From Muricea muricata (Eukaryota > Cnidaria > Anthozoa > Malacalcyonacea > Plexauridae), in the NCBI GenBank assembly GCA_963855995.1, contig OY979730.1, positions 1,736,501 to 1,800,500 of the forward strand: a DNA stretch of 64,000 nucleotides. Direction: 5' to 3'. The notes beneath the pieces were generated by a model. The model was given only the letters and a program-made list of their open reading frames with translations, had not been told where the DNA came from and did no database searches. Made by a program: the position numbers and the translations under genes. Positions 1 through 64,000 of the stretch are shown here, in pieces (the stretch's first letter is position 1; every line of letters begins with the position of its first letter).

Positions 1-413
1 ATATTGCTTCTCAAACGAACTTGTATTTAGCGAGAAATTCAACACGAAAGTTAAGTTAATTTATGGACGTTTATTACCGTGGTATCAAGACAACGATATG
101 GTGATGATTTCCTTTGTGTTTTGAGCATGAATTATTAATGATTTGAGAATGTAAGATATTGCACTGATATTAACAGTTTAAGATTTAGACTAGCAAATAT
201 GCACAATGCACTACTGATTTACTTATATTTATTTATGTATTGTATACCATGTATTGAATTTGCATATTAAACACCAGATAATCTGTTCTGTTGATTATAA
301 TTAAGGATATTTTTTTATAAATAACTGCAAATTATAAACGGATTAGTCAACGTTTCCCTAATACCTGATACAGTTAAGTCGGACTATGAATAATTGCACT
401 TCTAAAATAGAGT

Positions 414-782
414 AATATCGAGAAATACTCTAAATATACAGAATAGCGTGCGAATTACGATAAAAAAGTATACATATAATATTTTTGTGTATTTTTTGTA
501 TAATTAAAGTGAGTTCAGACCAGAGAGAGGGGGAGGCTTAGCCCAAATATAAAATATGCTTGGCATATCCTTGGTTTCACTTTCAGATAGCTAAGCCTAA
601 GGCAATGGGATTGGTTATGGCCCGTAGGTTTATATCCCATATGATAAGGTATGTTTTGTAAATTTAGTACAATAACTCAGTAAGTGTTGCATATATTTGA
701 ACAATACATGACATTTCCTGTTTGCAATTTTTTATCGTAATTCGCAAGCTATTCTGTATATTTAGAGTATTTCTCAATATCA
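414..782. repeat. Compound inverted repeat (MITE-like)
   Basis: About 54 bases at 414-467 reappear as the reverse complement at 728-782 with few mismatches. A second, outer pair (about 151-171 and 777-797) continues the pairing at a distance. This is the shape of a foldback element or a MITE with a nested insertion. No target duplication was recognised. Confidence 0.5.
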
Positions 783-1193
783 GTGCAATATCTTACAATA
801 ACTCACCATTCCTCCTTGCTTTTCTCCTTGCTTTCTGATCAAAATCCTTTGCGTCGAATTGGTAATTCCCGCCAATGAGACACGCAGTTCACTGGTACGC
901 AGATATATGCGTGTTTTGTACGCATATATAAGCGTGCTTTTACCCATATATATGGTGTTTACCAAAAGCGCATATATATGTGCGTCAAAAATACGCATAT
1001 ACATGCGTCCAAAAGACACATATACGCGTTTAAAGTGTTTAGTAAAAAATATACATTGGATTAGAACCCATACATCACGAACCCATTTTGAAACGAATGG
1101 CCAACTATACGATATTACCGGTAAATATTTGTACGTAAAATTTCCGAGAATGAAAACTTTGAGGTGCAAAGCATTTAAAAATATGTATTAAAA

Positions 1194-1263
1194 TCCAGTC
1201 CAGTCCAACTGTCCAGTCCAGTCCAGTCCAGTCCAACCGTCTAGTCCAGTCCACTCCAGTCCA
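1194..1263. repeat. CCAGT short tandem array
   Basis: About 70 bases of imperfect CCAGT pentamers with single-base variants such as CCAAC and CCACT. It is a simple-sequence repeat with no coding content. Confidence 0.8.
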
Positions 1264-1951
1264 TGTTTTGTACTATGTCAATTAGCAGAGCAGTATATAA
1301 TACGACAAACACTTATGGCAATATTAAAGTTCGAAAAAAGTTAATTTAAATCACAAACTGTATATCGAACTGTACTTGCAACAAGCCTTGTTATATAGCT
1401 CGAGTTTTTTTCTGATTGCGTTCAAAAAATGTGTTTCTGCATAAAACCAGGGTGATGTAAATATTCTTGAAATACTATATGAAATGTGCCTGTAATGACA
1501 TTATCTTCCTGATAAACATGAAGTGTTAAACATCATACCAACTGCTGGAAATAATTTTTCACATTTTAATGCCAATGTTTGTCTTTTTCCGGCCTGTTAC
1601 CAAGATACATAAAAATCATGACCTGCACATACATAATAATACCTCAAAACTTGGCGTGTGATATGGACTTGGCGTACAGACGCATTCATATTGTCGCAGC
1701 TGTGTTCATCCCTCGTCGAAGTTTTTACAAAGAGCCTATTCAGTTGATCTTGCTTTTCCTATCACCCGCATTACTATGTATGCACTTAGACTTAGGAATA
1801 AAACTTGGGCAGTGTTCAAAACCAAACTTTGTAAGCATGACAATTATTGACGATTTTATTGTTGTCTATGGACAAAAGAACTTTCATACGAAAAGTGCTA
1901 TCGAGGGTTTTGCACCTGTTTCGAAACTTGTGCTGATCTTAAAATAGTTAA

Positions 1952-3568
1952 CCTGCACCGAAGCACGAGAACGAACGAATATGCAAGTATGCAAATTTTT
2001 TAACTGAAATCAGGAAATCTGATTGGTTTGCATATGTAAACATGTACGAATCGACCAAAGTGAACGAACGAGAGAACGAATGCGATCATCCGACAAGGAA
2101 TCCAAGCATCCAATGACGAGTTGATTTTAAAAATATGGGATAGCATTCGTTACATCCTACCACAAAACGCCGGTTTGTGTTGTTATACACTTTGTTCAAA
2201 CTCAAATTTTTAGGCTAACTTCTATGAGATTCACAGTACTGTATGTAATAATATTATGTTGTTTGTCGCATAAACAGCCAACAATTATACATGCTTAACA
2301 ATGTTCGCATTCAAATGCATGAATTCAAATAATTGATATGATTCCGTGCATGTATGTGCGTGCCAAATATTCACACATTCTGCTGCCTTTGGTCATTTTA
2401 ATATGCGAAACAAGTTTTGAGCAGGGACTCTCTTGAGCAAGGAGAACATACAGTATACCCTAGCTGAAACAAAACACACATTGTGGATTGCCTAGACTGT
2501 ATAGAATTCGTATTCCGTGCTTGGCTTTAGAACTTTGCATATTCTTCACTTTTTCAATAGCATTTACTTAACTTGGCGTTGTACAAGCAAGTCACTTGTA
2601 CAGGGTGTCCCAAAAACTATTGAAAATGATCTATTGTTAGAATTTCAATGCCTAGCACTAAATTGAACCCACGAGTGGATAAAGTATTGACATAACCGTC
2701 ATAATTAATAGTAATACTCAGTGTTAACCATTTTTATGCCAGACAAAAAAACTAAACCTACGGGTGCATATTAAAAATGCAATGAAATTTTATGCATGGT
2801 TATTTGATTTAGAGAAAACAACTTACAAATGTAAATTCCCATGAGCAAAACAAACGTTCTTTACAAAGATATTTTAATTTTTTAACCAGCGCTAGGGCAT
2901 TCAAATGTTAACAATAGGTCATTTTCAATTGTTTTTGGGGTTTTTTGGGACACCCTGTCCCCTGTACAGTATATCGTAACTTGAACAATGCTTCCAAGAC
3001 AAGTAATTAAGGTGCATAGGCGAGGTAGAAAGAGGCGCTATTTATGAGCGGTATATGGAGAACGGTCCCATCTGGGGCATTAATTATTGCGAACGATACC
3101 GTGAGGCATGAGAGATTTCTTCAAGCTGCATTCGAAAATCCAATTAAGAATAGGAATATTTTTGGACAGCCCCCACTGAGCTATTAATCGCAAATACCGG
3201 CTTTGCTCTTTTGAAAAGTAAAAAAATGCTGCTCAAGCAGTTATGCGATGCGTGGCAGTAGAGTTAGGCTATGGTTAGTGATGTTCATATTATTCTGATT
3301 AATTTCATATTAAATTTCATTATTTTAAGCTGTTGTAGCTGTACACCACTGTTGCCTGCACGTACATGAGACGCTGAAGTAATTTATACCCGGCGCGGGA
3401 GTACAAAGCTAATCACACAGAAATATAACACTTCAATGCCTCAACTAAAGAACGAATATGATAATAAAAATGCCCTAAGCCAATAGAAACCGTTCAATCG
3501 TACGAATGTGACCGGTAAAGTCCTTCAGTTGATGAGGCTATTCGTTGGTTCTCGTGCTTCGGTGCAGG
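1952..3568. mobile_element. Non-autonomous TIR element flanked by TTAA
   Basis: The ends are CCTGCACCGAAGCACGAGAA on the left and its reverse complement on the right. They match over about 29 bases with one mismatch. Each end abuts TTAA (1948-1951 and 3569-3572), the target duplication typical of piggyBac and Kolobok elements. The interior has no recognisable transposase, so it is a 1.6-kb non-autonomous copy. It contains a nested second element at 2601-2964. Comparison with the duplicated block near 8570-8590, which lacks it, supports insertion after the duplication. Confidence 0.8.
2601..2964. mobile_element. Nested MITE with mariner-like CAGGGTGTCCC ends
   Basis: The left end reads CAGGGTGTCCCAAAAACTAT. 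The right end is its reverse complement apart from a few extra bases at the extreme tip. Pairing continues inwards past TGAAAATGA and TATTGTTA. Both tips sit next to TA (2599-2600 and 2965-2966), the Tc1/mariner target duplication. No transposase is encoded. It lies inside the 1.6-kb TTAA element, so it inserted later. Confidence 0.65.
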
Positions 3569-3587
3569 TTAACTAATAGACTGTTAA

Positions 3588-6500
3588 GGTGGTTGTCTAA
3601 CCTTAATTGCCAAAAACAGTATTTTTGCTCTAGTTTCATAGCAATTTAATATATCATCATAAAATTTGGCACAAAGCTAGATGTAACAAATATACACATT
3701 TTCAGACTGCTTTAGTTGAACAATACTTTATGGTCTCCATGGTAACAACAAAAAAGCACAATATATACAAAGGCTTGTGCAAACAATATCTCCAGAAGGA
3801 AAAGAGATACTAACTCCAAATTTTGTATGGACACTTCCTATGACCTAATGTATGGGTTAAGTAGACAGAATTCCATTTCGCCAAACTGTTATGTCCGAAA
3901 CCTGAAAAAACACTGTTTCCATGGTAACTAATGTGAAACCGCCTATTTTGAAAAATTGTCTACTTAACCCATAAAAGTTTATAAGATACACCTACAGTCC
4001 AAAAATGAAGAGAAAATATTAAATCCTCTTTATTTTAGACATTTCACAAAATTGACTATTGCAATAACTATCGTTTTAAGAAAATTGAGTTTAAAGATAG
4101 ACTAACGTTTTAAAAACGTTCCTCCCCATACCAGGCCTCCAAAGTCTAAAAAATTGCTATTTGTGTTATCAATCATATATATGCTAAAACACATAGGATA
4201 AATATAGTTCCCTACCCTCCTCTATGCTGCTATAAATCAGAGATATTTACCAAACCCAGTGTCACTTCCTTTTCCTTTTGGCAACTACTTCATAGGTGGG
4301 CATAACAAATCTAATTTCAGGCTGTTCATTGTTCTTTTTTGGTGCTGTCTTCTTTTTCTTCTTCTTGGTTTCAGTATCATTAATAGGCTTGGCACTAAGA
4401 CCAAATCCTCCAGGTTGGTAAGACTTCTTGTCAGATTTATCTTTCTTCTCGGATCGAAGCTTTTGTCTTTTCTTTCGATACTTTTCACTTATTTTCTTTG
4501 CCGCATTCTTTATTCTAACATCATCTTGCTTCCTAAGGGCACTCATTGTTTGGGCACCAGGAGTGACACCACAAAGATCCAATACCACTGCTTTACTGGC
4601 AGCACCAGTGTTAAAAGCAGCAATTGTTTCACATGCTGCTATACGGACTCTTCTGGCTCCGCAAAACTTTGTTTTTGGGCACTTTGACCAGAGTAACCCA
4701 TTTGCTGCCTCATTCTGGTTCTGTGTAATCCCTTTCAAGCACCTTATCAGGAGCTTATCTTGTGAGAGCCTTGCAAATATAGGATCAAGTTCTGCCATAA
4801 ATACCACTGGCAATCGATTATCTTCGTTATACAAACTAGTATGATCATGTTTGTCCTTCCAATATTTGCACCACGTGTCCCCAGATTGTGGACAATATTG
4901 ATGTTGCTCCTCCAAAGATTTCTTGTCACTCTTTATCATGTGGTGCTGGATTGCATTGATTGACTTTTTCATTCCTTCTAAATCTCCTTTATTTCCTCGA
5001 ATTGCTTTCCCATAATAATTTTGCATCTTATCAACGACCTTGTCTGTTAGTCGTCCCCTTCCACCAACTCCTTTTCCATCTGAAAGTTTTTGTCCCTTTT
5101 TATCATTTTTATATTTTCTTAATGCTGTCCCAAGTCTCTTTTGGACATGTCCAACACATTCTTCTTTTTTAACAACATATCTCTCCCCAAATTTCTTCTC
5201 TAATGCTTCCTTCACCCGTCCGAAACTGCTACTATCCCCATCACCGACAAAGGTAGTGTATTTTAAGTTTCTGGTTTCAATGCTCCTGGTGAAAATGTCA
5301 ACAGCTGATACAGCTTCCATCTCCTCAGAAGAACCTTGATGGTTGACCTCACAGTTCTTCTCATGAGCCTTTTTCCACTCTTTGTACTTCACGCTATCTT
5401 GGTCGTGACTACCATGGGCTTTACATTCATGACAAAAGAGTGATTTTACCTCATAATCCAGGATTTCACCAGTCAATACAGAAATGACAAATACAACTCC
5501 TATTTTGGAGGAGTGTCCCCTTTTCTGCCAGGTGCCATCAACGGTTACTGCGACATTTGCTATCAGCTCCTCGCCATCCATTTCAATGTCATTTGGGTGT
5601 TCGATTGAAACCTTGTCCCGTAATCTCTTGGCCGCATCTTTCATTACCTCTTCTGCATTGCTCTTGGTGGCCTTTTCAATTTGAATGAGATGGTTTTGGT
5701 ATGCCTCTTTAGCCATTGGTGGGGGTAAGTTCATAACCCCACAAAACTGGGATAGTCCAGCATGTCCCAATTTATTCGATGCCAACACTGCTCTGCGGTT
5801 TACTTCATGTGACCCACCACCTCTGCCACCAAGTCGTTTACTTGTTGACAACTGAGTCACTACTTTGCAGGCTGAGCACTTCAAGAATAGGGATTCAGAC
5901 AAACCTTCTCTTGCACAGTTATTCTGGTAAAGTTCGAGCTTCGAGTTAGGTTTACGGCAGGAGCTACAAATTGCTGCTGTAGAAATGCAGTCATTCAAAA
6001 GTGTGGCATCTTGAAGCTTGAATCCCTTTGCCATTTCAACGTCTGGTGTCGATCCCAGACCAACCTTTCTAGCTTGTTTGCGAGTTAAAGGCCCACATTT
6101 TGACTCAAACATTTCAAAGGAACTATTTAGTAGCTTCTTACTTGATATACTTTCGTCAGTAGGGTTTAAAATTGGCATAGGAATTTCGTTTGAAACGTGC
6201 GAACTGCCATGATTCCCGTTCGGAGGTATTGAGGTATTTCTCATTTCGCCAGCTTTTTCCTGCGGTCTTACACCAAAAAAACCTCTCCTTTTTCTTTTCT
6301 TAACAGAGCCCTTCTTTCTTCTGTACTCTCTCGCCATAGTTATGTAAAAAAAATACTTAAAAACGCTGTTTAAAAGACTCGATTGAGAGAGATTGTTTGA
6401 GAATTTGTTTACTTCGAATACAGCTTCGGGAAAACAAGCTTCGTGAAATATCGTGAATAAACGTGAACAAATCGTATTTTTAACCTACAATCAGGCATTA

Positions 6501-6791
6501 TTTAACTTGCAGGCACAAAGGGAGGGTAGGTAAAAAAGTTGTGGGGTAAAATCATACATTTTAGGGGCAAAAAACCCATAGCAACCAAAATAAACAAACA
6601 GTCACAAACGGTTGCTATGCATATTTATATGACATCCTTTCAGAAAAACGCAATTTTTCGGAAAATGCTTTAAAAAACTAAGAAAAAAAGTTAAGAGGGT
6701 CAAAGTATAATAACTAGAGAAGCTAAGAATAGCAAAAAAAAATTTTTCAAAAAATTAAATTTTGCTGCCAACTTTAGGGTAGTCAACCACC
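3588..6791. mobile_element. Autonomous DNA transposon, Kolobok-type (TTAA target)
   Basis: The terminal inverted repeats GGTGGTTG(T/A)CTA are flanked by TTAA at 3584-3587 and 6792-6795. Inside is one intact transposase gene on the minus strand (4262-6337), followed by about 670 bp of non-coding subterminal DNA that contains its own short inverted repeats (around 3848-3978). TTAA duplication is used by Kolobok and piggyBac. The transposase resembles the family Pfam calls Mutator-like rather than piggyBac, so Kolobok fits best. The element also interrupts the duplicated block, whose other copy near 8580 lacks it. Confidence 0.75.
4262..6337 (-). CDS. DDE transposase (Mutator-like/Kolobok family), intact
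   Basis: A single 691-residue open frame with no introns catalyses cut-and-paste transposition of the element that carries it. The N-terminus is strongly basic (REYRRKKGSVKKRKRRG), consistent with nuclear targeting or DNA binding. Two CxxC pairs (CSSCRKP near residue 123 and CSAC near 152) suggest a zinc-binding segment. Candidate acidic catalytic residues are D in VDGTWQKRG, D in VGDGDSSSFG and E in NQNEAANG. A CHEC motif follows the first. The C-terminal 100 residues are a Lys/Arg-rich tail. The start was chosen as the first Met upstream of the basic segment. The frame is undamaged, so the copy may be recent. Family naming rests on remembered motif layout, and Kolobok placement on the TTAA ends. 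Confidence 0.8.
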   Translation of the reverse strand: MAREYRRKKGSVKKRKRRGFFGVRPQEKAGEMRNTSIPPNGNHGSSHVSNEIPMPILNPTDESISSKKLLNSSFEMFESKCGPLTRKQARKVGLGSTPDVEMAKGFKLQDATLLNDCISTAAICSSCRKPNSKLELYQNNCAREGLSESLFLKCSACKVVTQLSTSKRLGGRGGGSHEVNRRAVLASNKLGHAGLSQFCGVMNLPPPMAKEAYQNHLIQIEKATKSNAEEVMKDAAKRLRDKVSIEHPNDIEMDGEELIANVAVTVDGTWQKRGHSSKIGVVFVISVLTGEILDYEVKSLFCHECKAHGSHDQDSVKYKEWKKAHEKNCEVNHQGSSEEMEAVSAVDIFTRSIETRNLKYTTFVGDGDSSSFGRVKEALEKKFGERYVVKKEECVGHVQKRLGTALRKYKNDKKGQKLSDGKGVGGRGRLTDKVVDKMQNYYGKAIRGNKGDLEGMKKSINAIQHHMIKSDKKSLEEQHQYCPQSGDTWCKYWKDKHDHTSLYNEDNRLPVVFMAELDPIFARLSQDKLLIRCLKGITQNQNEAANGLLWSKCPKTKFCGARRVRIAACETIAAFNTGAASKAVVLDLCGVTPGAQTMSALRKQDDVRIKNAAKKISEKYRKKRQKLRSEKKDKSDKKSYQPGGFGLSAKPINDTETKKKKKKTAPKKNNEQPEIRFVMPTYEVVAKRKRK

Positions 6792-6796
6792 TTAAA

Positions 6797-7108
6797 CGAA
6801 GAACAGCGTGTTGAACTAATCGATTTCTTGGTTACAATTTCTACATCTCTCACACTAAACTGAAGAAATTGTTCTGTGTTCATAGTTTATAAAAAATCCT
6901 TTGACGTGACGCATGAAGATAGAATAATTTCCCAAGACCTTCTAATGTACTGACATGTGATGAATTCAACTGAAACTACATTCTAACGAGTCTCTTGTGG
7001 CAGAGAAAAACAAAGAGAAAAGACTCAGCATCTAAGGACAAAAACGTTTTGAAAAGTTGATTTATTCGTCACGAACGTTCAATGATCGTCCATCAATCGT
7101 ACTAAGAA
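6797..7108. other. Duplicated upstream region, copy A
   Basis: This stretch aligns with 8585-8880: shared blocks include AACGAAGAACA, TTTCCCAAGA, TGTACTGACATGT and ACGAGTCT. It is therefore the 5' flank and leader of a second copy of the GPCR first exon. It probably held a promoter, but I see no clear TATA box. Confidence 0.6.
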
Positions 7109-7181
7109 ATGGCTGCAATGAAACAAGTCGTACTGAGTGTTGTTATCACGACTGTACTACTTCGCAAAGAAAACACAAAAG
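7109..7181 (+). pseudogene. Duplicate signal-peptide exon (alternative first exon or relic)
   Basis: ATG at 7109 opens a 24-codon exon beginning MAAMKQVVLSVVITTVLL, a hydrophobic signal peptide that ends at a good donor (GTAAGC, phase 1). It is clearly a copy of the GPCR start at 8881 (MVAIKQVLLCVVIMTVLL). The intron after it (about 7300-7530) resembles 9860-10085 in the GPCR gene. The cysteine-containing part of exon 1 is absent here. Phase 1 would allow direct splicing to the Ser/Thr-repeat exon at 10733, so it could be an alternative first exon that bypasses the frameshift in copy B. Otherwise it is a relic. Confidence 0.55.
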
Positions 7182-8035
7182 GTAAGCTAAGGGTTGTGCG
7201 AAGGGTTGTTGTAGACGCATGGCATATGAAACTTATAGTTGCTCAGAAAATGAGAAAAGAAGACTGGTAAGGAAGAGGGCTTGCGTGACGTTGACATGAA
7301 GCAGCTGTAAATATAACGCTTAAAGATGGGATATACAGTCCAATCTATACAAGGAGCACTATCCTTTTCACATAAATAGCATAACAATATCTAGTTTCCT
7401 TACAGAAACTCATGCAATGTGTCATTTTCATTAGATATTTTATCGTGATAGGAGGAAAATTAATAAAATTCATCATTAAATGCACTTTAAAAACGGTAAT
7501 ATTTACATGCAGACTGCATCACACATTTAGACTGATTCCAAACTTGCAAAATATATTTCTATAATTTGTGACTGGTTATTTGGACAACAGCATCTTATAG
7601 AAGTACATGCCAAGTCAGTTGGGGATCTTGATAGAGACATCATATTCGTTATTCATATATTTAGCAGAGCAGTTTACAAATATTGAAATATGTAGTACAT
7701 AATAGTACCTGTCAATACTACTTAAATACTATATGAAACTTACCCCTAATATGGAACCGCTTTGTAAACATGAAGTGTTCAACACTGAGTAAATTCATAT
7801 TTATATTGCTTCTCTACATATCAACTGTTACCACAAGAAATGAACATTGAGTACTACAATAACATTTTTCACATTTTAATGCCAGTGTTTGTCTTTTTAC
7901 CAGCCTGTTAACCTTGTTTAAATACTTTTTATGAAGATATTCACTCGATCTACACATCTTGTTATTTGATAATCTTTTTTACAGAATTATAATATTATAT
8001 ACTAAATGTTTGTCGTGCTACTTGGTGTTCTATAT
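7182..8035. other. Non-coding: duplicated intron and upstream DNA
   Basis: No gene is supported. 7300-7530 resembles the first intron of the GPCR gene (9860-10085), and 7560-7600 resembles 10255-10290. From about 7650 the sequence becomes the second copy of the 1260-1947 block. Together these define the junction of a tandem duplication. Confidence 0.5.
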
Positions 8036-8165
8036 CTACACCGGACATGCTGAAAAATATGGCTGAACGGGGCGGGAATCGGACCTTTGGAATGCCAGCC
8101 GAGTCGTAGGTTCAATTCCCGACAAGATCAAACGTATTTTTCAGCATGGCCGGTGTGAATATAAG
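8036..8165. repeat. tRNA-derived SINE-like repeat (B-box type)
   Basis: The stretch contains GTAGGTTCAATTCCCG, a good match to the Pol III B box and tRNA T-arm. It is preceded by an anticodon-arm-like GGAATGCCAG. The left part (ACACCGGACATGCTGAAAAA then GGCGGGAATC) closely matches 63810-63860 at the other end of the window, so this is a dispersed family. The two halves pair as an inverted repeat (CACCGG...ATGCTGAAAAAT against ATTTTTCAGCAT...CCGGTG). Confidence 0.5.
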
Positions 8166-8880
8166 AGTAGCAGCACAAACATCATTTTCACCTGAGTGCG
8201 TAACACCACGATGCACAAAAATCATGACCATATATGCATTTACATGTGTTTAGATGTCACTCCAAGCCCTTAAAATCTGTCTTAGGCAGTGTACTTTTAT
8301 ACTTTTGCCCCCTTGTCGAAGTTTTTACAAAGAACACTTTTAGATCATCTGGGTTTTCCGATTAGCCGTATTATCAATTGGTCTTTTTTTCCGAGCAAAA
8401 TTTCGCCAGCGTTCAAAACCAAACTTTGTAAGTACGACAATTATTGACGATTTTATTGTTGCCTACAAACAACAGAAGTGTCATAGGAAAAGTGCTATCA
8501 TTCAGGGACACAGCTTTCGAAGGTTTTACAGCTGTCGTTAAACATCAGTCTATAGTGCGTTCTGTGCTGATCTTGAAGAAGATTGTTGAACGAAGAACAA
8601 CTAAACGACTTGTTGCTTTACCATATTTCTACATTTGACTTGAGTATGTCTTACTAAACTGAAGTAATGCTTTGCGTTTATAATTTATAAAGGGAATAAT
8701 TTCCCAAGATCTTGTATAATGTACTGACATGTATAATGAACCCAACTAAAACTGAATTTTAACGAGTCTTGTGGCAGAGGAAAAGGGCAACGAAAAGAAT
8801 GAGCATTTGAAGACAAAAAGGTTCTAAAGAGGTGATTTTACCGGCATGTTTATCTAACGAACGTCGTTCCCAAAAAAAAA

Positions 8881-9372
8881 ATGGTTGCAATAAAACAAGT
8901 CCTACTATGTGTGGTTATTATGACTGTACTACTTACTAGGAAAGAAAACGTGATCATCCGTCTAGTAAAGGCACAATCCTTAGCAAAGCCACAACCTTGT
9001 ACTAACTGTATCAACCTTACAGAGTTTAAAGGTTTATGCGACATTTTTGGTTACAATTGGTGGCTGAAATTAAACCATACTACAGAAACAGAAACAAAAA
9101 CATATATTGTATATTGGCATGAAAGATACATAGAAAAGGACTATATTGTCCCGGATGGCATGCCATGAACTATGTCCTTTTTGACCCATGTCGCCAATGC
9201 CATAGCGATTCGGATTCAAATACGAAGCTCATACGTGTTCTAAACATTAGCTATTGTTTTCCACTTATAATATATCAGTTACCGCAGTTTAGATGCATAT
9301 CAAGAAGCCCTCTTTTCCCTCCGAATAGTACTACTCCATCATATTTAAATTGTGGCAACAGCAGCCCAAATG
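8881..9372 (+). other. GPCR exon 1: signal peptide and Cys-containing N-terminus, with frameshift
   Basis: The first frame starts at 8881 (MVAIKQVLLCVVIMTVLL, signal peptide). It runs through CTNCINLTEFKGLC and NYTW-like glycosylated sequence to a stop at 9166. The second frame is open from 9123 and carries FDPCRQCHSDSDS and LNCGNSSPN to the donor at 9373 (GTAAGT, phase 1). That donor fits the acceptor of the next exon (G plus CC). The two halves overlap by about 45 bases, so a single-base loss there explains the break. I do not recognise the domain. Confidence 0.6.
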
Positions 9373-12300
9373 GTAAGTATATCTACTAGTAAAGAGTAGG
9401 AGCACGAGATGTGGAGTTTTCGTCCTATACAAAGTGATTTAAACCGGCAGCGTAATGCTATTTTCTAAAAACTCGGCAGTGTAATGCTATTTTCTATAAA
9501 CTCGGCAGTGTAATGCTATTTTCTATAAACTCGGCAGTGTAATGCTATTTTCTACAAACTCGGCAGTGTAGTGCTATTTTGAAAAGCTGAATTGAAAGCA
9601 TCAAAAAGTACAATGTACATACATTTAGCTATAGAATTTTGGAGAAATAATGAAATATTACTACCTAAGAAAATTAAAGATTCAACATACATTGTTAGAC
9701 GGAGTTCTGACTGCACAATTTTACCAAAACTTGAAAAATTGTTAACCAATAACTTTTCATGATGCCATTGCAATCCAATGTTTTTAGCTTTGTGCAAAGT
9801 GTAGGAGTTGCTTAAAATGGCCAGACACTGTCCCTATATAAAGGTTAGCAAAAGATAGACAACTATTACGATTAAAGATGCGCGGTACAGTCTGATCTAC
9901 ACATAGAAGCCTTATTTTTTTGTTGTAAATAGTTCAACAGTCTTGCCTCACTGTGTTACCTTGACCAAATGCGTTATTGTGATAAGGAGAGAATAGTTTA
10001 TAACATCCATGACTCATTTAACTAAAAGTGCACTTTTAAAAACATTGTAAAACGTAAAAATAGCCAATGTTTACAGACAGACAGACTGTGCCTTTATACA
10101 CGATGGTGCATGTAATCGAATGAACACGCGTAAAAAGGCAGATTTCAAATCCCCAAAAAAGTGAATGCACAAATGTCTGGCAAATCGATCAGCACTCGTT
10201 TTCGTATACAGAAAGACAATTGATTAGGCTGATTTTAACCTCTAGACTTGGAGAATTTGCATAACTTATGACTGGTCGTTTTGAAAAAAGGACGCAAGCA
10301 TGACAATACTTTATAAATGAAGTTCTTGTATTAGCTGTTTCAATTAAGGTTGTCTTTCCAAAAGCGTAAACTGTGAACTATGAGCGCGCAAGGGATGATG
10401 GATTATGGTTTATTTAGGCCTTGATACTCAGAGGATTACCATTGCAGGAAGTAAATTTGCCATCGTAAGTTTCCTATGCGGCCTCGACGCTGTCTTAAAG
10501 AAATAATTCCGTGTTTAAAGATGAAAATAAGCAACAATCCGTCATCCCTTGTGCGTGTATATGTACATGTTGAATTTGCCGTTAGAGACTAGTCAAAACA
10601 TGGAAATTCAGCTTCAACTTTCCATCTATGTGCATGACGTTCCAATTGTATTGGTGCAATGTAAAAGAACGTAAGATAGTTATAGATATTCACCAATTTA
10701 AATTCAACATTTTGCTGATACTTCTTTTTCAGCCTCGACAAGTTATTTCGTTCCCACCTCCACAAAAGTTGTTTCCGTCAACACCTCAACACAATTTTCT
10801 TCTGTCCCCACCATCACGAATGTTGTTTCCGTCACCACCTTCACAAAATTTTATTCTGTCCCCACCCCCATAGAAGTTGTTTCCGTCACCACCTTCACAA
10901 AATTTTCTTTTTTCTCCACCTCCACAAAATTTCCTTTTTTCTCCACCTCCTCAAAAAATGTTTCTGTCCCCACCTCCACAAAATTTTCTTTTTTCTCCAC
11001 CTCCACAAAAGTTTTTTCTGTCCCTACCACCTTCACAAAATTTTCTTTTTTCTCCACCTCCACAAAATTTCCTTTTTTCTCCACCTCCTCAAAAAATGTT
11101 TCTGTCCCCACCTCCACAAAATTTCCTTTTTTCTCCACCTCCTCAAAAGTTGTTTCTGTCCCCACCTCCACAAAATTTTCTTTTTTCTCCACCTCCACAA
11201 AAGTTGTTTATGTCCCCACCTCCACAAAATTTCCTTTTTTCTCCACCTCCACAAAATTTCCTTTTTTCTCCACCTCCTCAAAAGTTGTTTCTGTCCCCAC
11301 CTCCACAAAATTTTCTTTTTTCTCCACCTCCACAAAAGTTGTTTATGTCCCCACCTCCACAAAATATTCTTTTTTCTCCACCTCCCCAAAATTTCCTTTT
11401 TTCTCCACCTCCTCAAAAGTTGTTTCTGTCCCCACCTCCACAAAATTTTCTTTTTTCTCCACCTCCACAAAAGTTGTTTATGTCCCCACCTCCACAAAAT
11501 ATTCTTTTTTCTCCACCTCCCCAAAATTTCCTTTTTTCTCCACCTCCTCAAAAGTTGTTTCTGTCCCCACCTCCACAAAATATTCTTTTTTCTCCACCTC
11601 CACAAAATTTCCTTTTTTCTCCACCTCCTCAAAAGTTGTTTCTGTCCCCACCTCCACAAAATATTCTTTTTTCTCCACCTCCACAAAAGTTGTTTCTGTC
11701 CCTACCACCACAAAATTTTCTTTTTTCTCCACCTCCACAAAATTTCCTTTTTTCTCCACCTCCTCAAAAGTTGTTTCTATCCCCACCTCCACAAAATTTT
11801 CTTCTTTCTCCACCTCCACAAAAGTTGTTTTCCTCACCAACTTTTCCGTGACCGTTATCGCTCCCACCCCTACCCCAACTACCGTTATCACCTCCTCCTC
11901 AGTTGCTCTGGAAGTTGATGAACGCATTAATGATTTGAAGAAGAAGGTAAGAGGATATATTCTGACAAAACTGTTTATAAACACATCATGAAACAGAGCA
12001 GCAAAATACAACAAATTGTATTTTGTTTCCATGCTATGTTTCTCCTTTGTGTCTCCACGCTACGTGTCTCTTGTGTATCCAGTAAGAATTACCGCCATAG
12101 TTAAAAGTGCTAACAACATTCAAGCAATTGCAAAATTCATAACAAAAAGCTGATTTATGGAAACATGAAAACATTACTTTTTCCAAATCTCCCTTTATGA
12201 GCTTAGGTTGCTACATAAATTATAATCTCCAGATTCATATGGCATATGATTTGATGTAATTACTTTTACATTTTATTTTTCAGGTACATAAGCTTGACAG

Positions 12301-15300
12301 CAAGAATATATCAAAAAAAGATGTTCAAAATTTCGTTACAGAATTAACTAATTTAACAAACCTTGATATGAACAAAGATGGACAAAACGGACTAAAGCAA
12401 CAAGATATTAATGACACCGTCAAAATACTTCAAAAGATCGTTAATTTGAATATTTCCGATAGCAGTTTAGACATATTGGCTCCAGCAAACAACATACTGG
12501 ACAGCAGGAATAAAAAGACATGGAGAAACATGGAGGTGAAAAAACTTGTAAAAATTTCTTGTTTTAATCCGTCTTAATTTTCGTCTTTATTTATTTTTGC
12601 TGACATTTCATGGTCTTTTTTGGGCGATAAAACTGTTTGTAATCTCATAAATACCAGGCGGTGATTAAAATTAAACAAAGTCCCAGTCCAAAGTCCTATC
12701 TCGTTCAATCCTTTTTTATTAATTTCTTTTTGCTACTTAATGATTTGTCTCCAGGACAATGAAATTGCTCGCAATTTGATAAATACCTTGGAGAAATATG
12801 GATTCCAACACGCAAAAAACATTTCAAGTGCTACGCCTATATTTAAAAACCGTTCAAACGTGCAGCTACGAGTGCGGTACATCACAAAAGAAAGCAATTT
12901 AACGGAAGTACCGTTCAGATTTGAAGAAACGTCATTGAAGCTCCCGTCTGCTGCACTACCACTAAGATTTGACGCTGTGGTCGTTATTTTGTGGTACAAG
13001 GCACTGCATTCCTTTTTGAAAACTAACATTCCTTATGGAAATATTACCACTAGCATTATCACTGCAAGTGTTCAACCTGAGCCAGACCCCAACAAAACGT
13101 TTGCATCCCCTGTTCGCATTAGCTGGGGCACAACAATACCGGTAAGTCATTTCCATTTTGTTTTCGATTAAAAAAGAATACAGAACAAAATAGCGTAGCA
13201 TAGCACAGCATAACCAATACCACAATAGAACAGAGCAGAAGTGTTAAAATAAAAAAGAACAGAACGGAATGTGATAACTTTACGTAACAGAACAAAAATA
13301 TTTATTACTGCTTACCTTTAGAACGAATTGGCAACGTGTGTCTACTGGAAACCAGAGTTAGAGAAAAGTGAATGGAAGACAGATGGATGCGTAAGAGTCA
13401 AGTCAGACAGTAATACATTGATATGTGAATGTGACCATCTCACAGCTTTTGCTGCTATGGATATCTCGAGAAATATGGTAAGATCTTAGAGCCAAAAGCA
13501 ATCGATAGCTTTCTTTTTCTTGGTTCGATATGAGAGCCAAAAAAAAGATGCATAAAAAGCATTCTATTTTCTATTTAAGATAAGCGACGATGAAAGGCAT
13601 GCTTTGGAGTTGATCTCAACCATTGGTTGCTCAGTGTCATTGTTTGGGACAGTTTTAACGATTCTTACCCACTCTTTGCTGAGGAAACGAATTCAATATA
13701 ATTCCAGGAGTAGTTTACCTTCCCAAGTTCTTCTTCATCTCTGTGTCGCTGTTGGAATGACCGACATACTTGCCATCCTGGCTGGACCAGCACGGAGTGA
13801 TGAGGTAGAGAACTCGCGTGCTATAATGATACAACGTTTTAAATTTGAGCTTTCTTTTTCAAAATCGCCCACATGATCGTGTGTTAATTCTCTGGTGGTG
13901 TGGAAAATGTTAACAGTAGATTTTGATCTCAAGATTTGGCAATCTTTAACGACTTTTGAGTATTTAAATAACTGAACGGCATTATCACAATTAGAAATTT
14001 GCTCACTATACCAGTGAGATCGTAGTCATACATTCAAACAAATAAATAAATCAGTACCACTGTAACTACGACATCAGTACTACAATAACATACGATCTTT
14101 CTTTTTAGACATTTTGTATAACTGTGTCCATATTACTATACTTCTTTGTACTTGCGGTGTTTGGATGGATGTTATGTGAAGGAATCATCGTTTACTTTCA
14201 ACTTGTGAATGTCTACACCGGTTTGAGCTTAGGAGAAGAACATTTAAAGTTTTTCTGCGTCATTGGTTGGGGTAAGTTGTCTAGTGATGACCTACAATTC
14301 TCTAAACTGCCCTTGGTAATTATTAGGAAATAGGACAATGAAACAGGATTCAAAGTCGGCTCTAGCGTTACGGACAGCGAAGTATTATAAAAATGTGAAC
14401 TATACCGTATGTATATTTGTCTTAAATCAGGATTGCCAGGCAAAACCGATGGTCCGTCCCCTAGCTTGACTCACTTTACAGCCCTTATTGTACGTATCTC
14501 ATGATCTGTGCTGCAAGATCATTCCTAATAATAACCTTAATATTTAACAATCGTCGTTGTTCGAATTATAATTAAACTACGGTGAGACTGACTTCATACT
14601 AATCTGTTATTCTCACTTCTACGTCAGGTGTCCCAGTTGTTATTGTCTCGTTTTTGGTTGGACTTAATGATCGAGAAGATTTTATAACTGAGCGTGCATG
14701 TTGGTGCCGTGGTAATGGCGCAATATTCTGGATGTTTGTTGGTACTATTAGTCTAATCTTGCTGGTAAGAATAATTTTTAAATGCAGACAGAGGACCGCG
14801 ATTAACCACTCTCGTACAAACAGGTTTTTGTGTAATTTGCACAATGTGGAAACCTCTAATCTGCACTCCCCGCAGATGTCGTCTAAAATGTTGCAGCAGC
14901 CATTTCATGCTGTGCTTTCTTTGCTTTCAGATCAATTCAGTAATCTTCATTTTGGCTTTAAGAAGTGCTCTATCCTCGAGCAAAGCCAACACAACTCGCA
15001 CACTAAAGTCTACGACAGGCAATACTGGCCCAACTCAAGCAGCAGCTGGAGAAACATTGAGAAATACAAAAGTCGCTCTCAAAGGTTCAGCTATACTACT
15101 TCCAATACTTGGACTGACGTGGCTGTTTGGACTGCTGGTTTTCAATCGAGATACAATCGTGTTTAAGTATCTCTTCGCCATTTGTAATTCTCTACAAGGC
15201 ATGCTGATTTTTTTGTTTCATGTTGCTATAAACAGAAAGGTGGGTTTAGTACTTTGGTTTAACCAAAAGGTTGTTTCAGGTCTACTGTAGTATAAACCAC

Positions 15301-16071
15301 AAAACACAATTCATGTTTTGAAAATATCTGAGATGCTTTCTCAGGTATATTTCAGAAAAAAAAACACATCAGTTTAGTGTCGAATAATTAACTTAAACTA
15401 TAGTGGACACCACGTTATGACGACCAAAATTAAACTTGTAGCTTAGTGTAAAATACTTTCTGTACTAGACCGGCGTAAACCCTTGTGTTGGTGATAACTC
15501 TCTTTAAAGCTTTACAATACTATTACACATGGCACTAAAACCCTATTTCCGAAGACAATTTAACTGGTAAAATATAAACTCCAACACTAATCTTGAGTTT
15601 ACAAGATGGCCATACTTTATTTCGTCTTACATTGTACTAACATCTGATAATTTTAAAGGTAAGTGGCGCTGTTCGCAGAAGAACGGAAAATCACAATGTA
15701 AAACACATTAACAGCACTGCAGTCAAAAACAATACATGTAAGTATAAAATGTAAACTGAGGTTTCATTCAGTCGTTTACTTTAACGTTTTCACTTCGCCA
15801 CGATTTGTTGCTTCTACTCTAGGGTATATCACTATTTTTAACCTCTTCTGCAGGCGCAACAACCAGTAAACAGACTCGCAAGATGTCCAGAATTGAGGTG
15901 AGACCGGCATTTACAGAATCACTTGCAATGAACAGTAGAAGCGTCACTGAAAAAGACACTGGGAGTTTAACAAGTAATTCGGAGAAATTGTATCTGGACA
16001 CTATGAGTGAAACCCATGTCAGAAGCAACAGCACGAACCAGCCAAAGACTCGCACTCAAGTTCATACTTAG
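8881..16071 (+). CDS. Adhesion G protein-coupled receptor (GAIN-GPS-7TM), frameshifted exon 1
   Basis: Cell-surface receptor of the adhesion GPCR family. I join eleven exons: 8881-9372, 10733-11946, 12284-12535, 12755-13141, 13322-13477, 13580-13804, 14109-14271, 14628-14764, 14931-15239, 15659-15737 and 15854-16071. All junctions are GT-AG and the phases agree throughout. The product is about 1,210 residues: signal peptide, short Cys-containing ectodomain, long Ser/Thr repeat, GAIN domain, GPS with cleavage site, seven membrane segments and a 90-residue tail. The start at 8881 gives a clean signal peptide. One defect is visible: within 9123-9168 the frame must slip by one base. Everything downstream is intact, so this is a sequencing or assembly slip, a null allele, or a site bypassed by the duplicate first exon at 7109. 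No orthologue was identified; latrophilin-like or cnidarian-specific are both possible. Confidence 0.85.
9442..9585. repeat. 29-bp tandem repeat in GPCR intron 1
   Basis: About five copies of a 29-base unit containing CTCGGCAGTGTAATGCTATT lie just after the exon 1 donor. Copies differ at one or two positions, mostly in the final copy. The rest of intron 1 (9586-10732) has a TTAA-type repeat at 10348 but no gene. Confidence 0.85.
10348..10565. mobile_element. TTAA-GGTTGTC repeat, first copy (3' end diverged)
   Basis: It begins GGTTGTCTTTCC next to TTAA (10344-10347) and shares most of its body with 43944-44210: GTAAACTGTGAACTATGAGC, CGCAAGGGATGAT and AAAGAAATAATT. The right end is not recognisable, so the copy is truncated or diverged. 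It is a non-autonomous DNA element of the same terminal type (TTAA then GG) as the other Kolobok-like repeats here. Confidence 0.6.
10733..11946 (+). other. GPCR exon 2: Ser/Thr-rich 9-residue tandem repeat (mucin-like stalk)
   Basis: Acceptor CTTTTTCAG at 10732 and donor GTAAGA at 11947 bound a 1,214-base exon. Read in the phase set by both neighbours it has no stop and encodes about 404 residues built mainly from about 40 copies of a 27-base (9-residue) unit: STSTKFPFF, STSSKVVSV, PTSTKFSFF, PTSTKVVSV. The exon ends in a non-repetitive TPTPTTVITSSSVALEV and the start of the GAIN helices. Ser/Thr/Pro content suggests an O-glycosylated stalk, and the strict hydrophobic alternation also allows beta-rich packing. 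The exon has no ATG in this frame and is easily missed. The Pro/Gln frame (10877-11851) and the minus-strand frames are shadows. Confidence 0.75.
12284..13477 (+). other. GPCR exons 3-5: GAIN domain and GPS
   Basis: Exons 12284-12535 and 12755-13141 encode an alpha-helical then beta-rich GAIN domain (for example LAPANNILDSRNKKTW and VVVILWYKALHSFL). Exon 13322-13477 is the GPCR proteolysis site: CVYWKPELEKSEW, DGC, then CECDHLTAFAAM. His-Leu-Thr is the classical autocleavage triad, cut between Leu and Thr, and TAFAAM then matches the tethered-agonist stretch. Both GPS cysteine pairs and the conserved Trp residues are present, so self-cleavage should work. Confidence 0.85.
13580..15239 (+). 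other. GPCR exons 6-9: seven-transmembrane domain
   Basis: Exon 13580-13804 holds TM1 and TM2 (SLFGTVLTILTHSLL; VLLHLCVAVGMTDIL). 14109-14271 holds TM3 and the start of TM4 (LCEGIIVYFQLV). 14628-14764 completes TM4, then ECL2 with a CWC motif, then TM5. 14931-15239 carries TM6 (LLPILGLTWLFGLLVF, the hallmark of class B2) and TM7 (FAICNSLQGMLIFLFHVAI). Phases are 0, 1, 0 and 0. All seven helices are intact. Confidence 0.9.
15659..16071 (+). other. GPCR exons 10-11: cytoplasmic tail
   Basis: Exon 15659-15737 (phase 1 exit) joins 15854-16071, giving a Ser/Thr- and Arg-rich tail of about 98 residues ending TRTQVHT and a TAG stop. There are many possible phosphorylation sites and no classical PDZ-binding end. 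Confidence 0.8.
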
Positions 16072-17160
16072 AAGACCATACACCTACAAAACTACAGTAA
16101 TCTAGTCGCTTTTGACCGTCTATTCATTGGTAGCGTGGCTGCTTTAATCTGTGTTTGAGCGTAGAGGCTACAGTTAGATCATAACTTTTAAGACGTCTGT
16201 ATTAGCGGAGGGGGGGGGGAGCTTAATATCACCCCTCTCCCCCGTACCTACAGACAATAGCAGCTGGTGTAATCTCTATTTCTGCTAACACTTGCGTGCT
16301 GCGCACAATCTGTTTGAAGAATATAATAGTTTTAGTTTATATACATTTAGTTTATAGTTTTAGTTTAGATTTTAGTTTTAGTTTATGTGTCAGCTTTCAA
16401 ATAGCTTTGCCTTTGGCTTACGGCTGTTTGTAGACGGTTATTTCTTTAACTGCATTTTATTTGTACGCACACGGTAGACAGCAGGTACCATGCTTGTTAT
16501 TCATGATATCTGTAATTACTAATTGTGGTAAATTAGTAATACAATATAATATTTTCTAATTTTCTTCATATACCGTATAATTCATTCGCAGTTTTACCTC
16601 AAAGTTCGTAGTTTTTACCTTCAATTTTTTATTATTACCATTATTATTATTCAAAAGATTGTCCATAGATGCAACAAAGGTAATACCTAGCTGTCAATAT
16701 CACTTATATGAAACGACAGTGTAATGTGCTACACTAATCTGTGATCGAACAACAGCTTTTTGGATTCAAACCGTGGGAGACTTAACAAAAGACACCGTGG
16801 AGACCAACGGCAACGACACCTTTTCATACCCTGTGCACTCACCACTACGCTCATTGATTTTATTGTCTTTTATACACAGCAGAAGTTTCGAATTCATTTC
16901 AGTACCGACAGTACGGCAATATCGACATGATTGACGGATCAGAGTAAGCGTTATTAATCTGAGGAACTGATCAAATGCAGCAGAGTTTTACAACTGTAAA
17001 GTACGCTGCATTGTACGCTCGAATAAAAAAGAGAAACTAGAGAGAAACGTTTGGCGTAAATATACGTGTTATTCCCAATCAAAGTGGCGTAACGTTGCAA
17101 TTTCACACACGTCAGCACAAAACAACTTTGCGCAAAGAAAATTTTAAGATTAATTTTAAG
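16072..17160. other. 3' flank of GPCR gene and spacer; no gene seen
   Basis: The stretch contains a run of ten G (about 16209), a TTTAGTTTA-rich simple region (16330-16385) and a TTATTATTA run. No exon with splice signals was found before the pseudo-exon at 17161. Confidence 0.5.
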
Positions 17161-17470
17161 ACTAATTCAACAATCTTCGTTTTGGCGGCACGAAATACTT
17201 TATCAGCACGCAAAGTGAGTATAACTCGTATACTGAGGTCAACAAGAAGAGGCAATAATGACACAACTCAAGCAGCAATTGGAACAACATTAAAATGCAA
17301 AAGTCGCCCTCATAAGTTCAGCTATACTACTTCCAATACTTGTACTGACGTGGCTGTTTGGACTGTTCGTTCTCAATCGAGATACGATCGCGTTTAAGTA
17401 TCTCTTCGCCATTTGTAATTCTCTACAGGGAAAGATGATTTTCTTCTTTCATGTTATTATAAACAGAAAG
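17161..17470 (+). pseudogene. Broken copy of the GPCR TM6-TM7 exon
   Basis: This stretch aligns end to end with GPCR exon 9 (14931-15239), including the same donor context (AACAGAAAG then GTGGGT). It keeps NSTIFVLAARN, LTWLFGL-like and FAICNSLQGKMIFF segments, but in different frames. A deletion near 17290-17300 shifts the frame, and a stop follows at 17396 in the first frame. It is a partial 3' duplicate of the neighbouring receptor, or the last remnant of a second tandem receptor. Confidence 0.8.
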
Positions 17471-17730
17471 GTGGGTTTGACCTTTTGTTTAAGAGTAGCC
17501 GGTCAGAATCCACTCTTTAAGAATACGTTTAAGATTTTTTGAGGTACATGTCTGACAGGAACTATGCAAAGGTTTTGTGTGGCCACGTTTTGAAAAAAAA
17601 CGAAGACAGAAAAAGGCCATTTTAAGACACTGGCTCATTCAGGCCAAACTTGCCCGCATTTAAGGGATTGCAGAGAATGATGGCCCGCACGCCCGCAATT
17701 TAAATGCTAATCTCTGCCTTCGTGATCAAA

Positions 17731-17740
17731 TGTAAACAAA
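17731..17740 (+). promoter_or_regulatory. Possible forkhead site upstream of QRICH2-like gene
   Basis: TGTAAACAAA, 125 bases before the start codon, matches the forkhead core GTAAACA bound by FOXJ1-type ciliogenic factors. Such a short motif occurs often by chance, so this is weak support only. Confidence 0.25.
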
Positions 17741-17864
17741 CGTGAATCCTTGGAGTTTATAGAAACGAAGCTTCATGATCATTTATCAAACATTGGCAAG
17801 ATAAGCGTATTGGTCGAGTCTCAGTAGAAACAAAGCAAGTCTGGGAAAGCTTCTTACGAGAATA

Positions 17865-20800
17865 ATGGGAGTTCAGCACCTAGAGTTACGGGGTATGATA
17901 GATCGAGCTTTGGGACATCCCGAGAAAGGAATTGTAAACTTGAATATATTACATTCGCTTCTTCATGAAATTCTAAATCATCTTGATACCAAAACGAGCA
18001 CGGAGAGCATTAACAGCGAAACTAAGGATGCGCACCCAGACAAAGCGGCATACATATCAGAAACAAAGCCAAGCAATCAACTTTTATTCGAGCCAGACAA
18101 GGTTGACAGTTCAACTACGCACGATGATTTGGGGGCAGAAAAATCTCCCCAAATCTCTCAGAGGTATGGATATTCTTGTTTTTCGAACAGAAATTATCGA
18201 TAGTCGACATTGGTAGTACAATGTTAAAAGTGTTTGGGTCGCTTGAATGGAAGAAATATGGCCAAAAAACACTAAAGTTGCTGTTTTGAATATAATAATT
18301 TGTAGGCGAAGTTATGATTAAGAACAGCGGGTAAAAGTCCTATCAAAACCCCTTACTGCCTTAGCTACATTAAATATTTACGACTAAGCTAGCTGCTAGA
18401 CAAAGTTAGGACTTAAAGCTTCGTGCCTCACCGGCTTATTTACGAATAATGGTTTTTATTAAGCACCGTATTTTGCATTTTAAAACAGCTTTCTATTGAC
18501 TTGCGGCTTAAGTGCAGATATTTCGGCGTGCTCAAGGATTTGCAGTACAAAAGAAATTGGCATGCGTGATAAATTTTAATATGTTTTATCAACAGTTTGT
18601 ACACCGATTATTTTTCGTGATGTTTTGAATTTATACTGTTACCTGCGTAACAGTCATAACTGCGCCCAAAAACTAAACGTTTACATTTACGAGTAAGCTC
18701 CTGTTACTAAGACAAATAAATTGGCCTAATTTGTTACTTAAGTGATACTGTAATAGGTCCCTGTATTCTGCCCATCAATTGAATGTATTTGATGTTAATG
18801 AGTTCACACTGCTCTATCAGCATTTCAGAATAGGCCCATACTCCCAGTAGCAAGAACTCCCAGTGTCTATGATAGTAAAATTGTAGTATGGTACCTCAAG
18901 TGGGGAGGAGGGGTTACCTAAAATTTCCCCATGGGTTTTGTCACATAATTACCCAAAAATTTTTAATCAGCTATGCCAATGGAAGATTAAAACTGGATGA
19001 ATTTGGAGAAAGACTGTCATCGATTGAAACCAAATTACATGCTTTAAACAACTTACCACTGGAGAAATCATTTCTCACCCAAGCCGCACAATCCGATGAC
19101 AGCCAAACAGATAAAGAAAATACATTGGCCATGATGTGGAAATACATGACAATCCATAGGAGAGTTCAGGCAACTGAAGAAGCAGTGGAGAAAGTCATGA
19201 ACATTTTAAATAATGTCATGGGGGATCTTGAACAATTAAAGACAGTTAAGTTGCACTTAGATGAGCTGCAGCAGGAACAGTCAAAAATGGCAAAAAGGGG
19301 TGAGAATGGAGGGTCAGGCGCTAATTTAGAAAAGGTAGGCACCTGGTTTTATATCAGACTTCCTCATAGCTACACCACACACAGGCTGTCAATTGCATTT
19401 CATCTATCTTATATGGTCTACTTACTCCATTGTCACCAATCAATGAAAAGTATTATCCTTTGTGAAACAAAAAAATTGCATACCATATTTTATGAATATT
19501 TGACATTGTGTAAGCTTACTGTGTATTTTTACAAGTTTGACTCGTCAGATGTGGTTGCATTAAAGAAAGATCTTGCACCGTTTGTAACCTGGAGTGCCCT
19601 GGAACAAGCTTTGAATAATAGAGAAACTGAAAACAAAGAAGCACAACGCGTGGCTGCTGACAGACCGGATACTGCACCTCTACCATCGAGTCCACGCGAT
19701 TTCATTGTTAACCAAGAGCCTCCTAAGACTGCCATGAACCCAAAAGAATTCACAAAAGTAAGACAGTAAAGACTTATAGCGATATGTAAAATCATTTGTG
19801 ATATTACGGCCATTTAGGCTACTATCAACGCCGTTCATTTTTGGTACCGCTTGTAAAAGAAACATCTCCGGTGTCATTAAACAGTTAAATTTCTTTTCTA
19901 CACCTTTCATCTGTTTTAATTTAAGCTTACTGGTCAAAACCCAGATGACATGCGGACCATCACTGCTGGCGAAGAAACAAAAGAATCATACTCCAAAGAA
20001 AACAGCCTCGGTGAAATTCCGTTGGGCCATGATATAAATAGCAACTCGATATCACGAGAAGAAGACACTAAGGATACTATCTCTCAACCCTCTCCGGAAT
20101 TTCTTAATCAATTAAACCGTATCGGTGAACTGCCTAAACAATACGATGACGTAGCGGTGCAGGTAAGTTTACTGAGGGATAAGAAAGCAAGAGCGACAGT
20201 TTGCATAGGAGGAGTCTTCCTCGAAACAAACAAACAAACAAACCCTTATGCCCTGGTTTCTGCGAGACATTCAAACTTGAAACACAATGTACGTACAGTA
20301 TATAATACCTCTTTACGTACTGAAACTCAATCATACGCCCATTTCTACGTAGGTATCAATGATGTCTGAGTTGCAAACGAAGCTTGCCAGCGATGTGCAT
20401 AAAGTCGAGGTCGATATTCTGCCAAGGAAAGTAGACAAAGAAGATCTACAGCTGCCAGAAAACTTAGTCGAACAGATTGATATTCTGAAACAAGGTTGGT
20501 TTTTATAGTGATGTTAGTTTCAGATAATGTTGGCTTTCTTTTAGTTTCCTTAAAGGCCTTCACCTAAAAATCGTAGATTGTCTGCTAAATAGGTACCCCG
20601 TATTGGGGCTTGAGCACTGTGGGGAATACCTGTCACTCATGACAAAGTTTGTAAATAATAATAAACAAATAGTTGACTAAAACCAACGACAATTTATCAA
20701 GGATATTTCCATGTTTTTTCTTTAGGTCTGGACATGCTAAACGCAAACCAAGATCTTCAGATGTTGGCAACTATAAAAGAGACCTCCATACAAAATAAAG

Positions 20801-23800
20801 AAAAGATCGACAGCTTAAAAGCAGAACTAGCGATGTTTTCACAACACTTGAAAAAGCTTGACCAACTAAGGGAAGTTAAGGAACCCGAAGCCATCGTCCC
20901 TAGTTATGATCAGGAAGTGTTGAACTCCGTGCGGGACAAATTGAACAATGTCGAACAGGAACAAGAAAAGATGGTTTCGAAGAGCAAGGAAGATATGGAC
21001 AAGATACTTGAGAATCTGGATGAAAAACAAGTTGGGCTTTACTTTTAATTTGTAAAGCTTTGTAATACAGTATTATATTAGCTGTTTCATAATACTGGCA
21101 GCGATCATCTTGGAAAATTCGGATGTGAATGTTTTTCCTTTTCTTGCAGAGAATTATAGACGAGCTGTTCCAGTACACTGAACGGCTACAAGAGAGGAAA
21201 GCCGACCGGGAAAATGTCGCCACTGAGATGGACATTAAGGCTGACAAACATGCTTTGGACGGGAAAGTCAATCAAAGTACATTTGACGAGACTTTCCAAA
21301 TGTTTGATAGAGGTAGGATCGGCAAAGGGAAGGTGCAGCAAGCAAGCAGTGGTAATCTTATCAACTTTCAATATATTCTCAGGCTTGCAAGACGCGTTGC
21401 AGAAAATGGAAGATTATATGAATGAAGAAATGTCTCTTAAAGATACCTTGTCCCGGATATCGCGCGAGATGGAAGGGAAGATTGACACGGATTCTTTGCA
21501 GTTAATGAAAGATTATTTCGGTAATCCATCTCAGAGAGAGGAATATTTCTTTCGGCGTCTCTGACTAGGTTATGCATTAGATATATGATACTGTTGTAGG
21601 CTTGTAGCTTACTCCAAGAACAAGTTAATGTAGCTGAAGTAGATTCAAGGGCCTAAACCGTTAGTTTTAATGCTCATTTTTCATCCTCAACACTTATCAG
21701 TGAAATTATTACTTGTTCTTATAGAGAAACAAATCAAAGACGTTCAGGAATCACGCGACAAATTTGCGCGCGAGACACGCGTTGACGCGACAGATGCGGC
21801 TGGAGTCCGACGCAAACTGCCGATACACTATCACTGTATCTCTTGTAACCGCCCAGTGGAGTTGCCGGTCCGAGATTCGGAGCCAGCGCTCCCTGAGAAT
21901 GATAGTCTTCCTTACAGGAGAATGAAGTTTCCTTTTGTTTCATACGACGTAGAGCAAGTAAGTTCTTTGTATGATAGACACACTGATCGGCTAACTTTTT
22001 TTACACCATTTTCACCCAATTCCCATCTGTGGATTATTAATTGTTGGATACCATTGTTCTGGTTTGCGGAAGAGTACATATAGACAAAAGTAACCAGGCA
22101 TACGAATGATGAATACGAGTTATTCACTCGTGTCCATACGTTAAATGAGCAGTTACTTTTGTTCTCCGTTACGCTGCCGCAAGCTAATATAATAGTAACT
22201 AGGCATGTGACCGATCTTAAAATGTGATTTGGGTATGAAGAAGCCGCCGAAGAAGTAGCCGATTTTGTCTATATATATTTTGAAGTGATGCTTCCTGCAC
22301 AAAATTATGCTCTGACAAGCTTACAACTTATTTGCCACTTGGCTTACTATACAACGTTTGTAATGTAAAATATTACTCACCTAGTTTTTGAAACCAAATA
22401 TATTTATGTTGCCGAATTATCAGTTTCAATCAGCATCATCCACTGGTCCAGTGAGGGATTATTACCTTCACTGCTAGTCCAAAAAGACGCGAGGTGCTTG
22501 GAGCAAATCTCTGGTCTTTGATATTTTCAAATCTAATATCCAATTATTAGGCTGGAATTATAAGCAACACTACTGCATATCAGTAGAATCAATTTTCAGT
22601 CATAAACGTGAAAGACAGAAGCATTACTCACCAGACCTCCCTGCGAAACCAAACAGCTCTTCTTAACTGTTGTATCAAAACATGTATAAACTACTTTCAT
22701 AACTGAATGCATGTGTATACTATTTATGTGTAGTACACAATGTATAAACTACCTGTATGATTTTAGCTGCGTCAGAAGTCAATGAAAAACGGCTGTAATA
22801 CAGAAGAAACTGCTGCAATACGAGATCTCGTCACTGGCAGGCCTTGTGGTGGAAGTCATACCGTTATCAATTCACAACTCAGAAAATCGACAAAATTTCA
22901 CCAGTTCAATCAAAATGCGGCAGGTGAGGACAAAAAGATAGCTTAGCGATGTAGTACCGTACCATCCCCAGCACTTGTTTTGTTCTTTACCATTCACCTG
23001 TCTCGTTTTAATGTAGTTCGTGAAGACGCGCGTTTCGTGCCAAAAGTGGTGCGCGAAATTTCCGTTCTTGATTTCCTCCGTGGTTCTGATGGCCATTACT
23101 ACAAAGGACGGTCAAGACAACTCCTGCCCGCAATCCCGCGGCGTACCAAGTATCCTAGCAACGCTAACGTCAGCATAGACTCTGATTCGTATAAAGGCAA
23201 TGGCCGTTCACAAGAAGAGGTATCACATACAACAGACCAACAAAAGGTTATTACAATATTACCATTGCCTTACCACTTTTTTAATGTGTCCTACAATGAG
23301 AAATCGTTTCGGAGATAAGTTTGTCTTCCACCAAGGTTATGTGTTTTCCAACATATTTTGAGTATCTTTTATTCCCCTGTACGTTTCTTTAGTTTCCCGT
23401 TTTCGGTAAACATAGTAACAACGTTTCCTGATTTGTACATCGACGGAAAATATGGTAAACATGACTCATGAGGAGCACAATTTTAAATTGCTCCTCAAAA
23501 ATATTGGTAGCTTGCATAAATATTTATTTTCTTGTAAATGTAATTGCAAAAATTGAAAATCATTGTAAAAATTGTAAAGTCTGCTTGAGGTAGTAGATGT
23601 CTAAAACTTGGATTCTGGATTTTCTAGATTTAATAATAATGATAATAATAGGCCTAATGTATTAATTAACTGATAATCATGTGATTTCAAATCTCACCTC
23701 GTTATTTTTCTTTCTTGACGTTTAGGGAGGATCACATTATCTTCTACGGACACCTTCACCCCCCGTGCAAGATAACCTCTCGTCCTCTTATCCCGAGAGA

Positions 23801-24580
23801 ACAGATTCCAAAGCAACTCACATTCAAGGACAACACTACAGCTCTGATGATCTCAACCTACCATCAAATACTGCACTAAATAGAGAGTCCCTAAAAATAT
23901 TTCGTCGAAAACGAGGACAAGATAAGGTATGGTAAGGTGTGGAATAGTATAGTGTGGTGTAGATGCTGTAGTAATAATATTAGTTTGGTATGATATACCA
24001 TGGTATGGTGTAACATGGTAAGATATTGCAGGCTATATCTATGCTATAGTATGGCATGGCATGCAATGGTATGGTATTATATGGTATGGTATTGTATGGT
24101 ATGCCATAGCATTGTATTGTATTGTATTGAACATTAACTACATTTGGAACAATTAATGGTATGCTATGCTATGCTATCCTATATTATGGTACATTTTATA
24201 TTTGTCAGCACAGAATCAATCCAAAACTAAACAAGGATCTGTTTTATGCTTCTATTTTACCACAGGAGCTAAAAGGTCAACGATGTTGGGATAATCAATC
24301 AACAAAAGGAGCTCAAGATCAACGAAGCTATTCAAATGAGTCAAGCAGTCCAAAGGTAGGAAAATATGTTGATAGACTGCCAGTTTTGAGCAAAAACTGT
24401 TAGTATTCATGTCATCCGTTTATATTTTAGAGCATGAAAAGAACAACTCCAGTTGGAGAAGAACAGCCCTACATAACCTCTCCTGAAGGTTCACCTCAGA
24501 AACATGATGTACACAATGTTAATAAGGATAAATCCGGGATGTCGTCGGGTGGTGATAAGGACCAAGATGATCATCTATGA
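17865..24580 (+). CDS. QRICH2: QRICH2-like coiled-coil protein (DUF4795 family)
   Basis: Fourteen exons join in perfect phase: 17865-18163, 18971-19334, 19536-19757, 19926-20162, 20353-20494, 20726-21030, 21150-21312, 21383-21520, 21725-21957, 22767-22923, 23017-23246, 23726-23926, 24266-24355 and 24431-24580. The product is 976 residues. The N-terminus has the small helical motif MIDRALGHPEKGIVNLNILH seen at the start of this family. The middle (residues about 100-620) is coiled coil. The family core covers about 530-760: KADKHALDGKVNQSTFDE, then a candidate zinc site (CISCNRP and later RPCGGSHT). The C-terminus is polar and disordered. The vertebrate orthologue is needed for the sperm flagellum; the Gln-rich middle of the mammalian protein is absent here. 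A cilium or sperm role is inferred from the family. Confidence 0.75.
23930..24190. repeat. Degenerate ATGGT-type simple repeat in intron
   Basis: An irregular array of GGTAT/ATGGT/TGTAT pentamers fills most of the intron between the exons ending at 23926 and starting at 24266. It is non-coding. Confidence 0.75.
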
Positions 24581-25286
24581 ACATCTCGTTGTGGCGCGTA
24601 TTGCCTGGACGCTAAATGAACCTGGACTAAAAATATTTAAACTAAGAATATATCGTATATTATAGATGTTTATCGTCGCTTTCAAACTATAACGCTGTTT
24701 GCTTATAGAAAATTGATAGCAAAAGTTCTGGTATATACAAACAGGTCCTAAACACTCTTTTGGAATAGCATTCGCCACAGCTTTCTTGCATTTCGTCTAT
24801 AATCAATAGCTGTTAGTCAAAGCAGGAAATATGAAATATAGTGTGTGTGTAAAATGTATTAAATACATAATTATTATTTATATTAAAAATTAAGTATTAA
24901 AACCTTTAGTAAAACGTATTTATCGTGTAAATTGCCCTTCCTTTACTCACAAAAACTCATTGGTAAGTATTTGAGAAACAGAATAAAGTTTACCTGAGTT
25001 TAAACTAAAAGAAATAGAAAACGCTGTCAGTTGAATATTTTTCTGTCGAGTTAGCAATATTAACCCCCAGTGTTTTGTATAAACAGTTTTTTTACACGAA
25101 ATATTTAAAATTACTCATCGCAAGAATAAAACTTACTTTTCCTTGGCATATTCGAAGCCGGTTTCACTATAAATAGTCTCTTGTTTTTCTGTTCTCGACC
25201 TGTTGTCGACCAATCAGCACTCACGTACTATGTAAACGCGGGTGCGGCACAATTGCATCACCTGTTCGCAGGGGCAAATGTACTCC
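24581..25286. other. Intergenic spacer between QRICH2-like and TMEM232-like genes
   Basis: It holds the 3' flank of the first gene, with candidate poly(A) signal AATAAA at 24982-24987, and the compact promoter of the next. No exon or mobile element was recognised. Confidence 0.5.
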
Positions 25287-25299
25287 GTTGCTAAGCAAC
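25287..25299. promoter_or_regulatory. RFX-type X-box
   Basis: GTTGCTAAGCAAC is a perfect palindrome that matches the X-box consensus RYYNYY-N-RRNRAC at every defined position. It lies 92 bases before the start codon of the TMEM232-like gene, in the position expected for RFX control of ciliary genes. Binding itself is an inference. Confidence 0.65.
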
Positions 25300-25390
25300 A
25301 ATTTTAAAACAATATGGCGGCCGTATTTGCCAACTTTTTTCAATAATTCGAACATATTTGTCGAAAAAAGGCATCTTAAAGTTACCAAAA

Positions 25391-28300
25391 ATGCCGATTA
25401 CTCGTGTACCGGTTGTCCACAAGTTCGGCATTATTTCTCAAACGCAAAGAGTGGACTTAGAAAAGCGTATTGCCAAAAAAGCGTACCTCGAAACTCGTCG
25501 AAAACTTGAAGCGCAGCAGCTTCCTGAGCAAAGGTGTTGTCTTTGTTAGTTTAATTTGCTTGGCTTTTGATTAATGTTGTCTTTATGAGACACAAGAACA
25601 ATATCTGGTGTGTATATGGCACCAAGAGTTCGTTCCAACCTTAGCCGTTTAATTTAACCGATTGATTATCGCTTTTAAATTTGAAATTCCTAAAGTAGAA
25701 CTATGCAATTATTCACAATCGTTTATACTTTTGTATTAGACCACTTCCATTTGAAGTCACAGAAGATTTTGTTTATAAGGTTTGTTTACTTCGTTAGAAG
25801 ATTGTCGTTTTGGTTTATTCCTGTCCTATATGCCTATGATGCGTCTATTTAATACACAGGTTCACCTCAAATGCGACAAAGATGTAAATTTAAACAGAGA
25901 TAACAGTACAAATTTAAAATAAACAAAGAACATTTAGAACATTTTCGTCTCGTTTCGTACCAAGTAAACTAAGAACATTTGGAACATTTTCGTCGATCGT
26001 ATGAATTGTATATATGTGATTCAAGTCAGTTTACGTAATGCTTGAACACTTTCTCCGTTATTATAGTTTAATGACAGTGGAGATGAGGACAGAATAAAGC
26101 TTGAGGATACCGCTATGAAAATGCTAAAGCGATTAAAGGTAGTTCATTTGCACGAATTTGGTTTAACATACCTACAACTGTAAGTTCCAGTGACCCATCG
26201 AACTAACTACAGAGAAGCAAGACAATACAAATTGATTATTTTGATGATGTGTGATGTGTTTCTGCTAATTTGTAGCTATATCATTGTTGTCTATTTCCTA
26301 GAGATTGGCTGGGCTGAGGCAAGCTGGTGAAGCTTATTATGTTGACCTTCCTAGGGCCTGGGTTGATTTAGCGTTGCTGGCACAATGTCGTAGCTTTAAG
26401 CTCGAAGAAGGTTGACTTTGTCTTTAATACAACTCAACATTGCTATTCAAACAAACAACACGTGTTCTGGACTAGTGCTTAAATTGTGTAATCTGTTTTT
26501 CAGCTTGTTTAGAGACTCTTATTGCTTCGCTTGATCAGGCTGTGGTGAACGAGGAACAAGTTTTAAGGTAAGATACATTTCAATGTTCACCGTAAAACGT
26601 TGATTAATATGCGGGCGAGCTGAAAAGCGCATGAGATCAAAGGCTTTTTCTCGATCATTACTTCAACATACGCGGCCTTCAGCACGCTTAGCTCAGTAAC
26701 CCGCATATGCCTACGGGTAAATCTAATTTAATGCCAATATTTAACAATTATTCGCCGAAGGCGAGGTGATTATCGGGGAATATTCACCGAGACGAAGTCA
26801 GGGTGAATATTTCCCGAAAATCACCGAGCCTGAGGCGAATAATTGTTTTAGTATTTTTACACAAGTTATTTTAATTTTGTTTATTTCTTTGTCCGTAATT
26901 TGTACAAAACGGCGGCTAGTCGCCATTTTGTAAACTTGTTTTTACTGTTATATTCACCTGTAGGTGAATATAAAGGAATCTCACATCATATTGGACCAAT
27001 CACAACGTCGGATTTCTTATGTTCACTTGTGTAAAAATACTATAGATTGTTATTTATTGTAATGCTTGTTTTTTGCAACAGTTTGTTTTACCTCGCTAAG
27101 AGTGGCGTGCATTGGTTGAAGAAAGATGCCGGTAATCAACCGGTTCTACGAAGCAACGAAATTCTGCTTCTGAAGGTAGTTCAGGCTACTGAGAGAAATC
27201 ATTATTTTGTACTGCATTAATTGTGCAACTCGTGATAAATGTCTAAGCCAAAAGTTGTATATGGATAGAGAATTTACTTTATTTGTATAAAGTATAATTT
27301 TTTGGGTTTTATCAGCAAAACTCGACAGTACTTGGTAATAAAACACCAAGCCTTTTTTGTCAAAAATGTTACTTATTTTTAATTCTAGATGACTCGTTTG
27401 GTGTTTACTCGACTTTACTGTCATCATCAGTTGGACCAGCTGAAGGTAGTAAAACTTGCGTAATTTGTAGTTTTAATGCGATAAATTTAGTGCAAATAGA
27501 TGTCCTTTTTTCTCGCTTTTGCTTTCATAGGACTTTGAAGATCAACGAACGTCGCTTGGGCAGTATTTACGAGGTGATTTTCGTGAATAGGATTATTTTA
27601 TGTACGAAAATAACCACCAACCACTTTTCAACTTTTGTCTTCCTTTTTCCTTCTAGGTTTCTCGGAAAAAGCGACGTCCTTTAATCAGTTTCCTGGAGCT
27701 TACTTATCATTTCGTTTTATCAGCGAAGCTGTAAGTAATTACGAACAGGTGAAGGCAGTGAGATGCATATACATCTGGAGCCTGCAATTTATATCTGTAT
27801 ATAATTTATGTACTGGTTTAGAGAAGCATGTACAAACCTCTGAATCCGGCTGCCTTGGACAATGTCTGGATTGTGTATGATTGAGTAACGCTTATCTCTC
27901 CCATGTGCAGGGTCGTGTCATTTGCGTGCCAACTCAAAGATCTGCAGACGAAGAAATCGAGAATAAGTCACATGCAGTAGCTACAACGCCCCATAACAGA
28001 ACCAGTAGAGAAGATGAAAGCCTCGAAAATACGCTTCATACTGAAACTCATCGTGACGATGTTGAGGATAAAAAAGACGATATGCATGCAAATAATTCTG
28101 TAAAACCCATCGTCTTTCCTAGCACAGATACAGACTTCTCTGTCTTCCTACGGTGCACTCTAAACGTTTGGTGCGCGGTGAACCAAGATGCAAATTCACT
28201 CAACGATGCTTTATATGATTTGCTTCAAAGTGCGACACATTTAAGTGAAGAGCAATGGTTAGTGAGTATAGTTCAGTGGAAGATAGAGTAAGCCAGGTAG

Positions 28301-31107
28301 CAAAAAGGAGGAGGATAAGCCTCTAGTGTGGGTTGTTTAGAACTGAATCCTTGGTAAATGAGCCCTAACATTTTGTTAAACATTAACACGACTTTGTACG
28401 TTAATTTCAATGCGTTTTTTTATTTCACGAAATTGGATATTGATTCGGAAGTACTAATTGATCTAGACATTCTGGGAAATTGTAATTCTTGTTTATCAAT
28501 CTAGGTTGGATCTTGTCTTGGCCTTTCATATTCTCGCCGATGCATGCCGCAGCAGTGTGCGAGTCGTGGAAGCTTTTCAGTACCTTATGTCGCTAGAGTT
28601 TTCACCAGTCGTCATACAGGTTGATCGGGCTCCACATTTATGCGATACCTGTTACTCCAGTTTACCAACCAGCCCGTAAGTAACACGTGGACTAACATGT
28701 GACGTATCTAAATCACGTAATCTGTGCGTATAATAGCAGTTAGTGTACTGCAAATGTGGTTAAAACATTCAGACCGGAAAAAAAGAAAGGATCTTTGCGT
28801 ACAAATCGTTTAGTTCGCCGTTCCTTTTACTGCATATCTAGAACTTCTGCGTTAACTATGAATGTGGTTCGTCCATTTTAGGGATAAAAAGGCGAATATT
28901 TCAACGTCGTTTCGTGATAGTCTTCCAAAGAATGAAAGCCTAGCTGGCAACGATAAGAACGCAACATCAAATCTGGTGAAAACCTTGCAGGAATTTGTTG
29001 GTCTAGATTTCAGTCCGGATAAGGACGCTCTAGAAGACATGACGTTTGACAGAACGAAAGACTCGACAACTTACAGCAGTCGACCTCAAAAATATGTTCA
29101 AGGCAATATATCTATGATTAAATGAATATTGAGTTATTAAGCCGTGTAGCAAAGCACAGAACACGTCATAAATAATTAACATAATTATTGCGGTTAAAGT
29201 AATACATGCGTGGTCACTAAAGAGATTTAGCAAACACGAAGCGACGTCAAATGCGACATGAAAATGGCGTTATATTTCCATACATGGATGTGCCCACACC
29301 ATTTTCACGTCGTTGACATCTCGTCGTGTTTGCTAAGTCTCTATTAATTTCTCTCACATTTTTTATTCTATACAGAAAGAAACATTCCCGTTGATTCGTA
29401 CTCTGTTGCTTCTCGGCCACCACAGAGACGTTATCCCAGACACCCCTGGCCATGGGAATTGGTGTACACATTTTGTGAATGCTTAGCAACCGTCTGCATT
29501 CACGGCACGTGCTCAGACGCGCAGAAGTATTCCTTACTGGGCACTAGTAGCAGCGCTTTCAAAAGACATAAAAGTGGAATGAAGTCGAGATGTGGTTTAA
29601 TGGAATTTTTGCAGTATGGTAAGTGTTCTCTGTTCACACAGTCATACAATATCACCAGTTTACCCTAATATCGCCATCTTACCCTACAGTATCCTCCGCC
29701 TACCCTTCCCTGATGCGTGTATATATTAAACCTTTTTGTGTCGCATTCTTCAGATGATGGTCACAATAGTTGGAAAGTTCGCTATGGTGCCGTGAAGAGC
29801 CTGGTGCTAGTGTGCCGTTACTATGACAATGACATCACCAAGGATGGTGTAACCAATGTAGGAAGATCGTCTTTGATGGAATGTCAGTCAACGGAGAGCG
29901 AACCGCGAGTGCTTGAAGCCATGAAAATAGCAAAGGTAGATTGATGAGATCTATTTACTCAGAAAATTCTCGGCAGGAACAATGCTTTTACAACCACCCT
30001 CTTTCCAAACACGTTATGGGACGTATGTCCAAATAGCGAGCATGCGAACAACACTCTCATGTTGACGTGCCCTGGTCGAATGAAGCCGGAGAACCTGCGA
30101 GGAAACCCACAAAAGACCTCTCGTTTAAATCTCCTTAAGCCACATTAAATCTATGCCATTACTAACAAACGACAAGATTCTTAATTATTTCGCAGTATGC
30201 TTGTCTTTGCCGTCGTCCTCGCATGGCCGACCTACACCTTATAAAGTCCCTGCTTTTATTGCACAACAGGTTGAAGCAGATCTTGAGAAAAAGTTAAATA
30301 AAGATCACGTACCTACGTCACTTTGGGCCTCACGTCTTGCTTCGGCTCTGACAGATGTACTTTATTATAACGTGATTCCCACAAGAACACATACACCGGC
30401 TGATGCTGCTGCTGCCTGGCCGGACAAGCCTGAAAATAAGAAAACAAGTGTACAGATTCCTGTACCCAGTCATTCTGAAATATGCAAGAAACCAACAATA
30501 AGGTAGTCTGGTATTAACCGTTGATTAATCTAAAGCATAAATCTAATTCGCTGTAAGAGCTCAAATGCATTCTAGTCGTGCGAGAATTAAATTAAACTGT
30601 AGGAATTTGCAAGGAACTGTTTCTTTCTCACGTCCTTTTGACTGTACAGATAGGAATTGTGTACTTCCAGCAATGATTTCACGGCTAATTTAGATATTGA
30701 AGGCATCAGTTATCACCCTGTAGACTCTGTACATTGAGGCAAACTTGAATTTGAAAGGTTTACTTTCTAACCGCTCAAAGGTTTATGATATTACTGGGAA
30801 AGGAGGTACCCCTCCCCCAATTCTACATTGTCTGCCACTCCTAACAAACTAACCTTTTTTATCCAGACAACAGATCAATCTGTCAAACGCCTCTCGTGAA
30901 CCTCGACCCGACTACAATACTCGGCAGAATCTTGAACTTCGAGCAGTCGTGGAAGTTCAGTGGAAGAAACAATTGCTTGAAGAAATTGAGAATGAAATTC
31001 ACATAAGTATCGAACAGTTAGACAAAGAAAGGGAACATGAACTTAAGCGAACTACAAATACAAAAGACAAAGAACGTAGCGATATTTGCAAAGAATCTTT
31101 GTCTTGA
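25391..31107 (+). CDS. TMEM232: TMEM232-like protein
   Basis: Sixteen exons join in continuous phase: 25391-25533, 25740-25779, 26067-26138, 26302-26410, 26504-26567, 27082-27175, 27389-27445, 27531-27573, 27657-27730, 27911-28257, 28505-28675, 28882-29102, 29376-29618, 29754-29935, 30270-30502 and 30867-31107. The product is 777 residues. The start gives MPITRVPVVHKFGIISQ, which I associate with the TMEM232 family. The middle has two mildly hydrophobic helical stretches (LDLVLAFHILADAC, WELVYTFCECLATVCIHG), and the C-terminus is a charged helix. The vertebrate protein acts in the sperm flagellum. The family call rests on remembered N-terminal and WELVYTFC features; the gene model is much firmer than the name. 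One junction (29102/29376) needs a GC-AG intron. The X-box upstream supports a ciliary role. Confidence 0.6.
26735..27047. repeat. Dispersed inverted repeat in TMEM232-like intron
   Basis: It contains ATTATTCGCCGAAGGCGAGG and its near reverse complement CCTGAGGCGAATAATTG, a second pairing of GTGAATATTCCC type, and outer ends of AGTATTTTTACACAAGT/ACTTGTGTAAAAATACT type. Related sequence (GGTGAATATTCACC, TTTCGGCGAACAAT) occurs at 43700-43760. It is a MITE-like foldback family lying within the intron 26568-27081. Confidence 0.6.
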
Positions 31108-31698
31108 ATATGTTAGCGTAGAATGTCTTCTCTGCTACACTGTGCCACAAACTTGATGCAAGTTGTGTTTTCTATCAGCTTGAAGCCAGTTTGCAATCAA
31201 ACTGCATCAAGTCTGTTGGCTTAGTCAAGTTGCATGAAGTAATCTAACAAATATTCTACACAAATGATTTCCAAACGAATCCTATGCTTTACCAACTATA
31301 GGGAGTCGTATTTATGTCGACAACTCTAATCATTTTGCGTCAGATAAACATCTCTTTTATTTGACTCAAATGAAAAGAGGAAAATAACAAGTTAAAAAAA
31401 AATTATTAAAATCTTTTGTAAAAAAAATTTCAATAAAGCCGGAAAGTCGGTTTGGTATTCTGTCATCTGAAAGTTTGTGGCTAGAAACATGGCGCCCGTG
31501 ACGAATCATCACGAAAGCACCTTACGCTTTTTTGACTGAGCCTGTCTCTCTTTATAGTCTCTACTCTTTGATCAGGTTTTACGATTACGATGAATTTTAA
31601 ATAATTGCGTAAGCATACAAATATTAACTTTTTTATTTCAATACGCGAGCTATATTGCACAAGCATATAATTCATGTGCCTAACTACTTAATAGCGAG

Positions 31699-31926
31699 CA
31701 GCAAGCAACGTTTTGGCCAACACGGATGCCAGCCGGAAGTAAGTGGAGCCGTTGCAGATGGCGAATGATGGCGTCGGCCGTTCTTATTTGAGATCACGAA
31801 CGTAAAAGTTGATTAACTGTCGTTTGTTGATGTCAAACGAGAATGACTGACGCCATCATTGGTCATCTATAACATTCCCATTTACTTCCGGCTAGCTTCC
31901 GTGTTGACCAAAACGTCGCTTGTTGC
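31699..31926. mobile_element. Palindromic MITE-like element
   Basis: Left arm AGCAAGCAACGTTTTGGCCA, then ACGG...CCGGAAGTAA, pairs with a right arm reading TTACTTCCGGCTAGCTTCCG then TTGACCAAAACG. Inner arms pair at ATGATGGCGTC/GACGCCATCAT. No transposase is encoded and no clear target duplication was found. Confidence 0.6.
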
Positions 31927-32421
31927 GAAGAGAATTTCCAAAAGGTTTTACTGCTCGTATTTCTTAAAACATTTTAGATTTCACAGTCCAAATACTACCA
32001 CTGTTTTAATTATTTGTATTGTTAATTATGGAATGGATGAGTTCCATTGAGATCATTCAATGTCACTCGCTGATGGGGGCGTACGTTGTCTTCAAACTGC
32101 TAGTGCCTCGGATGCAGAGTATTTTAATGGTATCACGGAAAGCAATATTATACGAGGTCTTACGATATCTGCGCATGCCACTTTTAAGCAAGTTTTCGCG
32201 TGCAAAACCGCAAACAAATTTTGCGATTGGCCAAGTTTGTTAGTGGGCGTGTGTGAGTGGGAACAGGTAAAGAGCAGATCTCGTGCAGGCTGTACAGTCG
32301 CCCCAAGAGCCTCCACGTAGGCTACAATGTTTACCATTTGGTTGGTTTCGTTGCAACCATCATTGGCTGCCACCAAAACCACAGTCATCCCAGCATATTG
32401 TTATCGTGTATAATATCTTAA

Positions 32422-32736
32422 GGCTGGCAACTCTTTCACCATTTTAAACTGACTTATGTTAGACTTTCGCTTCAAAACAAAAAAAAATAACAAAATTTAC
32501 TGCAACAAAAACTAGATAAAAATGACCTAGAATATCTCTTCTACATTTCTAGATAGTTTTTAGACAAAAACAAGATTCGAAAATACTTAAATTTGTTCAA
32601 AAACTATATAGAAATGTAGAAGAGATAACCAAGCTAGATCATTTGTGTTTGGCAGTAAATTGTGTTAATTTTTTGTGTTAGTTTGAAGCGAAACTCTAAC
32701 TTGTGTCAGTTTAATATGGTAAAAGAGTTGCCAGCC
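32422..32736. mobile_element. Palindromic TTAA-type MITE
   Basis: The ends are GGCTGGCAACTCTTTCACCA and its near-perfect reverse complement, next to TTAA on the left (32418-32421) and TTAG on the right. Almost the whole 315 bases can fold back on itself (for example TTCTACATTTCTAGATAG against CTATATAGAAATGTAGAA). Confidence 0.7.
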
Positions 32737-32918
32737 TTAGGACATTAAATAATATGATAATGATATGCAATGACGTAACGTGTGCCAGGGTGCCGGTGCC
32801 AACACAAGCGAATCCTTTGTTGTGATTTCTCACGCAGCAGGTGTCTCCCTGGACACCGATGCAGATTTGCTGCACAAAAAATCTGTTTCATATCTGAGAT
32901 ACATTTCATGATGCGAAA

Positions 32919-33650
32919 ATGAAAGCCCACATACTACCTTTCTTCTTGGCTCTATCGGTAAGTTTAACCATGTTTGACATATTTAGTTTCACGTATCCTT
33001 CACTAAATAGCTGAAGTTTAGACGATAAGCGCTAGCATTGATCCTTGGGTAGACACAAAGATTTTGGCTGGTTATTCGACTACCCAAACAATTCCACTGA
33101 TTTTCAGACGAAAAGCCTTGTGCATTTTTTGTCTTAGTACGAGACTACCATGAGCGACATGTCTACGCGATTGCGATGGCCTGCTCGTTACAAGTCGTTA
33201 GCGACTTGTCGAGAACATGGTGGAAACTTCGGTAAGGTTAGCTCCTTCGATTGAACAGATAGCAGATGTGTTTTACCGTTAAGCGCATTGTGAGAACAGG
33301 TTATAGGACTCATTACAGACTTGAATAAATGTGAACAAACACTGCGACATGTGGACGTTTGCGCCCTTTTTCCCCAATATGCATAATAATCCTCGTACAT
33401 TTTTAATCGTATTAAAATGACTGGCCAATAAATTAACAAATGCGGTAACTAGCTACATGCAGCGAAGGGAATTTTTACACAAACTAACTTAAAATCAGAA
33501 TGCTTCGTGTACGCTAAGTTCGCCAAACGTCTTCAAGGAGAACCGTATAAAGTAAATAATCCAAGTGTATATCGAGGAAAAATGTTATTTTAAAATGAAT
33601 ATTTTTTTATTTTTGGCAGGATTTGCTCTCCCTGTCTGGCCAAGCAAAAG
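32919..33650 (+). other. Receptor exons 1-2: split signal peptide
   Basis: 32919-32957 ([13 protein letters not shown], phase 0) joins 33620-33650 ([10 protein letters not shown], phase 1). Splitting the signal peptide over two tiny exons matches the design of many secreted metazoan proteins. The start was chosen because it is the only nearby ATG that produces a hydrophobic leader with a good donor. Confidence 0.6.
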
Positions 33651-36600
33651 GTAAATATAACTGATATATTAGTTGTTTTCAGTGTTACTACAGCAACTAT
33701 TTTTTGTTTTCCATTTCACCTGCATGGCTTAATTACAGGTTCGTTCAATGTTGACGCGATTTCGTCTTCTTCGGCATGCAAAGTCATACAAGAAACGGAA
33801 GTACATATGTGAAAGCTGCATCAATTTCTAATAGCATATCTTGCCCATGTACTATTTAACACACGAGAAGCGTTCAATCATATTTAAGACACAAGGCGCA
33901 ACCGAGTGTTTCAAATATGATAAAACGCGATCGTTCGAGTGCATTAAATAAATACGTCGCATTGTAATGCAACATTAGCATGCAACATGTAAAGAGTACT
34001 AATGAACGTTACAGATTATATAGCGTGTCATCCTAATTAGCACTTTGTCAAGTATAAAGCCACCTCATAAGACCTATTATGGTTGACATGATTTGCCAAT
34101 AATCAACCGTTTCGCCAATAATCAAACGTTTCTTTTATGATAATAAGGAATTATTAATAGTATTTAAATTGTTATTAGAAAACTTGTGATTTATAGGACC
34201 AGTTTAGCCAGCATTTATGAACTAATCTTCACATGTCATGAAGTACGATTTTTGTTTAACATCTGATTAACCTTTCCTCGTGTTGCACATTGCTTGTTCC
34301 CCATACTAAAATATCATCCATTATGACTTCCACGCCCACGCCATCGAGGCCTTCAAGCAGTCGTTTCATATGTTTCTGAAAGACTTCCATTTCGGGGTAA
34401 ATATACAAACCTAAAATGATCAGGCCTTGTTGTTGGACTTTTGAAACAAAAGTCATCATTGTTTGTGATTCGTTCGTTAGAAAGCTAATTTCTGTAGTGC
34501 ATTGCCTTTCATTGTTATAACCAACCACTCACAAAGCCTGCTGGTATGGGCTGGTGGCGACCCTCACATATATTGCCAATCCACTCCTCTTTCCGATATA
34601 CCATTACACGGTGGAAAATTATGCCTCTGTAACAGGTACTTGAAAAAAGAATGCGGTAAATATAATGCTGTTTGGCCAGGTATTGGACAATATTGATGCG
34701 CCGTAATCTACTCCTAATCAGAGTTATAACAATGCTGAACAATATTGTTGATAACTAGGAGCTATGTTGCCCCAACAACATTGTTGCTTCCTGTTTTTAA
34801 CAGGATCTGACTTTTCGCTTTGTATAATGCTACCAGTTTGCGGATTTTAAAGTGGCCGCGTTGTTGTCCTAAATCGTAACTTTGTTATTTTTCGTCATAG
34901 TCCGACCGTTAGGCATAAAAAGCAAGCAAATCTTGGATTCACAAATGCGTGCTTCAAGTGAAGTACATCACTGGAGGGCGTACGATGCTAGAAAAGATGG
35001 GCAAAGGGCCTGGGTGCCATCTGTGCTTGACAATGCGTGGATTCAGGTTGATTTTCTGACTGTAGTTAGAGTAAAAAAAATACTGACCCAAGGAAGACCA
35101 GATCGCGACCATTGGGTTGAAAGATATTATGTATCCTACGTGGGTGACGGTAGTGATTTTCAGAATGTAACAGACAGTGATGGGAAATTAAAGGTAATAT
35201 ATGGTATGCTTCCAGGTATTTCTAAGAAGTGCGATGCACAAAAGTCTTCTATGAACAATCTACAATAAAAAGTGGCTCGAAAATAACATGGGTTTAAACA
35301 ATTATTGGAATATATTTAATATGGGTTTGAACAATTATTGGAATATATTTAATATGGGTTTAAACAATTATTGGAATATATTTAATATGGGTTTGAACAA
35401 TTATTAGAATATATTTAATATGGGTTTAAACAATTATTGGAATATATTTAATATAGGTTTAAACAATTATTGGAATATATGACTATCCGATGAATGACGC
35501 AATTCATCTTTTGGACAGCCGAGCTCGTAACGGTTTCAAGCATGCTCCAAGCATTTTATAGTTTTCCACATATTACTCCATTTCTTTGCAAGCATGAAAT
35601 GACATACCAATACATTTGAAGGTATACATTCTGACAATTTCCAAACGTTTCTTTCATGATTAACAGGAATTTACGGGCAATGTAGACCGCAACAGTCCTG
35701 TTGAAAATTCCTTCGCCACCTCACTTCTGAGTCGCTTGCTTCGTATTCATCTCCTGGCATATCATATCCAACCCGCCCTCAGGCTGGAAGTATATGGCTC
35801 GCACGAAGGTAATAGCTAATATAGAAACAATAGTATCACCACAAAATAGAAAATAAACAAAAGGGCAACTCGAATCGGAACCTTTGAAGTGAGAGTTAGT
35901 TACCGAGAACGAGGTCTCCTAGCGAGGTACAACTCCGAGGCGTGTCTCGAAGAAAGCATTAACTATTAAATTTTAATCGCCTTCTAAATTTTAATTGTAC
36001 TAAGCAAGACAAGGTATGCTTTTAGACATTCCTGTGGGATAAGCACGATGCTAGCTAGGATAATGAAATTTTTAAAATGGAAAAACTTGAATCGATATAC
36101 TTTTTAATTTTAGGAAACCTTGTCGATATACTTTTTAATTTTAGGAGACCGGAAAGTCCATAAGACAAATTTTCTTTTTTTGCGCTTGTGCTTGCGTCTT
36201 AGCAATGACGTGATCAAGAATTAGAGCTATAAAGGCTACGTGCATGAAACTTACAACAACGCAACAGAATAGTCCAAACTTTTATTAATTCACGACCGCG
36301 CTATAGTTGTTGTAATATTATATATTACAACAGAATAGTTCTAAGAATACGTTTCCTAGTCTAAACTGGGTGGACTTGGAAAAATCACACTATTCACACA
36401 TATAATACTAGAAGAAAAAATTATCTGCATCTACCGAAACCAAAGCTTAGTCTAGGCAAAAGAACTTTCAGATTCTCTGGGACATTTTTTTACAATGCAC
36501 TTCCGAGCAGAACAAAGAATGCTACAAGTTTGTCAAATTTTAAGCATCGTATCAAAAATCATTGTTTCTAGGCTAGTATGTAATTGTATTCCATATGTAA

Positions 36601-39600
36601 TAGTTTTTAAAATAAAGTTTTCTATCTCTCTATCCCTCAAGCTGGTATAATAGCTTTGAAGTCCTATAACCATTCAGTCTTTATAATGATGTCATATGAT
36701 TCTGATTGTTAATTTAAAAACGAGTGACAACTTTCATCTTACTAACAAATAGACCAGATGCATATGGCAACACAAGCTATATAAAAGTGGAGCCACGTTA
36801 TGAATTTAAGTGAGACGTCTGTATGCCTTCATTCTGTGACAATCTTAGTAATAGTCTCATTCTTTTCTTTTCAGCATGCTTTCATGCAAAATACCTTGGA
36901 GTATCAAACCATGAAATAATATCAGACAGTCAAATGTTTGCAGGCACAGATTTAAGACCGAACTTTATCGCTCGATCTGGTCGATTGAACTTTAGTGAAG
37001 CATGGGCAGCAGAATCAAATGAACACGTGGATCACTGGCTCGGTGTTGATTTCCTCAATTTTGTGAAAATTTCTAGTATTTTAACACAAGGATTACGTCG
37101 TTCTACTACTGATTATTGGACGAAGTCATACAAAGTTTCCTCGTCAACTGATGGAATCAACTACGAATTCTACAAGGAGTTGGGCAATGTATGTTAAAAT
37201 AAATATTCGAAAAATTTTCAAAATAATAGACACTCTATACTTTATAATCTAGACCAACATTTCGAAGAAATACAACAGTTGCGCGGTCTTACAGGGAGCG
37301 GGGACGCACATTCATAATTTCGTTTAAAATCGATTCTTTTTCTGGTCTATGCGACCACGATTTCTGCGCAATCTTCAAAAAAGTTGTCGGAAGAATAGGG
37401 TAAACCGAGCAAAAAAAATAAGTGGGTTAAGAACCACCAGCCTGAAATATATTGTCCTGTGAAGTTTGCGAACTTTCTATACGTTTGTATTACGTCGAAA
37501 TATGCTATCACTTTTTCGCGCGTAACACAAAAGTGTACAAAATTCGCAAACTTCACAGAGCAATATTTTACACATTTTACAATATTCTACGACCAAACTT
37601 CAAAACTTTAGTACCAGTTATATAGGAATCACGTCAACTTGAATTCAAAATTAACTGCCGTATTCCTCAAAATTACGACAGTTAATTTCTCTACAGTGCC
37701 AGATTAACATGAATCTAGTTTTTCATATCTCTGAGAATGGTTCAGAAATAAAAAACCCTTCATGGCAGTGAAATCAGTGTAATGACGAGTGCAGATATTA
37801 CTTCGTAAGACAGAAACTTTAAACAAAAAATACAAGTGAAAATGATTACGAATCTACAGAAAACATCGATATAATAATATGTTTGTTAACGTTAGTTGAA
37901 ACGCTGATTGAAAAGTAATAATTTTGATAGCCGAGGAGTATTAATTAGGCATTGCCATACAGCCATATTGGTATCAATGACCAGGTAAAATTAGCTTGGA
38001 TATCCTTCTATGGATGTGCCCACGACATTTCCACGTTGTTCCGTCGTTCAGAAGTTCGGTAATTAGGGGGCCCATATTCATATATTCGGATTCTGCCTCA
38101 TTAATGTTCATGTATGCAAACCGTAAAACAATCAATTTTAAAAATAAATTGATTTTCTACGGTTTTTATATAGAGATTACTGCATGGTTGGCGAGTGCGT
38201 ACGATTTTTATGCACGAGTTGTGAAAGATTTTTAAAAGATTTTTAGGGGGAAGAATGTCTCCTTTTAACCTTTGTATTCTCTGTGCTGAAGGTACGTCAT
38301 ATTTTTAGCGGCCATGTGAATGGCCCACTTGAGCAACAAATGCTTTACATTTCTATTATCGGATGTACAATCTTCGTTTTTTTTGCGTTTTAAGGCGAAA
38401 GCTTGGTAAAAATCAGTTTTTTAACAAAAACTACGTCCATTCATTCGTTGAGTGGGGCCATTCAACATGGTTGCAGCTCTCAAATTATGACATATTTCCG
38501 GCTTCAATTTTTATTTCGAATTACAATGCACTATCCAGTCTTTATACATATCAATGTTATCATCTAATACAGAAATTATATTTTACTAGGTAAAGAACTT
38601 TTCCGGAAATTCCGACGCCAATACTGTTGTGGAAAATTATTTTTCTTCAGTTATTTTTGCGCGATTTGTTCGCGTACATGCACTCTCATCAAAGGGAATG
38701 ACTAAAATGCGGGTTGACTATAAAGGATGTCAGTCTATGGGTGAGTAAATCCTTAAGGCCGAAACACATGAGGCGAAAAATCGCTGCAACACGTTGCCAC
38801 AACAAATCGCTTCATATGTACAGTCAAGCGACAAGTCATATGCGCTCATTTAAGCGATAGGCTGCAGTTAACAATAGTTCTCATTGGTTAATAATATTTT
38901 GTCGCCGCGACAGAATTTTTGATTTTGTGCGACATGTTGCAGCGACAAAAATTCTGTCACGGCAACAAATTTTCGATAAAATTCTACTGTTTACACAATG
39001 AAATTTGTGGCTGCGACTCGCAACTAAAAGTATCAGCCTGCATATTTCAGGCAGAACTCAGCTGTGTTCGTAGGAGTCCATGCAGTTAACCACTCGGCAT
39101 ATCAATATTATTATAAATAATAACAACAAGAAATATTCTTTGCTCATTTGAAACAGCTTTTGAAATAACTAACAAAACATGTTACAGATTTTCATATCTT
39201 GTTTCATTCGTGAGATATTTCGGCTCAAACACACCAGGTGTCTGCCATCTTGGATTTTGGAAGATAAGCTTTTTCTATTTTTCTATTTTTCAATTTTTCA
39301 ATTTTTCAATTTTTATGTTTTTTCAATTCACAAGTAAGATCACACTTTGAGTAAAAGCATTTTAGCGTTCTATTGTTTGTCCTTACTTTATTACGGGCAA
39401 TTATTCAAGTCTTATTCCACTTGTGACGCCATGTAACGAGTTCAAGAATTTATCCAAGATGGCGGAAGCTCGTATGTTTCAATCAAAATATCTCAAAAAA
39501 CAAGCAAGGTATGTAAAAGCTGTAACAGGCTTTGTTTTGAAAGGTCTTCCACATGAGCAAAGATTTTTTTTGGTAACCAAAAGTGAGTCCTATCAAGATG

Positions 39601-42600
39601 TCAACAGACTTGCTGCAATTGTTGCGTTCTTAATTTTGACTGATGCGAAGGATGCAGCTCAACATTTTCCACCATTTTTAATATTCTATTATATAATACC
39701 TCATTAAATTTTGGTCGTTTAATTGGTTGATTATGGTCACGTGATATGAAATAAAAAGTTCTATTTTCGAAGAGTGCAATGGAAAACGTTCCATTGCACT
39801 CCTAGGAGTGCAATAGTATTTTCCATTGCACTCTCACAATTCCCATCCGTCAAAAAGCTCTTCGTACGGTCTTCGTAGTTTACTTTAGGCTGGTTTCGGT
39901 CTTGAGATGAATGCGAAATAATCCAAATACTAAAATAGGACTCAAATGCGTGTTGTTTTGAAAAACAATAGTCTGGTATTATATAAAACAAATAATGAAT
40001 ATTTTTAGTCGTGCAATAGTAAGAATATTTTCATTCGGTGACAGTCATTGTGTAACAATAGAACGGTAAAAATAGTTGAGGAGGTTGAGCAACGTCCTTT
40101 GCAATTCAGCTCAGCTCTTAGCATGAAAAAGATGAATGGCATAAAATCCCTTGTCCCTAACCCTACCCATAGCCACATTACTTCACTAACACACCACAAA
40201 TGTCCTCCAGAGATTAACGGAGGACGACTTACGAGCTAGGGTACATTACCTTTTAGAAAGCCGAACTGCGTGTGTCGATCCTGTACCTCTTGGTATGAGG
40301 GATCGTGTTATTCTCGACAGGCAATTAAGTGCATCGTCTTCAAAACAGACAGGTCAACCTAAGAATGGCAGATGCGGTTTTAATAAAACATCTAACGAAG
40401 ACGGGGGATGGATGTCCGCTTCATGGGATGAAGAACCATGGTTTATGGTCGACTTTCTGTCTAACGTTACACTCACTGACATTCAATTGGATAAACCGGA
40501 TATGGATCCGGACAATTATGTTGTAAAGTATGAAATCGATTATGGCAGCGATGGCGTCGCGTTTGAGCGCTATGAAGATGCGAATAATAAGGTGATGTAG
40601 AGATGTAAAGAAACTCATGTTCCGAAGAGAAGTCTGTCTAAAAAATTCATTGTTAAAGAAATGTTTACCTGGATTTCTGCCCTTAGAAATGTACTTTCTT
40701 TTAAAAAGTTGTTTATCGTCTAAAGAAAACAAAATGGCTTTTAACTACCGTTTACCCAGGGTTAAATGAAGCGTTAAATGATCAGGAGGTACTGAAATAA
40801 GTTATGTAAAATATTTAGTGTAAAATATTTCATGATTTCATGTAAAATATCTAACAATTAGATTACGGGCTCGAGATTTCTATGCAGTGATAGTTGACGA
40901 GGGCGAATCCCGAATCAGCTATCATCTAATAGAAATCGAGAGCGAGTAATCTAATTGTTTTAGTAGAATCTGAGAACCAACATGAAAGATTCAACAAAAC
41001 AATTGATATTTTAAAGCAATCCTTTAAAAAGAAATCTCTACGAAGATGATGATTTCGCTATTCGCTATCTATCGAGGAATTAATACTGACAGCAAGTAGA
41101 GTAGCCAATCAAATTACAGCATTTGCAATAGTATACTAGTATGATTCTACTAAATCTTTTTATTGATCAATAATATTGAAATCATTTTAACTTTGGTTGT
41201 TTTGTTTTGTTGTCTCACCTAAGGATCATTTTACGTTTCGTTTTGGTCACAAATGGACAATTTCGTCAATGAAAACGAGCCAAATGGCTTGGTTCAAGCC
41301 AAACAAGCTAAAACGGTAGTCTTAGGTTGATGATCATTCCTGTTTTTAACATTTGAGATTAGATCTACTAAGGTGCTAACTTTGATCTAGTGTTTTTACA
41401 TTTAATAGAACGCCATTTTACGTGGTTTGAAGAGATTTTATCCACCAATACTTGCTCGGTTTGTTCGAGTTCACATGACAACGTGCAAGGGCACATGTGG
41501 CATGAGAGCGGAATTTTACGGATGTCACCAAGGTGCGAAAACATTCTCCTCTTCCACATCGATATGCATCCAGACGAGATATTGTATTGTAACTAGGTAA
41601 TCTGAAAATACGGAAACGTACTGGCACTAGTTGTCAAATAGAAATCCATTTTTCGAGCCAAACTAGCAAATTTCTCATTAAGTATAATTTACTTCGGTTC
41701 CAAATTTCTGGTGGACTTATAACTTCCTTACTGAACATAACTTTCCAAACTGAAACCGTTAAATATTTTATATATAGGATCAGCTTCCTTTTAAAACGTA
41801 AACGTTTGTCTTACAACGAAAACTTTTCATCTTGCACTAAAAATCTGTATAGCACTCCCAGCTCAAGCGGGGTGAACGCACGTGGTGTTGTTGAAAACCA
41901 CACCCATTTTCTTTTGTTCTTAATCGGTTTTGGTTTTGTGAGTAAGACCAGATTCTAAAAGTTTGGTGGCGGTATTTGAATATTTTCAGGGGATCCGGAA
42001 AGCGGGGCTGAAAATTCAAAACCCGGTTCGGGTCTTGAACGCAAATTCAAAACCCGGGTCAAGTCTTGAATTTTAATTCAAAACTCGTTTGTTTACGAAT
42101 TAAAATGTGGTATTAGCGGAGTATAAAAATATCCATAAAATGTCAAGACGCAGGCAACACAACAAACGTTTACTCAAAATAAACATAACAAACACACGAG
42201 CACAGCAACTTTTAAATTATTGAATTGACATTAAAACTAATATTTACGTTTATTGACTTATCACCACTGATCCTTTGGGGTGAACTTTGATCTACGTCTT
42301 TTTTAATTTCCACACAGTTTTTGTCTGGAGTTTCACATCGTTCTTGTTCCTTAATTTTCTTAGACTTAGTTGCATTCACACCATACAAAATATCAGACAC
42401 TTGAACTTCTTGTTCACTTGAAGCTCTCTTGTATGCTCTCATAGCAATGCAACAGCACACTTATCCTTGTACCTTGTTGATTTTGGCACACAATCATCTA
42501 TCTTTGCTCGAACTTCAGTCTCTGATACTGGAGCCGCAAAGCGATCGAAACCAGTTGCACTTGGCTGCTCTTCGACTTCGTTTATATCGCCAGCTGACGC

Positions 42601-45600
42601 CCAAATATCTTTATCTGGCGCCAATGTGTCCTCACACAAGACGACAAGTGTAAGAAAAGTTCTTTTTCGTTGTGGACTTGACTGGGTAATATACATTTCG
42701 GGATAAGAATTGCCGGACGCCATTACTGCTTCATCTAAATTCAAAACTAGTGCAAACCTATGGCGTTGACGATTTACTTCTGTTATGCAAATATTGTCGC
42801 GTCAATATTTGTTTTCAATAAACAATGAATTTCTGAAGCGTGAAGAATGATAATAATTTCAAATTTGCATGCACACAATAAATTGTCGAGCTAGCTATAC
42901 GCCACAGCGAATCAAGCAATCCATTGTGTCCGGTAACGATCGAAATTGTAAGGTAATCACTCGCGTTTATCGTCTAATAAACAAAAGCCAGCCAAAACCT
43001 CTTAAGAACAAAAGAAAATGGGTGTGGTTGGTATATAAACAACATAACAACCTCGTGCTCGGTCTTTCATTGAAATTCAATGAAAGACCTCCCATTCGGT
43101 TGTTTTCCTATATATAAAATTCAATCATGAAACAGGGTTGGTAGATTGCCTGCATAAATAAGCCAAATTTTTAACAATGCCCATTGTTTTCCTTTGTATT
43201 TGCCTTTTCTTCTCTTTGTTATTTTGATGGTACTAATGACGGTTTGGCTTATTTATTCATAAAATCTACCAACCCTGTCATGAAATTGCCTCTACACAAC
43301 TAATTTGAACATAGGCGCCCCAATCATATGGGCCAAATTTACTGTGTAGTTTCAGTAATATACAGACATCAGTGCGTACATAAACACACTCCGTAAGTTC
43401 TTGGATTATACTTAAAAACGTACGATGTATGTTTGTGTGTGCACTGATTTCTATATGAAACTAGACAGTGAATTGGGCGCCTGCGGTTTAAACAGCCTGT
43501 TCAGGGTTGATGAAATCAGCATTGAAAAATGTTTTGTTGCAAATGTTATTCATTAGTATACTCATATAGGTGAAAAAAACTTCACTACTCTGATTGGTTG
43601 CCCTAGTGATGATTAGGACGCAATAATCACCTAAGCGCGTTTTCTTCAAGATGGCCACCAGCCGTTTTGAAACCTGAAACGTATTTTTGTCATTTTGAGA
43701 CTTCGTCTCGGTGAATATTCACCAATAATCAGTTCGCTTTCGGCGAACAATCGTTAGATATTGTCAAAAGTATTGTTCAGTATTGTTACACTTGATCGCG
43801 GGCTAATTTAGGCTCAATGAAGTGATGCTGAACAATATTGTTGACAGCACTGAAGAATGCTGGCAACAAAATATGGTTCATCAAACCTATAGTGTTTTAA
43901 TCAGCCCAACACGTCCTGTTCAGTATACAGCTATTTCAATTGAGGTTGTCCTTCCTAAATCGTAAACTGTGAACTATGAGCTCGCAAGGGATGATATATT
44001 ATTGTTGATTTAGGCGCTGGTATCCAGGCAATTACCTTTGTAGCGAGCAGATTTGTCGTCATAAGTTTCCTTGATATATTTCAAAGAAATAATTTCGAGC
44101 TTAACGGTGAAAATAAGCAATCACCCATCCTCACTTGCGCGTTCATAGCCCACAGGTTACGCCACAGGCATCCCAGCGCACGTTACGTCATTGCTTTTGA
44201 AAGGACAACCTTAATTGAATTACTGTACATGGCTATCATTGACCATAGAATGTCCATGACGAATCATTTGACGACTTGTGACGGATAACTATGAGGCTAT
44301 ATTATGACGTCCAACAGAAATTTCTTGTTTGTAATCTGTTGAAGCATCTCATTATTTCTCTCTCTCTTTGCAGCGCCCACAAACCCGCGACCACTTGGTA
44401 TGGAAGACAAGACAATTTTGGACAGCCAAATTACGGCTTCAAGTGAAAATGATTATCAATCTGCAGCACAATTTGCGAGGCTTCACGTTCAAAAGACATC
44501 GTTTACGACCGGGTCTTGGTTTGGTCTTGACGAGGAGGAACCTTGGCTTCAAGTCGATTTTGTCAAGTATACAAAGATTACAGCTATAGAAACGCAAGGG
44601 AGTGCGGGCAAGCCAAAATATACCAAAACCTATACAGTTTTTTATAGCAACGACGAGGAAAACTTTCGAGCCTACGAAGAATTTGGTGTCAAAAAGGTAC
44701 AAATATACTTTCAATTCAATTAACTCATATTAAAAAATTATTAATGTTTATGAGTGCAATGGTACGAACATTTCCATGAGGTGAGAAAAGGGAATATTCT
44801 ATCTTTCACCACTGAAAATGTTGGGTAACCCCCTGTCCCCACCCCTCTCCGCACTCAACGTTCCCTTTGTCAGCAAAACTTACGACGTTGACCGTAAGAA
44901 ATTGGATTACTCAATGCCAGACAAATAGCATTGAAGATTCTGCAGAAAAATATAACAATGCGAAAAAATATCTTCAGAATTTCTCAACCGCCGTAAAAAT
45001 AGCTGACACTGTTACTCCAAATGGCGGTTAGAAATCCAGCGAACTGGGGCCGGTTTTATAAAACTCTAAATAACTTTTTTACTCACTGTTTTGCAGTTAA
45101 ATAGTGATTAAGTACAAAATACGTTGTTCTGATTGGTTGAGGTTTCCTCTAATCATAGTTAAATTTAATCACTTTTTTACACAACCGGCCCCAGCACGCC
45201 TGAATTTTCAAACGTTTTCCGTTCGCCATGTTAATTTGGACTAGTATCTATTTATCGGCAACATCTTTGTACGTCGACAACGTGATGCCAACGTTATTCG
45301 GACGTTGTTTTACAAACGTTGGTAGAACATTAGAAAGCGGACGTCGATACAACGACCAACCACAGTTGCATGAATATTTGTATCATGATTATTAATCTCA
45401 GTATCGCCTTATAAGGCGGGGGTACACATGGATTTTCATGTCAGAAGCTAAATTTTTTTCTGCATTTTATGGGGCTGTAATTTATGCATTTTTTTTAAAA
45501 GAATCCAGTTTATAAGACCCCTCACAAAGCATGTTAGTATTGGTTGGTGGCGACACTTTATAACCACTGCAATTCTGCCCGCTGAGATTCGTTAGCTCAC

Positions 45601-48600
45601 CGAGACAAGGCTTAATATCTAGTTATACTTTAACTAGGTATTCCTAGCAAACGTGAACAGGAAAACAGTGGTTCGCGTCAAGCTTTCCAATACTATCCTA
45701 GCCAAGTATATTCGTATATACCCAGTCACGTGGAAAATTAATCCAGCTTTGAGGGTGGAATTCATTGGTGCTTATGTCGGTGAGTATCTACAGTCTCAAG
45801 CTTGCAAGCATCTGCTTCGATGAAGATTTAGCTCTTTCCAAATCAATCAACAAAGTTCGCTACTGCTGCTGCTGCTGCTATCATAGTGATTGTTTGCTAT
45901 TGTTCTTCAACGAATGACAGTAGATCGTGATCGCAAATCACATTCATTGTCGTTGAAGCCTGGGGATGCGATGGCCAAAGGTTGAAGAAATAGTAACATA
46001 AAATTAAGGGCAATTTGGACATAAAATTAAGGCCTCGGTTTGGGTTATCTGCCTCAGCCTTTGGCAGATAACACAAACCTCTGCCTTAATAATTCCTCAT
46101 ATCCTGCTCGACCTCATTCAATAATTGTTTAATGTATAATCACGGCCGTGCAGCACATTTTTCCCGTTGTTGTTGTTTCTGATGCTGTTCTTGTTGATGT
46201 CGTTATTGTTGCCGTATTGTTGTTACTTCTGTTACTTTTCTTGTTATGCAGTTGTATTCTACTCGTTTTTGCGCTGTCTAAATTTCATGTCTATACTTTA
46301 CTGTTTAAGACACCAACGATTGTAAGGACACAGAAGCACTAGGAATGTCAAATAGCCTGGTAAGCGACGACCAAATATCAGCATCCAGCGAGAAAGACAA
46401 TGTGGGGCTGGCAAGAAGTGCGAGGCTTTATGATCAAACAGGATGGATGCCCCATGACTCTGATCAAAAGCCATGGCTTCAAATAGACCTATTAATCATT
46501 ACGAAATTAACCCTGATCGAGACACAAGGTCAGAACACACTTGCACCCGACGGACGGCTGGTAAAGAATTACACTTTGGCGTACACGATCAAAGCAGGAA
46601 CAAGTTTTACGGATTACGAGGATGAAAGCGGAAAAATTAAGGTCAGTAGCTATGTACTCACGAAAGGGGTTGAGTGATGAATGAAGCAAAATACATATTG
46701 GTCGAAATCGATGTATCCGTCAATCAAATTAGTTATGTAATACTAGAAACCCATTTTCACCAGGGAATGCTTGCAGTCTAGCAATACGTATCTCATGTGA
46801 TTGACATACACATCGATTTCGACCGGTGGGAATTTTGCGCTGTGTGGGCAACGCGTATTTCATTTCTTTTTGTGTCGGCTGCTGTTCCACATTTTATCAA
46901 CTCCTTTCCTTCAGTCTACGATTTAAAAACGCCGTTGCCTAATTTCAGCATCATTCCACAGTCTTTTAAAAGGCAAACGCGGAAAAGGATTGCTTTGCTA
47001 AAAGTTTCCTTTGTTGCAGAGTTTTAAAGGAAATAACCACACAAATGTTACAGTGAAGCATTACCTCTACCCTCGCATTATCGCAAGAATACTTCGTCTA
47101 AACATCGGAAAGTGCGCCTTCACAGGATGCTGTATGAGAATTGAGTTGTTCGGATGTTATGAAGGTAGAGTACTTAACTGTAACTTTTTCCAGATATCAT
47201 GTTGACCCGAAAACACCGAAAATTACTGGCACTAGTTGCAAAATAAAAACTCATTTTTCGATCCAAATTACTAAATTCCTCATGAAATATAGCCCAGTCT
47301 ACGCCGGTTCCCAATTTCTGGTAGATTTTCTTTACTTAACATGATTACTAAGTTCGAACAAGTTTCATAAAGGAAAATATAAGACTCATATAAGTAATTA
47401 GAAGCAACAAATTAAAATAGATTTCCCATGGATTTATTACGCACAGTAAGAGCTGGTTCGACCGACCGTGAGCAAATGGGCTGGAACTAGCAACCATTTT
47501 GCTGTTTTTAATTCAGTTATATCTTTTTTTTGTAAAATTAGCTAAAACTTTGTAATAGTGTTTAGTAAAAAGCAAATTTCTAATATAAATTTGGGAATAA
47601 AGTGAAGTAGATTGAAACGGATATTGAGACATGGTGTCAATCCTTCCCGTGTTTTTTGATTACCTGGCTTTGACTTTATATGTGTGTTTCACAAGAGGCT
47701 GTTTGTATGGCATATAGTCTGACTTTTGAAGATATATGTCATAAAATTTGAGATATGTTGCGATACATTGATTAACTATCTATGTTGGGGTAGTTTTATG
47801 CAAAAATCTTATTAAATGCCTGTTGAATTAACTTCGAATTAATCAATTAATAGGATTTTTAGTTTAGCCAACTGTTCCCTTATGCTTACACAACCTAGTC
47901 CAATAAATTTTTTAATAAACCTGGCAAAATATAATATAGATAATGTGTTCTAATTTTTGTAAGTAAACCTCAAAACCATGTAAAATGCTATTTACTATGT
48001 ATGTCCCTGTGCTTTTCATGTAGAATGCCCGAAGCCGCAGAAAATGGGACTGGAAAATGGTGGCATTAAAGATGATCAAATATATGTCAGCAGCAAGAAG
48101 AGTTCTGCGTCTGCTTCAAGATATGGACGCCTTGGTACGAAAGCAGTATTGGGTGTAAACTTTGGAGGCTGGATGCCGAGTATCAAGCAAGGCTCATATT
48201 TCATTGTCGACTTCCTAAACAAACTTAAAATTACTGGTGTGATAACGCAGGGACGTGATGGTCACGATAACTGGATGAAGACGTTTAAGTTACAGTTCAG
48301 CGTTGCTCATGGTTCTTTGCACTGGTTTCAGGAGTCAGGAAAGCCTAAGGTTAATGTTTAACAGATTTATTTCTTTTTTGTGTGTGTGTCTGTACTGTAA
48401 TAGATCACAGATGATAATTCAATCAGGCTCTTGGAACTTTAATTTTCACAACAGATTTTCGTGTTTTTAAACTTAAAGACATGAAAAAAGTATCTAGTTT
48501 TTCTTCCTCTAGACATCTAAAATACCGACGACGTTTAATTATATACAATTATATACAATTTGAAACTCGATTAGGGGTTATATACAATTTGAAACTCGAT

Positions 48601-51600
48601 TAGGGGTGTTTTATAACGCATTAAACAGGAACGCCTATTACAAGTGGTTTAGATATATGGCTGTCAGATTAAATCACATGCTTATCCCCTATCAACGTCA
48701 ACCCTCATTGCTGTAGCAGAAAAATGGATCATAGATCTGCATGAACTCATTTTACAAGCTGTTTAATTCCATCAGCCATTGTTTAAATTCAATACAACAC
48801 GACAACTCGTATTGTAAACTCTCCGATGCACCATATCAAGGCACAGTCACCTTTACATAACTGCTACGGTTGTGTTTTCCTTCATGTTTTCCACATGAAT
48901 TATTAATCTGTGTTTTAAGTAACATTTGTAAAATCATGAAAATAATGAACCATCTAGCTACCAATCACACTACAGTATTTCGGTATGCATTTGTAAACCC
49001 AAATATGACGCAAGACGATTTGTATCGAAGTTAACGCATTAGATTTGACGGCAAGACGATCTTTATCAAAGTTAATGCATACATAGTTTGTGTCATTAAT
49101 TCTTATGTTTAATCATGCATTTAACAAGTACGTTGTAATACAAGCGACGGATTTATATGGTATTTACAATGGCTCATGCTACGCACTTAGATGCGCCCTA
49201 TATAGGCCGTCGCTCGTACAATATAGAGATAGGATAACATAGAAAATAAATTTTTCCAACATGTAATCAATGTGTTTATTTGCAAGTTCCAGAGCTAAAA
49301 GCAAGCAATAGTTTTTGGTTAGCGAAATACAGTAGTGCTCCGCAATAGCATATAAACAGAGCGAAAGCCTGGAGACTAAAGTCTTTCCCTTTATCTATTT
49401 TTAGATATTTACAGCAAATCGTGACCGCCAGACTAGAGTTAGACAAACACTGGCTCGTCCTATTCTTGCTCGTCTTGTCGCAATATACCCGCAAACCTGG
49501 CATATAGATCTGACTTTACGAGCTGAATTTCTGGGATGCTTTATTGGTGTGTTTTTCTCGTTTTTACCGGGGGAGGAGAGAGTACACAATGTCTTAAAGT
49601 CCAAGCAGTCTTAGGGACTGAATCCCACCAGAAGAAATGGCGTGTCAATGCGTGACCGTTTTTTGGATTGCACTGAATCGAATAAATCAATAAATCTTAG
49701 GACTCACTTCTTCTAAGTAACATTTTGCTCACACAGGAACGGATAGAGATGGGCTTTTCCTTTAAAGCCATAAAATCTCTCAAGAACTAACTGAAAAGAA
49801 CAAAAAGTCTTTATATGACCCAGGATAGAATCAATTTTGATGCAGACATAGAAAATATAAGAGTATCTAACAATATTGAATATTGATCAAGACGTACGAT
49901 TGAGTACATTTTGGCAGCGGGGGGTTTAAAATATATAAAAAAATATCATGTTAGAAAGCCCAAGAATTGTGACAAGTTCTAAATTAAAATGCACTCACCA
50001 CTTGGCGAAACAGGTATTTTTCTGTGAAGCAGTATTTGAGAACTTCATGATATTAGGAACCATTCATTCCGAATTCTGAAGAAAATTTAACCAAGATCTT
50101 GATCCAAGCAAACAAAACTCGTGTGGTGCTCGCAGTTTGTTCAAGGGCGATATTTAAATAGTTTTTCTCTAAAACAAAAATTTACAAATATGTAAATCCC
50201 AAATGACAGCATGTGAGCGCACTTTGAATAAGAGAAGTAAATTTAAAAATTTCTAACAAATTTGTAGCAGTCCTGTAACAATGCTTCTCCTTGTTCAACA
50301 ACTTGGGCTTATTCCCATCTTGTTTGATATGTTTTCGACTGTTTGTTGAAATTTTGCTCTGTCTGTTCTAATCTTTTCAGAATTCAGCAATTCGACTGGA
50401 AATATTAGTAGTTTTACTCGTCCGTTATTCAACACATTGCTGCGTTTCATGTTTAGTTACATCATTTTTAGTTCATACAATTGTCATTTTAGATCCGCTT
50501 GACCAGTGTTTGTCTTCTCCTTGTCAGAATGGGATTTGTGAGGACGGGTTTTTAAATTTTACTTGTATATGTACGCCTGGTTTCACAGGGCAACTATGTG
50601 AAATAGGTACGTGATATGTAGTATCGTGGGGTGTACTGTGGTGTGGTGTGGTGTGGTGTGGTGTGGTGTGGTGTGGTGTGGTGTGGTGTGGTGTGGTGTG
50701 GTGTGGTGTGGTGTGGTGTGGTGTGGTGTGGTGTGGAATGGCGTGGTGTTCTGTGGTGTGGCATGGCATAGCATGGTAGGGTATATGGTATGGTATGATA
50801 TGGTAAGGTATGGTATGGCATGGCATGATATGATATGGTATGGTATAGTGTGGTATGGCATAAGTACATGGATAATGTGGTATGGCATCATGTATAATTT
50901 ATCTACTGTATTATATTTCATTCTAGATTGCGTAGCCCCTGTTCCACTCGGTATGTCTAACGGTCATATTAGTGACAGTCAAATAATCGAATCAACAGCC
51001 AAAAGCCGCGAGACACCTGGTCGCCTTGCAAGACTGAACAATACGAATACTTACTACAGTGGAGCTTGGACCGCAGACCACATGGATGCAAATAAATGGC
51101 TTCAGGTTGATTTCTTGATGTCTACTGTTGTTACTATGGTCGTAACGCAAGGACGAAGTGATGGCAACTTTTGGGTCACAACGTACGTGCTGTCTTACAG
51201 TGACGATGGCCATCTGTTTAGAAATTACACCGAAAGTGGTATACGCAAGGTAAATGGACAATTAAATAGCATGTTGAACTAAATTTGATTCTACGTAGTG
51301 CAAAATATTTCTCAATAAACTTGCATAAACTAAAAAGTAAGTAAAAAAATCAATACCATGGAGACCGGAGGAAGAAACTACATACATTACGTCAGCATTC
51401 TCCTTGGGTTACTCGCAAAATTCTGGTTCGTTTAGAAGTACGTTTAAACAACTGTAAGGAGGTTTCCCTCCCGATTTCAAACCACTTTGAAGTTCGTTAA
51501 AAATACTCTTCTTCGCCTCGTATTTTCAATTCCTCTCTGTGTTTGGAAATCGGAGGAAGTCCTCCTACACAACAGCTGAAGTAACATAATAAAGTTACTA

Positions 51601-54600
51601 AAAAGTTCAGTGCCGAAATGTTCTGGAGTGTGGAAAATATAGCTTTGTAAAGTTTGTATAAACTTGTATCACGTGCGAAAATCGCTACCCGCTCAAGAAT
51701 GGTAGCAATTCCCGTACCGGGGTAGGATATTCAGTAGCGAGTGAGATAGTTACAAAAATCTGTTCAAACTACTGCTTCAAACATGTTGATACAACATAAT
51801 TCAACATTGATGGACGTAACATGTTGACTTGCCCGATAGTCAAAACGTATTTTAATGTGCACACCTAAAAACGCATATCTTGTAACAAGACTGTCGACAA
51901 GTTGTCTTCGCATTGCTTGTCCCAGTTGTCAACACGTTTGGAACAAACTTGATGGGATTATCAGACTTGTGACAACGTTTTAACAACCTGTTGCAGCATT
52001 AACATGACAATGATGTTACAACCTTGATACAGTCCGATAACCCCAGATGCTTGTTACAAGTTGTTAACAGCTTGTTCCAAAAACTTGGTACAAGCAGTGC
52101 GAAGACATCTCGTGAACAGCTTATGAACTTATCGACTTGTTACAACTTTTTTGCAAGTCTGAAACAACCTGTACGTTTTGCGTGTGTATTTGGAAGGTAG
52201 TGGCGAAGTTAGGATGGTTAATAGTAATAGACCCCACTCTGGAGACGAAAGGATGCCGACAAATGACGTCAGCACGCCACACGAACGCTACACGACCGTA
52301 GCGCGACGCTTATGACGTAATACACACGAAATTTCGTGGGAAAATAACTGCTGACGTTATTTGTCAGCATCCTTTGGTCTCCAGAGTGGGGTCTATTATT
52401 ATTTATATGGTTAGCTAACGTTCTGTTTAACACTTCTTAGATATTCATAGGCAACACTGATCGCATAACTCCAAAGAACAATACATTATCAACTCCTATT
52501 GTCACTCGCTTTATGCGAATTTATCCATTGAGTGCTAATCAGAAATATTCATTGCGAGCTGAATTCTACGGTTGTTATCTGGGTAAGCGTTAAAACTAAA
52601 AAAACTTGCGGGGATGTATTGCCTTGCTTATTAGCTTTTGAGAACGTACAGTTACTGCTCAAAAGTTTGAATACAGGTGTAAAATGCAGTTTTATGTCTT
52701 GGTGCAGCGATGCCCTTTTTTGGTTAGTGATTCGTTCATTGTTAAAAATTCTGGCTTGCATCTTCTAAAATCTTTGCACACTTGCAATAACAATAGTACC
52801 AATACTGTAGTAGAAGAACATGGATATAACATCAAAATCGAGAAAATGTATTCGTGTAGTTGACTAAGCAGATCAGCAGATGTATTCAAACTCTTAAGGA
52901 TAGATAAACATCAAGATAGCCATAAGAATATCTTATATATAAGTTTTTAATGAACTTTCATAACGAACACAAAAAACTCAAAAATTGTTCGACCATACAT
53001 TGCAAAGTAAAACTAATCATGAAAATGGGTGATTTGATCGTACAAAATTCACCAATATTAAGCAACTGCATTGTTATCTTTACTGCTACATCTTTAGTTT
53101 CAGTTTCGGATTGTTCGCACCCACGACCGCTTGGAATGGAAAATGGTTACATAAAAGATCGCCAACTAACGGCCTCGTCACACACCTTTTCTTCCCCCTG
53201 TTGTTCAGCAGCTCGAGCTAGACCTGAAATCGAGGTTATCGTCCTGCGAGATTCATGGCTGGCAGGCGCACAAGATACAGAACCATGGCTACGAGTGAAC
53301 TTTATAGCAAATACAAGTGTTTCTGGTATTATGACCCAGGGATCCCGGCACCTTGATGCATGGGTAATCAACTATACCTTATCCTACAGTACGGACGGCG
53401 AGATTTTCCAGGATTATTTGGAAAACAACGCGACGAAGGTAAAACCTGAGCAAACCATAAAGATCTGGTCAAATAAGGATGTGAATTGAATAATGAACAA
53501 ACTTTATACACAGTATACGTGATCGTGACAGTATCTAGGAAATTGTGGCCCTTGTTGTAATTCTCAGATGTTGGTTCTAGTAAGGGAGAAAAACCGGTGT
53601 ATCCAGAGAAAACTCTCGAAGCACAGGAGAGACCAGCCTAAACTCTGCTCACATGTCAGACAATAGAGCACAACCATTTCCTGAAGGTCAATCATTCCAG
53701 CATTAGCTGTACCTAACCGGCTAACTTACCTAGCGTAAGAGGCTGTGCGCGAGCCTCATCCACCAACTGTGTCTCACTCGCACTTGATTAATCGTTAACT
53801 CTCGTCGACTGTCGTCAACGTCTATTTGTAATTAAATATAACCCGGCTATAATACAACCCGATTGTATTATTTTCGCTGTAATATTCCAAACTTCGTTGC
53901 GAAGCTCAAAGTTCATTTCAGAATTCGCAAGCCGGTTTGCAAACAAAAGCTGTGATTGGTCCCTGAACTCAAAGAAGCCAATCAAATGCTTAGCTTACAA
54001 ACCAGTTTGCGAATTCTGAAATGAACTTTTGAACTTTGCAACGAAGTTTGGAATATTACAGTACAAGAATGTACTAATATGTGTGATATGAACCAACTCC
54101 CGTCACCTTTTTACCGGAGGATAAAAGATGTGGACTCATTCAATGATTTCAACCTCTCGCTCCTCTACTCTCATCAGTTCTTACCCAAGGGCGTTTGAAG
54201 CGTTAATGACGCCATCTTATTATTTTTTACTTTGGTAGCCAAGTCAGAAAGTAACCAAACAAATTATATGCGATATTTTTCTCAAATGTTTGCATTGTTC
54301 TTTTTTAAAGATATTTGAAGGTAACACCGACCACCAGGGCATTGTTACTCACACTTTAACACCAGTGATGGTCCTAAAGTCAATCCGAATCAACCCGAAC
54401 GCGTATGACAAAAAATGCACTCTAAGAGTTGAATTTCTTGGCTGTTATAAAGGTTTGATTATTTCATTTTATTTTATTAATATATTCTTGTCAGTCCTAA
54501 CTACTTTTCCTTGCGTGAAATTTACTTCAAACTGCCTAAGTAACCTTTTTGTTGTAGTATTTTTGATAGTAGTATAGCCCAGTATACAGGAAAGCTTTCT

Positions 54601-57600
54601 AAAACATTTTCCTGTTCACATTGTTTCAGATATCGACGCTTGCCAGTCTCAACCTTGCCAACATGGTTCAACATGTCACGAGTATTTTGATGTGTACAAT
54701 ACATTCAATTGCACATGCGCAGACGGTTACACGGGAGAGCGATGCGAAATAGGTAAGTAGTATAAAAATACTAACAACCTGACGAAGTCCTTATACATTG
54801 AATTTGAATAGTGTTTTGTGATACTATTTGAATAGTGGAAGAATCTATATTTTCTTGCGCAACTATAAAAAAAGCTTACAAATAATCTGATCAAGTCAAA
54901 CTGCATGGATATTTAAATTATTCATTTAATAATTTCCTTGTATGATTGCACGGTGAATATCAAATTAAAATCTAATTTTGTGGAAACACCACGTAAGTTT
55001 ATTATCGCAGAGCTTTCGATCCGTAAGCTCGGATCTTCATCAGTGCTAATTATAATGCGACTAATTTAATTATAATATAACAATAGAGTTGACGTTCGCG
55101 GGCATAAATATGTTTTTGGCCCGACTCAGAATCATTTTAGCCCGAGCGTAGCGAGGGTTAAAATGAGCTCTGAGGAGGGCCAAAAACATATTTATGCCCA
55201 AGAACATCAACTCTATTACTATTATAATAACTTTAAAGCCCTTTTCACGTTTAACTTTAACTTTGTTTTTCAAAAAAACAACTACACTTAAATCCTTAAA
55301 TGGCTTCCGACTATTTATACATTGGCTATTACGTCAGCGGGCTAAAATGTATTTTAGCCCGCTGATTTGTTTATTTTAGCCCGCAAAATACGTCACAATG
55401 CTCGCTAAAGTTATTATAATGGTGCTTCTTGTTTAGACATTGATGATTGTTTGTCGTACCCTTGCCAACATGGAGGATCATGTAGTGATTCTGTGAACGC
55501 TATTACTTGCACGTGCATAAATGAATATCGAGGCGAACTGTGCGAGATAGGTATGGGACAAAAATTCTGCGTTTACTACGATGTTTTAACTGGTGTTATG
55601 TTGACCTCGATATGTCAAGTGATCTTCTGAAGATTTGTATTGGTTTTATTTTGATTTCTCCAGACCTTCTTTAAAGGATTACTTTTGTATCGCAGGCCTT
55701 TGTTATTGTCTACATTCTATTTCATTTGTCGAAAATGTGAGAATAATGCAAAAAAATAAAAGACTTGTAAAGGATTGATTTGTTTTAAGGCGGATTATAA
55801 ATTATTTTATCATGATATCCCATACAAAATGGCCGGCAACGGTAAATTGAGCCCGCAATACTATGAAATTACTACTAAAACAACCATCCCAGGAAAAATT
55901 CTACTGCCAATGTTCGCAAATATTTTCTGCACAACTGGGAGCGCTGCAAATTTTTCACAAGTGATATCCCCCCTTTTTTGTTTCCAGATCCTTTACCGTG
56001 TTACTCGGAACCATGTGAAAACAATGCAACTTGCAACAGCACAGACGGTGGATTCAACTGCACATGCGCACTCGGTTACTATGGTGATTTGTGCAGTGAA
56101 CGAGATCATTGTATTCCAAACCCTTGCCTTAACAACGCGACATGCAGTCGTAACAGCACTGACTTCAAGTGCAGCTGTAGTGATGGTTACTATGGTGACG
56201 TTTGTGATCTAAGGGACTGGTGTTACCCGGAACCTTGCATGCACAATGGTGTTTGCAGCTTCAACGAGACGGCGTATCACTGTGCTTGTGAGAGGACTTA
56301 TACCGGAAGGCAATGCGAAACAGGTAGAATAATTGGATTTTCCCTCGTAGATAATATGATGCAACTTGATACTTGGCAACTTAATCTTTCTTGCTACTTT
56401 TGAGCTGTTCAACTCTTAATAGTTCTAGCTTAGAAGTATTAGAAGCTGTGGAAGAGTCTAAAATTGCCCCAAACGTGCCCATATCCACGACTGATATCAT
56501 TAATCCTCGAATTTTTTACTTTTCGAATGTATTCCGCTCGAATTTATTCCAACGTGATTGTCACATAAATTCAAATGTCAATAGACAATTTGCGCAATAG
56601 ACTAAAGGTCGAACTAAGCAGGAAGAAAGAAATCTTTTACTACAATTGAAAAGAGCATCTTAAAATTAGTAGGATTGCAAAGTTTGGTGGCGAAATGTTG
56701 TAAAATACGGAAAATATAGGCCTGCGAAATTTGCAAATTTTGTATATATTCGTATTGCGCGCGGAAAAAGTCACCATTTTTGAGCTAAAATTGCCGCGAA
56801 AATAGTAATTACTCGCGCGTAATACAAATATATACAAAATTTGCAAACTTCGCAAGGCTAAATTTTCCGTATTTTACAACATTTCGCCACCAAACTCTGC
56901 AATACTACAAATCTTAGGATCCTCTTTCTAGCTGTAGCAAAAGATTTTTCTTTATGCCTAGATCAAACGTTAGTGTATTACGCAAATTGTCTATTGGTTT
57001 GACAATGACTTTGAAATGCCCGTTTCCCACTTCAACCGTATCGTAGCGAAACGCAGCGTATTCTCTTATCGTAAATCACTTGTTCTGCCTGAGTGTTCAC
57101 AAAATAATGAAATACGCTGCGTTTCGCAACGATTAAAGTCGAAACTGCGTTTCGCTTACATTTGTTCGAAACAAAAATTCAAACAGAATTCATTTGAAAG
57201 TTTGTATAAGCTGTTCTTTATGACATGTGCAAACAATTTTCCACTATATGAATCTATATATTTTGTAAAACATAAATTGGTAGCATATCGTTCATTTTTA
57301 GAAAACCACCTTCCGATTACTGATCTAGTCATGCAACCGATTCCTGCACATGAATTTGGCAAGAACATTTCAATTAAATGGAGCGTTTCAGAAGGAACAT
57401 ACCTGATCGTAGAAGCATTGTATAATACTATTCCATGTTGCAATTCAAGCGTAGGTCACGTCAAACAAGGCACCTGCATTTGTGCTATTTCGGACCCAGA
57501 CCTCTACGATCCAGACGGCGTGGTCGAGATCACGGTGATAGCACGGAACCTCGTGTCCAGTCCAAACACCACTCTCGAGGTCGAAGTCCTCAAAAAGATC

Positions 57601-60600
57601 CAAAATGTATCGATCACAATGCATTCAGACTTTGGGATTGGGCCCGAAGGAAATATATTTCCAGCGGAATATGCAGTAAAATTCGACGCCGCATACTTGG
57701 ACGGTACACCTACTTCCAGTCAGTGGACAATTAATTGTACTGAATCCGGTACAAGTTTTGAGTCAGCGTTAACTTTCGAAAAAATTTGGACAACGACCGC
57801 TCAAGATTGTGATATACTTGTGGCACTTCGAAACAGTATAAGCCAAGCTACGGCGCGTAGCTCTGTTGTTTTAAAAGAAAGCGTAATTTTGAACAGTCTG
57901 ACAAGCAACAGCCCAATGAAATTAAACCGATCGATGACGTTCGTAATTTCGTTGCAAAAGCTCGGCACGCAAACCTGTTTATGGCTCGATTTGGGAGACA
58001 ACAGTTCTCTTGTTGTTTTTGGTTACCACTCTTGTCCTAGCACAATCAATGTTGATCAAATCAACCCAAATATCGTAATTGAACCTCGACTTAAGTTCAC
58101 CCACAAATATCCCGACTCTCAGGAGATAGTTATCGATCATGTTTATCCCCGCGTTGGCTCTTATGACGTCAGGTTATACGCGTCCAATGATGTCTCTATG
58201 GTTACAGAACAATTAGTGGTTGAAGTGCTTGCCTTAGAATGCAGAAATCCTAATGTGTCAATCTTAGGTATGTGGCGTCATTTATTTTATGACTCCCTAA
58301 ACGTATCGAGAAAGTTAAGGTTTTGTCTGGGTTTTATTCTGCAATTAGAAATCGTAGTTGGTGTCCCGTAACAAACTATTAAAGAAACATTCAAAGTTGC
58401 TTTCTATAAAGCGGTGGTTTCAATGTCTCTTCCCGGCGCGTAACTTTTGCATTCCTTTCTTAGGTTTAACGCCAAACTCTTCCAACGTTTTGAACGCAGT
58501 TCAAGTTCATCGTTCAGTTGAGATCATGTTGACAAATGAACAAGCGATTGACTGCGAAATCACTGACCAAACGACCTCATCTTGGACAGTATACAAGCTT
58601 GAGGATGATCCCCGCGACCCAATTCCTCTTACAGGATTAAGAAAAAGCCTGTTTCATACGGAGATTTCTACCTCGGATCTATTAATACCGGGAAGATTTC
58701 TACCCTACGGATTCTACGAGATTGTTGCCCGCGTCGAGATGAGGGGTTTACGAGGCGTGTTCGGTACTGCTTCAACGCATATTCAAGTCATTCAAACTCC
58801 GTGGCTAGAAGCTGCTGTCATTGCAGGCTCATTTCACACAGTACCATACGGATTTCAGGTACATATAGTAATACAGTATTTCATCACTGGTTCTCTATAT
58901 GTAGTCTATCATTTATTAACCATTAAATAGCCACCTAAACTCTGAGCAAATTACACACCCCTTTTAATTTTTGATGCAACGGTCAGAATAAGCGAGTACC
59001 ATGTCCCTAGCTCTGTGACGATGGCTTCGGTCCATGGCGCTAAGAAGGTTTAACTATACGATCATCTCCATTGTTAATACAAGGGATTAGGATAAGGCCC
59101 TAAATTTGAGAGTAAATGCCCACCTGATATGAGCACGTTTTGTGATTAGCTTTCTAAGACGATAATGATCCGTGTTTGTGATTCGTTCTCTAAAAATGTA
59201 TTTTCTATAGTTTCATTGCATTTTATTGTTTTGATGAAACGATCAAAGCAGCACTTCGTATAGGTTGGTGGCGACCAAATTTGATGGTAGCTGTGCTCTA
59301 CAAGACATACGAGTACGAGGTGTTCTTAGACTCGATCGGGTTGAGCTGCGTCCTTAGTGATCCAGGTAAAGATGGTTAACACACTAAAATTACTTTCTTT
59401 ATTACTTTTAGGGGTCAATCAACGCATCTGTATCGATAGATCCTGATTTCGTCGACCTTGATGGAATGACATTCGCTTGGTTTTGCAGAAACGTCAATGA
59501 TAGTGAATTTTTGCTCTCAAATCTCAACGTCGAATCCTTGATTACTATTCCTGATGGGAACGACACCAGTTTTGATCCTGCCCAGGGTGTAAGACTTGTT
59601 TATTTTCTACTAGACTCCGTGCACCAAAAAAATATTTCCTTAATTCCATCCATTGGTCACTAGTGAACCATAAATGAGTAATTAAAAGCTTCGTATAGAA
59701 AATACAGCCCCTGAATACTGCAAGCAAAGAAAAACATTTTGAACGTACTCATTGATAAATCTATTAACCGGAAGATGTCTTATTTTCTTTGCAATTTACA
59801 TTGACAACGACCGTTGTTAATCAGTGCTACTTTTTCGCAGTTTGGTGGCTGTTTCGACACTGGTCGGGGTCGCTTGAATTCCACTGACCTCATTCTACGG
59901 CTGGACACTAGAACCATGACAGAAGATGAGACGTGAGTCGATCGTTTATACAACTTTTACTCAGAGTAGACTCACTTTTTGCTCTAGTCGGATCTTTCTG
60001 CAGGGCACTGAAACAACAGAAAATACCTATTTTTCTACTGTTATCTATTTATCTGTTATCTTAATGTCTGTTATAGTTACGCTATTTCTCTGGTTATCGC
60101 TACGGAAAACCAAGAGTTTGGACCAAGACAAGACATCGTGAACATTTTCTTCTACGTTGCACGAGGTTTACCGCCAGCACTCTCGACCAGGTACAGACGA
60201 TGAAGATAAATGCTCTTAGTATTAAAACAGCAATAAATGACTTTCCAACACCTTTCATGCCACACTACGGTACACTTCAAAGCTTTTTTTTCCAAAGACG
60301 TGATATGCTCCATCAAAACAGACTTAGGGAGAACACGAACTGAAAGAAAGAATAATTCTTAACTTAAGAAGGATCGGAACTATATGTTTCTTAACAACAG
60401 AACCTACGTTTCAAGGCTTTGTTCGTTATACTTGTTAGGTTGCTTGCACTTGTATGTTAGTTTTTCAATTAGAGACGTTCATTTCTTTCCCAAACTTAGT
60501 TGTTCAAAGAACTGCCGGGAGAAGGTGATTCCAGATGAAAAGATCATTCTGAAGTCAAAATGCAGCGCTTACTGTTATGGCGAACTCAGCTTTAGTTGGT

Positions 60601-63600
60601 CGCTATATATGTACGATGACCCTAACATGCCCGAACCATTTAACTTGACAGACCTGAACGCATTCTCTGCAGAGGAATTTCAGAATATAGCATCAAGTCC
60701 TATCAATCAGATAGATATTGCTATCAAACCGAACTCCCTTGAGAAGGATAGGAAGTATATTGTAGCTTTTCGAGCAACACGACCCAGTGGTGTTTATGGC
60801 GAACTGAGGTATACAATGTTGATGAACTCTCCACCAAGCCTAGGTAAGCGAAAATTGAACATTATTGCAGCATTGTCTTTATCCCTACCACTAGCATAAT
60901 TTTTATAATGATTTCCATAACCTTCGCCATTATTATCACTCTACACCGTAACATCGACCGTAACCTCCATCATCATGATTTCGATAACTATAACCTCTAC
61001 CATCATAATTTCGATAATCATAACCTGCACCATCATTAATTCAATAATCATAAACTCCACCATCATTATTGTCATGATCATAACCTCCACCGTCATTATT
61101 TCGATAATCATAACCTCCACCATCATTATCTCGATGATCATAACCTCCACCATCATTATTTCCATGATCATAACCTCCACCATCATCATTTCGATAATCA
61201 TAACCTCCACCATTATTATCTCGATGATTATAACCTCCACCATCATTATCTCGATAATCATAACCTCCACCATTATTATCTCGATGACTATTACCTCCAC
61301 CATCCTTATCTCGATAATTATAACCTACATTATCATTATTTCGATGATCATAATCTCCATCATCATTATTTCAAAGATCATAACCTCCACCATCATTATT
61401 TCGATAATCATAACATCCATCATCATTATTTCCATGATCATAATCTCCATTATCACTTTATGATGATCATAACTTCCATTATCACTATTTATGATGATCA
61501 TAATCACTGCTATCACTTTTGTGATCATAACCTCCACCATCATTACTACTACTATATTATCGTAACAACCTATGAGGTAAAATCCACAATTTGTGTTCTT
61601 AATCTACATTAAGGACGGTGACGTGCAAAATGGCGATTTTTAGCTCTACATTAAAGACTCGAGTAACGAGAATTTGGCAAGGGCAAGAAAAGCTTTAGCT
61701 TGTATTTGAGAAAAGTTTGCGAGAATAATCAACTCTTTCTTTCAGATATTCAAAATTATAGTTTGCATGTGTCGGTAACACCTGATCATAATTAGGAGAC
61801 GGTCAAAATCTAGAAAGACGGATTTACAGAGGGCCATTCGAAGTTGTGTTATGCTACTGTGTTACGCTACTGTGTTACGCTACTGATTAAAACCTCACCC
61901 ACCAACTAAATATCCCCATTTTATTTCCAAACATCCAGGTAACTGTTCGTTCTCTCCGTTATCCGGCATTGCCATGCATACAAACTTTACGCTCTCATGT
62001 GAAAACTGGATCGATCCAGATGCACCACTGTCTTATGAGTTTTCCTACCAAAGCAATGGTGTCAGATTACCCTATTTTTACACTACTGCACCTATCGGTA
62101 GAAAGGTTGTGTTTACGGATTGGCTACCTGTAGGGGATCAAAAGAATGATTTTGAATTGACGGTAACTGTCCAAGTCAAGGATAAATTTGGATCAAAGAC
62201 AAAACAAGATTACACTGTGCAGGTAAACGTACTGATAAAAAAATGATTAAAAGTTTTATTTTCATCTCAATATCACAACTAGTGTTCTTCATTAGTAAAA
62301 TATGGCATATCTCTTCAGGTTCTTCCTCCATCTGGGAAACAACTAAACATGGAGGACATGCTAAACATGGTCACAGGAGGCACAAGTCATTTTGAAATGC
62401 TTCTTGTTCAAGGCCAAGGTCAACGTGCACTTAGCCTTGCGTCATCCATGGGCACTGTTCTTGCCTACTTGTCTGAAAACCAGAAAGCAAACGCAACAAG
62501 TACAATGTATGACAAAGAGGCTTCCAAAAAGGTAATATGACTGTCAGACGATTTTTTGTACAAATTGGCTTAAAATGTTGTAACGTTGCAAACCAACTAC
62601 TGAACGAAGCAAATCTAAAAGCCATGTTTGATTAAGGCTTTCCAATACATCATGATGATTTTCTGTTTTATACAGATTAAGTTACAATTGCTGACTTCAA
62701 TATCACAAAACGACGCATCATCCGTCGATGTCTCGTCACTGGAACAAACGAGTGCGACTGTGGTATCTTTGGTTGGGAATACAGATGAGTTAACTCCTGA
62801 GACTAAGGTATTTCTGTAGTATTAGGCTATAGAATCTGCAATGGCTATTTGGCGCCTGGAATTACTGGTTTCACAACAGAGACTATAAATAACCCAAATT
62901 TTACGCTCGAGCCTACTTTTGCGTTTACATAGTACGAATATTGTTTTCATTCCTTTCTCAGGACACTGCACTTCGCATATGCGGCAAACTCACAGATAAC
63001 TTAAAGACACTATCCGATGAAGACGCTGGTTTCGTAAATGTCCAGAGAGGAGCCTCAAATCTGGTGAGAATTGTTGGAGAAATGTCTGACAGTGCAGCAA
63101 AAGATTCAACAGAGAATAGCACAGAAGCTCAAAACCACGTCCCTGTAAGTTATTGAGATCTTGCAAAAAGTTTAACGTTAAAATAATAAGTATGTATAAT
63201 AATATACGTATATAAAAATTAATAAGTCGCGTTATATATAAAGTATACGTATATAAAATAATAAGTCTCACTGAAATTATGCTCTTGATTCAAACGAAAA
63301 TAATTTAACTGTTTTCGTTTCGATTTTAGATACAAATCAAAACGTCGTTCAATTTAGTAAACAAACTTCAAACTATAATTCTGGACAATATGGTTTCTAC
63401 AGAAGGACCGGTGAACGTTGAAACAAATAAACTTTCTTTGCAAGTTGAAAAAGTGACGATTCAGGATCTTGGTCGAAAGAAGAACAGCGTGAAAAATTCA
63501 GAATTTAAACCTCCGCCGCCTGAGGCACTTGGATTGAAAGAGAGTAAGATAGCATTTGAATGCAGAAAAAAAATTCGCATAAATCCAATATTCAAATCTA

Positions 63601-63668
63601 AATTTCTTTTCACAGTTGCAAACGATCGGAACAACACATTTCTTCAAATGCAACCCACTGATATCAAG
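32919..63668 (+). CDS. Discoidin/EGF/PKD/REJ receptor, polycystin-1 type (3' partial)
   Basis: Thirty-two exons, all with matching phase, give 2,531 residues before the window ends. Order: signal peptide (1-23), six two-exon discoidin (F5/8 type C) domains (24-946), one EGF (947-984), two more discoidins (985-1298), five EGFs (1299-1489), PKD-like repeats (1490-1811), and a REJ region (1812 onward). REJ plus PKD identifies the polycystin-1/receptor-for-egg-jelly family. These proteins are large ciliary or sperm surface receptors whose C-terminus carries GAIN/GPS, PLAT and 6-11 membrane helices, expected beyond 64 kb. Discoidins bind glycans, lipids or collagen. The unbroken phase across the EGF-PKD junction (56323 to 57302, G plus AA) argues for one gene rather than two. 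Alternative: two genes, if transcripts stop after the EGF block. Confidence 0.75.
33651..34900. other. Receptor intron 2, with a Gypsy reverse-transcriptase fragment
   Basis: No exon is seen in this 1.25-kb intron. It contains the minus-strand retrotransposon fragment annotated separately. Sequence near 34440-34560 resembles 59150-59290 (GTTTGTGATTCGTTC and GGTTGGTGGCGACC-like), so part is dispersed repeat. Confidence 0.5.
34256..34400 (-). mobile_element. Ty3/Gypsy-type reverse transcriptase fragment
   Basis: The minus strand reads [18 protein letters not shown] followed by [10 protein letters not shown], a typical Ty3/Gypsy polymerase block with the catalytic MDD. Only about 45 residues are recognisable, and the frame upstream is unrelated. 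It is a degraded scrap inside an intron and cannot function. Confidence 0.75.
34901..35808 (+). other. Discoidin module I
   Basis: Exons 34901-35193 and 35667-35808. The first exon has [28 protein letters not shown] and [10 protein letters not shown]. The second has [19 protein letters not shown] and [10 protein letters not shown]. All hallmarks of an F5/8 type C domain are present. Confidence 0.85.
35285..35479. repeat. 33-bp tandem repeat in module I intron
   Basis: About six copies of a 33-base unit containing GGGTTTAAACAATTATTGGA lie in the intron between the two exons of discoidin module I. Copies differ by A/G at one position of GGGTTT(A/G)AAC. Confidence 0.9.
36875..38740 (+). other. 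Discoidin module II
   Basis: Exons 36875-37188 and 38590-38740. Motifs: [46 protein letters not shown], then [13 protein letters not shown] and [11 protein letters not shown]. The two exons keep the 1-0-1 phase pattern. Confidence 0.85.
37440..37600. repeat. Inverted repeat related to the 56.7-kb element
   Basis: TGTGAAGTTTGCGAACTTTC pairs with AAATTCGCAAACTTCACAGA across a short loop. The same style of core occurs at 56674-56903. It is intronic. Confidence 0.5.
38750..39710. repeat. Repeat-rich part of intron 6
   Basis: 38750-39000 contains several GTTGCAGCGACA / TGTCGCNGCGACA inverted units. 39265-39310 is a CTATTTTT/CAATTTTT run. The open frame at 39423-39707 has no splice context, and I do not recognise its product. 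Confidence 0.5.
39773..39832. repeat. Double palindrome of GAGTGCAATGG
   Basis: GAGTGCAATGGAAAACG is followed immediately by its mirror complement, then the pair repeats after CTAGG. The whole 60 bases therefore form two adjacent hairpins or one large cruciform. A diverged single arm occurs at 44753-44765. Confidence 0.7.
40257..41532 (+). other. Discoidin module III (diverged)
   Basis: Exons 40257-40591 and 41409-41532. It keeps [48 protein letters not shown] and [20 protein letters not shown]. It lacks the ITQG turn and the F.GN.D start of the second exon. The second exon is about 18 bases shorter than in the sister modules, so a loop is missing. Confidence 0.75.
41870..43060. mobile_element. 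Inverted-repeat-flanked element with recombinase-like fragment
   Basis: ACACCCATTTTCTTTTGTTC at about 41901 pairs with GAACAAAAGAAAATGGGTGT at about 43006. Looser pairing extends outward over CACGTGGTGTTGTT / CACGAGGTTGTTATGTTG. Between the arms lies a broken minus-strand coding fragment (42212-42744). It looks like a small DNA element carrying a truncated gene. Confidence 0.5.
42212..42744 (-). pseudogene. Possible Crypton-like recombinase N-terminal fragment
   Basis: Two overlapping minus-strand frames read [20 protein letters not shown] then [13 protein letters not shown], and after a frameshift near 42440-42460 [21 protein letters not shown]. The style (E-x-E-x-x-x-A/I, then VPK-x-T, then a basic helix) resembles the N-terminus of Crypton/DUF3504-type tyrosine recombinase relatives common in cnidarians. 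The catalytic part is absent. The family call is tentative. Confidence 0.35.
43133..43277. mobile_element. hAT MITE with perfect 8-bp target duplication
   Basis: The 145-base element starts CAGGGTTGGTAGATT and ends with AATCTACC-type pairing and CCAACCCTG. TAAATAAGCCAAA/TTTGGCTTATTTA continue the inverted repeat inward. It is flanked on both sides by TCATGAAA (43125-43132 and 43278-43285). A CAGGG tip plus an 8-bp duplication is diagnostic of hAT elements. Confidence 0.85.
43313..43482. mobile_element. Palindromic MITE with AGGCGCCC ends
   Basis: AGGCGCCC at the left pairs with GGGCGCCT at the right. Inner pairs are TACTGTGTAGTTTCA/TGAAACTAGACAGTGA and ATCAGTGC/GCACTGAT. It is 170 bases and non-coding. 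Confidence 0.65.
43944..44210. mobile_element. TTAA-GGTTGTC repeat, full copy
   Basis: GGTTGTCCTT and AAGGACAACC are perfect ends, next to TTGA (43940-43943) and TTAA (44211-44214). The body matches 10348-10565 in the GPCR gene. It is a Kolobok-like non-autonomous element in intron 8. Confidence 0.7.
44374..45779 (+). other. Discoidin module IV
   Basis: Exons 44374-44696 and 45638-45779. Motifs: [56 protein letters not shown], then [26 protein letters not shown] and [10 protein letters not shown]. Confidence 0.85.
45044..45194. mobile_element. Palindromic MITE with CTGGGGCCGGTT ends
   Basis: CTGGGGCCGGTTTTATAAA pairs with a right end reading TTTTACACAACCGGCCCCAG. Inner arms pair around TTAAATAGTGATTAA/TTAAATTTAATCAC. 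It sits in the module IV intron. Confidence 0.65.
46310..47164 (+). other. Discoidin module V
   Basis: Exons 46310-46641 and 47020-47164. Motifs: [53 protein letters not shown], then [15 protein letters not shown] and [20 protein letters not shown]. Confidence 0.85.
47165..48023. other. Receptor intron 12; nothing recognised
   Basis: The stretch is AT-rich with no exon. The segment AATTACTGGCACTAGTTG near 47220 resembles the start of the module III downstream intron (41620-41700), suggesting the introns were copied with the modules. Confidence 0.45.
48024..49546 (+). other. Discoidin module VI
   Basis: Exons 48024-48349 and 49405-49546. Motifs: LGMENGG-like [55 protein letters not shown], then [15 protein letters not shown] and [11 protein letters not shown]. 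Confidence 0.85.
50493..50606 (+). other. EGF domain 1 of the receptor
   Basis: A single phase 1-1 exon reads [19 protein letters not shown] then [13 protein letters not shown]. Six cysteines are in EGF order. It splits the discoidin array between modules VI and VII. Confidence 0.85.
50632..50875. repeat. GGTGT / ATGGT pentamer satellite
   Basis: About 100 bases of perfect GGTGT repeats are followed by about 130 bases of degenerate ATGGT/GGCAT pentamers, in the intron between EGF 1 and discoidin VII. The long open frames in both strands here are artefacts of the pentamer. Confidence 0.95.
51840..52195. repeat. ACAAGTTGT-type palindromic repeat
   Basis: Numerous ACAAGTTGT/ACAACTTGT-like units (TTGTTACAAGTTGTTAACAG, CGACAAGTTGTC, ACTTGTTACAAC) lie between outer arms TGTGCACACC.AAAAACGCA and TGCGTGTGTATTTGG. 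This is a dispersed non-coding repeat. Confidence 0.6.
52226..52397. mobile_element. Palindromic MITE, AATAGACCCCACTCTGGAGA ends
   Basis: The left end AATAGACCCCACTCTGGAGA is repeated as its exact reverse complement at the right end. Inner arms pair at AGGATGC.GACAAAT / TTTGTCAGCATCC and at GACGTCAGCA / TGCTGACGT. It sits 43 bases before the second exon of discoidin VII. Confidence 0.75.
53104..54452 (+). other. Discoidin module VIII
   Basis: Exons 53104-53438 and 54311-54452. Motifs: [55 protein letters not shown], then [15 protein letters not shown] and [10 protein letters not shown]. The spike region after TASSH is longer than in the other modules. Confidence 0.85.
53877..54061. mobile_element. 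Palindromic MITE, CTGTAATATTCC ends
   Basis: Arms of about 65 bases pair with few mismatches (CTGTAATATTCCAAACTTCG against CGAAGTTTGGAATATTACAG; TTTCAGAATTCGCAA against TTGCGAATTCTGAAA). The loop contains GATTGG. It is intronic within module VIII. Confidence 0.8.
54630..56323 (+). other. EGF domains 2-6 of the receptor
   Basis: Exons 54630-54752 ([15 protein letters not shown]), 55437-55550 ([15 protein letters not shown]) and 55988-56323. The last carries three EGF domains in a row, [24 protein letters not shown] and [12 protein letters not shown], each closed by C.C..GY.G..C. The first two begin with the IDAC/IDDC pattern of calcium-binding EGFs. All exons have phase 1-1. Confidence 0.9.
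55068..55424. repeat. Cruciform-type dispersed repeat
   Basis: It contains nested palindromes: GGGCATAAATATGTTTTTGGCC with GGCCAAAAACATATTTATGC, CAATAGAGTTGA with TCAACTCTATT, and AGCGGGCTAAAAT with ATTTTAGCCCGC. It fills most of the intron before EGF 3. Confidence 0.7.
56674..56903. mobile_element. Palindromic MITE, ATTGCAAAGTTTGGTGGCG ends
   Basis: Both ends carry GTTTGGTGGCGAAATGTTGT in opposite orientation, and pairing continues through TAAAATACGGAAAAT and TTTGCAAATTTTGTATATA. It is 230 bases, intronic and non-coding. Confidence 0.8.
57302..58267 (+). other. PKD-like repeat exon
   Basis: One 966-base exon encodes about 322 residues of PKD-like beta-sandwich repeats. The last repeat is clearest: [11 protein letters not shown], then [20 protein letters not shown], with the classical W-DFGDG-like and H.Y..G.Y.V motifs. 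Two more diverged copies precede it. The open frame extends upstream to 57016, but the acceptor at 57301 and the phase (G plus AA) place the exon start at 57302. Confidence 0.75.
58464..62222 (+). other. REJ region, exons 24-28
   Basis: Exons 58464-58858, 59412-59588, 59841-59932, 60500-60843 and 61939-62222. Motifs typical of [23 protein letters not shown] then [44 protein letters not shown] then [13 protein letters not shown]. This is the conserved core of polycystin-1 and egg-jelly receptors. All phases match, including the 59588 donor taken as GT|GTAAGA. Confidence 0.8.
60958..61560. repeat. 30-bp minisatellite in REJ intron
   Basis: About 20 copies of a 30-base unit built on CATAACCTCCACCATCATTA plus TTTCGATAAT lie between exons 60843 and 61939. 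The units are multiples of three, which creates long repetitive open frames on both strands (rich in Ile/Thr on plus, Met/Ile/Val/Glu on minus). These have no splice support. Confidence 0.95.
62319..63668 (+). other. Exons 29-32: post-REJ helical segment
   Basis: Exons 62319-62531, 62676-62807, 62962-63144 and 63330-63668. They encode a helical, Ser-rich stretch ([39 protein letters not shown]) that in polycystin relatives lies between REJ and the GAIN domain. Exon 32 contains an optional 72-base internal intron (63544-63615). The donor GTAACG at 63669 shows that the gene continues. Confidence 0.7.
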
Positions 63669-63807
63669 GTAACGGTTAAGTTTACAGGGTAGACTTAGGA
63701 AACGCGCAATGGCCTCGCAAACTATGGCTGTCAACAACTGTCAAAAACATGTTTGTTGGTGCTATGTACTTGGTCGAAAATGTTGTTTGGGGTGTGACTC
63801 TCAGTTT

Positions 63808-64000
63808 ATACCCACACCGGGCAAGCTAAAAAATATGCCTGACCACGGCGGGAATCCAACCAACCACTTTTGGAAAACTAGCTCTGCCAACTGTGCTATA
63901 TAACACCAACAGACATAAAAATTCATAACTACACCTAAGATTAACTAGATGTCGAAGGAACTAGACTGGCAGAGCGTTGGACTGGCATTCCAATTATTCG
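63808..64000. repeat. tRNA-derived SINE, second copy (runs off the window)
   Basis: On the minus strand 63850-63905 reads as a tRNA-like head: TAGCACAGTTGGCAGAGC (A box) then GGTTGGATTCCCGCC (B box). 63970-64000 starts another TGGCAGAGCGTTGGACTGGC head on the plus strand. The CACACCGGGCAAGCTAAAAA block matches 8040-8060. Confidence 0.6.

What the first reader, a model, noticed from the sequence alone, without database searches (positions are those of the whole stretch)
32919..63668. Polycystin-1/REJ receptor carrying eight discoidin domains and six EGF domains
Seen: 32 exons in unbroken phase joining signal peptide, discoidins, EGFs, PKD-like repeats and REJ. Known: vertebrate polycystin-1 uses LRR, WSC, lectin and PKD repeats, and sea urchin REJ proteins use lectin and EGF modules. 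A large discoidin array in front of a REJ core is not an arrangement I know. Inference: an adhesive sensor, perhaps for gamete, symbiont or matrix glycans, coupled to a polycystin cleavage/channel module.
Basis: partly seen in the sequence, partly recalled or inferred. Interest (0 to 1): 0.75.

Follow-up and report, generated by a model that had tools for sequence, protein, structure and literature searches.

The report
Discoidin-fronted REJ (polycystin-type) surface receptor
An animal gene appears to join eight discoidin adhesion domains and six EGF domains to the stalk of a polycystin-type sensor; both halves are well known, this pairing was not found in the papers searched, and the membrane end of the protein lies outside the sequence at hand.

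Summary
My splice model (34 exons, 32919-63668, 2545 aa, no stops) gives Pfam F5/8 type C x8 (E 1.6e-153), EGF x6, PKD, and a nearly complete REJ domain (E 8.7e-61, profile 8-450 of 452). Order: weak signal peptide, D1-D6, EGF1, D7-D8, EGF2-6, PKD, REJ, pre-GPS segment, window end. An automatic exon chain scores 405 against at most 18.4 in 20 shuffles.

That both halves are one gene is likely, not proven. The 978-bp EGF6-REJ intron joins phase 1 to phase 1, holds no hydrophobic start exon, and the open frame before the REJ exon scores as non-coding.

"Polycystin-1" is not shown: GPS, PLAT and channel would lie beyond 64 kb. LRR, WSC and C-type lectin were not found. Species unknown; no relatives reachable.

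Best reading: a REJ/PKD1-family adhesion sensor with discoidins in place of the usual lectin-type head. Ten paper searches found no REJ-plus-discoidin protein, but the library is partial and eukaryote sequence databases were not searchable. New variant of a known kind.

The parts
32919..32957 (+). possible signal-peptide exon ([13 protein letters not shown]); uncertain
   Evidence: donor score 8.9; one of 2 hydrophobic ATG exons found in 30400-34900 and the only one whose phase fits; coding score -0.22 per codon
33620..33650 (+). possible 31-nt second exon, phase 0 to 1; uncertain
   Evidence: acceptor 13.1, donor 8.0
34901..35808 (+). discoidin D1: exons 34901-35193 and 35667-35808; lacks both terminal Cys
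36875..38740 (+). discoidin D2: exons 36875-37188 and 38590-38740
40257..41532 (+). discoidin D3: exons 40257-40591 and 41409-41532 (second exon 6 codons shorter than most)
44374..45779 (+). discoidin D4: exons 44374-44696 and 45638-45779; lacks both terminal Cys
46310..47164 (+). discoidin D5: exons 46310-46641 and 47020-47164
48024..49546 (+). discoidin D6: exons 48024-48349 and 49405-49546
50493..50606 (+). EGF1, one phase 1-1 exon
50927..52582 (+). discoidin D7: exons 50927-51249 and 52441-52582; best-scoring Pfam stretch
   Evidence: PDB relatives factor VIII/V C domains, neuropilins
53104..54452 (+). discoidin D8: exons 53104-53438 and 54311-54452
54630..54752 (+). EGF2, one phase 1-1 exon
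55437..55550 (+). EGF3, one phase 1-1 exon
55988..56323 (+). EGF4-EGF6 in one phase 1-1 exon
56324..57301 (+). 978-bp intron at the critical EGF-REJ junction; holds a 418-bp palindromic repeat at 56579-56996
   Evidence: donor 5.2, acceptor 5.9; repeat; no start exon, one poly(A) hexamer
57302..58267 (+). PKD repeat exon (one clear, one weaker PKD stretch)
58464..62222 (+). REJ domain exons 58464-58858, 59412-59588, 59841-59932, 60077-60190, 60500-60843, 61939-62222 (REJ match aa 1842-2321 runs into the next exon)
   Evidence: Pfam REJ E 8.7e-61, profile 8-450 of 452
62319..63668 (+). end of REJ and post-REJ/pre-GPS segment: exons 62319-62531, 62676-62807, 62962-63144, 63330-63543, 63616-63668; gene runs on past the window
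   Evidence: aa 2281-2545 has no Pfam match even at E 10; last donor score 7.4

Best explanation
One gene encodes the extracellular part of a REJ/PKD1-family surface receptor in which the usual lectin/LRR/WSC head is replaced by an array of eight discoidin and six EGF domains. Shown: domain order, phase-compatible exons, no stops, nearly complete REJ. Inferred: the protein is secreted through a signal peptide, continues past 64 kb into GAIN/GPS and membrane segments, and works as an adhesion sensor. In that model the discoidins hold extracellular or neighbouring-cell ligands at many points, the EGF/PKD/REJ stalk carries the load, and pull or ligand binding acts on a GPS-cleaved polycystin-type membrane module to open a channel or signal to G proteins.
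For: Pfam 8 discoidin, 6 EGF, PKD, REJ on a 34-exon, stop-free model; chain score far above shuffles. One gene: EGF6 exon ends in phase 1 and the PKD exon begins in phase 1 with donor/acceptor scores within the model's range; no ATG exon with a hydrophobic stretch in the 978-bp gap, although a separate extracellular PKD/REJ protein would need a signal peptide; the open frame 56974-57301 before the PKD exon scores -0.09 per codon against +0.12 for the exon, so the exon looks internal. The discoidin side needs a downstream partner as no good terminal exon is seen, only a 26-codon read-through to a stop. Mechanism by analogy: a soluble N-terminal PC-1 fragment activates the PC-1/PC-2 channel (PMC7728438, abstract); the PC1 membrane-proximal region comprises FNIII-like fold and GAIN with GPS cleavage (PMC9672506, passages); Nematostella polycystin 1 is a hair-cell-specific effector gene (PMC8846589, passages).
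Against: No transcript. Phase 1-1 joining is common in extracellular modules and fits by chance about one time in three. The 26-codon read-through after EGF6 scores mildly coding (+0.10), which a terminal exon would also show. No GPS, PLAT or TM in the window. Signal peptide weak. My gene finder assumed one gene and did not weigh one against two. No relative from another species was reachable.
Confidence: 0.72

Rival explanations
1. Two neighbouring genes: a secreted discoidin-EGF matrix protein ending just after EGF6, and a separate REJ/PKD1-type receptor beginning near 57 kb.
For: Read-through after EGF6 reaches a stop after 26 codons and scores +0.10; the gap holds a poly(A) hexamer at 57132 and a 418-bp repeat; discoidin-EGF proteins are ordinary (recalled). 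Published cnidarian REJ proteins carry WSC-PKD-REJ without discoidins (PMC4890752, PMC8846589; passages).
Against: No hydrophobic start exon in the gap; upstream frame of the PKD exon non-coding; one poly(A) hexamer in 978 bp is below the density of most of the model's longer introns; phases fit.
Confidence: 0.2
2. One gene, but not a polycystin channel: a discoidin-EGF-PKD-REJ ectodomain on one or two membrane spans, or secreted, working as a matrix or gamete-recognition protein.
For: The window ends before any membrane segment. Some sea urchin REJ proteins lack the large TM region and have one or two TM (PMC1934368, passages).
Against: The exon chain runs on past the REJ with a good donor at the end (7.4) into a pre-GPS-like stretch (judged by eye; no Pfam match).
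Confidence: 0.25
3. Pseudogene or assembly chimera.
For: Many transposon pieces and tandem repeats lie in the introns.
Against: No stop or frame break in 2545 codons over 34 exons; coding score positive in 33 of 34 exons; window has no N bases.
Confidence: 0.05

Closest known systems
Cnidarian REJ/PKD1 proteins: coral skeletal-matrix REJ protein (aug_v2a.02830) and Nematostella polycystin 1-like
   Same: PKD repeats followed by REJ
   Different: These carry WSC in front, with GPS/PLAT and TM behind (PMC4890752; PMC8846589; passages). Here no WSC was found and eight discoidins plus six EGFs stand in front; membrane part not in the window.
Sea urchin SpREJ1-10 and human PKD1, PKD1L1-3, PKDREJ
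   Same: REJ core; sugar-binding or other modules at the N-terminus, one EGF in SpREJ1
   Different: Heads are C-type lectin, SUEL, WSC or EGF; the words discoidin, coagulation and FA58C do not occur in the main text of PMC1934368.
Discoidin proteins: coagulation factors V/VIII, neuropilins, lactadherin, DDR2, retinoschisin
   Same: Discoidin fold family; factor VIII C domains are the best PDB match to D7 and D8
   Different: None of the PDB matches listed is a REJ protein. By eye the hydrophobic spike loop of factor VIII C2 falls in a gap or polar stretch of D7, so factor-VIII-like membrane insertion is not indicated.
Notch/Delta-type EGF arrays
   Same: EGF2-EGF3 match Notch1 and Delta-like 1 in PDB
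   Different: Generic module similarity only.

Membership tests
REJ/PKD1 family | REJ domain (PF02010) | tested here: met
   E 8.7e-61, 206.3 bits against cut-off 25, profile 8-450 of 452
REJ/PKD1 family | PKD repeat(s) in front of REJ | tested here: met
   PF00801 40 bits against cut-off 23.5, one stretch; two at relaxed E
REJ/PKD1 family | GAIN/GPS autoproteolysis site | not testable with these tools
   would lie past 64 kb; aa 2281-2545 gives no Pfam match at E up to 10
Polycystin-1 proper | PLAT domain and 11 TM with channel-like end | not testable with these tools
   beyond the window; no whole genome held
Polycystin-1 proper (vertebrate type) | N-terminal LRR, WSC, C-type lectin | tested here: not met
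   none among the 11 Pfam families at E up to 1 in the modelled protein
Discoidin (F5/8 type C) proteins | F5/8 type C domain with terminal Cys pair | tested here: met
   8 stretches, E 1.6e-153; Cys pair in 6 of 8
Discoidin proteins of the factor V/VIII membrane-binding type | hydrophobic membrane-insertion spikes | tested here: inconclusive
   by eye on one PDB alignment (D7) and the eight-domain alignment; spike residues recalled
Extracellular receptor | signal peptide | tested here: inconclusive
   weak candidate at 32919 only; no dedicated predictor on hand

The most novel reading that the evidence does not exclude
A distinct class of polycystin-type mechano/chemosensors in which discoidin arrays, not lectins, are the ligand-holding head, made by fusing two gene types that act together: in Nematostella a 'coagulation factor/neuropilin-like' gene and polycystin 1 are two of only three POU-IV-activated genes found in the hair-cell metacell and no other (PMC8846589, passages). 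The fusion would then name the extracellular partner of cnidarian polycystin 1.
Probability: 0.12. Interest if true: 0.75.

Novelty: new variant of a known kind. Interest (0 to 1): 0.45.

Why it matters
What polycystin-1-type receptors hold on to outside the cell is poorly known. A natural version with eight discoidins in place of lectin/LRR/WSC modules would say that the head is exchangeable while the REJ stalk is kept, and would give a protein whose ligands can be sought with recombinant discoidin domains. If the gene is one unit it also points to discoidin proteins as candidate partners of polycystin 1 in animals where they are separate genes.

Tried and rejected
Tried without result: whole-genome search (no genome held); REJ relatives in viral contigs and genome contigs (21 and 46 stretches matched a pattern, none a relative); PDB sequence search with the PKD-REJ region (0 hits at E up to 1); AlphaFold of the PKD exon alone (mean pLDDT 35, not used for any fold search). 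First gene-finder run with a weak exon penalty gave 93-100 exons, most of them spurious, and was dropped for stricter runs and hand curation of nine boundaries or so by phase, splice score and Cys.

Considered and rejected: a signal-peptide exon at 33595 ([18 protein letters not shown]), because it leaves phase 2 and D1 needs phase 1, and its hydrophobic letters come from the pyrimidine tract of a strong acceptor. A D3/D5 module duplication read from a shared 135-bp intron stretch (81% over 129 aligned bases; 74%): flanking intron and exons are far less alike, so it may be two copies of a dispersed repeat; left open. Recent amplification of the discoidin array: the eight are only 27-39% identical. 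Factor-VIII-like membrane insertion: not indicated, by eye only.
Full report
Observation. The curated model has 34 exons from 32919 to 63668, 2545 codons, no stop. Pfam finds eight F5/8 type C stretches (E 1.6e-153), six EGF stretches (E 2.7e-26), one PKD (E 4.1e-10) and REJ (E 8.7e-61, profile positions 8-450 of 452). Two PKD stretches appear at a relaxed threshold on the PKD exon alone.

Architecture. D1-D6 (34901-49546), EGF1 (50493-50606), D7-D8 (50927-54452), EGF2, EGF3 and an exon with EGF4-6 (54630-56323), PKD (57302-58267), REJ (58464 to about 62.4 kb), then a post-REJ stretch to 63668, where the window runs out in an intron. Each discoidin is a pair of exons that enters in phase 1, splits in phase 0 and leaves in phase 1; each EGF exon is phase 1-1. 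The domains are 27-39% identical to one another, mean 32%, so the array is old. Six of eight have both terminal cysteines; D1 and D4 lack both; none has one alone.

Chance. With the same scoring, the best chain on the real region (31 exons) scores 405; 20 dinucleotide shuffles give 8.5-18.4 and the minus strand 32. The codon table comes from this gene, so the margin is inflated, but the Pfam scores do not depend on it.

One gene or two. For one gene: phases fit at 56323/57302, with donor 5.2 and acceptor 5.9, inside the range of the model's other sites. A scan for ATG exons with a hydrophobic stretch and a usable donor finds none between EGF6 and the PKD exon, and two in 30400-34900, of which only 32919 fits in phase. 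The open frame running 110 codons up from the PKD exon scores -0.09 per codon, against +0.12 in the exon. The intron's length is partly a 418-bp palindromic repeat. Against: the 26-codon read-through after EGF6 scores +0.10, there is a poly(A) hexamer at 57132, phase 1-1 fits by chance about one time in three, and my programme assumed one gene.

Upstream limit. The neighbour upstream is a TMEM232-like gene with its last match near 29.9 kb (automatic exons to about 30.5 kb). The discoidin gene therefore begins between about 30.5 and 34.9 kb. The signal-peptide exon is the weakest part: coding score -0.22 per codon, the only negative one of 34.

What it is. REJ with PKD repeats in front places the 3' half in the REJ/PKD1 family by sequence. 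Whether it is a polycystin with GPS, PLAT and channel helices cannot be tested in this window; the stretch aa 2281-2545 gives no Pfam match even at E 10, and that it resembles the start of a GAIN domain is my judgement by eye. LRR, WSC and C-type lectin are not among the families matched. D8 and D7 match factor VIII C domains best in PDB, then factor V, neuropilins, lactadherin, retinoschisin and DDR2; the PKD-REJ region has no PDB relative by sequence.

Mechanism. Inferred: an adhesion sensor. Eight discoidins give a multivalent grip on an unknown ligand; EGF, PKD and REJ make a load-bearing stalk (a force-spectroscopy study of the REJ module, PMC3677617, was seen only in the search listing); the membrane part would be GPS-cleaved. 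In human PC-1 a soluble N-terminal fragment is reported to activate the PC-1/PC-2 channel (PMC7728438, abstract), and PC1's membrane-proximal part is described as FNIII-like fold plus GAIN (PMC9672506, passages). The ligand is not known; the hydrophobic spike of factor VIII C2 is not evident in D7.

Literature. Ten searches of the held library were used; several listed only part of their hits. 'REJ domain' with 'discoidin' gave 0 papers; 'polycystin', 'REJ' and 'discoidin' gave 3, which by title and abstract start are two on extracellular vesicles and one cell proteomics study (listing only); 'REJ domain' with 'coagulation factor' gave 2, read in passages, with the two as separate proteins. 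The coral REJ protein has WSC, PKD, REJ, GPS and PLAT (PMC4890752, passages). The Nematostella polycystin 1 has PKD, REJ, WSC, PLAT, TOP and 11 TM (PMC8846589, passages). Sea urchin REJ proteins carry C-type lectin, EGF, SUEL or WSC (PMC1934368, passages). A cnidarian matrisome study has FA58C with Polydom proteins and no occurrence of polycystin or REJ (PMC12549020, passages). Two hints of co-use: in Nematostella a coagulation factor/neuropilin-like gene and polycystin 1 are among three POU-IV-activated genes exclusive to the presumptive hair-cell metacell; in Aurelia planulae a REJ-domain and a coagulation-factor-5/8-domain transcript are both among the most abundant (PMC4334923, passages). 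Neither shows a fusion. Acropora REJ homologues are reported among the most diverged genes between two sister species (PMC11577847, passages). Automatic annotation in eukaryote databases may well already list such a protein; I could not check.

Verdict. A real, well-supported domain array; most likely one gene; a REJ/PKD1-family ectodomain with an unusual head. New variant of a known kind; interest 0.45.

Noticed in passing
12284-15737 (+): An adhesion GPCR gene: GPS (E 3.5e-13) and 7tm_2 (E 4.2e-43) matches, with a sub-threshold GAIN match; part of its last 7TM exon is repeated at 17155-17492 (81% to 14925-15262).
   Followed up: partly
17865-24551 (+): Gene with a DUF4795 match (E 8.5e-15 on 21159-21410), as in QRICH2 (that name recalled).
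   Followed up: partly
27657-30502 (+): TMEM232-like gene (27.4 bits against cut-off 27 on 29747-29941), directly upstream of the discoidin-REJ gene.
   Followed up: partly
4316-6274 (-): Open frame of 653 codons with a Mutator-like transposase match (E 2.1e-80).
   Followed up: no
56579-56996; also 32411-32747, 53877-54061, 31698-31926, 55069-55228, 37443-37572: Palindromic, MITE-like repeats in introns and flanks; the one at 56579-56996 sits in the critical EGF-REJ intron.
   Followed up: partly
41604-41738 and 47209-47342: 135-bp stretch shared by the introns after D3 and D5, more alike (81% over 129 aligned bases) than the neighbouring exons (49-59%): module-duplication footprint or dispersed repeat.
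   Followed up: partly
10740-11830; 50626-50858; 60961-61545: Large tandem arrays (135-bp; 5-15-bp; 30-bp units); the last two lie in introns of this gene.
   Followed up: no
34256-34528 (-): Frame that looks by eye like a retrotransposon reverse transcriptase piece (motif recalled, no search made).
   Followed up: no
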